Assembly (NCBI RefSeq): GCF_036373705.1
Contig: NW_027102663.1
Location: forward strand, 186,001 to 250,000
Reading direction: 5' to 3'
DNA: 64,000 nt
Source: Amia ocellicauda
Lineage: Eukaryota > Chordata > Actinopteri > Amiiformes > Amiidae
The position numbers and the translations under genes were made by a program. The notes beneath the pieces are model-generated. The model worked only from the letters and a program-made list of their open reading frames with translations, made no database searches and had not been told where the DNA came from. This document shows positions 1 through 64,000 of the stretch, in pieces. Every line of letters begins with the position of its first letter. Positions within the stretch are counted from its first letter, which is position 1.

Positions 1-544
1 TGAAATAGAACAGGAAATAGTAACGGTCTGGTTCAAACAAACAACTGTGTCTCAACTGACTGGGGTGATTCACTTCACACCCCCGACAGACTTCTTTCAG
101 AGCTCGGTCGATGAGAGCACTCAGAATATACACCAGGGTGCTTTTAACCACTCTGCTTACTTGGTCACATACCCCGGGCAAAAATCCTGCGTCTTCATCA
201 CGCCCCCGGGACAGTCCGATGCTCATTGGGTCGCCTGGTGGTTTGTGGGGTGTTTCTCCATCCATTGGACTGACCCCCTCCTGAGACACACAGACGGTAG
301 ACAGTTCGGCAAAATCGAGGCCCTCCATGAGCTCCAGAGGCTGGGGATCCCCGAGACTCATTTGGACATCCATCGCACCGCATGTTGTTTCGTCCTGAGG
401 GACCGGGGTCTGAGGTCTTGGAGAGTAACCACAGTCAAAGGGTTCCAGAGTGTATACAAAATCTGGGGAATAGAACCAGGGGTGATCCCGGGTTTGAAGA
501 GGCCTGTAGAGCCTGTCGACGTCCGCAGCTTTCGGGTAAGACAT
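1..544 (-). CDS. oncoid-like Cys/His-cluster protein, 3' part outside window (E0)
   Basis: This is the N-terminal ~181 codons of the gene that is complete at 16633-17481. The ATG is at 544-542 and the frame stays open to the window edge. It includes the CxxC...HPSQ...H.C cluster near residues 153-168. It differs from the E1 copy by a few substitutions and shows no break. Upstream lie a GATAAAAG box and a TACGTCA site, as in the other copies. Confidence 0.7.
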   Translation of the reverse strand, partial: MSYPKAADVDRLYRPLQTRDHPWFYSPDFVYTLEPFDCGYSPRPQTPVPQDETTCGAMDVQMSLGDPQPLELMEGLDFAELSTVCVSQEGVSPMDGETPHKPPGDPMSIGLSRGRDEDAGFLPGVCDQVSRVVKSTLVYILSALIDRALKEVCRGCEVNHPSQLRHSCLFEPDRYYFLFYF

Positions 545-622
545 TCTCTTTAATTTTAAACCATGAATGAATTGTTGCACCTTTTATCCTATCTCTTCAC
601 TACGTCACGACACACCGCCCTC
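545..622 (-). promoter_or_regulatory. promoter of the oncoid-like gene (E0)
   Basis: On the - strand a TATA-like GATAAAAG lies near 581-590 and a CRE/ATF-type site (TACGTCA, 601-607) lies just upstream of it, between gene X and the oncoid-like gene. The same layout is kept in E1, E2 and E3. The CRE plus TATA order resembles early promoters of small DNA viruses. Function is inferred from the motifs only. Confidence 0.45.
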
Positions 623-1052
623 TTAGAAGAGAGTAGCCCCTGAGCCGTCAGACCCCCCTCCAAAACCCCACACGTCGTCTGTCGTAGTTCTGCAAGCTTT
701 CCCATTCACACCTTTCAAAACCCTGAGTCGGAGACTCCATTTCGCATTCTCTTGGACCCTCTTGCAAGCCTTCTAGAGTCTTATCCACAAGCCCCAGATC
801 TCTCCAGGCCATCACCTTCAACCAGTCCTCATAAGAGTATTCAATTACCGTCTCAAAAGGTTCCAACGTACCCTCCTTCTCTCCCAAAGCAAGAAGCTCC
901 ACTCCAACATAGCTGGGATCCCTTTTAAAGCGGTAACCCCGTCGAGCCCCCCAGAACAACACCCAGGAGCGTTCAATCTTCAAATTGGTGAGTACAGGAA
1001 CCCTTGCCCGGGATTGTTTCTTGCGGGGTTTCATGTTGATGTCGCTGGACAT
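623..1052 (-). pseudogene. gene X with internal deletion (E0)
   Basis: Compared with the intact 236-aa gene at 49988-50698, about 281 bases are missing, joined near 695 at a short CGTC/TCG repeat. The deletion is not a multiple of three, so the frame stops at 648 after 134 codons. The N-terminal basic stretch (KPRKKQSRAR) and the central part are kept, and the acidic Gly/Asp-rich tail is lost. The product is not recognised. Confidence 0.6.
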
Positions 1053-1348
1053 GTTGAAGAAGCGGGATGTTTCAGAAGCTGAGAATTAAAGAGGTATTGC
1101 CTAATAGAAGCGCGGGTTCTTAAATAGAGAGGAGAGTTTCGGGGCGTTGCCTTCAGAGGGGTGGGGGTATTTATGGGTGGCCTTGTTGTTCAGGGTTTTA
1201 TGGGTGCACACTTTCTGACGGATATGACGTAGGAATAATTAAGGAAATAACTCTACCTAAAATCACGCCCCCCAATTATGACGTAGGAATATTAATAAGC
1301 TTAGGGCATACGTCATAACAAAATAGGCCGCGCCCAAAAAACCCTACT
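1053..1348 (-). promoter_or_regulatory. right-end regulatory region with CRE/ATF-like sites (E0)
   Basis: No gene is seen here. On the - strand a TATA-like CTATTTAA (1120-1127) lies about 70 bases upstream of gene X. Farther out are three TGACGTA/TACGTCA motifs: 1225-1231, 1279-1285 and, inverted, 1309-1315. A GC-rich patch (GGCCGCGCCC) lies just inside the end. This suggests a CREB/ATF-responsive promoter close to the element terminus, where replication proteins might also bind. Confidence 0.5.
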
Positions 1349-1671
1349 ATCTACTCTTATGTAGTTGAAGGCGCAGTATAGCTCTCATAGTCTGGTGGTG
1401 ACGGAAGACCACCAGCCGTTTGAACAAGCCATTCAGCATCACCTTGTTGGGTTAAGTGCAGGCACTGTCAGAGCGCAGGGCGTCCTGCCTTTGAAAGAGT
1501 TTCCGAAGTGTCCTGATGTGCCCTTTAGCAATGCCAAACAGGTCTGTGAAAATGGCATCCTTTCGCGGCACTTCAGACGCCATCTCACAGTCTAGCCGAC
1601 CTGAAACGCCTGAGCCCGTTTTACCAGCAGGCTCCAACGGTAACCGTTTGAAGCAAGAGGCGGCGTTGTCA

Positions 1672-1744
1672 GTTTCCGTAGTGTAGCGGTTATCACATTC
1701 GCCTACCGCGCGAAAGGTCCCCGGTTCGAGACCGGGCGGAAACA
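1672..1744 (+). tRNA. tRNA-Val body with ACC anticodon, probably a pseudogene
   Basis: The 73 bases fold as a cloverleaf with GTTTCCG/CGGAAAC acceptor stem, TTCGC/GCGAA anticodon stem and discriminator A. The loop reads CTACCGC, so the anticodon is ACC (a glycine anticodon) where sister genes have AAC. It also differs at position 26 and in the T loop (TTCGAGA). A T4 run at 1764-1767 could end Pol III transcription. Loss of A35 should remove valine identity. Confidence 0.75.
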
Positions 1745-2334
1745 GCCTGCTTTGGGCCGGCCCTTTTCGTCCTGCTTGCCCTCGTGGTTCCCCGCAGGCG
1801 GTGGGTGGCTTTTCTTCATTGGAGTGCCCGAAATCGGTGCTCTCAGAGCGTCCGTCCGTCGACAGGTTGAAATTGTAAACGCTGGTGTAGCCACTTTTAA
1901 TTAAAATCTGATGATGATGATGATGATATTGTTGTTCTTGTTCTTGTTGTTGTTGTTGTTCTTGTTTTTCTTGTTGTCGTCGTGGTCGCCGTCATTATTA
2001 TTGTTAAAGTAAAGCAGTAGTTAGATTTGTTGCTACCGTAAGGTGTAGAAGGCACAATAGCTTTGTGATTGTCTGATGGTGGCACAAGACGAGCAGCAGC
2101 TGTTTGAACAAGCCATTGAGCATCACCTTGTTAGGGTAAGTGTAAGTCTTGTCATAGCTCAGGGCGTTCTTCCTTTGAAAGAGTTTCCAAAGTGTCCTGA
2201 TGTGCCCTTTAGCAATGCAAAATAGGTCAGTGAAAATAGAAACCTTTATCTCACAGGCTGGCCCACGGGAAACCCCTGTGCGCGGTTTACCAGCCGGCTT
2301 CGATGGGAGCCATTTGAAACACCAGGACGGGTCG

Positions 2335-2407
2335 GTTTCCGTAGTGTAGTGGCTATCACGTTCGCCTCACACGCGAAAGGTCCCTGGTTCGAAACCGGGC
2401 GGAAACA
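2335..2407 (+). tRNA. tRNA-Val (CAC)
   Basis: A complete 73-base cloverleaf with acceptor stem GTTTCCG/CGGAAAC, anticodon loop CTCACAC (anticodon CAC) and discriminator A. It is close to vertebrate tRNA-Val-CAC. The T stem contains one T-G wobble (CCTGG/CCGGG), also seen at 52259-52331 and not in the other CAC copies. No CCA is encoded, as expected for a eukaryotic gene. Confidence 0.9.
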
Positions 2408-3009
2408 ACCCGCGGTGCACGCGTGCCAGTGCCGTGTTACCCGTCGCCATCTCTCTGCCCCAAGGCCGGCCGTCGTTTTCTCTTCCTCGGAGTGGCAAGA
2501 AATCCTGACCTTGAGAACAAACAATCGCAGAAGGGTAGCTTTGCGAGGCACTGGAACTGACACTTTTAAAATCGATACATGTTGTTGCTGTTACAATACG
2601 ACCGTAGCAGGATCGGCGACATTGCTGTTACTCTTATGTAGTTGAAGGCGCAGTATAGCTCTGATAGTCTGGTGGTGACGGAAGACCACCAGCCGTTTGA
2701 ACAAGCCATTCAGCATCACCTTGTAGGGCTAAACGCAGGCACTGTCAGAGCGCAGGTCGTCCTGCCTTTGAAAGAGTTTCCGAAGTGTCCCGAAATCGAT
2801 GCACTCAGAGCGTCCGTCCGTCGACAGGTTGAAATTGTAAACGCTGGTGTAGCCACTTTTAATTAAAATCTGATGATGATGATGATGATGATGTTGTTGT
2901 TGTTGTTCTTGTTGTTGTTGTTCTTGTTGTCATCGTGGTCGCCGTCATTATTATTGTTAAAGTAAAGCAGTAGTTAGATTTGTTGCTACCGTAAGGTGTA
3001 GAAGACAAC

Positions 3010-3015
3010 AGTTGG
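3010..3015 (+). other. candidate left terminus of E1
   Basis: The sequence is AGTTGG here and in E4 (53579), and AGTAGG in E2 (19980) and E3 (35476). In the AGTAGG form it is the exact inverse of CCTACT at the right ends. The 5'-AGT...ACT-3' form fits Polinton-like termini, but inverted similarity stops after about six bases, far shorter than usual for the group. Confidence 0.35.
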
Positions 3016-3727
3016 TATGGCGTGTGATATCAAAACATTCAGAATACTTTTAACCTATATAATTTATAAGCTTTGTAAAATAAACCCAAATATCTCTTTT
3101 GCGGGGATAAACGCTGTTCTGAGTAGTTTGTGACTTGTTTAATACCAAACAAAGCATCGGTATAAAAATAAAAAAAAATCACTGTAAAAGCGCTAGTTAT
3201 TTTAGATCTTTATAGTTATTTTCTAGGCTCAGGTTGTTTATTAGTGCTTATAAAGGCCTGAAATATTCTTAGTGGTTGTTGACTATAGGTCTTGATGCTT
3301 AAAAATGTTTTTTTGAGAGACCAAAAGGTTCTAATAAAAGTTTAGAGTAGAGAGGAGAGAGATCGTCTCCATCTTGGTTTCTATTTGAAATTTGATGCAG
3401 TGTCATTTTATTGGTTGGTTTTGATATGTTAATTGGTAACAGGGCGGCACAAAGGCCAGACCAGAACAATGCCTTACAAGCAGATCCGGCATGTGGCCAT
3501 CAGTATAAGTATGAAGGTCTGGTCTTCAGCTCGACAGACTCATACTTACCTTTCGATTTAAGACTAAAGATCAACAATGTCCGGAAACAACATCAGCGAT
3601 TCGATTTAAACGAGTTTTTAGGCAAGTCTTCAGATTATTTTCATTGACTCAGAGCGTGTTGTGTGCATGTATTGTAAATAAGGCTATAACATCTGTTTTA
3701 AGTTCTGTAAAATTATTTTTCAACCAG
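3016..3727 (+). promoter_or_regulatory. left-end region: promoter and unresolved first exon (E1)
   Basis: This AT-rich stretch has a TATA-like TATAAAGG at 3249-3256, a CCAAT-type site in inverse form near 3406, and possible splice signals (GGTAACAG near 3430; a donor-like GTATGA near 3506). The first coding exon of the downstream spliced gene must lie here, but I cannot fix it. A 78-codon ORF at 3411-3647 is open only in E1; a TGA ends it early in E2, E3 and E4, so I do not call it. Confidence 0.4.
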
Positions 3728-5617
3728 TCAACAGGAGTTCATTCCCAACGCTGAGGAGATCATCTGGAACAACGACGGTAAGATTTTTGTGTTTGCGCTC
3801 ATGGGTTCTTATGCATGGGTGTGTGTGGTTTTGAAGCGGCTCATTAGAGTTATGAAAACGTTTTGATATATATTAATGCCGGTCTCTTTAATTACACAGA
3901 AACTATCGAAAGGCCTGTGATTAATGTCTCCGAGGATCGACCAAGAGAAGTGGTTATCCCTAGACAGTCTGTCTGCCGACCGGGTAAGAACTAAACCCCT
4001 GTTTGTTTGTATAACGATTCTGTAAGATGTTTGAGTCCAGTTTTGTTAATTTAAAAAAATTATCCTGTCTAACAGTATTAAGAAATGTGGTTCGAGACAA
4101 CGAAAGGCCTTCCACATCGAGGGCTTGTTTCGTTTTACCTTCGAGAACCGTAACCTTTCAAGAATCTGAAAGGCCGTCAGCCCCGGTATCTGATAGCTGT
4201 GAGTATATATCTGCAGCCTGTAAGAGGTTAAAGCTTTTTATAAAGCGGTGTGGTTAAAGGTTAAACATGTCTCTTACCTTCACAGCGGTGCAAAAAGCTA
4301 AACCAGCCGAAAAACATAAGAAACGATTATTCTGTGGAGGTAAGTAAGATCTTTCAAACTTTAATGTTTTTAAAAGGGCTTTGTTTGCCCGTTGAGGGCT
4401 AATATTTAAGCGATGGGTGACCGTTTCCTGTAGGGCGGGGGGTTCTGGGAAAGATCTTTAGAAGTCCGGACAGGTCTAGGCTTGTTTCTGGGGAACGTGT
4501 TTAGAAATGACCGATTGCCGTACCGTCTGGTTAGGAAGTAAAGCCGTCCGAAAGGGTTTAGTAAGTTGTTTGGCTTATCTCCCGCTATTATACTTCTGTT
4601 TTAAAGTGGTTGTAGGAAAAGGCTTGAAGGTGTTCATTGTATTTAATATTTAAACAGATCGTGAAAACGTTTGTGAAACAGGACGTCCCGGGATCAGGAA
4701 TCGTTTACACTTGGAAGGTTCGTTTAAAAATGAAATGTTGTTGTGTGTGTGTGTGTTTTATTAACAATATTACAGTTTTTAAAGAAACATTTAAGAAACA
4801 GTTTATTTACAGCGGCTTCTCTGTTTTACATTTATTATCAAGTCCTAATAAATATATTGTCTGTAAATAATATTGCGTTGTAGTGAATGTCTAAGGCTAT
4901 TTTCAAAGGTCTAAAAAAGCTAAAGGTTTTGAATGTCCTGGACATGTTGTTTTAAGTTTGATTTTTGTCGCCGTTTAAAGATGTAAATGTAATGTATATT
5001 TTTATTCTTCCCAAGACTCTTGGGATAGTCATTCTGTGGATGAGCTATTGAGAACAATTACCCCGTCTAAGTGGGATCAAACATCTTCCCCGGTGAGATC
5101 ACCGAGTGGATCCCCCACGGTGGTCTTGGAGACCCCCCAACATCTACTCAGGCCACAGCCTTCTGGGGGTAATTCAACACCCCAGATTCAGCCCGCCGCA
5201 TTGTCGGGCGGAACAAATAGAGGCATCCAACAACCTCATGGGTCGCCGTCAGTCAGGGCTGACACACCACCCGACGACGGCCTGGTTTCAACATCGTTCC
5301 CCCAGACCCATTTCTTGGCTACAGAAACGCGGAACAGTTCCCCGCGCTTGGCCAGGGTGTCACCGCAAAGGCCTTCTTGGTCTCCGTCCATGAGTATACG
5401 CTCGCTCCCTGCCTCCTTCGACCGAGATTTACCGGAGCGACCATCCTTTGAAGCTGAGCCAGGCCACCAGCCCCCGGAGCTACTTCCTGAAGGTCGGCAT
5501 GAGTTGCTACATACTTTGTTACAAAATCAAAGACTTGTGTTAGTGGGGCAAAACCTGGTGATAGAGAGCCAAAACACCCTTATTAATACCCTTACTAACG
5601 AATTGTACAGTATTTAA
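3728..5617 (+). CDS. multi-exon gene with all phase-1 introns, unknown function (E1)
   Basis: I do not recognise the product. Six exons can be read: 3728-3777, 3900-3983, 4076-4198, 4286-4339, 4658-4717 and 5016-5617. Each is bounded by AG and GT, and every junction is phase 1, so the inner exons (84, 123, 54 and 60 bases) are all multiples of three and one frame runs through. Several exons carry an ERP motif (IERPVIN, NERPSTS, SERPSAP). The last exon encodes a Ser/Pro/Gln-rich region and then a Leu-rich C-terminal helix (HELLHTLLQNQ). Poly(A) signals follow at 5664 and 5671. The first exon is unresolved, and the donor at 4718 (GTTCGT) is weak. The position beside the polymerase suggests an early or regulatory protein. 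Confidence 0.6.
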
Positions 5618-5800
5618 TGTTTTAATAGACACAAAACGCCTTACTATTGTGGGTTGTTGGAAAAATAAAAAATAAATTAAAAAATGTCCTGACTTGGTAA
5701 AAGAACTCACAAACTAAAGGATTATGAACAAGCTAGGGCCCCAAAAAGACCTTCCCGAGAGAACATCCCCGGCCCTGTTGTGAACTCCTCTGATGTCCCA

Positions 5801-6598
5801 ATGAACCTGGAACTATTACAAATGATAAATGATTTAAATAACCCCCAATTACCACCGATAGAATGTGAATTAACAGACTTACCGGTGAACCCCGACCTGT
5901 TACAGATGGTCAATGATCTAAATAACCACCTCCCACCGGTAGCGCTTATAGAGGCTCACCCCCTAGTTCACCCCGATTTGTTTGAAATGGTGGAGGCTTT
6001 GGAGGAGCTACCCCGACCAAATTCTGCCCCTATTATAAATGATTTGAGACAATTAGAACACAGGATGGCGGCAGAAGCAGCCATCACTATAGAGGAGGGT
6101 CTTGACATTAACCGGTTGGATATCTTTGAAGGACTTTTACAGGCTTTAAATGAGCCTCCTCAAAAAGGGGGTTTTGTAGATGTCAGCAGTGGGGGTGTTC
6201 GGAATGTGGAGGGTTCTGAGACTGATAAGGCTGTGGAGGACATGCTCTGTGAGAATGTAGGGGGTGAAGGCTTTGTTCAAAATGATGATGTGTCCAAGAG
6301 TACCAGTGATCCCGTGATTATAGATAGACCGGCCTATAACAATTTTGAAATGATTCAGCGTTTTAATTTTGCAGAACTTTTAAATTGTGACAATTATGCA
6401 GAAATATTTGTCAACATACACGAGGCCTTGCAGAAAATGCTTGAACAGGTTGCTGAAAGGGTCAGACCTCGAGATGTTGTACAGTTAGAACTCAGAGGGG
6501 ATGATTTGTTTAGCAACCTATCTGTAATGCTGAGTGGAGATAATTTAGATGTCTGGCTAAAATCGAAGCGTTATTTCAAAGTAACGCAGCCATCTTAG
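5801..6598 (+). CDS. probable N-terminal part of the DNA polymerase (265 aa, E1)
   Basis: ATG at 5801 opens a 265-codon ORF; the frame is open upstream to 5693 and a spliced or longer start is possible. The first third holds three near-repeats of the type LELLQMINDLNN / PDLLQMVNDLNN / PDLFEMVEALEE. The last third (from FEMIQRFNF) resembles the region just before the Zn-rich domain of polymerases of this element class. It overlaps the polymerase frame by about 50 bases and is shifted by one base against it. All four copies keep both the ORF and the shift. It could instead be a separate regulatory protein. Confidence 0.55.
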   Translation: MNLELLQMINDLNNPQLPPIECELTDLPVNPDLLQMVNDLNNHLPPVALIEAHPLVHPDLFEMVEALEELPRPNSAPIINDLRQLEHRMAAEAAITIEEGLDINRLDIFEGLLQALNEPPQKGGFVDVSSGGVRNVEGSETDKAVEDMLCENVGGEGFVQNDDVSKSTSDPVIIDRPAYNNFEMIQRFNFAELLNCDNYAEIFVNIHEALQKMLEQVAERVRPRDVVQLELRGDDLFSNLSVMLSGDNLDVWLKSKRYFKVTQPS

Positions 6599-6621
6599 CT
6601 GATGAAAGTCTGTCTCTGGTA

Positions 6622-9600
6622 ATGAATGTGGTTCGTAACCCTGAGGGTGGGGCGCTTAGAAGACTGTCGAAATGCTTGAAGAACGACATAATTAGGACCA
6701 AGCTCAGGCAATTAGTGGTGAGTTCCAGTGGGGACAATAAGCTCTGTTTTGCTTACAGTTTAATAAAACTACTCACCCCCGACATGCCTGAACCCCAAGC
6801 TCTGCAAGAGGCTTTAATGCTTCATCAGAGGGCCGGCTTAAACTCTCAACAGATGGTTGCCTTTTCAGACATCACCAAGTTTGAGGAGTTGTTGTCTTTA
6901 AAAATTGTTGTGTGGTACCGTTGTGAGGTAAAGGAAGTATTTGTGAAATTTCAGACACATCCTGAAACCCATACACAGACACTGTTTCTCTTCCTAAGTG
7001 ATAGTCATTACTTTGGAATAAAGAGTTTGACGGCTTTTTTGGGTTGTTCGTATGTTTGTCATTGGTGTTATAAGGCCTTCAATGATAAGCTTAAGCACCA
7101 CTGTGACGGTTACTGTAACGTCTGTTTCAATCCGCAATGTCATAAGGATTTGGCCCCTACCATCCGATGTAAAGATTGCTTAAGGATTTGTCTCTCAGCG
7201 TTCTGTTTTTCCGAGCATAAGGTACAGAGGGCCGCTGCTGAGGGGGTTAAAAAACTGAGTTATTGTGATCAAACTAAATATTGCCCGCAGTGTTGCCTCC
7301 AGTACCGTTTTCATGAGGTTAAACCACACAAATGTCTGGAGCCGAGATGCAGGATCTGTAATGCTGATTTAACCCCGGGGTCCGAACACCAGTGCTTTAT
7401 TCAGCCGGTTAAAAAGGAGCCGCCGCACAACGGTATGTCTTTTTTGATTTTGAATGCCGGCAAGAAAACGGGGTCCACGTTGCTAATTATATACACTGTA
7501 TTGACATGTTGGATCGTGAGTGGTCAGCTAGCGGTGAGAGTTGTGTCAGGGATTTCTTTACGCGGTATCGCGGTCCAAAATACCTCAATTACACATTTGT
7601 TGCCCACAATGCTAAGGGTTATGATTCTTACATTTTGATGAAGTATCTGGTGGAAAATGGGGTGACCCCAAAAATAATAGCTCAGGGTAGCAAGATCATG
7701 TGTTTCACCGACGAAGCTTTCAACTAACGTTACATAGACTCGTTAAATTTCCTCCCCATGAAATTGAGCGCTTTGCCTAAGGCTCTGGGTTTTGAGGCTC
7801 AGAAGAAAGGTTGGTTCTGCCATTTTTTTAATACTAAGGACACTCAAAATTATCGAGGGTCCTACCCGCCCGCCTCTTATTATGGGGTTGATACTATGAT
7901 GTCTCATGAGAGGGAGGAATTCTTTAAATGGTACAATACGGTTAAGGGAGGTGTTTTTGATTTCCGAGAAGAGATGGCCGCTTATTGTAAAAATGATGTG
8001 GTGATCCTTAAAGAAGCCTGTGTGCGTTTCCGCGCCGAGGTTATCAACACATCGGGTCTCGACCCTTTGCAAAGTGTGACCATAACGTCTCTCTGCATGA
8101 AAATGTATCGGTCCAATTTCTTGCAGAAAAACACTATAGCGGTCACCACTTCTGACAACTATCGTGCTAGACAAAAGAACTTTTCGACTGTCTCCATACA
8201 GTGGCTGGAATACCTGAGTGCCCGGGATAACATCTTCATCAGACATGCTTTAAATCAAGGGGAAGTCAAAATGGGGCCTTACTACTTAGACGGTTTTAGC
8301 GACGTGTTCGGGCGGCGTACCGCTTATGAGTTTGCAGGTTGTATTTACCATGGCTGTCCTCAGTGCTTCGACCCAAACACCTTTAACCCCGTAACACAAA
8401 AACTCTGCGGTGATATGTACTATGATTTCCAGGAACGAATTGAAACTTTAAAAAACACCTATGGTTTGAACGTGCTGGTGATTTGGAAACACGAGTGGAC
8501 GACCCTGAAGCAACAGGAAGCGGGGGTACAACGGTTTATGGAAACCTTGGACTTTCCTGAACGTCTAGAGCCCCGGGATGCGTTATTTGGGGGTCGAACC
8601 TACGCCCTCTGTTTACATTATGAGGTAAAGGAGGGTGAGAGAGTAGATTACTATGATTTCACCAGTCTGTACCCTTATGTCAACAAGACCAAAATGTACC
8701 CGGTGGGGCGTCCAACCATTGTTTATCGTGACTTTCTCGAAATTGGACATTACTTTGGTTTGATCAAAGTCACCATGTACCCTCCTCGCGAGCTGTTCTT
8801 ACCCGTGTTGCCTTACAGGTGTTCGGGAAAATTGATGTTCCCTCTGTGTAGAACGTGTGTGGAAACTGAAAATCAAACTACCTCTTGTCTGCACAGTGAT
8901 GAAGATAGAGCGCTGACGGGTGTCTGGTGTAGCATTGAGCTTGACAAGGCGGTGTAGAAAGGTTACAGAGTCGGTAAGGTGTATGAGGTTTGGCATTTTT
9001 CTGAAAAATCTGATACTCTTTTTGCTGATTACATTATGACCCATCTGAAAGGGAAACAGGAGGCATCGGGCTATCCCTCATGGTGTGTTGACTCCGCGGC
9101 CAAAGAGCGATACGTTCATCAATATTTTGAAAAGGAAGGGATCCGTCTAGAGCCGGGGAACATAACTGTAAACCCCGCCAAGAGACAAATGTCCAAACTG
9201 ATTTTAAACAGTCTGTGGGGTAAGTTTGGGGAAAGAAATTACCGTCTAAACACAACCTTGATTAAAACCCCTGAACAGTTTATAGAATTTACGTTTTCCA
9301 AACAACATGCAGTATCACACTTTCAATTCTTAAATGACCACGTGGCACAGGTCCAGTGGAGGGCCCCTAAAGATTTCCCCACCAAACAGGGGAACGTTAA
9401 TGTTTTCATAGCGGTTTTTACCACGGCTTACGCCCGGCTTGAATTGTACAACTTAATGGATCAGTTGCAGGAACGCACGCTCTATCATGATACTGACTCT
9501 GTAATCTTTGTCACCAGGCCAGGGGATTGGGTCCCTCCCCTCGGGGACTACCTTGGGGAGTTAACGAGCGAACTAGATCCTCAGGACCACATAGTGGAGT

Positions 9601-9907
9601 TTGTTTCAGGGGGTCCTAAGACGCATACAGAACGGCTGCGGGTAAGACCTGTATGAAAGTTAAGGGTTTCACTCTGAACCATTGTAACAACAAGCTCATT
9701 AACATCAAGTCTCTGACGACCCTGGTAGAAAGTTTTGTAACCGAGAAAGACGCGCCTCCTCGTGAGATTATTACAGCCGGAAATCAAATCTATCGCAATA
9801 AAAAGGGGTACACGTTGGAAAATAGATCACTAAACAAACGGTTCAGGGTGGTGTACAATAAAAGAGTCTTGAAGACTGATTATACCACTCTGCCTTATGG
9901 ATATTAG
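6622..9907 (+). pseudogene. POLB: protein-primed family B DNA polymerase, broken (E1)
   Basis: This enzyme would copy the linear element from protein-primed ends. In order it has an N-terminal domain, a Cys/His-rich region (about 7050-7400), exonuclease motifs I (from 7433), II (HNAKGYDSY, 7590-7628) and III (YCKND, 7979-8002), Pol motif A (DFTSLYP, 8653-8673), motif B (about 9197-9230) and motif C (YHDTDSV, 9483-9503). Breaks: one base lost near 7431, TAA at 7725-7727, TAG at 8955-8957, and four bases lost near 9622. The frame is open upstream to about 6543. The 3' end overlaps the ATPase start by 11 bases. Confidence 0.9.
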
Positions 9908-10568
9908 TGGTGGTTTTGATAACAGACTTCAACACCCTTTCTCCTGTATTATAGCCGGTCCCTCCAATTCGGGGAAGAGCTATCTTATAAAGAACATCAT
10001 AGAAGATGTGGACGCAACCGTGTCCCAAGCTCTTGACAACATAGTGTGGTGTTACTCTTGCTGGCAACCTCTCTACGATGATTTGGCTTCGAAAAAAAAT
10101 AATCTGTAATTTGTGCAAGGTCTCCCCGCCTCGTTGTGTGATGATGACTTGTTCCCGCCCGGTCAAACTAATCTAGTGATCCTTGATGACCTGATGGAGC
10201 AGGCCGGTGACAACAGTGAAGTGGAAAAAGCTTTCACAAAGTACACTCATCATAGGAATTTAAGTATTATTTATTTAGTTCAAAATCTATTTTTTCAAGG
10301 TAAAAAAAGCCGCTCTATTAATTTATATGCCAATTATATAATTCTTTTTAAAAACCCCAGAGATAAACTACAGGTCACCGTCTTGGCTCGTCAAATGTAC
10401 CCTAACCAGACCAAGTTCTTTTTGGAGGCATTTGAGGATGCCACCAAAAAACCCTACGGGTACTTGATTGCGGACTTAAAAGCACAAACCCCAGAAGACT
10501 TTCGCCTCAGAACAGGTTTGTGCCCGCCCGATTGGCCGGCAGTGTATGTGCTAAAGAAAAGGAAATAA
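9897..10568 (+). pseudogene. ATP: A32/FtsK-type genome packaging ATPase with nonsense codon (E1)
   Basis: This is the packaging motor ATPase of the capsid. Walker A (GPSNSGKS, residues 21-28) is intact and Walker B (LVILDD, 93-98) lies downstream of the break. TAA at 10107-10109 replaces the AAA codon of E2 and E3 and cuts the 223-aa protein at residue 70. The start ATG overlaps the polymerase stop (ATGGATATTAG). Confidence 0.85.
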
Positions 10569-10574
10569 ATAAGA

Positions 10575-10910
10575 ATGTCTGTTCGGATTAAAAGAAATCT
10601 GCCACTTTTGCAAATGTTATTTGAGGGGAGCCCGCGCCATAGGAAAGCTGTTCTGGCAGGGGCCCCCTCGGATTTGATCGAGACCCTGTGTGAAATAGCT
10701 TTTAACATCTTACGCGGTAATATACCCCTAACCCCTTCTCAACATTCTAAACTCAAAAAACAAAAAGCGGTTATCAAGATCATCGCTAATAAGAAGTATT
10801 CTATTAAAAGAAAAAGAAAGAAGATTAATCAAACCGGGGGTTTTATAGGACCGCTGTTGAGCATAGCCGTGCCTTTCCTAACCAGTCTTCTAGCTTCCAG
10901 AGTGGGTTAA
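10575..10910 (+). CDS. small basic protein with hydrophobic tail (111 aa, E1)
   Basis: The protein has a basic stretch (KRKRKKINQ, about 78-86) followed by a hydrophobic C-terminus (FIGPLLSIAVPFLTSLLAS, 90-108). Small proteins of this design lie beside the ATPase in many Polinton/adintovirus genomes and are taken as virion core or membrane-active proteins, loosely like adenovirus protein X. The start is six bases after the ATPase stop. It is intact in E1, E2 and E3, and broken in E4. Confidence 0.65.
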   Translation: MSVRIKRNLPLLQMLFEGSPRHRKAVLAGAPSDLIETLCEIAFNILRGNIPLTPSQHSKLKKQKAVIKIIANKKYSIKRKRKKINQTGGFIGPLLSIAVPFLTSLLASRVG

Positions 10911-10912
10911 TA

Positions 10913-11654
10913 ATGGAATATGCTCAGAAAATGTTTTTGATCCCTCAGGAGCAGCTTGAGAAACTGAGAAAAAATGTTGTCGGGCCAGAGCCCATTAGAC
11001 AAATGGCCGAAAACAACCTGGAATCTGAAATGAAAGCTATACAGGCCAGGGCCGATTTAAATCAGTATTCCAAAGCCCAGTTGTATACCAACATGTTACA
11101 GCGCTACCTCCGTCTGGTTAGACAGGGTGAAAAAGATCAATACATTTTAACTTTAACCATGGCCTCTCAAGAAAATGGTTCTGGGGCTGATGCGGGGGGT
11201 TCGGTTGATAAAGATGTTGCGGTGACCGAACCTGTTGAGAGTTCAGAGGGAGATGTTGTAACGGATGTTTTGAGAAACATGCCGGCCAGAAGCAAAAGAC
11301 ATGCAGAATATATCCTGCACAAAATGGTTCAGAAACCGCGGGTAACGGCTTGGAATGAACAGGGTGAATTTGTTTTTAAGGGACAACTGATCAAAGGTTC
11401 ACACGTTTGATTTGTTGAAGAGTGTCACTAGCACTAATAAGGTACCCGATAGTCGCCGACCTGTAGGCTGGAATGCTTTCCTACAGGTGATGGCCTGTCT
11501 GAACATGCCCCAATCAACAGTTCCTAACCAGGAAACGCGATAAAAAATCCATCTGTGTAAAGAGGTGGAGCCTGATCTGACTCCGATATCTCATTACTCT
11601 GACCGTGCTGAGCGACCATCCTCAGGATCTATCCATCGTTGGGAAGCTTATTAA
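10913..11654 (+). pseudogene. conserved element protein (247 aa in E2/E3), frameshifted (E1)
   Basis: The N-terminal half is helical and polar, and the C-terminal half has a GEFVFKGQLIKGSH motif followed by PVGWNAFLQA. This pairing recurs in proteins encoded next to the ATPase of fish Polintons; its role is unknown and may be virion-related. In E1 two bases are missing near 11404, so the frame ends at 11410 after 165 codons. The intact stop would be at 11652-11654. Confidence 0.65.
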
Positions 11655-11825
11655 TCTCATGTTTTTATTTGTCTCCCCTGTAAATAATGACCCGACAAAC
11701 AATTTTTTTTTTTTTTTTTCAAATGTTGTACATTTATTTATACCATAACCCATGCTTTGTATAAGAATTGTGTTGAATAAAAACAAAACTAATGATTCAA
11801 AGGCTGTTTTCATTATTTTTTCACC
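11655..11825. terminator. convergent poly(A) region (E1)
   Basis: The left (+) and right (-) gene blocks meet here. AATAAA at 11776-11781 serves the + transcripts, and TTTATT at 11733-11738 is AATAAA on the - strand for the capsid/protease transcripts. A long T tract follows 11702. No gene is seen. Confidence 0.6.
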
Positions 11826-12383
11826 TTAACACGCATGACATCTTTTAAAATCCTCACAAGAACACCCCATCTGTATACATGGCTGGCTAGGGTCGTAAGT
11901 CATTGTGTTATAAGGGGGGGTCCACAGTGTCCTGACAAACTCTGCCACTTTTTTATCATTTTGGCCTAAATCCTCACTGTACAAGGCCATAATATCGGGG
12001 TATGACCTTCCTTTAGATCTATGATATAAGAAAAACACACAGTGTTGACCACAAGTGAAGGTCTGAAGACTTTGTACTTGACGACCGCTGTAAATGGTTT
12101 CTTGACAGTTGTTGAGCAGAAAGTTATTGATCTTCCGAGGGAAAGGTCTGAAATCCGGGGGGTTTCCATAGGAATCAAAAAATTCACCACGGTGGTCCTC
12201 CCTTAGATAAATAGCCAGCCAATGTTCTCCGGGCATATTTTTAGGGTGTGTGTTGATTATGTACATTGCAGGTAAATTCTTGATCTTAAATTTAGGCAGC
12301 TGATCGCAGGCGTAGACTCCTTGAAACAGTTTCCGTGAGCTGGCCAGGGAATTCATGATGTGGTTGAGCTCTCTGGTGTTCAT
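11826..12383 (-). CDS. PRO: adenain-type cysteine protease (E1)
   Basis: This is the maturation protease that would cleave capsid precursor proteins. From the MNTREL start it has 185 residues, with His54 (GEHWLAIY), Asp70 (FFDSYG), a Gln near 107 and Cys115 (CGQHC), in the order and spacing of adenovirus protease. It is intact. A second in-frame ATG at 12398 lies inside the capsid gene. I prefer 12383 because in E2 and E3 the capsid stop and this ATG form TAAAATG. Confidence 0.9.
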   Translation of the reverse strand: MNTRELNHIMNSLASSRKLFQGVYACDQLPKFKIKNLPAMYIINTHPKNMPGEHWLAIYLREDHRGEFFDSYGNPPDFRPFPRKINNFLLNNCQETIYSGRQVQSLQTFTCGQHCVFFLYHRSKGRSYPDIMALYSEDLGQNDKKVAEFVRTLWTPPYNTMTYDPSQPCIQMGCSCEDFKRCHAC

Positions 12384-13692
12384 TTTTATAATAATCATAC
12401 AGAACGTTTCTCCTCTGATTCACCTCAATAATGTTGTCAAACACAGCATACACGACCATGTTTACAGTGCGTGGTAGAGGCTGCTTGAAACGCATCTCCA
12501 AACGCATATTGCCCGTCTTCATCAGTGAAAAATGTTGTCCACACTCTTCGTCAGGGGTCAGGTTGAAACCGTACAGGGTGTAACCGCTGCAGTATTCCCG
12601 GCGATCGATCAGCAGAGTTTGATCCTTGAGATGGCGACCCGTAGCCAGTACTAGACTGTAATATTCACGAACCGCATTGCCGTTTTCAAAGTCAGGTTGA
12701 AAAGGTCTGGATGGAACCTGCACACCATCGACGTACAACGCAATAAATTCCGGGTTATAATGTTTAAAGTTAAAGGGGTTCTTGTTGTAAACCCCGGTAA
12801 ATGCATCATTATCCACGAGACCTATAATAACCTGTTTTGGGAGCTGTCCTAGAAACAGATTTTCCTGGTTCATCACCCGTGTCCCTGCGGGGATACTGTG
12901 GACTTTCATATAGACTCTTTCGATCGGGTACTCGGCGTTTTCCGTCATTAACGCCTGCGCGTGTCCTAGTTTAACCGCCGGGAAGACGGACACTTTTTTC
13001 ACAAACAGCGAGGCCGATAATATGGTCAGTTTATATTTTTCCGTATCAGGGGTCATCAGACAAAAAGCACTTTTACTACGGATCATTTTAATTTTAATGT
13101 CTACCCCGTTGAGCATGAGTTTTTCTTGGAAAAATATGTCTGCATGGATATGCCCCATTAGCTCAAAGGTCCTCCCTTCTGTTGAAGAGGCCGTTCTTTT
13201 TTGCAAACCCTTATTGAGTCCCTCTGGATCCTTATCGTCCATAGCTACCGGGATGTCTTTGAAGAAAAGGCCGGGGCTGAACTGTTTGCTTAGGGTCTCC
13301 TCACTATAATTAAGGATACACTCCATCATGGCTCTATAGGGGTAAGTATTGCTGCTTTGACTAATGAGCCGATCTCCAAGGGTCACATCCACCTGTGAAA
13401 ACATGGTGGCCACCGGGTAATTGATGACCCCAGCGTTGGCCGTCTTCTCGATTGCATCGCCATCCTCATCAGTCACTTTACAGTTCATTAAAATAAATGT
13501 GTTATTCAAATCAATATAATCCTCGCCATTGCCAGCTATAAAAAACTCCAGAGGGGCCGTGTCTGAAATTGCAGAAAGAGGGGGAATCTCTACATATATG
13601 ATCTTATCTATACTCGTTTGAGTGTATGGAACTGTAAACAGATCCAGTTCTGATTTGACGCATTCTTCCGATAGACTGTGGACAAAAGACAT
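12292..13692 (-). CDS. major capsid protein, double jelly-roll, stop lost (E1)
   Basis: This is the hexon-like major capsid protein. The ATG at 13692 lies two bases after the stop of the protein VI-like gene. The protein has the beta-rich length (435 aa before extension) and motifs such as NTYPYRAMMECILNY and LPRTVNMVVYAVFDN typical of Polinton capsid proteins. In E1 the normal TAA (12385-12387) is AAA, so the frame runs on for about 31 residues into the protease gene in another frame and stops at 12292. Confidence 0.85.
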   Translation of the reverse strand: MSFVHSLSEECVKSELDLFTVPYTQTSIDKIIYVEIPPLSAISDTAPLEFFIAGNGEDYIDLNNTFILMNCKVTDEDGDAIEKTANAGVINYPVATMFSQVDVTLGDRLISQSSNTYPYRAMMECILNYSEETLSKQFSPGLFFKDIPVAMDDKDPEGLNKGLQKRTASSTEGRTFELMGHIHADIFFQEKLMLNGVDIKIKMIRSKSAFCLMTPDTEKYKLTILSASLFVKKVSVFPAVKLGHAQALMTENAEYPIERVYMKVHSIPAGTRVMNQENLFLGQLPKQVIIGLVDNDAFTGVYNKNPFNFKHYNPEFIALYVDGVQVPSRPFQPDFENGNAVREYYSLVLATGRHLKDQTLLIDRREYCSGYTLYGFNLTPDEECGQHFSLMKTGNMRLEMRFKQPLPRTVNMVVYAVFDNIIEVNQRRNVLYDYYKNEHQRAQPHHEFPGQLTETVSRSLRLRSAA

Positions 13693-13694
13693 GT

Positions 13695-14183
13695 TTAAAA
13701 GATGTATCCTGAGGCTCTATTTTTCTTTCTTTGAGACTTTCTTTTTGCAGGTTTTTTCTTGTGCTGCTTCCTTCTCCGAGTGTATCCACGATATGTTGGA
13801 GAATGAGAGATTCTTCGTTTTTTGTTAGCCACGAATCTTCGTCGCCCTGGTGGACACATGCTGTTTCTTCTTTTACCCCCCCTCCTCGCCATTACCATGA
13901 GACCCGAACCCTCCTGATGCTCATGGCTAGCTGCCCGGTTCATAACATTGGTGAACAAGTCACTAACAATATTTTTAGCCGCTTATTTCAAGTGGGGTCT
14001 GGCTATAGCAAAGCCTCTCTTAAGCAGGGGTACGGCCATTCTAAAGAGACCACGAAAGAGTCCCCCTAGACCGGCGCCATACATTGTGGGGGCTCCTACA
14101 AAACCGGGCAAGCCGTTCCCGGCTTGCATCTTGTAATAATCCACATAGGCGCTAGGATCTACATAACCCCTCGAGGTAGCCAT
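13695..14183 (-). pseudogene. protein VI/X-like basic virion protein with nonsense codon (E1)
   Basis: The protein starts MATSRGYVD and has a Gly-rich amphipathic segment (GLGGLFRGLFRMAVPLLKRG), a central helix, and a very basic tail rich in KKK/RRR ending GYIF. This design fits a membrane-lytic or genome-binding minor virion protein. TAA at about 13983-13985 interrupts it after PHLK; the other copies read Ser there. In E1 the basic tail is otherwise in frame up to the capsid start. Confidence 0.7.
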
Positions 14184-14184
14184 T

Positions 14185-14917
14185 TTAATAATGTACACAC
14201 TGTTTCAGGGGTCGAAAATGTAGTTTGACATTAACTTTACCGAAGCGGAAGGGTACGTTGATATTCTGATCCGATTTTACTTCGATCGTGATGTTGTCAA
14301 AGTGGGTCTTTGAGACTGGTACGTAGTGTGGTTTGTCATAAGTAATTGTGACCATGTCATTGCTTTTACCTTTAATAAGTACATTTCTCAAAAGGGGGAC
14401 ATAACTATCCCCGACCCTCTGGTGGGTTATGATATCCGTATACACATAAAGAGTATAAAAGCCGCCCCACCACTTCTGAGAACCTGCTCTCTGTGTCAGA
14501 ATAGAACCCTAATATACGCCCCAGTTGGCCGCTGGTTTGAATGCTAATACCTGGTTTTGACACCTTGTACACTCTGTTTTTAATAGGGTTGTAATATAGC
14601 TTGATGTTGGGGGTGCCTTCTGAGAACTGTTTATGCATCTCATCTAATATTTTATCCACATTGTCATAATAACCTCCTTGTATCGTGAATGTCCATTGAC
14701 TCTTTTTAACATCATCAAAAATGGCGAAGGTGGCATCCTTATCTTGTAAAACAGCCCAAGTGTAAGGATACTGTATTTCCGCCAACCCCACTTCCCACGA
14801 CACCCTTAGATCTATAGATTTTCCAAATTGTACCGTGTAACTGGATATTTCATTTTTAGGGTATATATCGAGAGAGGCGTTACTGGGTAGAGTCACGTAG
14901 AAGCCTCCTGATTCCAT
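14185..14917 (-). pseudogene. minor capsid (penton) protein, frameshifted (E1)
   Basis: Single jelly-roll penton protein of the vertex. I take MESGGFYVTLPSNAS at 14917 as the start; the frame is open further upstream (ATG at 14959). The first frame ends at 14405, and the remaining C-terminal part (from about YTLYVYTDIITHQ) continues in another frame to the stop at 14185. The same split is present in E2, E3 and E4. The stop is followed by A and the ATG of the protein VI-like gene (TAAAATG). Confidence 0.8.
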
Positions 14918-14963
14918 CTTGAGAATCGAAAGTAATGCCCCCATCACACCCGCGGGCATGTTG

Positions 14964-16055
14964 TTATAAGGATTGAATATCGCAAACCTGTTGTTCCGGG
15001 ACCCAACTATTGAACTTTTCAGGCCATCCAAGCCATTTCATCAACACATATTTTTTCCGGTTCTGGGTTTTTTCATCTAATATCTTTTCAACTCTGTATA
15101 CACTGTCTTTACCCACAATAATTTTTTGTAACTTGGCTTCGTAAAACGTTCCTTCTATATCCTCCCCGTCATAGTCTTTTAACCGGTACACGGGGGGGTC
15201 TCTAGCCAACTGTTCGGTAACTGTAAAATATTCGTCAGAAAATGTTTGTTCATAACCTTTGGCAAAAGTACTCCTTAGCTTTGAAACGCGAACCACATCA
15301 CCGATGTTGAACTTATAAGTAGTTTTTCCCTTCTTAATAAATGGTCCGTATAATTTTTTATAGACCTTAAAAGAATTACTTTGATCAACATCTATAGGCT
15401 TCATTTTAATACTGGTGTGATACCCTTGGTTGTAAGCATCGATAAAATCTTGAACTTTATCAAAATACTTGAACGTGTTGACCGCTGTAAAATATCTCCA
15501 TATTTTGGTCTTCATGGTGCGGTTAAACATCTCCACTACCGATGCCTTAAGCTCATTACCGGTGGTGAAATGATGTATTTTGTGTCTCTTCAGTAGATTC
15601 TGAAATTCTCTGGTGAGAAACTCTTTTCCTTTATCAGTCTGCAGTTTTTTAGGACATCGACCCTGGGACAATATATCCTCAAAGGCCCTTGTCACCGCCC
15701 GACCTGTTTTATTATGTAGAATGCGAGCCCAGGCATATTTTGATAACACATCGATACACATCAACATCAATTTGTGACCATTGTTATGTTTTGATAAATT
15801 TGACATATCGACTAGATCCATTTGCCATTGTGAGTCTATGTCAGTTGCATATACGCAGTTTCTTTTAAAGTTAATCCTGAGAGGTTTATGTAAGGTATAG
15901 GCGTCTTGTTCCCGTAACCATTCTGAAACAACCACATCATTAACCTTCACTCCGGCCTCAGCGAGTCCTCTTTGAAAACCCTTCTTACCCGCCAAACCCC
16001 CAATCTTGGCTGGGTTGTAGTATAGTTCCTGCATTTGGGGAGCTTGCCGAGTCAT
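14964..16055 (-). CDS. INT: DDE integrase with chromodomain (E1)
   Basis: Retrovirus-like integrase that would insert the linear DNA. From MTRQAP (16055) it has 363 residues: DDE core with Asp80 (WQMDLVD), Asp141 (LQTDKGKEF) and Glu175 (SVVEMFNRT), an SH3-like region, and a C-terminal chromodomain (about 310-355, VYRVEKIL...KWLGW). No clear HHCC zinc finger is seen. This is the only unbroken integrase in the window, though it carries Met where E2, E3 and E4 have Arg after the catalytic Glu. A TATA box at 16095-16102 places transcription start below the GTG at 16073. Confidence 0.9.
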   Translation of the reverse strand: MTRQAPQMQELYYNPAKIGGLAGKKGFQRGLAEAGVKVNDVVVSEWLREQDAYTLHKPLRINFKRNCVYATDIDSQWQMDLVDMSNLSKHNNGHKLMLMCIDVLSKYAWARILHNKTGRAVTRAFEDILSQGRCPKKLQTDKGKEFLTREFQNLLKRHKIHHFTTGNELKASVVEMFNRTMKTKIWRYFTAVNTFKYFDKVQDFIDAYNQGYHTSIKMKPIDVDQSNSFKVYKKLYGPFIKKGKTTYKFNIGDVVRVSKLRSTFAKGYEQTFSDEYFTVTEQLARDPPVYRLKDYDGEDIEGTFYEAKLQKIIVGKDSVYRVEKILDEKTQNRKKYVLMKWLGWPEKFNSWVPEQQVCDIQSL

Positions 16056-16227
16056 TCTGTCAAATAACCACACAGACCCACACTATGCGCAAAGTTTTTA
16101 TACAAGGTTTTTTATTCAACTTCAGGAGAGCAGATACCCCTTTTTAGACATTTGAGAAAAGTATAACATACACAACAATTTTTTCTACGGTCCAGACAAA
16201 AAGAAATCAGATGATTGGTTACTTGAT
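16056..16227 (-). promoter_or_regulatory. integrase promoter and upstream poly(A) site (E1)
   Basis: On the - strand TATAAAAA (16102-16095) lies about 40 bases before the integrase ATG, and AATAAA (TTTATT near 16109) can end transcripts of the oncoid-like/BH1-like block. The two signals overlap within 20 bases. No gene is seen. Confidence 0.5.
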
Positions 16228-16620
16228 CTATATCAACAAATATACCTGTTTCTTTATCTTGTAGGCACACACCTCAGTTACATATGTAAATAAAACAACA
16301 ATATGACCTATTTTAAAAGTAAACAGAGGTGTATTAAACATGCTCAGTAAAAGGTCATACAGATGTTGATGAAATGGCCTAATATCATTCTTGGCCCCCT
16401 TGAGCGCTTCATCCCAGTGTTCGTACCCCCCGGTCTTTGTTACAGCAGCCATTAACTTTTCCAGGTTTGAAAGTTGATCCTCATCGATGGTTAAATCTGT
16501 AGAGAAAAGGCTCGCGTTGGCTACTTTTCTGTCAAGCACATGGTGTAATAGCGCTCTCAGGTTAGCTGCAGAGTGTTGATGACAGAACCAGTTGCAGAAG
16601 CAGTCCAGAACATTCCCCAT
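16228..16620 (-). CDS. small protein with BH1-like stretch (130 aa, E1)
   Basis: Starts MGNVLDCFCNWFC (ATG 16620), thirteen bases after the stop of the oncoid-like gene. It appears mostly helical. The C-terminal part (FKIGHIVVLFTYVTEVCAYKI) has the pattern of a Bcl-2 BH1 region, though the usual NWGR core is not conserved. By position (after an E1A-like gene) it could be an E1B-19K-type apoptosis inhibitor. That is inference only; no transmembrane tail is present. E1 has the only open copy. Confidence 0.4.
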   Translation of the reverse strand: MGNVLDCFCNWFCHQHSAANLRALLHHVLDRKVANASLFSTDLTIDEDQLSNLEKLMAAVTKTGGYEHWDEALKGAKNDIRPFHQHLYDLLLSMFNTPLFTFKIGHIVVLFTYVTEVCAYKIKKQVYLLI

Positions 16621-16632
16621 GTTCAAAGTCCC

Positions 16633-17481
16633 TTAGTTCAGGTCAGAGTCTGAATCAGTGGCGTAGATGTCGAATTCTTCGTCGCTGCCCCCAGCTTTAA
16701 CTTCTTTACGGAAGAAATAAGCTTTTAGCTTGCCAGCGGTTTTTCTACTCGGCTCATCCAGGTCATTGAGCAGCTGCCCAAGTTTCTCTATTATAAACGG
16801 CTCCTTTTTCAGCTCCAGCAAAATCTCATCTATGATTTTCTGGACTTGTCCCGCAGTGACATGTATGTGGGAGTAAGACAGCGCCTTGATTAGTGCCGGT
16901 TTCAGCCACGGTTTGTTCAGTCTTCTGTAAAACACGTTGAAATAGAACAGGAAATAGTAACGGTCTGGTTCAAACAAACAACTGTGTCTCAACTGACTGG
17001 GGTGATTCACTTCACACCCCCGACAGACTTCTTTCAGAGCTTGGTCGATGAGAGCACTCAGAATATACACCAGGGTGCTTTTAACCACTCTGCTTACTTG
17101 GTCACATACCCCGGGCATAAATCCTGCGTCTTCATCACGCCCCCGGGACAGTCCGATGCTCATTGGGTCGCCTGGTGGTTTGTGGGGTGTTTCTCCATCC
17201 ATTGGACTGACCCCCTGCTGAGACGCACAGACGGTAGACAATTCGGCAAAATCGAGGACCTCCATGAGCTCCAGAGGCTGGGGATCCCCGAGACTCATTT
17301 GGACATCCATCGCACCGCATGTTGTTTCGTCCTGAGGGACCGGGGTCTGAGGTCTTGGAGAGTAACCGCAGTCAAAGGGTTCCAGAGTGTATACAAAATC
17401 TGGGGAATAGAACCAGGGGTGATCCCGGGTTTGAAGAGGCCTGTAGAGCCTGTCGACGTCCGCAGCTTTCAGGTAAGACAT
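16633..17481 (-). CDS. oncoid-like Cys/His-cluster protein (282 aa, E1)
   Basis: The N-terminal ~120 residues are Pro-rich and acidic. A Cys/His cluster follows (Cys153, Cys156, His160, His166, Cys168, around HPSQLRHSC), then an aromatic/helical region, and the protein ends in an acidic DEEFDIYATDSDSD tail. Small early proteins with a CxxC/HxC cluster in this place of adintovirus-like genomes have been compared to E1A-type cell-cycle proteins. I see no LxCxE motif. The gene is open in every copy seen. It is preceded by its own CRE/TATA promoter. Confidence 0.6.
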   Translation of the reverse strand: MSYLKAADVDRLYRPLQTRDHPWFYSPDFVYTLEPFDCGYSPRPQTPVPQDETTCGAMDVQMSLGDPQPLELMEVLDFAELSTVCASQQGVSPMDGETPHKPPGDPMSIGLSRGRDEDAGFMPGVCDQVSRVVKSTLVYILSALIDQALKEVCRGCEVNHPSQLRHSCLFEPDRYYFLFYFNVFYRRLNKPWLKPALIKALSYSHIHVTAGQVQKIIDEILLELKKEPFIIEKLGQLLNDLDEPSRKTAGKLKAYFFRKEVKAGGSDEEFDIYATDSDSDLN

Positions 17482-17559
17482 TCTCTTTAATTTTCAACCA
17501 TGATTGAATTGTTGCGCCTTTTATCCTATCTCTTCACTACGTCACGACACACCGCCCTC
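17482..17559 (-). promoter_or_regulatory. promoter of the oncoid-like gene (E1)
   Basis: GATAAAAG on the - strand near 17518-17527 and TACGTCA at 17538-17544, in the same arrangement as in E0. Confidence 0.45.
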
Positions 17560-18052
17560 TTAGAAGAGAGTAGCCCCTGAGCCGTCAGGCGGCGTCAAAC
17601 ATAATTTCAGTAACCTGTTTTTCTGGATCCTCCACACCCCCTTCAATAGGGTTTGTAATCAGGGTACTGCTAAACAAAACCTTACGATCTGTAGTTAGAG
17701 ATAGACTCTTCACCACTCTACCATAGTTCTGCAAGCTTTCCCATTCACCACCTTTCAAAACCCTGAGTCGGAGACTCCATTTTGCATTCTCTTGGACCCT
17801 CTTGCAAGCCATCTAGAGTCTTATCCACAAGCCCCAGATCTCAATTACCGTCTCAAAAGATTCCAACGTACCCTCCTTCTCTCCCAAAGCAAAAAGCTCC
17901 ACTCCAACATAGCTGGGATCCCTTTTAAAGCGGTAACCCCGTCGAGCCCCCCAGAACAACACCCCGGAGCGTTCAATCTTTAAATTGGTGAGTACAGGAA
18001 CCCTTGCCCGGGATTGTTTCTTGCGGGGTTTCATGTTGATGTCGCTGGACAT
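17560..18052 (-). pseudogene. gene X with two deletions (E1)
   Basis: Relative to the intact gene in E3, about 177 bases are missing near 17590 and about 41 near 17842. The second shifts the frame, so the reading stops at 17813 after 79 codons from the ATG at 18052. Both breakpoints differ from the E0 deletion. Confidence 0.6.
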
Positions 18053-18348
18053 GTTGAAGAAGCGGGATGTTTCTGATGCTGAGAATTAAAGAGGTATTGC
18101 CTAAAAGCAGCGCGGGTTCTTAAATAGAGAGGAGAGTTTCGGGGCATTGCCTTCAGAGGGGTGGGGGTATTTATGGGTGGCCTTGTTGTTCAGGGTTTTA
18201 TGGGTGTACACTTTCTGACGGATATGACGTAGGAATAATTAAGGAAATAACTCTACCTAAAATCACGCCCCCCAATTACGACGTAGGAATATTAATAAGC
18301 TTAGGGCATACATCATAACAAAATAGGCCGCGCCCAAAAAACCCTACT
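18053..18348 (-). promoter_or_regulatory. right-end regulatory region (E1)
   Basis: As in E0, with a TATA-like box upstream of gene X and TGACGTA near 18225. The second site is kept within CGACGTA near 18279, and the third is altered to TACATCA near 18309. No gene is seen. Confidence 0.45.
18343..18348 (-). other. candidate right terminus of E1
   Basis: CCTACT, the inverse of AGTAGG found at the left ends of E2 and E3. The same CCTACT ends E0 (1343-1348) and E3 (50989-50994), each followed by ATCTACTCTTATGTAG of the tRNA spacer. No target-site duplication matches across the element. Confidence 0.35.
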
Positions 18349-19007
18349 ATCTACTCTTATGTAGTTGAAGGCGCAGTATAGCTCTGATAGTCTGGTGGTG
18401 ACGGAAGACCACCAGCCGTTTGAACAAGCCATTCAGCATCACCTTGTTGGGCTAAGTGCAGGCACTGTCAGAGCGCAGGGCGACCTGCCTTTGAAAGAGT
18501 TTCCTAAGTGTCCCGAAATCGGTGCACTCAGAGCGTCCGTCCGTCGACAGGTTGAAATTGTAAACGCGGGTGTAGCCACTTTTAATTAAAATCTGATGAT
18601 GATGATGATGATGATGCTGTTCTTGCTGTTGTTCTTGTTGTTCTTGTTGTCGTCGTGGTCGCTGTCATTATTATTGTTAAAGTAAAGCAGTAGATAGATT
18701 TGTTGCTACCGTAAGGTGTAGAAGGCACAATAGCTCTGTGATTGTCTGATGGTGGCACAAGACGAGCAGCAGCTGTTTGAACAAGCCATTGAGCATCACC
18801 TTGTTGGGGTAAGTGTAAGTCTTGTCATAGCTCAGGGCGTTCTTCCTTTGAAAGAGTTTCCAAAGTGTCCTGATGTGCCTTTGAGCAATGCAAAATAGGT
18901 CAGTGAAAATAGAAACCATTATCTCACAGGCTGGCCCACGGGAAACGCCTGTGCGCGTTTTACCAGCCTGCTTCGATGGAAGCCATTCGAAACGCTAGGA
19001 CGGGTTG

Positions 19008-19080
19008 GTTTCCGTAGTGTAGTGGCTATCACGTTCGCCTCACACGCGAAAGGTCCCCGGTTCGAAACCGGGCGGAAACA
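19008..19080 (+). tRNA. tRNA-Val (CAC)
   Basis: Full cloverleaf with anticodon loop CTCACAC, T stem CCCGG/CCGGG fully paired and discriminator A. It looks functional. Confidence 0.92.
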
Positions 19081-19621
19081 ACCCGCGGTGCACGCGTGCC
19101 AGTACCGTGTTACCTGTCCTCATCTCCCTGCCCCAAGGCCGGCCGTCGTTTTCTCTTCCTCGGAGTGGCAAGAAATCCTGACCTTGAGAACAATCGATCG
19201 CAGAAGGGTAGCTTTGCGAGGCGCTGGAACTGACACTTTTAAAATCGATACATGTTGTTACTGTTACAATACGACCGTAGCAGGATCGGCGACATTGCTG
19301 TTACTTTTATGTAGTTGAAGGCGCAGTATAGCTCTGATAGTCTGGTGGTGACGGAAGACCACCAGCCGTTTGAACAAGCCATTCAGCATCACCTTGTTGG
19401 GCTAAGTGCAGGCACTGTCAGAGCGCAGGGCGTCCTGCCTTTGAAAGAGTTTCCGAAGTGTCCTGATGTGCCCTTTAGCAATGCCAAACAGGTCTGTGAA
19501 AATGGCATCCTTTCGCGGCACTTCAGACGCCATCTCACAGTCTAGCCGACCTGAAATTCCTGAGCCCGTTTTACCAGCAGGCTTCAACGATAACCGTTTG
19601 AAGCAAGACGCCGCGTTGTCA

Positions 19622-19694
19622 GTTTCCGTAGTGTAGCGGTTATCATGTTCGCCTAACGCGCGAAAGGTCCCCGGTTCGAAACCGGGCGGAAACA
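19622..19694 (+). tRNA. tRNA-Val (AAC)
   Basis: Cloverleaf with anticodon loop CTAACGC (AAC, G at 37). One D-arm base differs (TATCAT for TATCAC), weakening the D stem. A T4 run lies in the downstream CCCTTTTCG. Confidence 0.88.
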
Positions 19695-19985
19695 GCCTGC
19701 TGTGGGCCGGCCCTTTTCGTCCTGCTTGCCCTCGTGGTTCCCCGGAGGCGGTGGGTGGCTTTTCTTCATTGGAGTGCCCGAAATCGGTGCACTCAGAGCG
19801 TCCGTCTGTAGACAGGTTGAAATTGTAAACGCTGGTGTAGCCACTTTTAATTAAAATCTGATGATGTTGTTGTTGTTGTTCTTGTTGTTGTTCTTGTTGT
19901 CATCGTGGTCGCCGTCATTATTATTGTTAAAGTAAAGCAGTAGTTAGATTTGTTGCTACCGTAAGGTGTAGAAGACAACAGTAGG

Positions 19986-20700
19986 TATGGCGTGTGGTAT
20001 CAAAACATTCAGAATACTTTTAACCTATATAATTTATAAGCTTTGTAAAATAAACCCAAATATCTCTTTTGCGGGGATAAACGCTGTTCTGAGTAGTTTG
20101 TGACTTGTTTAATACCAAACAAAGCATCGCTATAAAAAATAAATAAAAAAATCACTGTAAAAGTGCTAGTTCTTTTTGATCTTTATAGTTATTTTCTAGG
20201 CTCAGGTTGTTTTTTAGCGCTTATAAAGGCCTGAAATATTCTTAGTGGTTGTTGACTATAGGTCTTGATGCTTAAAAATGTTTTTTTGAGAGACCAAAAG
20301 GTTCTAATAAAAGTTTAGAGTAGAGAGGAGAGAGATCGTCTCCATCTTGGTTTCTATTTGAAATTTGATGCAGTGTCATTTTATTGGTTGGTTTTGATAT
20401 GTTAATTGGTAACAGGGTGGCACAAAGGCCAGACCAGAACAATGCCTTACAAGCAGATCCGGCATGTGGCCATCAGTATAAGTATGAAGGTCTGGTCTTC
20501 AGCTCGACAGACTCACACTGACCTTTCGATTTAAGACTAAAGATCAACAATGTCCGGAAACAACATCAGCGATTCGATTTAAACGAGTTTTTAGGCAAGT
20601 CTTCAGATTATTTTCATTGACTCAGAGCGTGTTGTGTGCATGTATTGTAAATAAGGCTATAACATCTGTTTTAAGTTCTGTAAAATTATTTTTCAGCCAG
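19986..20700 (+). promoter_or_regulatory. left-end region (E2)
   Basis: It matches E1 with minor changes, including the TATA-like TATAAAGG near 20223. It should hold the unresolved first exon. The E1-only 78-codon ORF is stopped by TGA near 20518. No other gene is seen. Confidence 0.4.
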
Positions 20701-22589
20701 TCAACAGGAGTTAATTCCCAACGCTGAGGAGATCATCTGGAACAACGACGGTAAGATTTTTGTGTTTGCGCTCATGGGTTCTTATGCATGGGTGTGTGTG
20801 GTTTTGAAGCGGCTCATTAGAGTTATGAAAACGTTTTAATATATATTAATGCCGGTCTCTTTAATTACACAGAAACTATCGAAAGGCCTGTGATTAATGT
20901 CTCCGAGGATCGACCAAGAGAAGTGGTTGTCCCTAGACAGGCTGTCTGCCGACCGGGTAAGAACTAAACCCCTGTTTGTTTGTATAACGTTTCTGTAAGA
21001 TGTTTGAGTCCAGTTTTGTTAATTTAAAAAAATTATCCTGTCTAACAGTATTAAGAAACGTGGTTCGAGACAACGAAAGGCCTTCCACATCGAGGGCTTG
21101 TTTCGTTTTACCTTCGAGAACCGTAACCTTTCAAGAATCTGAAAGGCCGTCAGCCCCGGTATCTGATAGCTGTGAGTATATATCTGCAGCCTGTAAGAGG
21201 TTAAAGCTTTTTATAAAGCGGTGTGGTTAAAGGTTAAACATGTCTCTTACCTTCACAGCGGTGCAAAAAGCTAAACCAGCCGAAAAACATAAGAAACGAT
21301 TATTCTGTGGAGGTAAGTAAGATCTTTCAAACTTTAATGTTTTTAAAAGGGCTTTTTTGCCCGTTGAGGGCTAATATTTAAGCGATGGGTGACCGTTTCC
21401 TGTAGGGCGGGGGGTTCTGGGAAAGATCTTTAGAAGTCCGGACAGGTCTAGGCTTGTTTCTGGGGAACGTGTTTAGAAATGACCGATTGCTGTACCGTCT
21501 GGTTAGGAAGTAAAGCCGTCCGAAAGGGTTTAGTAAGTTGTTTGGCTTATATCCCGCTATTATACTTCTGTTTTAAAGTGGTTGTAGGAAAAGGCTTGAA
21601 GGTGTTCATTGTATTTAATATTTAAACAGATCGTGAAAACGTTTGTGAAACAGGAAGTCCCGGGATCAGGAAGCGTTTACACTTGGAAGGTTCGATTAAA
21701 AATGAAATGTTGTTGTGTGTGTGTGTGTTTTATTAACAATATTACAGTTTTTAAAGAAACATTTAAGAAACAGTTTATTTACAGCGGCTTCTCTGTTTTA
21801 CATTTATTATCAAGTCCTAATAAATATATTGTCTGTAAATAATAAGGCGTTGTAGTGAATGTCTAAGGCTATTTTCAAAGGTCTAAAAAAGCTAAAGGTT
21901 TTGAATGTCCTGGACATGTTGTTTTAAGTTTGATTTCTGTCACCGTTTAAAGATGTAAATGTAATGTATATTTTTATTCTTCCCAAGACTCTTGGGATAG
22001 TCATTCTGTGAATGAGCTATTGAGGACAATTACCCCGTCTAAGTGGGATCAAACATCTTCCCCGGTGAGATCACCGAGAGGATCCCCCACGGTGGTCTTG
22101 GAGACCCCCCAACATCTACTCAGGCCACAGCCTTCTGGGAGTAATTCAACACCCCAGATTCAGCCCGCCGCATTGTCGGGCGGAACAAATACAGGCATCC
22201 AACAACCTCAGGGGTTGCCGTCAGTCAGGGCTGACACACCACCCAACGACGGCCTGGTTTCAACATCGTCCCCCCAGACCCGTTTCTTGGCTACAGAAAC
22301 GCGGAACAGTACCCCGCGCTTGGCCAGGGTGTCACCGCAAAGGCCTTCTTGGTCTCCGTCCATGAGTATACGCTCGCTCCCTGCCTCCTTCGACCGAGAT
22401 TTACCGGAGCGACCATCCTTTGAAGCTGAGCCAGGCCACCAGCCCCCGGAGCTACATCCTGAAGGTCGGCATGAGTTGCTACATACTTTGTTACAAAATC
22501 AAAGACTTGTGTTAGTGGGGCAAAACCTGGTGATAGAGAGCCAAAACATCCTTGTTAATACCCTTACTAACGAATTGTACCGTATTTAA
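20701..22589 (+). CDS. multi-exon gene with phase-1 introns (E2)
   Basis: Exons 20701-20750, 20873-20956, 21049-21171, 21259-21312, 21630-21689 and 21988-22589 keep all splice sites and the open frame. Differences from E1 are mostly substitutions in the Ser/Pro-rich last exon, which is otherwise the same length. Confidence 0.6.
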
Positions 22590-22772
22590 TGTTTTAATAG
22601 ACACAAAACGCCTTACTATTGTGGGTTGTTGGAAAAATAAAAAATAAATTAAAAAATGTCCTGACTTGGTAAAAGAACTCACAAACTAAAGGATTATGAA
22701 CAAGCTAGGGCCCCAAAAAGACCTTCCCGAGAGAACATCCCCGGCCCTGTTGTGAACTCCTCTGATGTCCCA

Positions 22773-23570
22773 ATGAACCTGGAACTATTACAAATGATAA
22801 ATGATTTAAATAACCCCCAATTACCACCGATAGAATGTGAATTAACAGACTTACCGGTGAACCCCGACCTGTTACAGATGGTCAATGATCTAAATAACCA
22901 CCTCCCACCGGTAGCGCTTATAGAGGTTCACCCCCTAGTTCACCCCGATTTGTTTGAAATGGTGGAGGCTTTGGAGGAGCTACCCCGACCAAATTCTGCC
23001 CCTATCATAAATGATTTGAGACAATTAGAACACAGGATGGCGGCAGAAGCAGCCATCACTATAGAGGAGGGTCTTGACATTAACCGGTTGGATATCTTTG
23101 AAGGACTTTTACAGGCTTTAAATGAGCCTCCTCAAAAAGGGGGTTTTGTAGATGTCAGCAGTGGGGGTGTTCGGAATGTGGAGGGTTCTGAGACTGATAA
23201 GGCTGTGGAGGACATGCTCTGTGAGAATGTAGGGGGTGAAGGCTTTGTTCAAAATGATGATGTGTCCAAAAGTACCAGTGATCCCGTGATTATAGATAGA
23301 CCGGCCTATAACAATTTTGAAATGATTCAGCGTTTTAATTTTGCAGAACTTTTAAATTGTGACAATTATGCAGAAATATTTGTCAACATACACGAGGCCT
23401 TGCAGAAAATGCTTGAACAGGTTGCTGAAAGGGTCAGACCTCGAGATGTTGTACAGTTAGAACTCAGAGGGAATGATTTGTTTAGCAACCTATCTGTAAT
23501 GCTGAGTGGAGATAATTTAGATGTCTGGCTAAAATCGAAGCGTTATTGCAAAGTAACGCAGCCATCTTAG
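22773..23570 (+). CDS. probable polymerase N-terminal part (E2)
   Basis: 265 codons from ATG 22773, nearly identical to E1, with the same one-base offset from the polymerase frame. Confidence 0.55.
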   Translation: MNLELLQMINDLNNPQLPPIECELTDLPVNPDLLQMVNDLNNHLPPVALIEVHPLVHPDLFEMVEALEELPRPNSAPIINDLRQLEHRMAAEAAITIEEGLDINRLDIFEGLLQALNEPPQKGGFVDVSSGGVRNVEGSETDKAVEDMLCENVGGEGFVQNDDVSKSTSDPVIIDRPAYNNFEMIQRFNFAELLNCDNYAEIFVNIHEALQKMLEQVAERVRPRDVVQLELRGNDLFSNLSVMLSGDNLDVWLKSKRYCKVTQPS

Positions 23571-23593
23571 CTGATGAAAGTCTGTCTCTGGTA

Positions 23594-26500
23594 ATGAATG
23601 TGGTTCGTAACCCTGAGGGTGGGGCGCTTAGAAGACTGTCGAAATGCTTGAAGAACGACATAATTAGGACCAAGCTCAGGCAATTAGTGGTGAGATCCAG
23701 TGGGGACAATAAGCTCTGTTTTGCTTACAGTTTAATAAAACTACTCACCCCCGACATGCCTGAACCCAAAGCTCTGCAAGAGGCTTTAATGCTTCATCAG
23801 AGGGCCGGCTTAAACTCTCAACAGATGGTTGCCTTTTCAGACATCACCAAGTTTGAGGAGTTGTTGTCTTTAAAAATTGTTGTGTGGTACCGTTGTGAGG
23901 TAAAGGAAGTATTTGTGAAATTTCAGACACATCCTGAAACCCATACACAGACACTGTTTCTCTTCCTAAGTGATAGTCATTACTTTGGAATAAAGAGTTT
24001 GACGGCTTTTTTGGGTTGTTCGTATGTTTGTCATTGGTGTTATAAGGCCTTCAATGATAAGCTTAAGCACCGATGTGACGGTTACTGTAATGTCTGTTTC
24101 AATCCGCAATGTCGTAAGGGTTTGGCCCCTACCATCCGATGTAAAGATTGCTTAAGGATTTGTCTCTCAGCGTTCTGTTTTTCCGAACATAAGGTACAGA
24201 GGGCCGCTGCTGAGAGGGGTTAAAAAATGGAGTTATTGTGATCAAACTAAATGTTGCCCGCAGTGTTGCCTCCAGTACCGTTTTCATGAGGTTAAACCAC
24301 ACAAATGTCTGGAGCCGAGATGCAGGATCTGTAATGCTGATTTAACCCCGGGGTCCGAACACCAGTGCTTTATTCAGCCGGTTAAAAAGGAGCCGCCGCA
24401 CAACTGGTATGTCTTTTTTGATTTTGAATGCCGGCAAGAAAACGGGGTCCACGTTGCTAATTATATACACTGTATTGACATGTTGGATCGTGAGTGGTCA
24501 GCTAGCGGTGAGAGTTGTGTCAGGGATTTCTTTACGCGGTATCGAGGTCCAAAATACCTCAATTACACATTTATTGCCCACAATGCTAAGGGTTATGATT
24601 CTTACATTTTGATGAAGTATCTGGTGGAAAATGGGGTGACCCCAAAAATAATAGCTCAGGGTAGCAAGATCATGTGTTTCACCGACGAAGCTTTCAACTA
24701 ACGTTACATAGACTTGTTAAATTTCCTCCCCATGAAATTGAGCGCTTTGCCTAAGGCTCTGGGTTTTGAGGCTCAGAAGAAAGGTTGGTTCTGCCATTTT
24801 TTTAATACTAAGGACACTCAAAATTATCAAGGGTCCTACCCGCCCGCCTCTTATTATGGGGTTGATACTATGATGTCTCATGAGAGGGAGGAATTCTTTA
24901 AATGGTACAATACGGTTAAGGGAGGTGTTTTTGATTTCCGAGAAGAGATGGCCGCTTATTGTAAAAATGATGTGGTGATCCTTAAAGAAGCCTGTGTGCG
25001 TTTCTGCGCCGAGGTTATCAACACATCGGGTCTCAACCCTTTGCAAAGTGTGACCATAGCGTCTCTCTGCATGAAAATGTATCGGTCCAATTTCTTGCAG
25101 AAAAACACTATAGCGGTCACCACTTCTGACAACTATCGTGCTTGACAAAAGAACTTTTCGACTGTCTCCATACAGTGGGTGGAATACCTGAGTGCCCGGG
25201 ATAACATCTTCATCAGACATGCTTTAAATCAAGGGGAAGTAAAAATGGGGCCTTACTACTTAGACGGTTTTAGCGACGTGTCCGGGCGGCGTACCGCTTA
25301 TGAGTTTGCCGGTTGTATTTACCATGGCTGTCCTCAGTGCTTCGACCCAAACACCTTTAACCCCGTAACACTAAAACTCTGCGGTGATATGTACTATGAT
25401 TTCCAGAAACGAATTGAAACTTTAAAAAACACCTATGGTTTGAACATGCTGGTGATTTGGGAACACGAGTGGACGACCCTGAAGCAACAGGATGCGGGGG
25501 TATAACGGTTTATGGAAACCTTGGACTTTCCTGAATGTCTAGAGCCCCGGGATGCGTTATTTGGGGGTTGTACCAATGCCCTCTGTTTACATTATGAGGT
25601 AAAGGAGGGTGAGAGAGTAGATTACTATGATTTCACCAGTCTGTACCCTTATGTCAACAAGACCAAAATGTACCCGGTGGGGCGTCCAACCATTGTTTAT
25701 CGTGACTTTCTCGAAATCGGACATTACTTTCGTTTGATCAAAGTCACCATGTACCCTCCTCGCGAGCTGTTCTTACCCGTGTTGCCTTACAGGTGTTCGG
25801 GAAAATTGATGTTCCCACTTTGTAGAACGTGTGTGGAAACTGAAAATCAAACTACCTCTTGTCTGCACAGTGATGAAGAGAGAGCGCTGACGGGTGTCTG
25901 GTGTAGCATTGAGCTTGACAAGGCGGTGGAGAAAGGTTACAGAGTCGGTAAGGTGTATGAGGTTTGGCATTTTTCTGAAAAAACTGATACTCTTTTTGCT
26001 GATTACATTATGACCCATCTGAAAGGGAAACAGGAGGCATCGGGCTATCCCTCATGGTGTGTTGACTCCGCGGCCAAAGAGCGATACGTTCAGCAATATT
26101 TTGAAAAGGAAGGGATCCGTCTAGAGCCGGGGAACATAACTGTAAACCCCGCCAAGAGACAAATGTCCAAACTGATTTTAAACAGTCTGTGGGGTAAGTT
26201 TGGGGAAAGAAATTACCGTCTAAACACAACCTTGATTAAAACCCCTGAACTGTTCATAGAATTTATGTTTTCCAAACAACATGCAGTATCACACTTTCAA
26301 TTCTTAAATGACCACGTGGCACAGGTCCAGTGGAGGGCCCCTAAAGATTTCCCCACCAAACAGGGGAACGTTAATGTTTTCATAGCGGTTTTTACCACGG
26401 CTTACGCCCGGCTTGAACTGTACAACTTAATGGATCAGTTGCAGGAACGCACGCTCTATCATGATACTGACTCTGTAATCTTTGTCACCAGGCCAGGGGA

Positions 26501-26884
26501 TTGGGTCCCTCCCCTCGGGGACTACCTTGGGGAGTTAACGAGCGAACTAGATCCTCAGGACCACATAGTGGAGTTTGTTTCAGGGGGTCCTAAGACTTAC
26601 GCATACAGAACGGCTGCGGGTAAGACCTGTATGAAAGTTAAGGGTTTCACTCTGAACCATTGTAACAACAAGCTCATTAACATCAAGTCTCTGACGACCC
26701 TGGTAGAAAGTTATGTAACGAGAAAGACGCGCCTCCTCGTGAGATTATTACAGCCGGAAATCAGATCTATCGCAATAAAAAGGGGTACACGTTGGAAAAT
26801 AGATCACTAAACAAACGGTTCAGAGTGGTGTACAATAAAAGAGTGTTGAAGACTGATTATACCACTCTGCCTTATGGATATTAG
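23594..26884 (+). pseudogene. POLB: family B DNA polymerase, broken (E2)
   Basis: Motifs A, B and C are all present in one open stretch from 25512 (DFTSLYP, LILNSLWGKFG, YHDTDSV). Breaks: one extra base near 24214, the shared TAA at 24699-24701, TGA at 25143-25145, TAA at 25503-25505, and one base lost near 26720. It lacks the four-base loss of E1 and E4 near the 3' end. Confidence 0.9.
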
Positions 26885-27545
26885 CGGTGGTTTTGATAAC
26901 AGACTTCAACACCCTTTCTCCTGTATTATAGCCGGTCCCTCCAATTCGGGGCAGAGCTATCTTATAAAGAACATCATAGAAGATGTGGACGCAACCGTGT
27001 CCCAAGCTCTTGACAACATAGTGTGGTGTTACTCTTGCTGGCAACCTCTCTACGATGATTTGGCTTCGAAAAAAAATAATCTGAAATTTGTGCAAGGTCT
27101 CCCCGCCTCGTTGTGTGGTGATGACTTGTTCCCGCCCGGTCAAACTAACCTAGTGATCCTTGATGACCTGATGGAGCAGGCCGGTGACAACAGTGAAGTG
27201 GAAAAAGCTTTCACAAAGTACACTCATCATAGGAATTTAAGTATTATTTATTTAGTTCAAAATCTATTTTTTCAAGGTAAAAAAAGCCGCACTATTAATT
27301 TATATGCCAATGATATAATTATTTTTAAAAACCCCAGAGATAAACTACAGGTCACCGTCTTGGCTCGTCAAATGTACCCTAACCAGACCAAGTTCTCTTT
27401 GGAGGCATTTGAGGATGCCACCAAAAAACCCTACGGGTACTTGATTGCGGACTTAAAAGCACAAACCCCAGAAGACTTTCGCCTCAGAACAGGTTTGTGC
27501 CCGCCCGATTGGCCGGCAGTGTATGTGCTAAAGAAAAGGAAATAA
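26874..27545 (+). CDS. ATP: packaging ATPase, full length but Walker A Lys changed (E2)
   Basis: All 223 codons are open. Walker A reads GPSNSGQS: the Lys that binds ATP phosphate is Gln, so the product should not hydrolyse ATP. Walker B (LVILDD) is kept. It overlaps the polymerase stop by 11 bases. Confidence 0.88.
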   Translation: MDISGGFDNRLQHPFSCIIAGPSNSGQSYLIKNIIEDVDATVSQALDNIVWCYSCWQPLYDDLASKKNNLKFVQGLPASLCGDDLFPPGQTNLVILDDLMEQAGDNSEVEKAFTKYTHHRNLSIIYLVQNLFFQGKKSRTINLYANDIIIFKNPRDKLQVTVLARQMYPNQTKFSLEAFEDATKKPYGYLIADLKAQTPEDFRLRTGLCPPDWPAVYVLKKRK

Positions 27546-27551
27546 ATAAGA

Positions 27552-27887
27552 ATGTCTGTTCGGATTAAAAGAAATCTGCCGCTTTTGCAAATGTTATTTG
27601 AGAGGAGCCCGCGCCATAGGAAAGCTGTGCTGGCAGGGGCCCCCTCGGATTTGATCGAGACCCTGTGTGAAATAGCTTTTAACATCTTACGCGGTAATAT
27701 ACCCCTAACCCCTTCTCAACATTCTAAACTCAAAAAACAAAAAGCGGTTATCAAGATCATCGCTAATAAGAAGTATTCTATTAAAAGAAAAAGAAAGAAG
27801 ATTAATCAAACCGGGGGTTTTATAGGACCGCTGTTGAGCATAGCCGTGCCTTTCCTAACCAGTCTTCTAGCTTCCAGAGTGGGTTAA
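27552..27887 (+). CDS. small basic protein with hydrophobic tail (E2)
   Basis: 111 codons, open; one residue differs from E1 (Arg for Gly near residue 18). Confidence 0.65.
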   Translation: MSVRIKRNLPLLQMLFERSPRHRKAVLAGAPSDLIETLCEIAFNILRGNIPLTPSQHSKLKKQKAVIKIIANKKYSIKRKRKKINQTGGFIGPLLSIAVPFLTSLLASRVG

Positions 27888-27889
27888 TA

Positions 27890-28633
27890 ATGGAATATGC
27901 TCAGAAAATGTTTTTGATCCCTCAGGAGCAGCTTGAGAAACTGAGAAAAAATGTTGTCGGGCCAGAGCCCATTAGACAAACGGCCGAAAACAACCTGGAC
28001 TCTGAAATGAAAGCTATACAGGCCAGGGCCGATTTAAATCAGTATTCCAAAGCCCAGTTGTATACCAACACGTTACAGCGCTACCTCCGTCTGGTTAGAC
28101 AGGGTGAAAAAGATCAAAACATTTTAACTTTAACCATGGCCTCTCAAGAAAATGGTTCTGGGGCTGATGCGGGGGGTACGGTTGATAAAGATGTTGCGGT
28201 GACCGAACCTGTTGAGAGTTCAGAGGGAGATGTTGTAACGGATGTTTTGAGAAACATGCCGGCCAGAAGCAAAAGACATGCAGAATATATCCTGCACAAA
28301 ATCGTTCAGAAACCGCGGGTAACGGCTTGGAATGAACAGGGTGAATTTGTTTTTAAAGGACAACTGATCAAAGGTTCACACATGTTTGATTTGTTGAAGA
28401 GTGTCACTAGCACTAATAAGGTACCCGATAGTCGCCGACCTGTAGGCTGGAATGCTTTCCTACAGGCGATGGCCTGTCTGAACATGCCCCAATCAACAGT
28501 TCCTAACCAGGAAACGCGACAAAAAATCCGTCTGTGTAAAGAGGTGGAGCCTGATCTGACTCCGATATCTCATTACTCTGACCGTGCTGAGCGACCATCC
28601 TCAGGATCTATCCATCGTTGGGAAGCTTATTAA
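27890..28633 (+). CDS. conserved element protein, 247 aa (E2)
   Basis: Full length and open. It contains the complete C-terminal half (GSHMFDLLKSV...PVGWNAFLQAMA) that E1 loses through its frameshift, and ends RWEAY. It starts three bases after the stop of the small basic protein, as in all copies. Confidence 0.7.
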   Translation: MEYAQKMFLIPQEQLEKLRKNVVGPEPIRQTAENNLDSEMKAIQARADLNQYSKAQLYTNTLQRYLRLVRQGEKDQNILTLTMASQENGSGADAGGTVDKDVAVTEPVESSEGDVVTDVLRNMPARSKRHAEYILHKIVQKPRVTAWNEQGEFVFKGQLIKGSHMFDLLKSVTSTNKVPDSRRPVGWNAFLQAMACLNMPQSTVPNQETRQKIRLCKEVEPDLTPISHYSDRAERPSSGSIHRWEAY

Positions 28634-28812
28634 TCTCATGTTTTTATTTGTCTCCCCTGTAAATAATGTCTCGACAAACATTTTTTTATTTTTATTTTTT
28701 ATTTTTCAAATGTTGTACATTTATTTATACCATAACCCCTGCTTTGTATAAGAATTGTGTTGAATAAAAACAAAACTAATGATTCAAAGGCTGTTTTCAT
28801 TATTTTTTCACC
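28634..28812. terminator. convergent poly(A) region (E2)
   Basis: AATAAA for the + transcripts lies near 28763, and TTTATT for the - transcripts near 28720. The T tract of E1 is here broken into TTTTTATTTTTTATTTTT-type repeats that add extra reverse signals. Confidence 0.55.
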
Positions 28813-29370
28813 TTAACACGCATGACATCTTTTAAAATCCTCACAAGAACACCCCATCTGTATACACGGCTGGCTAGGGTCGTAAGTCATTGTGTTATAA
28901 GGGGGGGTCCACAGTGTCCTGACAAACTCTGCCACTTTTTTATCATTTTGGCCTAAATCCTCACTGTACAAGGCCATAATATCGGGGTATGACCTTCCTT
29001 TAGATCTATGATATAAGAAAAACACACAGTGTTGACCACAAGTGAAGGTCTGAAGACTTTGTACTTGACGACCGCTGTAAATGGTTTCTTGACAGTTCTT
29101 GAGCAGAAAGTTATTGATCTTCCGAGGGAAAGGTCTGAAATCCGGGGGGTTTGCATAGGAATCAAAAAATTCACCACGGTGGTCCTCCCTTAGATAAATA
29201 GCCAGCCAATGTTCTCCGGGCATATTTTTAGGGTGTGTGTTGATTATGTACATTGCAGGTAAATTCTTGACCTTAAATTTAGTCAGCTGATCGCAGGTGT
29301 AGACTCCTTGAAACAGTTTCCGTGAGCTGGCCAGGGCATTCATGATGTGGTTGAGCTCTCTGGTGTTCAT
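28813..29370 (-). CDS. PRO: adenain-type cysteine protease (E2)
   Basis: Intact 185 residues with the His, Asp, Gln and Cys of the active site. The ATG follows the capsid stop as TAAAATG. Confidence 0.9.
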   Translation of the reverse strand: MNTRELNHIMNALASSRKLFQGVYTCDQLTKFKVKNLPAMYIINTHPKNMPGEHWLAIYLREDHRGEFFDSYANPPDFRPFPRKINNFLLKNCQETIYSGRQVQSLQTFTCGQHCVFFLYHRSKGRSYPDIMALYSEDLGQNDKKVAEFVRTLWTPPYNTMTYDPSQPCIQMGCSCEDFKRCHAC

Positions 29371-29371
29371 T

Positions 29372-30958
29372 TTAATAATAATCATACATAACGTTTCTCC
29401 TCTGATTCACCTCAATAATGTTGTCAAACACTGCATACACGACCATATTAACAGTGCGTGGTAGAGGCTGCTTGAAACGCATCTCCAAACGCATATTGCC
29501 CGTCTTCATCAGTGAAAAATGTTGTCCACACTCTTCGTCAAGGGTCAGGTTGAAACCGTACAGGGTGTAACCGCTGCAGTATTCCCGGCGATCGATCAGC
29601 AGAGTTTGATCCTTGAGATGGCGACCCGTAGCCAGTACTAGACTGTCATATTCACGAACCGCATTGCCGATTTCAAAGTCAGGTTGAAAAGGTCTGGATG
29701 GAACCTGCACACCATCGACGTACAACGCTATAAATTCCGCGTTAAAATGTTTAAAGTTAAAGGGGTTCTTGTTGTAAACCCCGGTAAATGCATCATTATC
29801 CACGAGACCTATAATAACCTGTTTTGGGAGCTGTCCTAGAAACAGATTTTCCTGGTTCATCACCCGTGTCCCTGCGGGGATACTGTGGACTTTCATATAG
29901 ACTCTTTCAATCGGGTACTTGGCGTTTGCCGTCATTAACGCCTGCGCGTGTCCTAGTTTAACCGCCGGGGAGACGGACACTTTTTTCACAAACAGCGAGG
30001 CCGATAATATGGTCAGTTTATATTTTTCAGTATCAGGGGTCATCAGACAAAAAGCACTTTTACTACGGATCATTTTAATTTTAATGTCTACCCCGTTGAG
30101 CATGAGTTTTTCTTGGAAAAATATGTCTGCATGGATATGCCCCATTAGCTCAAAGGTCCTCCCTTCTGTTGAAGAGGCCGTTCTTTTTTGAAAACCCTTA
30201 TTGAGTCCCTCTGGATCCTTGTCGTCCATAGCTTCCGGGATGTCTTTGAAGAAAAGGCCGGGGCTGAACTGTTTGCTCAGGGTCTCCTCACTATAATTAA
30301 GGATACACTCCATCATGGCTCTATAGGGGTAAGTATTGCTGCTTTGACTAATGAGCCGATCTCCCAGGGTCACATCCACCTGTGAAAACATGGTGGCCAC
30401 CGGGTAATTGATGACCCCAGCGTTGGCCGTCTTCTCGATTGCATCGCCATCCTCATCAGTCACTTTACAGTTCATTAAAATAAATGTGTTATTCAAATCA
30501 ATATAATCCTCGCCATTGCCAGCTATAAAAAACTCCAGAGGGGCCGTGTCTGAAATTTCCACGATATGTTGGAGAATGAGAGATTCTTCGTTTTTTGTTA
30601 GCCACGGATCTTCGTCGCCCCCTGGTGGACACATGCTGTTTCTTCTTTTACCCCCCCTCCTCGCCATTACCATGAGACCCGAACCCTCCTGATGCTCATG
30701 GCTAGCTGCCCGGTTCATAACATTGGTGAACACGTCACTAACAATATTTTTAGCCGCTGATTTCAAGTGGGGTCTGGCTATAGCAAAGCCTCTCTTAAGC
30801 AGGGGTACGGCCATTCTAAAGAGACCACGAAAGAGTCCTCCTAGACCGGCGCCATACATTGTGGGGGCTCCTACAATACCGGGCAAGCCGTTCCCGGCTT
30901 GCATCTTGTAATAATCCACATAGGCGCTAGGATCTACATAACCCCTCGAGGTAGCCAT
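29372..30958 (-). CDS. protein VI-like / major capsid fusion made by deletion (E2)
   Basis: About 214 bases are missing at 30557, joined at a short TT repeat. The loss removes the basic tail of the protein VI-like gene and the first ~37 codons of the capsid gene, and leaves one frame of 528 codons from MATSRG (30958) to the capsid stop. The rest of the double jelly-roll is open. The chimera probably cannot make a normal capsid, since the capsid N-terminus is gone. Confidence 0.75.
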   Translation of the reverse strand: MATSRGYVDPSAYVDYYKMQAGNGLPGIVGAPTMYGAGLGGLFRGLFRMAVPLLKRGFAIARPHLKSAAKNIVSDVFTNVMNRAASHEHQEGSGLMVMARRGGKRRNSMCPPGGDEDPWLTKNEESLILQHIVEISDTAPLEFFIAGNGEDYIDLNNTFILMNCKVTDEDGDAIEKTANAGVINYPVATMFSQVDVTLGDRLISQSSNTYPYRAMMECILNYSEETLSKQFSPGLFFKDIPEAMDDKDPEGLNKGFQKRTASSTEGRTFELMGHIHADIFFQEKLMLNGVDIKIKMIRSKSAFCLMTPDTEKYKLTILSASLFVKKVSVSPAVKLGHAQALMTANAKYPIERVYMKVHSIPAGTRVMNQENLFLGQLPKQVIIGLVDNDAFTGVYNKNPFNFKHFNAEFIALYVDGVQVPSRPFQPDFEIGNAVREYDSLVLATGRHLKDQTLLIDRREYCSGYTLYGFNLTLDEECGQHFSLMKTGNMRLEMRFKQPLPRTVNMVVYAVFDNIIEVNQRRNVMYDYY

Positions 30959-30959
30959 T

Positions 30960-31688
30960 TTAATAATGTACACACTGTTTCAGGGGTCGAAAATGTAGTT
31001 TGACAATAACTTTACCGAAGCGGAAGGGTACGTTGATATTCTGATCCGATTTGACTTCGATCGTGATGTTGTCAAAGTGGGTCTTTGAGACTGGTACGTA
31101 GTGTGGCTTGTCATAAGTAATTGTGACCATGTCATTGCTTTTACCTTTAATAAGTACATTTCTCAAAAGGGGGACATAACTATCCCCGACCCTCTGGTGG
31201 GTTATGATATCCGTATACACATAAAGAGTGTAAAAGCCGCCCCACCACTTCTGAGAACCTGCTCTCTGTGTCAGAATAGAACCCTAATATACGCCCCAGT
31301 TGGCCGCTGGTTTGAATGCTAATACCTGGTTTTGACACCTTGTACACTCTGTTTTTAATAGGGTTGTAATATAGCTTGATGTTGGGGGTGCCTTCTGAGA
31401 ACTGTTTATGCATCTCATCTAATATTTTATCCACATTGTCATAATAACCTCCTTGTATCGTGAATATCCATTGATTTTAACATCATCAAAAATGGCGAAG
31501 GTGGCATCCTTATCTTGTAAAACAGCCCAAGTGTAAGGATACTGTATTTCCGCCAACCCCACTTCCCACGACCCCCTTAGATCTATAGATTTTCCAAATT
31601 GTACCGTGTAACTGGATATTTCATTTTTAGGGTATATATCGAGAGAGGCGTTACTGGGTAGAGTCACGTAGAAGCCTCCTGATTCCAT
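30960..31688 (-). pseudogene. minor capsid (penton) protein, broken (E2)
   Basis: Carries the frame split shared by all copies (first frame ends at 31180) and a second break near 31472, where four bases are missing relative to the other copies. Confidence 0.75.
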
Positions 31689-31734
31689 CTTGAGTACCGA
31701 AAGTAATGCCCCCAACCTACCCACGGGCATGTTG

Positions 31735-32826
31735 TTATAAGGATTGAATATCGCAAACCTGTTGTTCCGGGACCCAACTATTGAACTTTTCAGGCCATCC
31801 AAGCCATTTCACCAACACGTATTTTTTCCGGTTCTGGGTTTTTTCAGCTAATATCTTTTCAACTCTGTATACACTGTCTTTACCCACAATCATTTTTTGT
31901 AACTCGGCTTCGTAAAACGTTCCTTCTATATCCTCCCCGTCATAGTCTTTTAACCGGTACACGGGGGGGTCTCAAGCCAACTGTTCGGTAACTGTAAAAT
32001 ATTCGTCAGAAAATGTTTGTTCATAACCTTTGGCAAAAGTACTCCTTAGCTTTGAAACGCGAACCACATCACCGATGTTGAACTTATAAGTAGTTTTTCC
32101 CTTCTTAATAAATGGTCCGTATAATTCTTTATAGACCTTAAAAGAATTACTTTGATCAACATCTATAGGCTTCATTTTAATACTGGTGTGATACCCTTGG
32201 TTGTAAGCATCGATAAAATCCTGAACTTTATCAAAATACTTGAACGTGTTGACCGCTGTAAAATATCTCCAGATTTTGGTCTTCATGGTGCGGTTAAACC
32301 TCTCCACTACCAATGCCTTAAGCTCATTACCGGTGGTGAAATGATGTATTTTGTGTCTCTTCAGTAGATTCTGAAATTCTCTGTTGAGAAACTCTTTTCC
32401 TTTATCAGTCTGCAGTTTTTTAGGACATCGACCCTGGGACAATATATCCTCAAAGGCCCTTGTCACCGCCCGACCTGTTTTTTTATGTAGAATGCGAGCC
32501 CAGGCATATTTTGATAACACATCGATACACATCAACATCAATTTGTGACCATTGTTATGTTTTGATAAATTTGACATATCGACTAGATCCATTTGCCATT
32601 GTGAATCTATGTCAGTTGCATATACGCGGTTTCTTTTAAAGTTAATCCTGAGAGGTTTATGTAAGGTATAGGCGTCTTGTTCCCGTAACCATTCTGAAAC
32701 AACCACATCATTAACCTTCACTCCGGCCTCAGCGAGTCCTCTTTGAAAACCCTTCTTACCCGCCAAACCCCCAATCTTGGCTGGTTTGTAGTATAGTTCC
32801 TGCATTTGGGGAGCTTGCCGAGTCAT
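31735..32826 (-). pseudogene. INT: DDE/chromodomain integrase with nonsense codon (E2)
   Basis: The DDE core is intact, including VVERFNRT at the catalytic Glu. A TGA at 31972-31974, just after EQLA, cuts off the chromodomain part, which stays open to 31735. Confidence 0.88.
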
Positions 32827-32998
32827 TCTGTCAAATAACCAAACAGACCCACACTATGCGCAAAGTTTTTATACAAGGTTTTTTATTCAACTTCAGGAGA
32901 GCAGATACCCCTTTTTAGACATTTGAGAAAAGTATAACATACACAACAATTTTTTCTACGGTCCAGACAAAAAGAAATCAGATGATTGGTTACTTGAT
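32827..32998 (-). promoter_or_regulatory. integrase promoter and upstream poly(A) site (E2)
   Basis: Same TATAAAAA and reverse AATAAA signals as in E1; no gene seen. Confidence 0.5.
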
Positions 32999-33391
32999 CT
33001 ATATCAACAAATATACCTGTTTCTTTATCTTGTAGGCACACACCTCAGTTACATATGTAAATAAAACAACAATATGACCTATTTTAAAAGTAAACAGAGG
33101 TGTATTAAACATGCTCAGCAAAAGGTCATACAGATGTTGATGATATGGCCTAATATCATTCTTGGCCCCCTTGAGCGCTTCATCCCAGTGTTCGTACCCC
33201 CCGGTCTTTGTTACAGCAGCCATTCACTTTTCCAGGTTTGAAAGTTGATCCTCATCGATGGTTAAATCTGTAGAGAAAAGGCTCGCGTTGGCTACTTTTC
33301 TGTCAAGCACATGGTGTAATAGCGCTCTCAGGTTAGCTACAGAGTGTTGATGACAGAACCAGTTGCAGAAGCAGTCCAGAACATTCCCCAT
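32999..33391 (-). pseudogene. BH1-like small protein with nonsense codon (E2)
   Basis: TGA at 33226-33224 replaces the Leu before MAAVTKTGG. The BH1-like C-terminal part stays open from an internal ATG (33223), 74 codons. E3 has the same stop. Confidence 0.4.
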
Positions 33392-33403
33392 GTTCAAAGT
33401 CCC

Positions 33404-34252
33404 TTAGTTCAGGTCAGAGTCTGAATCAGTGGCGTAGATGTCGAATTCCTCGTCGCTGCCCCCAGCTTTAACTTCTTTACTGAAGAAATAAGCTTTTAGC
33501 TTGCCAGCGGTTTTTCTACTCGGCTCATCCAGGTCATTGACCAGCTGCCCAAGTTTCTCTATTATAAACAGCTCCTTTTTCAGCTCCAGCAAAATCTCAT
33601 CTATGATTTTCTGGACTTGTCCCGCAGTGACATGTATGTGGGAGTAAGACAGCGCCTTGATTAGTGCCGGTTTCAGCCACGGTTTGTTCAGTCTTCTGTA
33701 AAACACGTTGAAATAGAACAGGAAATAGTAACGGTCTGGTTCAAACAAACAACTGTGTCTCAACTGACTGGGGTGATTCACTTCACACCCCCGACAGACT
33801 TCTTTCAGAGCTCGGTCGATGAGAGCACTCAGAATATACACCAGGGTGCTTTTAACCACTCTGCTTACTTGGTCACATACCCCGGGCACAAATCCTGCGT
33901 CTTCATCACGCCCCTGGGACAGTCCGATGCTCATTGGGTCGCCTGGTGGTTTGTGGGGTGTTTCTACATCCATTGGACTGACCCCCTCCTGAGACGCACA
34001 GACGGTAGACAGTTCGGCAAAATCGAGGCCCTCCATGAGCTCCAGAGGCTGGGGATCCCCGAGACTCATTTGGACATCCATCGCACCGCATGTTGTTTCG
34101 TCCTGAGGGACCGGGGTCTGAGGTCTTGGAGGGTAACCGCAGTCAGAGGGTTCCAGAGTGTATACAAAATCTGGGGAATAGAACCAGGGGTGATCCCGGG
34201 TTTGAAGAGGCCTGTAGAGCCTGTCGACGTCCGCAGCTTTCGGGTAAGACAT
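33404..34252 (-). CDS. oncoid-like Cys/His-cluster protein (E2)
   Basis: 282 codons, open, with the Cys/His cluster unchanged. It is closest to the E3 copy, with which it shares several substitutions against E1 (such as VETPHKP for GETPHKP). Confidence 0.6.
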   Translation of the reverse strand: MSYPKAADVDRLYRPLQTRDHPWFYSPDFVYTLEPSDCGYPPRPQTPVPQDETTCGAMDVQMSLGDPQPLELMEGLDFAELSTVCASQEGVSPMDVETPHKPPGDPMSIGLSQGRDEDAGFVPGVCDQVSRVVKSTLVYILSALIDRALKEVCRGCEVNHPSQLRHSCLFEPDRYYFLFYFNVFYRRLNKPWLKPALIKALSYSHIHVTAGQVQKIIDEILLELKKELFIIEKLGQLVNDLDEPSRKTAGKLKAYFFSKEVKAGGSDEEFDIYATDSDSDLN

Positions 34253-34330
34253 TCTCTTTAATTTTAAACCATGAATGAATTGTTGCGCCTTTTATCCTAT
34301 CTCTTCACTACGTCACGACACACCGCCCTC
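34253..34330 (-). promoter_or_regulatory. promoter of the oncoid-like gene (E2)
   Basis: GATAAAAG on the - strand near 34289-34298 and TACGTCA at 34309-34315. Confidence 0.45.
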
Positions 34331-35029
34331 TTAGAAGAGAGTAGCCCCTGAGCCGTCAGACCCCCCTCCAAAACCCCACACGTCGTCGGTTTTATCATCG
34401 TCGTCGTCATTCAAGGGGGATATATAATCCATAATCCAGCATATTCTCCTTCTAACCAAATCCAGTTGCGAACATTTGGTCAAGATGTCAAAACCATCAT
34501 TTATACAGTTTATGACCTCTTTCAAGAACGGCCAGTCCACGGCGTCAAACATAATTTCAGTAACCTGTTTTTCTGGATCCTCCACACCCCCTTCAATAGG
34601 GTTTGTAATCAGGGTACTGCTAAACAAAACCTTACGATCTGTAGTTTGAGATAGACTCTTCACCACTCTACCGTAGTTCTGCAAGCTTTCCCATTCACAC
34701 CTTTCAAAACCCTGAGTCGGAGACTCCATTTCGCATTCTCTTGGACCCTCTTGCAAGCCTTCTAGAGTCTTATCCACAAGCCCCAGATCTCTCCAGGCCA
34801 TCACCTTCAACCAGTCCTCATAAGAGTATTCAATTACCGTCTCAAAAGGTTCCAACGTACCCTCCTTCTCTCTTAAAGCAAAAAGCTCCACTCCAACATA
34901 GCTGGGATCCCTTTTAAAGCGCAGGGCGACCTGCCTTTGAAAGAGTTTCCAAAGTGTCCTGATGTGCCCTTTAGCAATGCCAAACAGGTCTGTGAAAATG
35001 GCATCCTTTCGCGGCACTTCAGACGCCAT
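34331..35029 (-). CDS. chimeric ORF: tRNA spacer fused to gene X (E2)
   Basis: The deletion at 34919/34920 joins gene X (from FKRDPSYVG onward) in frame to spacer sequence. The nearest upstream ATG (35029, MASEVPRKDAIFTD) lies in the tRNA spacer, and the frame is open even through the tRNA gene to 35155. The gene X part, including the acidic tail, is intact. Its normal promoter is gone, so expression is doubtful. Confidence 0.5.
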   Translation of the reverse strand: MASEVPRKDAIFTDLFGIAKGHIRTLWKLFQRQVALRFKRDPSYVGVELFALREKEGTLEPFETVIEYSYEDWLKVMAWRDLGLVDKTLEGLQEGPRECEMESPTQGFERCEWESLQNYGRVVKSLSQTTDRKVLFSSTLITNPIEGGVEDPEKQVTEIMFDAVDWPFLKEVINCINDGFDILTKCSQLDLVRRRICWIMDYISPLNDDDDDKTDDVWGFGGGSDGSGATLF

Positions 35030-35475
35030 CTCACAGTCTAGCCGACCTGAAATGCGTGAGCCCGTTTTACCAGCAGGCTTCAACGGTAACCGTTTGAAGC
35101 AAGACGTGGCGGTGTCAGTTTCCGTAGTGTAGCGGTTATCACGTTCGCCTAACACGCGAAAGGTCCCCGGTTCGAAACCGGGCGGAAACAGCCTACTGTG
35201 CCCTTTTCGTCATGCTTGCCCTCGTGGTTCCCCGGAGGCGGTGGGTGTCTTTTCTTCATTGGAGTGCCCGCAATCGATGCACTCAGAGCGTCCGTCCGTC
35301 GACAGGTTGAAATTGTAAACGCTGGTGTAGCCACTTTTAATTAAAATCTGATGATGATGATGATGATGATGTTGTTGTTGTTGTTGTTCTTGTTGTCATC
35401 GTGGTCGCCGTCATTATTATTGTTAAAGTAAAGCAGTAGTTAGATTTGTTTCTACCGTAAGGTGTAGAAGACAAC
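34920..35475. repeat. tRNA-Val repeat spacer 3 (one truncated monomer)
   Basis: The shortest spacer. It starts inside a monomer (GCAGGGCGACCTGCC) because of the deletion that also removed the right end of E2. It contains one tRNA (35118-35190) and a (GAT)n(GTT)n tract at 35350-35398. No protein gene is confined to it; its 5' part is read by the chimeric ORF. Confidence 0.8.
35118..35190 (+). tRNA. tRNA-Val (AAC)
   Basis: Cloverleaf with anticodon loop CTAACAC, all stems paired and discriminator A. It is the best preserved AAC copy, with A at position 37 as in canonical vertebrate tRNA-Val-AAC. Confidence 0.93.
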
Positions 35476-35481
35476 AGTAGG

Positions 35482-36193
35482 TATGGCGTGTGATATCAAA
35501 ACATTCAGAATACTTTTAACCTATATAATTTATAAGCTTTGTAAAATAAACCCAAATATCTCTTTTGCGGGGATAAACGCTGTTCTGAGTAGTTTGTGAC
35601 TTGTTTAATACCAAACAAAGCATCGCTATAAAAAATAAATAAAAAAATCACTGTAAAAGCGCTAGTTATTTTTGATCTTTATAGTTATTTTCTAGGCTCA
35701 GGTTGTTTTTTAGCGCTTATAAAGGCCTGAAATATTCTTAGTGGTTGTTGACTATAGGTCTTGATGCTTAAAAATGTTTTTTTGAGAGACCAAAAGGTTC
35801 TAATAAAAGTTTAGAGTAGAGAGGAGAGAGATCGTCTCCATCTTGGTTTCTATTTGAAATTTGATGCAGTGTCATTTTATTGGTTGGTTTTGATATGTTA
35901 ATTGGTAACAGGGTGGCACAAAGGCCAGACCAGAACAATGCCTTACAAGCAGATCCGGCATGTGGCCATCAGTATAAGTATGAAGGTCTGGTCTTCAGCT
36001 CGACAGACTCACACTGACCTTTCGATTTAAGACTAAAGATCAACAATGTCAAACAACATCAGCGATTCGATTTAAACGAGTTTTTAGGCAAGTCTTCAGA
36101 TTATTTTCATTGACTCAGAGCGTGTTGTGTGCATGTATTGTAAATAAGGCTATAACATCTGTTTTAAGTTCTGTAAAATTATTTTTCAGCCAG
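35482..36193 (+). promoter_or_regulatory. left-end region (E3)
   Basis: As in E2. A few bases are missing near 36050 (ATGTCAAACAAC, where E1 reads ATGTCCGGAAACAAC), which argues against that ATG being a conserved coding start. No gene is resolved. Confidence 0.4.
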
Positions 36194-38028
36194 TCAACAG
36201 GAGTTCATTCCCAACGCTGAGGAGATCATCTGGAACAACGACGGTAAGATTTTTGTGTTTGCGCTCATGGGTTCTTATGCATGGGTGTGTGTGGTTTTTT
36301 AATTACACAGAAACTATCGAAAGGCCTGTGATTAATGTCTCCGAGGATCGACCAAGAGAAGTGGTTGTCCCTAGACAGGCTGTCTGCCGACCGGGTAAGA
36401 ACTAAACCCCTGTTTGTTTGTATAACGTTTCTGTAAGATGTTTGAGTCCAGTTTTGTTAATTTAAAAAAATTATCCTGTCTAACAGTATTAAGAAACGTG
36501 GTTCGAGACAACGAAAGGCCTTCCACATCGAGGGCTTGTTTCGTTTTACCTTCAAGAACCGTAACCTTTCAAGAATCTGAAAGGCCGTCAGCCCCGGTAT
36601 CTGATAGCTGTGAGTATATATCTGCAGCCTGTAAGAGGTTAAAGCTTTTTATAAAGCGGTGTGGTTAAAGGTTAAACATGTCTCTTACCTTCACAGCGGT
36701 GCAAAAAGCTAAACCAGCCGAAAAACATAAGAAACGATTATTCTGTGGAGGTAAGTAAGATCTTTCAAACTTTAATGTTTTTAAAAGGGCTTTGTTTGCC
36801 CGTTGAGGGCTAATATTTAAGCGATGGGTGACCGTTTCCTGTAGGGCGGGGGGTTCTGGGAAAGATCTTTAGAAGTCCGGACAGGTCTAGGCTTGTTTCT
36901 GGGGAACGTGTTTAGAAATGACCGATTGCCGTACCGTCTGGTTAGGAAGTAAAGCCGTCCGAAAGGGTTTAGTAAGTTGTTTGGCTTATCTCCCGCTATT
37001 ATACTTCTGTTTTAAAGTGGTTGTAGGAAAAGGCTTGAAGGTGTTCATTGTATTTAATATTTAAACAGATCGTGAAAACGTTTGTGAAACAGGAAGTCCC
37101 GGGATCAGGAAGCGTTTACACTTGGAAGGTTCGTTTAAAAATGAAATGTTGTTGTGTGTGTGTGTGTTTTATTAACAATATTACAGTTTTTAAAGAAACA
37201 TTTAAGAAACAGTTTATTTACAGCGGCTTCTCTGTTTTAAATTTATTATCAAGTCCTAATAAATATATTGTCTGTAAATAATAAGGCGTTGTAGTGAATG
37301 TCTAAGGCTATTTTCAAAGGTCTAAAAAAGCTAAAGGTTTTGAATGTCCTGGACATGTTGTTTTAAGTTTGATTTCTGTCGCCGTTTAAAGATGTAAATG
37401 TAATGTATATTTTTATTCTTCCCAAGACTCTTGGGATAGTCATTCTGTGAATGAGCTATTGAGGACAATTACCCCGTCTAAGTGGGATCAAACATCTTTC
37501 CCGGTGAGATCACCGAGAGGATCCCCCACGGTGGTCTTGGAGACCCCCCAACATCTACTCAGGCCACAGCCTTCTGGGGGTAATTCAACACCCCAGATTC
37601 AGCCCGCCGCATTGTCGGGCGGAACAAATACAGGCATCCAACAACCTCAGGGGTCGCCGTCAGTCAGGGCTGACACACCACCCAACGACGGCCTGGTTTC
37701 AACATCGTCCCCCCAGACCCGTTTCTTGGCTACAGAAACGCGGAACAGTACCCCGCGCTTGGCCAGGGTGTCACCGCAAAGGCCTTCTTGGTCTCCGTCC
37801 ATGAGTGTACGCTCGCTCCCTGCCTCCTTCGACCGAGATTTACCGGAGCGACCATCCTTTGAAGCTGAGCCAGGCCACCAGCCCCCGGAGCTACATCCTG
37901 AAGGTCGGCATGAGTTGCTACATACTTTGTTACAAAATCAAAGACATGTGTTAGTGGGGCAAAACCTGGTGATAGAGAGCCAAAACATCCTTATTAATAC
38001 CCTTACTAACGAATTGTACCGTATTTAA
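36194..38028 (+). CDS. multi-exon gene with phase-1 introns (E3)
   Basis: Exons 36194-36243, 36311-36394, 36487-36609, 36697-36750, 37069-37128 and 37427-38028 are open and phase-matched. About 55 bases are lost from the first intron shown (near 36296), but the acceptor (TTTTTTAATTACACAG) is kept, so splicing should survive. Confidence 0.6.
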
Positions 38029-38211
38029 TGTTTTAATAGACACAAAACGCCTTACTATTGTGGGTTGTTGGAAAAATAAAAAATAAATTAAAAAATGTCC
38101 TGACTTGGTAAAAGAACTCACAAACTAAAGGATTATGAACAAGCTAGGGCCCCAAAAAGACCTTCCCGAGAGAACATCCCCGGCCCTGTTGTGAACTCCT
38201 CTGATGTCCCA

Positions 38212-39009
38212 ATGAACCTGGAACTATTACAAATGATAAATTATTTAAATAACCCCCAATTACCACCGATAGAATGTGAATTAACAGACTTACCGGTGAA
38301 CCCCGACCTGTTACAGATGTTCAATGATCTAAATAACCACCTCCCACCGGTAGCGCTTATAGAGGTTCACCCCCTAGTTCACCCCGATTTGTTTGAAATG
38401 GTGGAGGCTTTGGAGGAGCTACCCCGACCAAATTCTGCCCCTATTATAAATGATTTGAGACAATTAGAACACAGGATGGCGGCAGAAGCAGCCATCACTA
38501 TAGAGGAGGGTCTTGACATTAACCGGTTGGATATCTTTGAAGGACTTTTACAGGCTTTAAATGAGCCTCCTCAAAAAGGGGGTTTTGTAGATGTCAGCAG
38601 TGGGGGTGTTCTGAATGTGGAGGGTTCTGAGACTGATAAGGCTGTGGAGGACATGCTCTGTGAGAATGTAGGGGGTGAAGGCTTTGTTCAAAATGATGAT
38701 GTGTCCAAGAGTACCAGTGATCCCGTGATTATAGATAGACCGGCCTATAACAATTTTGAAATGATTCAGCGTTTTAATTTTGCAGAACTTTTAAATTGTG
38801 ACAATTATGCAGAAATATTTGTCAACATACACGAGGCCTTGCAGAAAATGCTTGAACAGGTTGCTGAAAGGGTCAGACCTCGAGATGTTGTACAGTTAGA
38901 ACTCAGAGGGGATGATTTGTTTAGCAACCTATCTGTAATGCTGAGTGAAGATAATTTAGACGTCTGGCTAAAATCGAAGCGATATTGCAAAGTAACGCAG
39001 CCATCATAG
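38212..39009 (+). CDS. probable polymerase N-terminal part (E3)
   Basis: 265 codons from ATG 38212. It carries the same offset to the polymerase frame and a few private substitutions (NYLNN for NDLNN, MFNDLNN for MVNDLNN). Confidence 0.55.
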   Translation: MNLELLQMINYLNNPQLPPIECELTDLPVNPDLLQMFNDLNNHLPPVALIEVHPLVHPDLFEMVEALEELPRPNSAPIINDLRQLEHRMAAEAAITIEEGLDINRLDIFEGLLQALNEPPQKGGFVDVSSGGVLNVEGSETDKAVEDMLCENVGGEGFVQNDDVSKSTSDPVIIDRPAYNNFEMIQRFNFAELLNCDNYAEIFVNIHEALQKMLEQVAERVRPRDVVQLELRGDDLFSNLSVMLSEDNLDVWLKSKRYCKVTQPS

Positions 39010-39032
39010 CTGATGAAAGTCTGTCTCTGGTA

Positions 39033-42000
39033 ATGAATGTGGTTCGTAACCCTGAGGGTGGGGCGCTTAGAAGACTGTCGAAATGCTTGAAGAACGACAT
39101 AATTAGGACCAAGCTCAGGCAATTAGTGGTGAGTTCCAGTGGGGACAATAAGCTCTGTTTTGCTTACAGTTTAATAAAACTACTCACCCCCGACATGCCT
39201 GAACCCCAAGCTCTGCAAGAAGCTTTAATGCTTCATCAGAGGGCCGGCTTAAACTCTCAACAGATGGTTGCCTTTTCAGACATCACCAAGTTTGAGGAGT
39301 TGTTGTCTTTAAAAATTGTTGTGTGGTACCGTTGTGAGGTAAAGGAAGTATTTGTGAAATTTCAGACACATCCTGAAACCCATACACAGACACTGTTTCT
39401 CTTCCTAAGTGATAGTCATTACTTTGGAATAAAGAGTTTGACGGCTTTTTTGGGTTGTTCGTATGTTTGTCATTGGTGTTATAAGGCCTTCAATGATAAG
39501 CTTAAGCACCGATGTGACGGTTACTGTAACGTCTGTTTCAATCCGCAATGTCGTAAGGGTTTGGCCCCTACCATCCGATGTAAAGATTGCTTAAGGATTT
39601 GTCTCTCAGCGTTCTGTTTTTCCGAGCATAAGGTACAGAGGGCCGCTGCTGAGGGGGTTAAAAAACGGAGTTATTGTGATCAAACTAAATATTGCCCGCA
39701 GTGTTGCCTCCAGTACCGTTTTCATGAGGTTAAACCACACAAATGTCTGGAGCCGAGATGCAGGATCTGTAATGCTGATTTAACCCCGGGGTCCGAACAC
39801 CAGTGCTTTATTCAGCCGGTTAAAAAGGAGCCGCCGCACAACCGGTATGTCTTTTTTGCTTTTGAATGCCGGCAAGAAAACGGGGTCCACGTTGCTAATT
39901 ATATACTCTGTATTGACATGTTGGATCGTGAGTGGTCAGCTAGCGGTGAGAGTTGTGTCAGGGATTTCTTTACGCGGTATCGCGGTCCAAAATACCTCAA
40001 TTACACATTTATTGCCCACAATGCTAAGGGTTATGATTCTTACATTTTGATGAAGTATCTGGTGGAAAATGGGGTGACCCCAAAAATAATAGCTCAGGGT
40101 AGCAAGATCATGTGTTTCACCGACGAAGCTTTCAACTAACGTTACATAGACTCGTTAAATTTCATCCCCATGAAATTGAGCGCTTTGCCTAAGGCTCTGG
40201 GTTTTGAAGCTCAGAAGAAAGGTTGGTTCTGCCATTTTTTTAATACTATGGACACTCAAAATTATCGAGGGTCCTACCTGCCCGCCACTTATTATGGGGT
40301 TGATACTATGATGTCTCATGAGAGGGAGGAATTCTTTAAATGGTACAATACGGTTAAGGGAGGTGTTTTTGATGACCGAGAAGAGATGGCTGCTTATTGT
40401 AAAAATGATGTGGTGATCCTTAAAGAAGCCTGTGTGCGTTTCCGCGCCGAGGTTATCAACACATCGGGTCTCGACCCTTTGCAAAGTGTGACCATAGCGT
40501 CTCTCTGCATGAAAATGTATCGGTCCGATTTCTTGCAGAAAAACACTATAGCGGTCACCACTTCTGACAACTATCGTGCTAGACAAAAGAACTTTTCGAC
40601 TGTCTCCATACAGTGGCTGGAATACCTGAGTGCCCGGGATAACATCTTCATCAGACATGCTTTAAATCAAGGGGAAGTCAAAATGGGGCCTTACTACTTA
40701 GACGGTTTTAGCGACGTGTCCGGGCGGCGTACCGCTTATGAGTTTGCAGGTTGTATTTACCATGGCTGTCCTCAGTGCTTCGACCCAAACACCTTTAACC
40801 CCGTAACACAAAAACTCTGCAGTGATATGTACTATGATTTCCAGGAACGAATTGAAACTTTAAAAAACACCTATGGTTTGAACGTGCTGGTGATTTGGGA
40901 ACACGAGTGGACGACCCTGAAGCAACAGGAAGCGGGGGTACAACGGTTTATGGAAACCTTGGACTTTCCTGAACGTCTTGAGCCCCGGGATGCGTTATTT
41001 GGGGGTCGTACCAACGCCCTCTGTTTACATTATGAGGTAAAGGAGGGTGAGAGAGTAGATTACTATGATTTCACCAGTCTGTACCCTTATGTCAACAAGA
41101 CCAAAATGTACCCGGTGGGGCGTCCAACCATTGTTTAACGTGACTTACTCGAAATCGGACATTACTTTGGTTTGATCAAAGTCACCATGTACCCTCCTCG
41201 CGAGCTGTTCTTACCCGTGTTGCCTTACAGGTGTTCGGGAAAATTGATGTTCCCTCTGTGTAGAACGTGTGTGGAAACTGAAAATCAAACTACCTCTTGT
41301 CTGCACAGTGATGAAGAGAGAGCGCTGACGGGTGTCTGGTGTAGCATTGAGCTTGACAAGGCGGTGGAGAAAGGTTACAGAGTCGGTAAGGTGTATGAGG
41401 TTTGGCATTTTTCTGAAAAATCTGATACTCTTTTTGCTGATTACATTATGACCCATCTGAAAGGGAAACAGGAGGCATCGGGCTATCCCTCATGGTGTGT
41501 TGACTCCGCGGCCAAAGAGCGATACGTTTAGCAATATTTTGAAAAGGAAGGGATCCGTCTAGAGCTGGGGAACATAACTGTAAACCCCGCCAAGAGACAA
41601 ATGTCCAAACAGATTTTAAACAGTCTGTGGGGTAAGTTTGGGGAAAGAAATTACCGTCTAAACACAACCTTGATTAAAACCCCTGAACTGTTCATAGAAT
41701 TTATGTTTTCCAAACAACATGCAGTATCACACTTTCAATTCTTAAATGACCACGTGGCACAGGTCCAGTGGAGGGCCCCTAAAGATTTCCCCACCAAACA
41801 GGGGAACGTTAATGTTTTCATAGCGGTTTTTACCTCGGCTTACGCCCGGCTTGAACTGTACAACTTAATGGATCAGTTGCAGGAACGCACGCTCTATCAT
41901 GATACTGACTCTGTAATCTTTGTCACCAGGCCAGGGGATTGGGTCCCTCCCCTCGGGGACTACCTTGGGGAGTTAACGAGCGAACTAGATCCTCAGGACC

Positions 42001-42323
42001 ACATAGTGGAGTTTGTTTCAGGGGGTCCTAAGACTTACGCATACAGAACGGCTGCGGGTAAGACCTGTATGAAAGTTAAGGGTTTCACTCTGAACCATTG
42101 TAACAACAAGCTCATTAACATCAAGTCTCTGACGACCCTGGTAGAAAGTTTTGTAACCGAGAAAGACGCGCCTCCTCGTGAGATTATTACAGCCGGAAAT
42201 CAGATCTATCGCAATAAAAAGGGGTACACGTTGGAAAATAGATCACTAAACAAACGGTTCAGGGTGGTGTACAATAAAAGAGTGTTGAAGACTGATTATA
42301 CCACTCTGCCTTATGGATATTAG
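39033..42323 (+). pseudogene. POLB: family B DNA polymerase, broken by stops only (E3)
   Basis: No private indel is seen: the reading frame holds across the whole gene except for the shared TAA (40137-40139), a TAA at 41136-41138 just after motif A, and a TAG at 41529-41531. Exonuclease and motifs A, B and C are all recognisable. It is the least damaged polymerase in the window. Confidence 0.9.
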
Positions 42324-42984
42324 CGGTGGTTTTGAAAACAGACTTCAACACCCTTTCTCCTGTATTATAGCCGGTCCCTCCAATTCGGGGAAGAGCTATC
42401 TTATAAAGAACATCATAGAAGATGTGGACGCAACCGTGTCCCAAGCTCTTGACAACATAGTGTGGTGTTTCTCTTGCTGGCAACCTCTCTACGATGATTT
42501 GGCTTGGAAAAAAAATAATCTGAAATTTGTGCAAGGTCTCCCCGCCTCGTTGTGTGGCGATGACTTGTTCCCGCCCGGTAATACTAACCTAGTGATCCTT
42601 GATGACCTGATGGAGCAGGCCGGTGACAACAGTGAAGTGGAAAAAGCTTTCACAAAGTACACTCATCATAGGAATTTAAGTATTATTTATTTAGTTCAAA
42701 ATCTATTTTTTCAAGGTAAAAAAAGCCGCACTATTAATTTATATGCCAATTATATAATTCTTTTTAAAAACCCCAGAGATAAACTACAGGTCACCGTCTT
42801 GGCTCGTCAAATGTACCCTAACCAGACCAAGTTCTTTTTGGAGGCATTTGAGGATGCCACCAAAAAACCCTACGGGTACTTGATTGCGGAATTAAATGCA
42901 CAAACCCCAGAAGACTTTCGCCTAAGAACAGGTTTGTGCCCGCACGATTGGCCGGCAGTCTATGTGCTAAAGAAAAGGAAATAA
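42313..42984 (+). CDS. ATP: A32/FtsK-type packaging ATPase, intact (E3)
   Basis: 223 open codons with both Walker A (GPSNSGKS) and Walker B (LVILDD) unchanged. It is the only copy here with full length and a normal nucleotide-binding loop. Confidence 0.9.
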   Translation: MDISGGFENRLQHPFSCIIAGPSNSGKSYLIKNIIEDVDATVSQALDNIVWCFSCWQPLYDDLAWKKNNLKFVQGLPASLCGDDLFPPGNTNLVILDDLMEQAGDNSEVEKAFTKYTHHRNLSIIYLVQNLFFQGKKSRTINLYANYIILFKNPRDKLQVTVLARQMYPNQTKFFLEAFEDATKKPYGYLIAELNAQTPEDFRLRTGLCPHDWPAVYVLKKRK

Positions 42985-42990
42985 ATAAGA

Positions 42991-43326
42991 ATGTCTGTTC
43001 GGATTAAAAGAAATCTGCCGCTTTTGCAAATGTTATTTGAGAGGAGCCCGCGCCATAGGAAAGCTGTGCTGGCAGGGGCCCCCTCGGATTTGATCGAGAC
43101 CCTGTGTGAAATAGCTTTTAACATCTTACGCGGTAATATACCCCTAACCCCTTCTCAACATTCTAAACTCAAAAAACAAAAAGCGGTTATCAAGATCATC
43201 GCTAATAAGAAGTATTCTATTAAAAGAAAAAGAAAGAAGATTAATCAAACCGGGGGTTTTATAGGACCGCTGTTGAGCATAGCCGTGCCTTTCCTAACCA
43301 GTCTTCTAGCTTCCAGAGTGGGTTAA
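42991..43326 (+). CDS. small basic protein with hydrophobic tail (E3)
   Basis: 111 codons, open, identical in sequence to the E2 product as far as I can see. Confidence 0.65.
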   Translation: MSVRIKRNLPLLQMLFERSPRHRKAVLAGAPSDLIETLCEIAFNILRGNIPLTPSQHSKLKKQKAVIKIIANKKYSIKRKRKKINQTGGFIGPLLSIAVPFLTSLLASRVG

Positions 43327-43328
43327 TA

Positions 43329-44072
43329 ATGGAATATGCTCAGAAAATGTTTTTGATCCCTCAGGAGCAGCTTGAGAAACTGAGAAAAAATGTTGTCGGG
43401 CCAGAGCCCATTAGACAAACGGCCGAAAACAACCTGGACTCTGAAATGAAAGCTATACAGGCCAGGGCCGATTTAAATCAGTATTCCAAAGCCCAGTTGT
43501 ATACCAACACGTTACAGCGCTACCTCCGTCTGGTTAGACAGGGTGAAAAAGATCAAAACATTTTAACTTTAACCATGGCCTCTCAAGAAAATGGTTCTGG
43601 GGCTGATGCGGGGGGAACGGTTGATAAAGATGTTGCGGTGACCGAACCTGTAGAGAGTTCAGAGGGAGATGTTGTAACGGATGTTTTGAGAAACATGCCG
43701 GCCAGAAGCAAAAGACATGCACAATATATCCTGCACAAAATGGTTCAGAAACTGCGGGTAACGGCTTGGAATGAACAGGGTGAATTTGTTTTTAAAGGAC
43801 TACTGATCAAAGGTTCACACATGTTCGATTTGTTGAAGAGTGTCACTAGCACTAATAAGGTACCCGATAGTCGCCGACCTGTAGGCTGGAATGCTTTCCT
43901 ACAGGCGATGGCCTGTCTGAACATGCCCCAATCAACAGTTCCTAACCAGGAAACGCGACAAAAAATCCGTCTGTGTAAAGAGGTGGAGCCTGATCTGACT
44001 CCGATATCTCATTACTCTGACCATGCTGAGCGACCATCCTCAGGATCTATCCATTGTTGGGAAGCTTATTAA
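43329..44072 (+). CDS. conserved element protein, 247 aa (E3)
   Basis: Full length. A few substitutions against E2 (QYILHKM, KLRVTAW, GLLIKGSH, HCWEAY). Confidence 0.7.
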   Translation: MEYAQKMFLIPQEQLEKLRKNVVGPEPIRQTAENNLDSEMKAIQARADLNQYSKAQLYTNTLQRYLRLVRQGEKDQNILTLTMASQENGSGADAGGTVDKDVAVTEPVESSEGDVVTDVLRNMPARSKRHAQYILHKMVQKLRVTAWNEQGEFVFKGLLIKGSHMFDLLKSVTSTNKVPDSRRPVGWNAFLQAMACLNMPQSTVPNQETRQKIRLCKEVEPDLTPISHYSDHAERPSSGSIHCWEAY

Positions 44073-44251
44073 TCTCATGTTTTTATTTGTCTCCCCTGTA
44101 AATAATGACCCGACAAACAATTTTTTATTTTTATTTTTTATTTTTCAAATGTTGTACATTTATTTATACCATAACCCCTGCTTTGTATAAGAATTGTGTT
44201 GAATAAAAACAAAACTAATGATTCAAAGGCTGTTTTCATTATTTTTTCACC
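44073..44251. terminator. convergent poly(A) region (E3)
   Basis: AATAAA near 44202 (+) and TTTATT near 44159 (-), with the same T/A tract as E2. Confidence 0.55.
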
Positions 44252-44809
44252 TTAACACGCATGACATCTTTTAAAATCCTCACAAGAACACCCCATCTGT
44301 ATACACGGCTGGCTAGGGTCGTAAGTCATTGTGTTATAAGGGGGGGTCCACAGTGTCCTGACAAACTCTGCCACTTTTTTATCATTTTGGCCTAAATCCT
44401 CACTGTACAAGGCCATAATATCGGGGTATGACCTTCCTTTAGATCTATGAAATAAGAAAAACACACAGTGTTGACCACAAGTGAAGGTCTGAAGACTTTG
44501 TACTTGACGACCGCTGTAAATGGTTTCTTGACAGTTGTTGAGCAGAAAGTTATTGATCTTCCGAGGGAAAGGTCTGAAATCCGGGGGGTTTGCATAGGAA
44601 TCAAAAAATTCACCACGGTGGTCCTCCCTTAGATAAATAGCCAGCCAATGTTCTCCGGGCATATTTTTAGGGTGTGTGTTGATTATGTACATTGCAGGTA
44701 AATTCTTGATCTTAAATTTAGGCAGCTGATCGCAGGTGTAGACTCCTTGAAACAGTTTCCGTGAGCTGGCCAGGGCATTCATGATGTGGTTGAGCTCTCT
44801 GGTGTTCAT
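44252..44809 (-). CDS. PRO: adenain-type cysteine protease (E3)
   Basis: Intact 185 residues with conserved active-site positions. One change near the catalytic Cys region (FFLFHRS for FFLYHRS). Confidence 0.9.
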   Translation of the reverse strand: MNTRELNHIMNALASSRKLFQGVYTCDQLPKFKIKNLPAMYIINTHPKNMPGEHWLAIYLREDHRGEFFDSYANPPDFRPFPRKINNFLLNNCQETIYSGRQVQSLQTFTCGQHCVFFLFHRSKGRSYPDIMALYSEDLGQNDKKVAEFVRTLWTPPYNTMTYDPSQPCIQMGCSCEDFKRCHAC

Positions 44810-44810
44810 T

Positions 44811-46120
44811 TTAATAATAATCATACATAACGTTTCTCCTCTGATTCACCTCAATAATGTTGTCAAACACTGCATACACGACCATATTTACAGTGCGTGG
44901 TAGAGGCTGCTTGAAACGCATCTCCAAACGCATATTGCCCATCTTCATCAGTGAAAAATGTTGTCCACACTCTTCGTCAGGGGTCAGGTTGAAACCATAC
45001 AGGGTGTAACCGCTGCAGTATTCCCGGCGATCGATCAGCCGGGAGTTTGATCCTTGAGATGGCGACCCGTAGCCAGTACTAGACTGTCATATTCACGAAC
45101 CACATTGCCGTTTTCAAAGTCAGGTTGAAAAGGTCTGGATGGAACCTGCACACCATCGAAGTACAACGCTATAAATTCCGCGTTATAATGTTTAAAGTTA
45201 AAGGGGTTCTTGTTGTAAACCCCGGTAAATGCATCATTATCCACGAGACCTATAATAACCTGTTTTGGGAGCTGTCCTAGAAACAGATTTTCCTGGTTCA
45301 TCACCCGTGTCCCTGCGGGGATACTGTGGACTTTCATATAGACTCTTTCGATCGGGTACTTGGCGTTTGCCGTCATTAACGCCTGCGCGTGTCCTAGTTT
45401 AACCGCCGGGGAGACGGACACTTTTTTCACAAACAGCGAGGCCGATAATATGGTCAGTTTATATTTTTCAGTATCAGGGGTCATCAGACAAAAAGCACTT
45501 TTACTACGGATCATTTTAATTTTAATGTCTACCCCGTTGAGCATGAGTTTTTCTTGGAAAAATATGTCTGCATGGATATGCCCCTTTAGCTCAAAGGTCC
45601 TCCCTTCTGTTGAAAAGGCCGTTCTTTTTTGCAAACCCTTATTGAGTCCCTCTGGATCCTTGTCGTCCATAGCTTCCGGGATGTCTTTGAAGAAAAGGCC
45701 GGGGTTGAACTGTTTGCTTAGGGTCTCCTCACTATAATTAAGTATACACTCCATCATGGCTCTATAGGGGTAAGTATTGCTGCTTTGACTAATGAGCCGA
45801 TCTCCCAGGGTCACATCCACCTGTGAAAACATGGTGGCCACCGGGTAATTGATGACCCCAGCGTTGGTCGTCTTCTCGATTGCATCGCCATCCTCATCAG
45901 TCACTTTACAGTTCATTAAAATAAATGTGTTATTCAAATCAATATAATCCTCGCCATTGCCAGCTATAAAAAACTCCAGAGGGGCCGTGTCTGAAATTGC
46001 AGAAAGAGGGGGAATCTCTACATATATGATCTTATCTATACTCGTTTGAGTGTATGGAACTGTAAACAGATCCAGTTCTGATTTGACGCATTCTTCCGAT
46101 AGACTGTGGACAAAAGACAT
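44811..46120 (-). pseudogene. major capsid protein, frameshifted near C-terminus (E3)
   Basis: Open for 361 codons from 46120, then two extra bases with changes near 45040 shift the frame and end it at 45035. The second jelly-roll loses its last ~75 residues. The normal stop would be at 44811-44813. Confidence 0.82.
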
Positions 46121-46122
46121 GT

Positions 46123-46611
46123 TTAAAAGATGTATCCTGAGGCTCTATTTTTCTTTCTTTGAGACTTTCTTTTTGCAGGTTTTTTCTTGTGCTGCTTCCT
46201 TCTCCGAGTGTTTCCACGATATGTTGGAGAATGAGAGATTCTTCGTTTTTTGTTAGCCACGGATCTTTGTCGCCCCCTGGTGGACACATGCTGTTTCTTC
46301 TTTTACCCCCCTCCTCGCCATTACCATGAGACCCGAACCCTCCTGATGCTCATGGCTAGCTGCCCGGTTCATAACATTGGTGAACACGTCACTAACAATA
46401 TTTTTAGCCGCTGATTTCAAGTGGGGTCTGGCTATAGCAAAGCCTCTCTTAAGCAGGGGTATGGCCATTCTAAAGAGACCACGAAAGAGTCCTCCTAGAC
46501 CGGCGCCATACATTGTGGGGGCTCCTACAATACCGGGCAAGCCGTTCCATCTTGCATCTTGTAATAATCCACATAGGCGCTAGGATCTACATAACCCCTC
46601 GAGGTAGCCAT
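46123..46611 (-). pseudogene. protein VI-like protein, frameshifted (E3)
   Basis: One base is missing near 46548 (TTCCATCTTGC), breaking the N-terminus after about 21 codons; E4 shares this. A further loss in the C run near 46308 and the longer C run near 46275 displace the basic tail. Confidence 0.6.
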
Positions 46612-46612
46612 T

Positions 46613-47345
46613 TTAATAATGTACAAACTGTTTCAGGGGTCGAAAATGTAGTTTGACATTAACTTTACCGAAGCGGAAGGGTACGTTGATATTCTGATCC
46701 GATTTTACTTCGATCGTGATGTTGTCAAAGTGGGTCTTTGAGACTAGTACGTAGTGTGGTTTGTCATAAGTAATTGTGACCATGTCATTGCTTTTACCTT
46801 TATTAAGTACATTTCTCAAAAGGGGGACATAACTATCCCCGACCCTCTGGTGGGTTATGATATCCGTATACACATAAAGAGTGTAAAAGCCGCCCCACCA
46901 CTTCTGAGAACCTGCTCTCTGTGTCAGAATAGAACCCAAATATACGCCCCAGTTGGCCGCTGGTTTGAATGCTAATACCTGGTTTTGACACCTTGTACAC
47001 TCTGTTTTTAATAGGGTTGTAATATAGCTTGATGTTGGGGGTGCCTTCTGAGAACTGTTTATGCATCTCATCTAATATTTTATCCACATTGTCATAATAA
47101 CCTCCTTGTATCGTGAATGTCCATTGACTCTTTTTAACATCATCAAAAATGGCGAAGGTGGCATCCTTATCTTGTAAAACAGCCCAAGTGTAAGGATACT
47201 GTATTTCCGCCAACCCCACTTCCCACGACCCCCTTAGATCTATAGATTTTCCAAATTGTACCGTGTAACTGGATATTTCATTTTTAGGATATATATCGAG
47301 AGAGGCATTACTGGGTAGAGTCACGTAGAAGCCTCCTGATTCCAT
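46613..47345 (-). pseudogene. minor capsid (penton) protein, frameshifted (E3)
   Basis: First frame ends at 46833. The C-terminal frame (YTLYVYTDIITHQ...) runs open from 47071 to 46613, so the two frames overlap by about 240 bases around the break. Confidence 0.78.
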
Positions 47346-47391
47346 CTTGAGAATCGAAAGTAATGCCCCCAACACACCCGCGGGCATGTTG

Positions 47392-48483
47392 TTATAAGGA
47401 TTGAATATCGCAAACCTGTTGTTCCGGGACCCAACTATTGAACTTTTCAGGCCATCCAAGCCATTTCATCAACACATATTTTTTCCGGTTCTGGGTTTTT
47501 TCAGCTAATATCTTTTCAACTCTGTATACACTGTCTTTACCCACAATAATTTTTTGTAACTCGGCTTCGTAAAACGTTCCTTCTATATCCTCCCTGTCAT
47601 AGTCTTTTAACCGGTACACGGGGGGGTCTCTAGCCAACTGTTCGGTAACTGTAAAATATTCGTCAGAAAATGTTTGTTCATAACCTTTGGCAAAAGTACT
47701 CCTTAGCTTTGAAACGCGAACCACATCACCGATGTTGAACTAATAAGTAGTTTTTCCCTTCTTAATAAATGGTCGGTATAATTTTTTATAGACCTTAAAA
47801 GAATTACTTTGATCAACATCTAAAGGCTTCATTTTAATACTGGTGTGATACCCTTGGTTGTAAGCATCGATAAAATCTTGAACTTTATCAAAATACTTGA
47901 ACGTGTTGACCGCTGTAAAATATCTCCACATTTTGGTCTTTATGGTGCGGTTAAACCTCTCCACTACCGATGCCCTAAGCTCATTACCGGTGGTGAAATG
48001 ATGTATTTTGTGTCTCTTCAGTAGATTCTGAAATTCTCTGTTGAGAAACTCTTTTCCTTTATCAGTCTGCAGTTTTTTAGGACATCGACCCTGGGACAAT
48101 ATATCCTCAAAGGCCCTTGTCACCGCCCGACCTGTTTTATTATGTAGAATGCGAGCCCAGGCATATTTTGATAACACATCGATACACATCAACATCAATT
48201 TGTGACCATTGTTATGTTTTGATAAATTTGACATATCGACTAGATCCATTTGCCATTGTGAGTCTATGTCAGTTGCATATACGCGGTTTCTTTTAAAGTT
48301 AATCCTGAGAGGTTTATGTAAGGTATAGGCGTCTTGTTCCCGTAACCATTCTGAAACAACCACATCATTAACCTTCACTCCGGCCTCAGCGAGTCCTCTT
48401 TGAAAACCCTTCTTACCCGCCAAACCCCCAATCTTGGCTGGGTTGTAGTATAGTTCCTGCATTTGGGGAGCTTGCCGAGTCAT
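47392..48483 (-). pseudogene. INT: DDE/chromodomain integrase with nonsense codon (E3)
   Basis: DDE core complete (ASVVERFNRT). TAG at 47742-47740 after KGKTTY separates the core from the SH3-like and chromodomain part. Confidence 0.88.
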
Positions 48484-48655
48484 TCTGTCAAATAACCAAA
48501 CAGACCCACACTATGCGCAAAGTTTTTATACAAGGTTTTTTATTCAACTTCAGGAGAGCAGATACCCCTTTTTAGACATTTGAGAAAAGTATAACATACA
48601 CAACAATTTTTTCTACGGTCCAGACAAAAAGAAATCAGATGATTGGTTACTTGAT
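48484..48655 (-). promoter_or_regulatory. integrase promoter and upstream poly(A) site (E3)
   Basis: TATAAAAA and reverse AATAAA as in E1; no gene seen. Confidence 0.5.
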
Positions 48656-49048
48656 CTATATCAACAAATATACCTGTTTCTTTATCTTGTAGGCACACAC
48701 CTCAGTTACATATGTAAATAAAACAACAATATGACCTATTTTAAAAGTAAACAGAGGTGTATTAAACATGCTCAGCAAAAGGTCATACAGATGTTGATGA
48801 TATGGCCTAATATCATTCTTGGCCCCCTTGAGCGCTTCATCCCAGTGTTCGTACCCCCCGGTCTTTGTTACAGCAGCCATTCACTTTTCCAGGTTTGAAA
48901 GTTGATCCTCATCGATGGTTAAATCTGTAGAGAAAAGGCTCGCGTTGGCTACTTTTCTGTCAAGCACATGGTGTAATAGCGCTCTCAGGTTAGCTACAGA
49001 GTGTTGATGACAGAACCAGTTGCAGAAGCAGTCCAGAACATTCCCCAT
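48656..49048 (-). pseudogene. BH1-like small protein with nonsense codon (E3)
   Basis: Same TGA as in E2 (here 48883-48881), so E2 and E3 inherited it together. Confidence 0.4.
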
Positions 49049-49060
49049 GTTCAAAGTCCC

Positions 49061-49909
49061 TTAGTTCAGGTCAGAGTCTGAATCAGTGGCGTAGATGTCG
49101 AATTCCTCGTCGCTGCCCCCAGCTTTAACTTCTTTACTGAAGAAATAAGCTTTTAGCTTGCCAGCGGTTTTTCTACTCGGCTCATCCAGGTCATTGACCA
49201 GCTGCCCAAGTTTCTCTATTATAAACGGCTCCTTTTTCAGCTCCAGCAAAATCTCATCTATGATTTTCTGGACTTGTCCCGCAGTGACATGTATGTGGGA
49301 GTAAGACAGCGCCTTGATTAGTGCCGGTTTCAGCCACGGTTTGTTCAGTCTTCTGTAAAACACGTTGAAATAGAACAGGAAATAGTAACGGTCTGGTTCA
49401 AACAAACAACTGTGTCTCAACTGACTGGGGTGATTCACTTCACACCCCCGACAGACTTCTTTCAGAGCTCGGTCGATGAGAGCACTCAGAATATACACCA
49501 GGGTGCTTTTAACCACTCTGCTTACTTGGTCACATACCCCGGGCATAAATCCTGCGTCTTCATCACGCCCCTGGGACAGTCCGATGCTCATTGGGTCGCC
49601 TGGTGGTTTGTGGGGTGTTTCTACATCCATTGGACTGACCCCCTCCTGAGACGCACAGACGGTAGACAGTTCGGCAAAATCGAGGCCCTCCATGAGCTCC
49701 AGAGGCTGGGGATCCCCGAGACTCATTTGGACATCCATCGCACCGCATGTTGTTTCGTCCTGAGGGACCGGGGTCTGAGGTCTTGGAGGGTAACCGCAGT
49801 CAGAGGGTTCCAGAGTGTATACAAAATCTGGGGAATAGAACCAGGGGTGATCCCGGGTTTGAAGAGGCCTGTAGAGCCTGTCGACGTCCGCAGCTTTCGG
49901 GTAAGACAT
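49061..49909 (-). CDS. oncoid-like Cys/His-cluster protein (E3)
   Basis: 282 codons, open, nearly identical to E2. The cluster Cys153...Cys168 and acidic tail are unchanged. Confidence 0.6.
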   Translation of the reverse strand: MSYPKAADVDRLYRPLQTRDHPWFYSPDFVYTLEPSDCGYPPRPQTPVPQDETTCGAMDVQMSLGDPQPLELMEGLDFAELSTVCASQEGVSPMDVETPHKPPGDPMSIGLSQGRDEDAGFMPGVCDQVSRVVKSTLVYILSALIDRALKEVCRGCEVNHPSQLRHSCLFEPDRYYFLFYFNVFYRRLNKPWLKPALIKALSYSHIHVTAGQVQKIIDEILLELKKEPFIIEKLGQLVNDLDEPSRKTAGKLKAYFFSKEVKAGGSDEEFDIYATDSDSDLN

Positions 49910-49987
49910 TCTCTTTAATTTTAAACCATGAATGAATTGTTGCGCCTTTTATCCTATCTCTTCACTACGTCACGACACACCGCCCTC
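49910..49987 (-). promoter_or_regulatory. promoter of the oncoid-like gene (E3)
   Basis: GATAAAAG on the - strand near 49946-49955 and TACGTCA at 49966-49972. Confidence 0.45.
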
Positions 49988-50698
49988 TTAGAAGAGAGTA
50001 GCCCCTGAGCCGTCAGACCCCCCTCCAAAACCCCACACGTCGTCGGTTTTATCATCGTCGTCGTCATTCAAGGGGGATATATAATCCATAATCCAGCATA
50101 TTCTCCTTCTAACCAAATCCAGTTGCGAACATTTGGTCAAGATGTCAAAACCATCATTTATACAGTTTATGACCTCTTTCAAGAACGGCCAGTCCACGGC
50201 GTCAAACATAATTTCAGTAACCTGTTTTTCTGGATCCTCCACACCCCCTTCAATAGGGTTTGTAATCAGGGTACTGCTAAACAAAACCTTACGATCTGTA
50301 GTTTGAGATAGACTCTTCACCACTCTACCGTAGTTCTGCAAGCTTTCCCATTCACACCTTTCAAAACCCTGAGTCGGAGACTCCATTTCGCATTCTCTTG
50401 GACCCTCTTGCAAGCCTTCTAGAGTCTTATCCACAAGCCCCAGATCTCTCCAGGCCATCACCTTCAACCAGTCCTCATAAGAGTATTCAATTACCGTCTC
50501 AAAAGGTTCCAACGTACCCTCCTTCTCTCCCAAAGCAAGAAGCTCCACTCCAACATAGCTGGGATCCCTTTTAAAGCGGTAACCCCGTCGAGCCCCCCAG
50601 AACAACACCCAGGAGCATTCAATCTTCAAATTGGTGAGTACAGGAACCCTTGCCCGGGATTGTTTCTTGCGGGGTTTCATGTTGATGTCGCTGGACAT
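49988..50698 (-). CDS. gene X, intact, unknown function (236 aa, E3)
   Basis: I do not recognise this protein. It starts MSSDINMKPRKKQSRAR (basic, possibly nuclear), has a mixed central part with YSYEDWLKVMAWRDLG and FERCEWESLQNYG, and ends in an acidic and glycine-rich tail (NDDDDDKTDD, GFGGGSDGSG). It is the outermost - strand gene, driven from the CRE-rich terminal region, so an early regulatory role is plausible. The E0, E1 and E2 copies are all broken by different deletions. Confidence 0.55.
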   Translation of the reverse strand: MSSDINMKPRKKQSRARVPVLTNLKIECSWVLFWGARRGYRFKRDPSYVGVELLALGEKEGTLEPFETVIEYSYEDWLKVMAWRDLGLVDKTLEGLQEGPRECEMESPTQGFERCEWESLQNYGRVVKSLSQTTDRKVLFSSTLITNPIEGGVEDPEKQVTEIMFDAVDWPFLKEVINCINDGFDILTKCSQLDLVRRRICWIMDYISPLNDDDDDKTDDVWGFGGGSDGSGATLF

Positions 50699-50994
50699 GT
50701 TGAAGAAGCGGGATGTTTCAGAAGCTGAGAATTAAAGAGGTATTGCCTAAAAGAAGCGCGGGTTCTTAAATAGAGAGGAGAGTTTCGGGGCGTTGCCTTC
50801 AGAGGGGTGGGGGTATTTATGGGTGGCCTTGTTGTTCAGGGTTTTATGGGTGCACACTTTCTGACGGATATGACGTAGGAATAATTAAGGAAATAACTCT
50901 ACCTAAAATCACGCCCCCCAATTATGACGTAGGAATATTAATAAGCTTAGGGCATACGTCATAACAAAATAGGCCGCGCCCAAAAAACCCTACT
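50699..50994 (-). promoter_or_regulatory. right-end regulatory region (E3)
   Basis: All three CRE/ATF-like sites are kept (near 50871, 50925 and, inverted, 50955), with the TATA-like box upstream of gene X. No gene is seen. Confidence 0.5.
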
Positions 50995-51296
50995 ATCTAC
51001 TCTTATGTAGTTGAAGGCGCAGTATAGCTCTCATAGTCTGGTGGAGACGGAAGACCACCAGCCGTTTGAACAAGCCATTCAGCATCACCTTGTTGGGTTA
51101 AGTGCAGGCACTGTCAGAGCGCAGGGCATCCTGCCTTTGAAAGAGTTTCCGAAGTGTCCTGATGTGCCCTTTAGCAATGCAAAATAGGTCAGTGAAAATA
51201 GAAACCTTTATCTCACAGGCTGGCCCACGGGAAACGCCTGTGCGCGTTTTATCAGCCTGCTTCGATGGGAGGCATTCGAAACGCCAGGACGGGTCG

Positions 51297-51369
51297 TTTT
51301 CCGTAGTGTAGTGGCTATCACGTTTGCCTCACACGCGAAAGGTCCCCGGTTCGAAACCGGGCGGAAACA
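51297..51369 (+). tRNA. tRNA-Val (CAC), degraded
   Basis: Anticodon CAC, but base 1 is T instead of G (mismatch with C72) and the anticodon stem has a T-G pair (TTTGC/GCGAA). Probably poorly processed or a pseudogene. Confidence 0.75.
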
Positions 51370-52258
51370 ACCCGCGGTGCACGCGAGCCAGTGCCATGTT
51401 ACCCGTCGCCATCTCTCTGCCCCAAGGCCGGCCGTTGTTTTCTCTTCCTCGGAGTGGCAAGAAATCCTGACCTTGAGAACAAACGATCGCAGAAGGGTAG
51501 CTTTGCGAGGCGCTGGAACTCACACTTTTAAAATCTATACATGTTGTAGCTGTTACAATACGACCGTAGCAGGATCAGCGACATTGCTGTTACTCTTATG
51601 TAGTCGAAGGCGCAGTATAGCTCTGATAGTCTGGTGGTGACGGAGGACCTCCAGCCGTTTGAACAAGCCATTCAGCATCACCTTGTTGGGCTAAGTGCAG
51701 GCACTGTCAGAGCGCAGGGCGACCTGCCTTTGATAGAGTTTCCTAAGTGTCCCGAAATCGGTGCACTCAGAGCGTCCGTCCGTCGACAGGTTGAAATTGT
51801 AAACGCTGGTGTAGCCACTTTTAATTGAAATATGATGATGATGATGATGATGTTGTTGTTCTTGTTCTTGTTGTTGTTGTTGTTCTTGTTTTTCTTGTTG
51901 TCGTCGTGGTCGCCGTCATTATTATTGTTAAAGTAAAGCAGTAGTTAGATTTGTTGCTACCGTAAGGTGTAGAAGGCACAATAGCTTTGTGATTGTCTGA
52001 TGGTGGCACAAGACGAGCAGCAGCTGTTTGAACAAGCCATTGAACATCACCTTGTTGGGGTAAGTGTAAGTCTTGTCATAGCTCAGGGCGTTCTTCCTTT
52101 GAAAGAGTTTCCAAAGTGTCCTGATGTGCCCTTGAGCAATGCAAAATAGGTCAGTGAAAATAGAAACCTTTATCTCACAGGCTGGCCCACGGGAAACCCC
52201 TGTGCGCGTTTTACCAGCCGGCTTCGATGGGAGCCATTTGAAACACCAGGACGGGTCG

Positions 52259-52331
52259 GTTTCCGTAGTGTAGTGGCTATCACGTTCGCCTCACACGCGA
52301 AAGGTCCCTGGTTCGAAACCGGGCGGAAACA
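52259..52331 (+). tRNA. tRNA-Val (CAC)
   Basis: Identical to the gene at 2335-2407, including the T-G wobble in the T stem. Confidence 0.9.
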
Positions 52332-53202
52332 ACCCGCGGTGCATGCGTGCCAGTGCCGTGTTACCCGTCGCCATCTCTCTGCCCCAAGGCCGGCCGTCGT
52401 TTTCTCTTCCTCGGAGTGGCAAGAAATCCTGACCTTGAGAACAAACGATCGCAGAAGGGTAGCTTTGCGAGGCACTGGAACTGACACTTTTAAAATCGAT
52501 ACATGTTGTTGCGTTACAATACGACCGTAGCAGGATCGGCGACATTGCTGTTACTCTTATGTAGTTGAAGGCGCAGTATAGCTCTGATAGTCTGGTGGTG
52601 ACGGAAGACCACCAGCCGTTTGAACAAGCCATTCAGCATCACCTTGTAGGGCTAAACGCAGGCACTGTCAGAGCGCAGGTCGTCCTGCCTTTGAAAGAGT
52701 TTCCGAAGTGTCCCGAAATCGGTGCACTCAGAGCGTTCGTCCATCGACAGGTTGAAATTGTAAACGCTGGTGTAGCCACTTTTAATTAAAATCTGATGAT
52801 GATGATGTTGTTGTTGTTATTCTTGTTGTCGTCGTAGTCGCCGTCATTATTAATGTTAAAGTAAAGCAGTAGTTAGATTTGTTGCTACCGTAAGGTGTAG
52901 AAGGCACAATAGCTCTGATAGTCTGGTGGTGAAGGAAGACCACCAGACGTTTGAACAAGCCATTCAGCATCACCTTGTTGGGTTAAGTGCAGGCACTGTC
53001 AGAGCGCAGGGCGTCCTGCCTTTAAAAGAGTTTCCGAAGTGTCCTGATGTGCCCTTTAGCAATGCCAAACAGGTCAGTGAAAATGGCATCCTTTCGCCGC
53101 ACTTCAGACGCCATCTCACAGCCTAGCCGACCTGAAACACCTGAGCCCGTTTTACCAGTAGGCTTTAACGGTAACCATTTGAAGCAAGAGGCAGCGGTGT
53201 CA

Positions 53203-53275
53203 GTTTCCGTAGTGTAGCGGTTATCACGTTCGCCTAACGCGCGAAAGGTCCCCGGTTCGAAACCGGGTGGAAACA
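53203..53275 (+). tRNA. tRNA-Val (AAC)
   Basis: Anticodon loop CTAACGC. The acceptor stem 3' side reads TGGAAAC, giving a G-T pair at position 7-66. Otherwise well formed. Confidence 0.88.
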
Positions 53276-53584
53276 GCCTACTGTGGGCTGGCCCTTTTCG
53301 TCATTCTTGCCCTCGTGGTTCCCCGGAGGCGGTGAGTGTCTTTTCTTCATTGGAGTGCCTGCAATCGATGCACTCAGAGCGTCCGTCCGTCGACAGGTTG
53401 AAATTGTAAACGCTGGTGTAGCCACTTTTAATTAAAATCTGATGATGATGATGATGATGATGTTGTTGTTGTTGTTCTTGTTGTTGTTGTTCTTGTTGTC
53501 ATCGTGGTCGCCGTCATTATTATTGTTAAAGTAAAGCAGTAGTTAGATTTGTTGCTACCGTAAGGTGTAGAAGACAACAGTTGG

Positions 53585-54296
53585 TATGGCGTGTGATATC
53601 AAAACATTCAGAATACTTTTAACCTATATAATTTATAAGCTTTGTAAAATAAACCCAAATATATCTTTTGCGGGGATAAACGCTGTTCTGAGTAGTTTGT
53701 GACTTGTTTAATACCAAACATAGCATCGCTATAAAAAAAAAAAAAAATCACTGTAAAAGCGCTAGTTATTTTTGATCTTTATAGTTATTTTCTAGGCTCA
53801 GGTTGTTTTTTAGTGCTTATAAAGGCCTGAAATATTCTTAGTGGTTGTTGACTATAGGTCTTGATGTTTAAAAATGTTTTTTTGAGAGACCAAAAGGTTC
53901 TAATAAAAGTTTAGAGTAGAGAGGAGAGAGATCGTCTCCATCTTGGTTTCTATTTGAAATTTGATGCAGTGTCATTTTATTGGTTGGTTTTGATATGTTA
54001 ATTGGTAACAGGGCGGCACAAAGGCCAGACCAGAACAATGCCTTACAAGCAGATCCGGCATGTGGCCATCAGTATAAGTATGAAGGTCTGGTCTTCAGCT
54101 CGACAGACTCATACTGACCTTTCGATTTAAGACTAAAGATCAACAATGTCCGGAAACAACATCAGCGATTCGATTTAAACGAGTTTTTAGGCAAGTCTTC
54201 AGATTCTTTTCATTGACTCAGAGCGTGTTGTGTGCATGTATTGTAAATAAGGCTATAACATCTGTTTTAAGTTCTGTAAAATAATTTTTCAGCCAG
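53585..54296 (+). promoter_or_regulatory. left-end region (E4)
   Basis: As in E1 with small changes; TATA-like TATAAAGG near 53818. No gene is resolved. Confidence 0.4.
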
Positions 54297-56182
54297 TCAA
54301 CAGGAGTTAATTCCCAACGCTGAGGAGATCATCTGGAACAACGACGGTAAGATTTTTGTGTTTGCGCTCATGGGTTCTTATGCATGGGTGTGTGTGGTTT
54401 GAAGCGGCTCATTAGAGTTATGAAAACGTTTTAATATATATTAATGCCGGTCTCTTTAATTACACAGAAACTATCGAAAGGCCTGTGATTAATGTCTCCA
54501 AGGATCGACCAAGAGAAGTGGTTGTCCCTAGACAGGCTGTCTGCCGACCGGGTAAGAACTAAACCCCTGTTTGTTTGTATAACGTTTCTGTAAGATGTTT
54601 GAGTCCAGTTTTGTTAATTTTAAAAAATTATCCTGTCTAACAGTATTAAGAAACGTGGTTTGAGACAACGAAAGGCCTTCCACATCGAGGGCTTGTTTCG
54701 TTTTACCTTCGAGAACCGTAACCTTTCAAGAATCTGAAAGGCCGTCAGCCCCGGTATCTGATAGCTGTGAGTATATATCTGCAGCCTGTAAGAGGTTAAA
54801 GCTTTTTATAAAGCGGTGTGGTTAAAGGTTAAACATGTCTCTTACCTTCACAGCGGTGCAAAAAGCTAAACCAGCCGAAAAACATAAGAAACGATTATTC
54901 TGTGGAGGTAAGTAAGATCTTTCAAACTTTAATGTTTTTAAAAGGGCTTTGTTTGCCCGTTGAGGGCTAATATTTAAGCGATGGGTGACCGTTTCCTGTA
55001 GGGCGGGGGGTTCTGGGAAAGATCTTTAGAAGTCCGGACAGGTCTAGGCTTGTTTCTGGGGAACGTGTTTAGAAATGACCGATTGCCGTACCGTCTGGTT
55101 AGGAAGTAAAGCCGTCCGAAAGGGTTTAGTAAGTTGTTTGGCTTATCTCCCGCTATTATACTTCTGTTTTAAAGTGGTTGTAGGAAAAGGCTTGAAGGTG
55201 TTCATTGTATTTAATATTTAAACAGATCGTGAAAACGTTTGTGAAACAGGAAGTCCCGGGATCAGGAAGCGTTTACACTTGGAAGGTTCGTTTAAAAATG
55301 AAATGTTGTTGTGTGTGTGTGTGTTTTATTAACAATATTACAGTTTTTAAAGAAACATTTAAGAAACAGTTTATTTACAGCGGCTTCTCTGTTTTAAATT
55401 ATCAAGTCCTAATAAATATATTGTCTGTAAATAATAAGGCGTTGTAGAGAATGTCTAAGGCTATTTTCAAAGGTCTAAAAAAGCTAAAGGTTTTGAATGT
55501 CCTGGACATGTTGTTTTAAGTTTGATTTCTGTCGCCGTTTAAAGATGTAAATGTAATGTATATTTTTATTCTTCCCAAGACTCTTGGGATAGTCATTCTG
55601 TGAATGAGCTATTGAGGACAATTACCCCGTCTAAGTGGGATCAAACATCTTTCCCGGTGAGATCACCGAGAGGATCCCCCACGATGGTCTTGGAGACCCC
55701 CCAACATCTACTCAGGCCACAGCCTTCTGGGGGTAATTCAACACCCCAGATTCAGCCCGCCGCATTGTCGGGCGGAACAAATACAGGCATCCAACAACCT
55801 CAGGGGTCGCCGTCAGTCAGGTCTGACACACCACCCAACGACGGCCTAGTTTCAACATCGTCCCCCCAGACCCGTTTCTTGGCTACCGAAACGCGAAACA
55901 GTAACCCTGCGCTTGGCCAGGGTGTCACCGCAAAGGCCTTCTTGGTCTCCGTCCATGAGTATACACTCGCTCCCTGCCTCCTTCGACCGAGATTTACCGG
56001 AGAGACCATCCTTTGAAGCTGAGCCAGGCCACCAGCCCCCGGAGCTACTTCCTGAAGGTCGGCATGAGTTGCTACATACTTTGTTACAAAATCAAAGACT
56101 TGTGTTAGTGGGGCAAAACCTGGTGATAGAGAGCCAAAACACCCTTATTAATACCCTTACTAACGAATTGTACCGTATTTAA
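54297..56182 (+). pseudogene. multi-exon gene, broken (E4)
   Basis: Exons 54297-54346, 54468-54551, 54644-54766, 54854-54907, 55226-55285 and 55580-56182 keep their splice sites. A TGA at 54661-54663 interrupts the third, and one extra base near 55894 shifts the last exon so that the Ser/Pro-rich part ends early at 56016. Confidence 0.6.
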
Positions 56183-56365
56183 TGTTTAAATAGACACAAA
56201 ACGCCTTACTATTGTGGGTTGTTGGAAAAATAAAAAATAAATTAAAAAATGTCCTGACTTGGTAAAAGAACTCACAAACTAAAGGATTATGAACAAGCTA
56301 GGGCCCCAAAAAGACCTTCCCGAGAGAACATCCCCGGCCCTGTTGTGAACTCCTCTGATGTCCCA

Positions 56366-57163
56366 ATGAACCTGGAACTATTACAAATGATAAATTATTT
56401 AAATAACCCCCAATTACCACCGATAGAATGTGAATTAACAGACTTACCTGTGAACCCCGACCTGTTACAGATGGTCAATGATCTAAATAACCACCTCCCA
56501 CCGGTAGCGCTTATAGAGGTTCACCCCCTAGTTCACCCCGATTTGTTTGAAATGGTGGAGTCTTTGGAGGAGCTACCCCGACCAAATTCTGCCCCTATTA
56601 TAAATGATTTGAAACAATTAGAACACAGGATGGCGGCAGAAGCAGCCATCACTATAGAGGAGGGTCTTGACATTAACCGGTTGGATATCTTTGAAGGACT
56701 TTTACAGGCTTTAAATGAGCCTCCTCAAAAAGGGGGTTTTGTAGATGTCAGCAGTGGGGGTGTTCGGAATGTGGAGGGTTCTGAGACTGATAAGGCTGTG
56801 GAGGACATGCTCTGTGAGAATGTAGGGGGTGAAGGCTTTGTTCAAAATGATGATGTGTCCAAGAGTACCAGTGATCCCGTGATTATAGATAGACCGGCCT
56901 ATAACAATTTTGAAATGATTCAGTGTTTTAATTTTGCAGAACTTTTAAATTGTGACAATTATGCAGAAATATTTGTCAACATACACGAGGCCTTGCAGAA
57001 AATGCTTGAACAGGTTGCTGAAAGGGTCAGACCTCGAGATGTTGTACAGTTAGAACTCAGAGGGGATGATTTGTTTAGCAACCTATCTGTAATGCTGAGT
57101 GGAGATAATTTAGATGTCTGGCTAAAATCGAAGCGTTATTGCAAAGTAACGCAGCCATCTTAG
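56366..57163 (+). CDS. probable polymerase N-terminal part (E4)
   Basis: 265 codons, open from ATG 56366, with the shared offset to the polymerase frame. It stays intact although the polymerase behind it has lost its exonuclease domain. Confidence 0.5.
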   Translation: MNLELLQMINYLNNPQLPPIECELTDLPVNPDLLQMVNDLNNHLPPVALIEVHPLVHPDLFEMVESLEELPRPNSAPIINDLKQLEHRMAAEAAITIEEGLDINRLDIFEGLLQALNEPPQKGGFVDVSSGGVRNVEGSETDKAVEDMLCENVGGEGFVQNDDVSKSTSDPVIIDRPAYNNFEMIQCFNFAELLNCDNYAEIFVNIHEALQKMLEQVAERVRPRDVVQLELRGDDLFSNLSVMLSGDNLDVWLKSKRYCKVTQPS

Positions 57164-57186
57164 CTGATGAAAGTCTGTCTCTGGTA

Positions 57187-58200
57187 ATGAATGTGGTTCG
57201 TAACCCTGAGGGTGGGGCGCTTAGAAGACTGTCGAAATGCTTGAAGAACGACATAATTAGGACCAAGCTCAGGCAATTAGTGGTGAGTTCCAGTGGGGAC
57301 AATAAGCTCTGTTTTGCTTACAGTTTAATAAAACTACTCACCCCCGACATGCCTGAACCCCAAGCTCTGCAAGAGGCTTTAACGCTTCATCAGAGGGCTG
57401 GCTTAAACTCTCAACAGAGGGTTGCCTTTTCAGACATCACCAAGTTGCAGGAACATAACTGTAAACCCCGCCAAGAGACAAATGTCCAAACTGATTTTAA
57501 ACAGTCTGTGGGGTAAGTTTGGGGAAAGAAATTACCGTCTAAACACAACCTTGATTAAAACCCCTGAACAGTTTATAGAATTTATGTTTTCCAAACAACA
57601 TGCAGTATCACACCTTCAATTCTTAAATGACCACGTGGCACAGGTCCAGTGGAGGGCCCCTAAAGATTTCCCCACCAAACAGGGGAACGTTAATGTTTTC
57701 ATAGCGGTTTTTACCACGGCTTACGCCCGGCTTGAACTGTACAACTTAATGGATCAGTTGCAGGAACGCACACTCTATCATGATTCTGACTCTGTAATCT
57801 TTGTCACCAGGCCAGGGGATTGGGTCCCTCCCCTCGGGGACTACCTTGGGGAGTTAACGAGCGAACTAGATCCTCAGGACCACATAGTGGAGTTTGTTTC
57901 AGGGGGTCCTAAGACGCATACAGAACGGCTGCGGGTAAGACCTGTATGAAAGTTAAGGGTTTCACTCTGAACCATTGTAACAACAAGCTCATTAACATCA
58001 AGTCTCTGACGACCCTGGTAGAAAGTTTTGTAACCGAGAAAGACGCGCCTCCTCGTGAGATTATTACAGCCGGAAATCAGATCTATCGCAATAAAAAGGA
58101 GTACACGTTGGAAAATAGATCACTAAACAAACGGTTCAGGGTGGTGTACAATAAAGGAGTGTTGAAGACTGATTATACCACTCTGCCTTATGGATATTAG
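57187..58200 (+). pseudogene. POLB: DNA polymerase remnant with 2.3-kb deletion (E4)
   Basis: At about 57447 the sequence jumps from the N-terminal domain to the region just before motif B, removing the Cys/His region, the exonuclease and motif A. Motif C reads YHDSDSV. The four-base loss near 57914 is the same as in E1. Confidence 0.88.
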
Positions 58201-58861
58201 CGGTGGTTTTGATAACAGACTTCAACACCCTTTCTCCTGTATTATAGCCGGTCCCTCCAATTCGGGGAAGAGCTATCTTATAAGGAACATCATAGAAGAT
58301 GTGGACGCAACCGTGTCCCAAGCTCTTGACAACATAGTGTGGTGTTACTCTTGCTGGCAACCTGTCTACGATGATTTGGCTTCGAAAAAAAATAATCTGA
58401 AATTTGTGCAAGGTCTCCCCGCCTCGTTGTAAGACGATGACTTGTTCCCGCCCGGTCAAACTAACCTAGTGATCCTTGATGACCTGATGGAGCAGGCCGG
58501 TGACAACAGTGAAGTGGAAAAAGCTTTCACAAAGTACACTCATCATAGGAATTTAAGTATTCTTTATTTAGTTCAAAATCTATTTTTTCAAGGTAAAAAA
58601 AGCCGCACTATTAATTTAAATGCCAATTATATAATTCTTTTTAAAAACCCCAGAGATAAACTACAGGTCACCGTCTTGGCTCGTCAAATGTACCCTAACC
58701 AGACCAAGTTCTTTTTGGAGGCATTTGAGGATGCCACCAAAAAACCCTACGGGTACTTGATTGCGGACTTAAAAGCACAAACCCCAGAAGACTTTCGCCT
58801 CAGAACAGGTTTGTGCCCGCCCGATTGGCCGGCAGTGTATGTGCTAAAGAAAAGGAAATAA
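58190..58861 (+). pseudogene. ATP: packaging ATPase with nonsense codon (E4)
   Basis: Walker A (GPSNSGKS) and Walker B (LVILDD) are present, but TAA at 58430-58432 follows LPASL at residue 80 and separates them. Confidence 0.85.
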
Positions 58862-58867
58862 ATAAGA

Positions 58868-59203
58868 ATGTCTGTTCGGATTAAAAGAAATCTGCCACTT
58901 TTGCAAATGTTATTTGAGGGGAGCCTGCGCCATAGGAAAGCTGTGCTGGCAGGGGCCCCCTCGGATTTGATCGAGACCATGTGTGAAATAGCTTTTAACA
59001 TCTTACACGGTAATATACCCCTAACCCCTTCTTAACATTCTAAACTCAAAAAACAAAAAGCGGTTATCAAGATCATCGCTAATAAGAAGTATTCTATTAA
59101 AAGAAAAAGAAAGAAGATTAATCAAACCAGGGGTTTTATAGGACTGCTGTTGAGCATAGCCGTGCCTTTCCTAACCAGTCTTCTAGCTTCCAGAGTGGGT
59201 TAA
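58868..59203 (+). pseudogene. small basic protein with nonsense codon (E4)
   Basis: TAA at 59033-59035 replaces Gln in PLTPSQHS, removing the basic and hydrophobic parts. This is the only broken copy of this gene. Confidence 0.6.
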
Positions 59204-59205
59204 TA

Positions 59206-59949
59206 ATGGAATATGCTCAGAAAATGTTTTTGATCCCTCAGGAGCAGCTTGAGAAACTGAGAAAAAATGTTGTCGGGCAAGAGCCCATTAGACAAACGGC
59301 CGAAAACAACCTGGACTCTGAAATGAAAGCTATACAGGCCAGGGCCGATTTAAATCAGTATTCCAAAGCCCAGTTGTATACCAACACGTTACAGCGTTAC
59401 CTCCGTCTGGTTAGACAGGGTGAAAAAGATCAAAACATTTTAACTTTAACCATGGCCTCTCAAGAAAATGGTTCTGGGGCTGATGCGGGGGGTACGGTTG
59501 ATAAAGATGTTGCGGTGACCGAACCTGTTGAGAGTTCAGAGGGAGATGTTGTAACGGATGTTTTGAGAAACATGCCGGCCAGAAGCAGGAGACATGCAGA
59601 ATATATCCTGCGCAAAATGGTTCAGAAACCGCGGGTAACGGCTTGGAATGAACAGGGTGAATTTGTTTTTAAAGGACAACTGATCAAAGGTTCACACATG
59701 TTTGATTTGTTGAAGAGTGTCAATAGCACTAATAAGGTACCCGAGAGTCGCCGACCTGTAGGCTGGAATGCTTTCCTACAGGCGATGGCCTGTCTGAACA
59801 TGCCCCAATCCACAGTTCCTAACCAGGAAACGCGACAAAAAATCCATCTGTGTAAAGAGGTGTAGCCTGATCTGACTCCGATATCTCATTACTCTGACCG
59901 TGCTTAGCGACCATCCTCAGGATCTATCCATCGTTGGGAAGCTTATTAA
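59206..59949 (+). pseudogene. conserved 247-aa element protein, truncated by stops (E4)
   Basis: TAG at 59863-59865 ends it after 219 codons, with a second TAG shortly after (GCTTAG near 59903). The GEFVFKGQLIKGSH and PVGWNAFLQ motifs are upstream of the stop and intact. Confidence 0.6.
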
Positions 59950-60128
59950 TCTCATGTTTTTATTTGTCTCCCCTGTAAATAATGACCCGACAAACAATTT
60001 TTTATTTATTTTTTTTTATTTTCAAATGTTGTACATTTATTTATAACATAACCCCTGCTTTGTATAAGAATTGTTTTGAATAAAAACAAAACTAATGATT
60101 CAAAGGCTGTTTTCTTTATTTTTTCACC
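59950..60128. terminator. convergent poly(A) region (E4)
   Basis: AATAAA near 60079 (+) and TTTATT near 60036 (-). No gene is seen. Confidence 0.55.
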
Positions 60129-60685
60129 TTAACACGCATGACATCTTTTAAAATCCTCACAAGAACACCCCATCTGTATACATGACTGGCTAGGGTCGTA
60201 AGTCATTGTGTTATAAGGGGGGTCCACAGTGTACTGACAAACTCTGCCACTTTTTTATCATTTTGGCCTAAATCCTCACTGTACAAGGCCATAATATCGG
60301 GGTATGACCTTCCTTTAGATCTATGATATAAGAAAAACACACAGTGCTGACCACAAGTGAAGGTCTGAAGACTTTGTACTTGACGACCGCTGTAAATGGT
60401 TTCTTGACAGTTGTTGAGCAGAAAGTTATTGATCTTCCGAGGGAAAGGTCTGAAATCCGGGGGGTTTCCATAGGAATCAAAAAATTCACCACGGTGGTCC
60501 TCCCTTAGATAAATAGCCAGCCAATGTTCTCCGGGCATATTTTTAGGGTGTGTGTTGATTATGTACATTGCAGGTAAATTCTTGATCTTAAATTTAGGTA
60601 GCTGATCGCAGGCGTAGACTCCTTGAAACAGTTTCCGTGAGCCGGCCAGGGCATTCATGATGTGGTTGAGCTCTCTGGTGTTCAT
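60129..60685 (-). pseudogene. PRO: adenain-type protease, frameshifted at 3' end (E4)
   Basis: One G is missing from the G run near 60220, so the frame ends at 60203. The active-site His, Asp and Cys all lie before the break; only the last ~25 residues, including the Cys-rich tail, are lost. Confidence 0.85.
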
Positions 60686-60686
60686 T

Positions 60687-61978
60687 TTAATAATAATCAT
60701 ACCGAACGTTTCTCCTCCGATTCACCTCAATAATGTTGTCAAACACAGCATACACGACCATATTTACAGTGCGTGGTAGAGGCTGCTTGAAACGCATCTC
60801 CAAACGCATATTGCCCGTCTTCATCAGTGAAAAATGTTGTCCACACTCTTCGTCAGGGGTCAGGTTGAAACCGTACAGGGTGTAACCGCTGCAGTATTCC
60901 CGGCGATCGATCAGCAGAGTTTGATCCTTGAGATGGCGACCCGTAGCCAGTACTACACTGTAATATTCACGAACCGCATTGCCGTTTTCAAAGTCAGGTT
61001 GAAAAGGTCTGGATGGAACCTGCACACCATCGACGTACAACGCTATAAATTCCGCGTTATAATGTTTAAAGTTAAAAAGGTTCTTGTTGTAAACCCCGGT
61101 AAATGCATCATTATCCACGAGACCAATAATAACCTGTTTTGGGAGCTGTCCTAGAAACAGATTTTCCTGGTTCATCACCCGTGTCCCTGCAGGGATACTG
61201 TGGACTTTCATATAGACTCTTTCGATCGGGTACTTAACGCCTGCGCGTGTCCTAGTTTAACCGCCGGGGAGACGGACACTTTTTTCACAAACAGCGAGGC
61301 CGATAATATGGTCAGTTTATATTTTTCAGTATCAGGGGTCATCAGATAAAAAGCACTTTTACTACGGATCATTTTAATTTTAATGTCTACCCCGTTGAGC
61401 ATGAGTTTTTCTTGGAAAAATATGTCTGCATTGATATGCCCCATTAGCTCAAAGGTCCTCCCTTCTGTTGAAGAGGCCGTTCTTTTTTGCAAACCCTTAT
61501 TGAGTCCCTCTGGATCCTTGTCGTCCATAGCTTCCGGGTTGTCTTTGAAGAAAAGGCCGGGGCTGAACTGTTTGCTTAGGGTCTCCTCACTATAATTAAG
61601 GATACACTCCATCATGGCTCTATAGGGGTAAGTATTGCTGCTTTGACTAATGAGCCGATCTCCCAGGGTCACATCCACCTGTGAAAACATGGTGGCCACC
61701 GGGTAATTGATGACCCCAGCGTTGGCCGTCTTCTCGATTGCATCGCCATCCTCATTAGTCACTTTACAGTTCATTAAAATAAATGTGTTATTCAAATCAT
61801 TATAATCCTCGCCATTGCCAGCTATAAAAAACTCCAGAGGGGCCATGTCTGAAATTGCAGAAAGAGGGGGAATCTCTACATATATGCTCTTATCTATACT
61901 CGTTTGAGTGTATGGAACTGTAAACAGATCCAGTTCTGATTTGACGCATTCTTCCAATAGACTGTGGACAAAAGACAT
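60687..61978 (-). pseudogene. major capsid protein with 16-base deletion (E4)
   Basis: Open from 61978 to about 61234, where 16 bases are missing; the second half continues in another frame to 60687. Both jelly-roll halves are otherwise preserved. Confidence 0.82.
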
Positions 61979-61980
61979 GT

Positions 61981-62468
61981 TTAAAAGATATATCCTGAGG
62001 CTCTATTTTTCTTTCTTTGAGACTTTCTTTTTGCAGGTTTTTTCTTGTGCTGCTTCCTTCTCCGAGTGTTTCCACGATATGTTGGAGAATGAGAGATTCT
62101 TCGTTTTCTGTTAGCCACGGATCATCGTCGCCCTGGTGGACACATGCTGTTTCTTCTTTTACCCCCCCTCCTCGCCATTACCATGAGACCCGAACCCTCC
62201 TGATGCTCATGGCTAGCTGCCCGGTTCATAACATTGGTGAACACGTCACTAACAATATTTTTAGCCGCTGATTTCAAGTGGGGTCTGGCTATAGCAAAGC
62301 CTCTCTTAAGCAGGGGTACGGCCATTCTAAAGAGACCACGAAAGAGTCCTCCTAGACCGGCGCCATACATTGTGGGGGCTCCTACAAAACCGGGCAAGCC
62401 GTTCCATCTTGCATCTTGTAATAATCCACATTGGCGCTAGGATCTACATAACCCCTCGAGGTAGCCAT
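61981..62468 (-). pseudogene. protein VI-like protein, frameshifted (E4)
   Basis: Shares the early one-base loss with E3 (near 62405). A private TGA falls after SMCPPGRR, so the basic tail is lost. Confidence 0.6.
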
Positions 62469-62469
62469 T

Positions 62470-63204
62470 TTAATAATGTACACACTGTTTCAGGGGTCGA
62501 AAATGTAGTTTGACAACTTAACTTTACCGAAGCGGAAGGGTACGTTGATATTCTGATCCGATTTGACTTCGATCGTGATGTTGTCAAAGTGGGTCTTTGA
62601 GACTGGTACGTAGTGTGGCTTGTCATAAGTAATTGTGACCATGTCATTGCTTTTACCTTTAATAAGTACATTTCTCAAAAGGGGGACATAACTATCCCCG
62701 ACCCTCTGGTGGGTTATGATATCCGTATACACATAAAGAGTGTAAAAGCCGCCCCACCACTTCTGAGAACCTGCTCTCTGTGTCAGAATAGAACCCTAAT
62801 ATACGCCCCAGTTGGCCGCTGGTTTGAATGCTAATACCTGGTTTTGACACCTTGTACACTCTGTTTTTAATAGGGTTGTAATATAGCTTGATGTTGGGGG
62901 TGCCTTCTGAGAACTGTTTATGCATCTCATCTAATATTTTATCCACATTGTCATAATAACCTCCTTGTATCGTGAATGTCCATTGACTCTTTTTAACATC
63001 ATCAAAAATGGCGAAGGTGGCATCCTTATCTTGTAAAACAGCCCAAGTGTAAGGATACTGTATTTCCGCCAACCCCACTTCCCACGACCCTCTTAGATCT
63101 AAAGATTTTCCAAATTGTACCGTGTAACTGGATATTTCATTTTTAGGGTATATATCGAGAGAGGCGTTACTGGGTAGAGTCACGTAGAAGCCTCCTGATT
63201 CCAT
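62470..63204 (-). pseudogene. minor capsid (penton) protein, frameshifted (E4)
   Basis: Carries the shared split (first frame ends at 62692) and two extra bases near 62516 that alter the last residues of the C-terminal frame. Confidence 0.76.
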
Positions 63205-63250
63205 CTTGAGTATCGAGAGTAATGCCCCCAACACACCCGCGGGCATGTTG

Positions 63251-64000
63251 TTATAAGGATTGAATATCGCAAACCTGTTGTTCCGGGACCCAACTATTGA
63301 ACTTTTCAGGCCATCCAAGCCATTTCACCAACACATATTTTTTCCGGTTCTGGGTTTTTTCAGCTAATATCTTTTCAACTCTGTATACACTGTCTTTACC
63401 CACAATAATTTTTTGTAACTCGGCTTCGTAAAACGTTCCTTCTATATCCTCCCCGTCATAGTCTTTTAACCGGTACACGGGGGGGGCTCTAGCCAACTGT
63501 TCGGTAACTGTAAAATATTCGTCAGAAAATGTTTGTTCATAACCTTTGGCAAAAGTACTCCTTAGCTTTGAAACGCGAACCACATCACCGATGTTGAACT
63601 TATAAGTAGTTTTTCCCTTCTTAATAAATGGTCCGTATAATTTTGTATAGACCTGAAAAGAATTACTTTGATCAACATCTATAGACTTCATTTTAATACT
63701 GGTGTGATACCCTTGGTTGTAAGCATCAATAAAATCCTGAACTTTATCAAAATACTTGAACGTGTTGACCGCTGTAAAATATCTCCACATTTTGGTCTTT
63801 ATGGTGCGGTTAAACCTCTCCACTACCGATGCTTTAAGCTCATTTCCGGTGGTGAAATGATGTATTTTGTGTCTCTTCAGTAGATTCTGAAATTCTCTGT
63901 TGAGAAACTCTTTTCCTTAATCAGTCTGCAGTTTTTTAGGACATCGACCCTGGGACAATATATCCTCAAAGACCCTCGTCACCGCTCAACCTGTTTTATT
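63251..64000 (-). pseudogene. INT: DDE/chromodomain integrase, partial and broken (E4)
   Basis: The C-terminal two-thirds is in the window. TAA at 63919-63917 (in the DKGKEF motif, just after the second catalytic Asp) and TGA at 63988-63986 interrupt it. The chromodomain is open. The 5' part lies beyond the window. Confidence 0.85.

What the first reader, a model, noticed from the sequence alone, without database searches (positions are those of the whole stretch)
1..64000. Head-to-tail array of at least five Polinton/adintovirus-like elements interleaved with tRNA-Val clusters
Five copies of one 15.3-15.5 kb element lie in the same orientation, separated by 0.6-2.6 kb of tRNA-Val monomers. 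Left ends always follow GAAGACAAC and right ends always precede ATCTACTCTTATGTAG, so these are not independent insertions but one insertion multiplied together with the tRNA genes. Polintons are usually dispersed; a composite virus/tRNA tandem repeat is unusual and could be a large, copy-variable locus.
Basis: partly seen in the sequence, partly recalled or inferred. Interest (0 to 1): 0.88.

Follow-up and report, generated by a model that had tools for sequence, protein, structure and literature searches.

The report
Endogenous virus copied inside tRNA array
Five copies of one Maverick-type virus genome (two cut off by the window edges, one lacking its right end) lie head to tail between tRNA-valine genes with the same joins to the tRNA repeat, so a single captured virus was likely multiplied by recombination of the host's tRNA array rather than by its own jumping.

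Summary
The array is real. The window holds two full-length (15.3 and 15.5 kb), one right-truncated and two window-cut copies of one element, same orientation, with 0.55-2.58 kb of tRNA-Val units between them. Gene order, polymerase, chromodomain integrase and a predicted double-jelly-roll capsid protein place it with vertebrate Mavericks/adintoviruses; terminal inverted repeats beyond 6 bp and a target-site duplication were not found. All three copies that keep the region share one stop codon, likely inside the polymerase domain; 4 of 4 element-side tRNA spacers share a base that 4 of 4 other spacers lack. The founder was therefore likely one virus, already polymerase-dead, sitting where a tRNA-Val(CAC) unit is expected, and multiplied with its tRNA flanks. 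Copies differ by 1.1-1.7%, mostly by private changes, and show no clear selection (pN/pS 0.78, p = 0.08). Unequal exchange is the likely route. Copy number, array ends and species are unknown: the genome search did not complete. New variant of a known kind: a provirus turned into a satellite-like part of a tRNA locus.

The parts
1..1348 (+). copy c0, right end only (cut by window edge)
3010..18348 (+). copy c1, complete, 15,339 bp
19980..34921 (+). copy c2, right end missing about 416 bp; private deletion of about 214 bp at 30557/30558
35476..50994 (+). copy c3, complete, 15,519 bp
53579..64000 (+). copy c4, cut by window edge; 2,269-bp deletion in the polymerase at 57450
1349..3009 (+). spacer: A unit with tRNA (ACC), B unit with tRNA-Val(CAC), A' unit without tRNA
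18349..19979 (+). spacer: A' unit, B unit (CAC), A unit (AAC)
34922..35475 (+). spacer: one 5'-truncated A unit (AAC)
50995..53578 (+). spacer: A/B hybrid unit (CAC), A', B (CAC), A', A-type unit with B-like start (AAC)
1672..1744 (+). Val-like tRNA gene with anticodon ACC (ARAGORN: tRNA-Gly)
2335..2407 (+). tRNA-Val(CAC)
19008..19080 (+). tRNA-Val(CAC)
19622..19694 (+). tRNA-Val(AAC)
35118..35190 (+). tRNA-Val(AAC)
51297..51369 (+). tRNA-Val(CAC) in the hybrid unit
52259..52331 (+). tRNA-Val(CAC)
53203..53275 (+). tRNA-Val(AAC)
5036..5617 (+). accessory ORF of 193 aa (c1), unknown
5801..6598 (+). accessory ORF of 265 aa (c1), open in 4 of 4 copies, unknown
39033..42323 (+). family-B DNA polymerase frame of c3, three in-frame stops
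40137..40139 (+). TAA in the polymerase frame, shared with c1 7725-7727 and c2 24699-24701
42313..42984 (+). packaging ATPase candidate (c3; Pox_A32 match below cut-off)
42991..43326 (+). small ORF in PM position (c3)
43329..44072 (+). ORF in PZ position (c3)
44252..44824 (-). adenain-like protease candidate (c3); Peptidase_C5 just below cut-off, tested on the c2 homologue
12292..13692 (-). major capsid protein, open in c1 (466 aa)
13845..14198 (-). ORF in PW position (c1)
   Evidence: name by position
14405..15031 (-). minor capsid candidate (c1), by position only
14964..16073 (-). integrase with rve core and chromodomain, open in c1
49061..49909 (-). accessory ORF of 282 aa (c3), no relative found
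34918..34921 (+). 4-base overlap of the two matches at the c2 right-end deletion junction

Best explanation
One Maverick/adintovirus genome was likely captured once in a tandem tRNA-Val array, likely already carried a stop codon in its DNA polymerase, and was likely amplified together with its tRNA flanks by unequal exchange between the tRNA units, giving the head-to-tail array of five copies seen in this window. Shown: common orientation, common junction motifs (left 4 of 4, right 3 of 4), a common stop in the polymerase frame (3 of 3 copies that keep it), a common marker base in the left flank, private decay without clear selection, and rearranged tRNA units. Inferred: that the capture replaced one tRNA-Val(CAC) unit (the element lies A-element-A where A-B-A is expected), that the host recombination machinery did the copying, and that later short-homology deletions trimmed single copies. 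No function of the copies was detected; the tRNA units are the likely reason the locus keeps recombining.
For: Junctions: GTAGAAGACAAC left in 4 of 4, ATCTACTCTTATGTAG right in 3 of 4. The same TAA in the polymerase frame in 3 of 3 copies that keep it; in c1, c2 and c3 alike the piece before it matches the Pfam polymerase profile at positions 6-46 (weakly, E 0.03-0.06) and the piece after it from position 61 on (E down to 5.6e-27), so the stop likely lies within the domain. Left-flank spacer base A in 4 of 4 element-side units, G in 4 of 4 others. On the right, one flank variant occurs only in the units after c0 and c3 (2 of 8 A-type units), and c0 is also closest to c3 in the adjoining virus part (0.78%, against 1.28% to c2 and 1.96% to c1). 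Signs of exchange among units: an A/B hybrid tRNA unit at 51010, four A' units with the same tRNA-less join, spacers of 1 to 5 units. Star-like divergence: 261 single-copy changes and 33 two-against-two sites (20, 7, 6) among 10,134 four-way sites. Private substitutions 190 nonsynonymous to 67 synonymous, pN/pS 0.78, p = 0.08 against neutrality.
Against: The star-like pattern also fits a burst, such as circle amplification, rather than stepwise exchange. No crossover between whole composite units was identified directly. The array ends were not seen. The low ratio of transitions to transversions (121 to 140 among 261 private changes) leaves room for some sequencing error, although 39 of the 261 are CpG-type transitions. 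The marker base is one site. A second right-flank variant first thought to mark c0 and c3 is also in the unit at 52975, which does not follow an element (3 of 8). The Pfam matches before the shared stop are below cut-off, and the longer 394-aa c3 piece gave no polymerase match.
Confidence: 0.74

Rival explanations
1. Circle or rolling-circle amplification: a composite circle (virus plus tRNA units) was excised, replicated as concatemers and re-integrated in one burst; later exchange altered the spacers.
For: Mostly private changes, few shared ones (261 against 33 of 10,134 sites), as a burst would leave.
Against: Spacers differ in number and kind of tRNA units (554 to 2584 bp), which a single circle would not give without later exchange; no direct trace of a circle.
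Confidence: 0.13
2. Independent insertions at a preferred tRNA target by the element's chromodomain integrase.
For: The integrase has an rve core and a chromodomain; retroelements that choose tRNA genes as targets are mentioned in a passage of PMC2888827.
Against: No matching 6-bp duplication flanks the copies, the same polymerase-frame stop is in 3 of 3, no long inverted repeats were found for an integrase to use, and a flank marker base goes with the element.
Confidence: 0.04
3. Assembly artefact: one or two copies chained falsely by the assembler.
For: No reads were available; long near-identical repeats are a classic source of misjoins.
Against: Each of c1-c4 has private substitutions and there are private deletions of about 214 and 2,269 bp and a truncated end; the spacers differ. 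False chaining of one copy would not create these.
Confidence: 0.05
4. The array is kept by selection as a multi-copy antiviral or virophage-like store (viral proteins or small RNAs against incoming viruses).
For: Capsid, protease, ATPase-candidate, integrase and accessory frames are each open in at least one copy; endogenous virophages with such a role are reported in a protist (PMC10945749: title and start of abstract in the listing only).
Against: Private stops and frameshifts, and pN/pS not distinguishable from 1; no expression data.
Confidence: 0.04

Closest known systems
Vertebrate Mavericks/Polintons (PMC8097293: passages; sections 6 and 7 read)
   Same: Two gene modules on opposite strands facing the centre, polymerase-ATPase-PM-PZ and integrase-minor capsid-PW-major capsid-protease; accessory ORFs outside; size near the reported mean of 16.9 kb
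   Different: No inverted repeat beyond 6 bp found, no 6-bp target duplication, head-to-tail in a host gene array
Adintoviruses (Pimephales minnow adintovirus integrase, named)
   Same: Integrase 53% identical over 96% of the query, with rve and chromodomain; both fall in one clade with fish relatives
   Different: Distant: the two top-ranked integrase relatives are 59% identical over 96%; polymerase frame broken in every copy that holds it; part of a host tRNA array
tRNA gene clusters of fishes (PMC2888827: abstract and passages)
   Same: Same-orientation tRNA clusters; 65% (zebrafish) and 87% (stickleback) of tRNA genes and pseudogenes are reported as clustered
   Different: Here a 15-kb provirus forms part of the repeated unit
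TE-derived satellites (PMC12628747: passages; McGurk and Barbash 2018 seen only as its reference entry)
   Same: Tandem arrays of mobile DNA expanded by unequal exchange
   Different: Here the recombining homology is likely the host tRNA unit and not the element itself; the unit is a whole virus genome
R1/R2 and Pokey in rDNA (recalled, no call)
   Same: Mobile DNA living inside a host tandem gene array
   Different: Those insert repeatedly by their own machinery; the copies here share one insertion event

Membership tests
Maverick/Polinton (adintovirus) | Family-B DNA polymerase | tested here: met
   PF03175 E 8.5e-25 (c2 piece) and 5.6e-27 (c1 piece); broken in every copy that holds it
Maverick/Polinton (adintovirus) | Retroviral-type integrase | tested here: met
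   rve 7e-12 and chromodomain 2.6e-8; 57% to an Astyanax and 53% to a minnow adintovirus integrase
Maverick/Polinton (adintovirus) | Double-jelly-roll major capsid protein | tested here: met
   1290 relatives among 7991 scored candidates, searched with the c2 fusion ORF; names among the 120 listed are of fishes, amphibians and reptiles. Model of the c1 protein, pLDDT 75, matches iridovirus, Sputnik, PBCV-1 and mavirus capsid proteins, best E 2.1e-16; TM to the model only 0.45-0.58 and rmsd 6.8-15.7 in the 50 shown; no PDB sequence match at E<=1 for the profile
Maverick/Polinton (adintovirus) | Adenain-like protease | tested here: inconclusive
   PF00770 20.3 bits, cut-off 21.3; right position
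Maverick/Polinton (adintovirus) | Packaging ATPase | tested here: inconclusive
   PF04665 20.6 bits, cut-off 22.8; right position
Maverick/Polinton (adintovirus) | Two converging modules in the published gene order | tested here: met
   against section 7 of PMC8097293; minor capsid, PM, PZ and PW assigned by position only
Maverick/Polinton (adintovirus) | Terminal inverted repeats (46-1447 bp in intact elements) | tested here: not met
   No end-to-end pair among the 25 shown of 57 inverted repeats of 16 bp or more; best local score between the ends of c3 22, shuffled mean 22.5, maximum 28 of 100; only AGTAGG/CCTACT. Published degraded copies often lack discernible repeats. So a degraded relative, not an intact member
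Maverick/Polinton (adintovirus) | 6-bp target-site duplication | tested here: not met
   GACAAC left, ATCTAC right
tRNA gene tandem array | Repeated same-orientation tRNA units with conserved spacers | tested here: met
   8 tRNAs, all on the + strand; the other B units 96-99% identical to the B query, A-type units 77-80%

The most novel reading that the evidence does not exclude
The host's tRNA-Val array works as an amplifier: recombination that adjusts tRNA gene number has turned a 15-kb animal virus genome, unable to copy itself, into a long, copy-variable satellite in which a virus stands in for a tRNA-Val unit, with capsid, protease, ATPase and integrase frames still open in one copy or another.
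Probability: 0.3. Interest if true: 0.8.

Novelty: new variant of a known kind. Interest (0 to 1): 0.58.

Why it matters
Mavericks are thought to spread with their own polymerase and integrase (established view, partly recalled). Here the sequence indicates that a provirus with a likely dead polymerase multiplied anyway, by riding a recombining tRNA locus. That gives endogenous viruses a second route to high copy number, links tRNA gene dosage to virus load, and warns that Maverick copy counts need not reflect transposition. Copy number could be measured directly by read depth at the two junctions.

Tried and rejected
Independent insertions: rejected on junctions, flank marker and shared stop. 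Terminal inverted repeats: looked for twice, not found. The 533-aa ORF of c2, first taken as the capsid protein, is a fusion made by a private deletion of about 214 bp that joins the upstream small ORF to the capsid frame; c1 (466 aa) was used afterwards. Viral contigs: capsid (c2 ORF), integrase and ATPase queries gave 3, 5 and 10 pattern matches, none confirmed. PHROGs: 0 families for 7 proteins. NCBIfam: of 6 proteins only the integrase matched, to insertion-sequence transposases below their cut-offs. The 282-aa ORF: 655 candidates, none at E<=0.001. Two right-flank variants were first counted as private to c0 and c3 among 7 units; on a recount over 8 units one of them also occurs elsewhere. 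Papers: ten searches; no title listed concerns a Maverick or adintovirus inside a tRNA array, but only open-licence PMC papers are held, long result lists were cut, and I saw listings only, except for passages of three papers and two sections of one. So copy number, array ends, empty sites and species are unknown.
Full report
WHAT IS THERE. Self-comparison of the window shows five copies of one element on one strand: c0 1-1348, c1 3010-18348, c2 19980-34921, c3 35476-50994, c4 53579-64000. c0 and c4 are cut by the window, so the array runs beyond it on both sides. Pairwise divergence of c1-c4 is 1.12-1.72%; c0 against c1, c2 and c3 is 1.96, 1.28 and 0.78% over 858-1275 sites. Between the copies lie 1661, 1631, 554 and 2584 bp of tRNA-bearing DNA with eight tRNA genes, all on the + strand.

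JUNCTIONS. The left flank motif is the same in 4 of 4 copies (the first bases of the element read AGTAGG in c2 and c3, AGTTGG in c1 and c4). The bases next to the ends, GACAAC and ATCTAC, are not a duplication.

THE tRNA UNITS. Two kinds of unit occur: A (tRNA-Val AAC, one with ACC) and B (tRNA-Val CAC). Against a B unit as query, the other B units are 96-99% identical, the hybrid unit 88% and A-type units 77-80%. Of the four A ends not followed by the element, three run into B and one into a hybrid start; of the seven A starts listed, four follow a B-type end and three follow the element. The element therefore sits A-element-A, where A-B-A is expected. Whether the B unit was lost at the capture or by later exchange cannot be told. 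Exchange among units is visible: an A/B hybrid at 51010, an A-type unit with a B-like start at 52897, and four A' units that have lost the tRNA gene with the same join.

ONE INSERTION, MULTIPLIED. The last part of the A unit before the element carries one base (A) in 4 of 4 cases that is G in 4 of 4 A units not before the element. On the right, one variant is found only in the units after c0 and c3 (2 of 8 A-type units); a second one, found in both, is also in a unit that follows no element (3 of 8). In the virus part next to that flank, c0 is likewise closest to c3 (0.78%). Flank and virus thus seem to have travelled together. Inside the virus, a TAA codon lies in the polymerase frame of all three copies that keep the region (c4 has lost it, c0 does not reach it). 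The pieces before it match the Pfam polymerase profile at positions 6-46 in c1, c2 and c3 alike, each weakly (E 0.03-0.06, below cut-off; the longer 394-aa c3 piece gave no such match), and the pieces after it match from position 61 with E 5.6e-27, 1.7e-14 and 3.1e-21. The stop thus likely lies inside the domain and is not the end of a gene. The founder was then likely polymerase-dead before it multiplied, which speaks against self-copying, unless a helper supplied the polymerase.

AFTER MULTIPLICATION. Of 10,134 sites present in four copies, 261 differ in one copy only, and 33 are split two against two in three conflicting ways (20, 7, 6), with one multi-state site. This is a burst-like pattern with some exchange or conversion; c2 and c3 differ by only 0.2% in two neighbouring kilobases. 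Private changes in eleven frames count 190 nonsynonymous and 67 synonymous, pN/pS 0.78, p = 0.08, with 12 private stops. Dropped before that count: codons present in fewer than three copies, without a clear majority, with a majority stop, or differing at more than one base; no correction for mutation bias was made, so mild constraint cannot be excluded. Against a purely natural reading of all changes, 121 of the 261 are transitions and 140 transversions, which is low; 39 are CpG-type transitions. Breaks by gene: polymerase broken in every copy that holds it; capsid frame open in c1 (N-terminus lost in c2, frameshifts in c3 and c4); integrase open in c1 (stops in c2, c3 and the part of c4 in the window); protease open in c1-c3; ATPase candidate open in c2 and c3; the 265-aa accessory frame open in c1-c4; the 282-aa frame open in c1-c3.

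WHAT THE ELEMENT IS. Family-B polymerase, integrase with chromodomain, and weak, below-cut-off matches for protease and ATPase. The capsid search, made with the c2 fusion ORF, gave 1290 relatives among 7991 scored candidates; the c1 protein is 55-71% identical to the 26 aligned (26 of the 120 listed). Its model (pLDDT 75) matches double-jelly-roll capsid proteins of an iridovirus, Sputnik, PBCV-1 and mavirus with strong E-values but moderate TM scores of 0.45-0.58 (the double-jelly-roll label is recalled), and no PDB sequence matches the profile. The integrase is 57% identical to an Astyanax protein and 53% to that of Pimephales minnow adintovirus. In a tree of 31 relatives plus the query it falls in a clade of 28 whose named members are all fish or the minnow adintovirus (support 0.971); its closer place is weakly supported (0.5 and 0.656). 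The host is therefore likely a fish, but it was not identified. Gene order fits the published vertebrate Maverick plan. Inverted repeats and target duplication, which intact elements have, were not found; published degraded copies often lack discernible repeats too. The six bases AGTAGG/CCTACT at the two ends resemble the published (AGT)2//(ACT)2 motif, but do not equal it.

HOW IT LIKELY WORKS. A virus genome was likely captured in a tRNA-Val array. The array, being made of similar units, would recombine unequally, and the virus was likely carried along with its flanks as one more unit. The virus contributes nothing measurable to this; it decays. A burst through circular intermediates remains possible. 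Independent insertion and assembly error are unlikely for the reasons given.

LIMITS. The assembly could not be searched, no reads were available, and so copy number, array length, variability and species are open. The literature searches cover only open-licence PMC papers.

Noticed in passing
1672-1744: A tRNA with a valine body but anticodon ACC (glycine codons); ARAGORN calls it tRNA-Gly. Either a pseudogene or a gene that could misread if charged.
   Followed up: partly
2641-3009, 18364-18713, 51603-51968, 52564-52896: Four A' units that lack the tRNA gene, with the same deletion join in 4 of 4, so the deleted form itself seems to have been copied around the array.
   Followed up: partly
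51010-51590: A hybrid tRNA unit that starts as A and continues as B with tRNA-Val(CAC).
   Followed up: partly
29372-30973: In c2 a private deletion of about 214 bp fuses the small upstream ORF to the capsid frame, giving one 533-aa open frame.
   Followed up: yes
49061-49909: 282-aa accessory ORF, open in 3 of 3 copies that hold it, with no relative at E<=0.001 among 655 candidates.
   Followed up: partly
51297-51369 and 53203-53275: The Rfam scan at gathering threshold listed only 2 of the 8 tRNAs that ARAGORN found; perhaps a filter effect of the scan.
   Followed up: no
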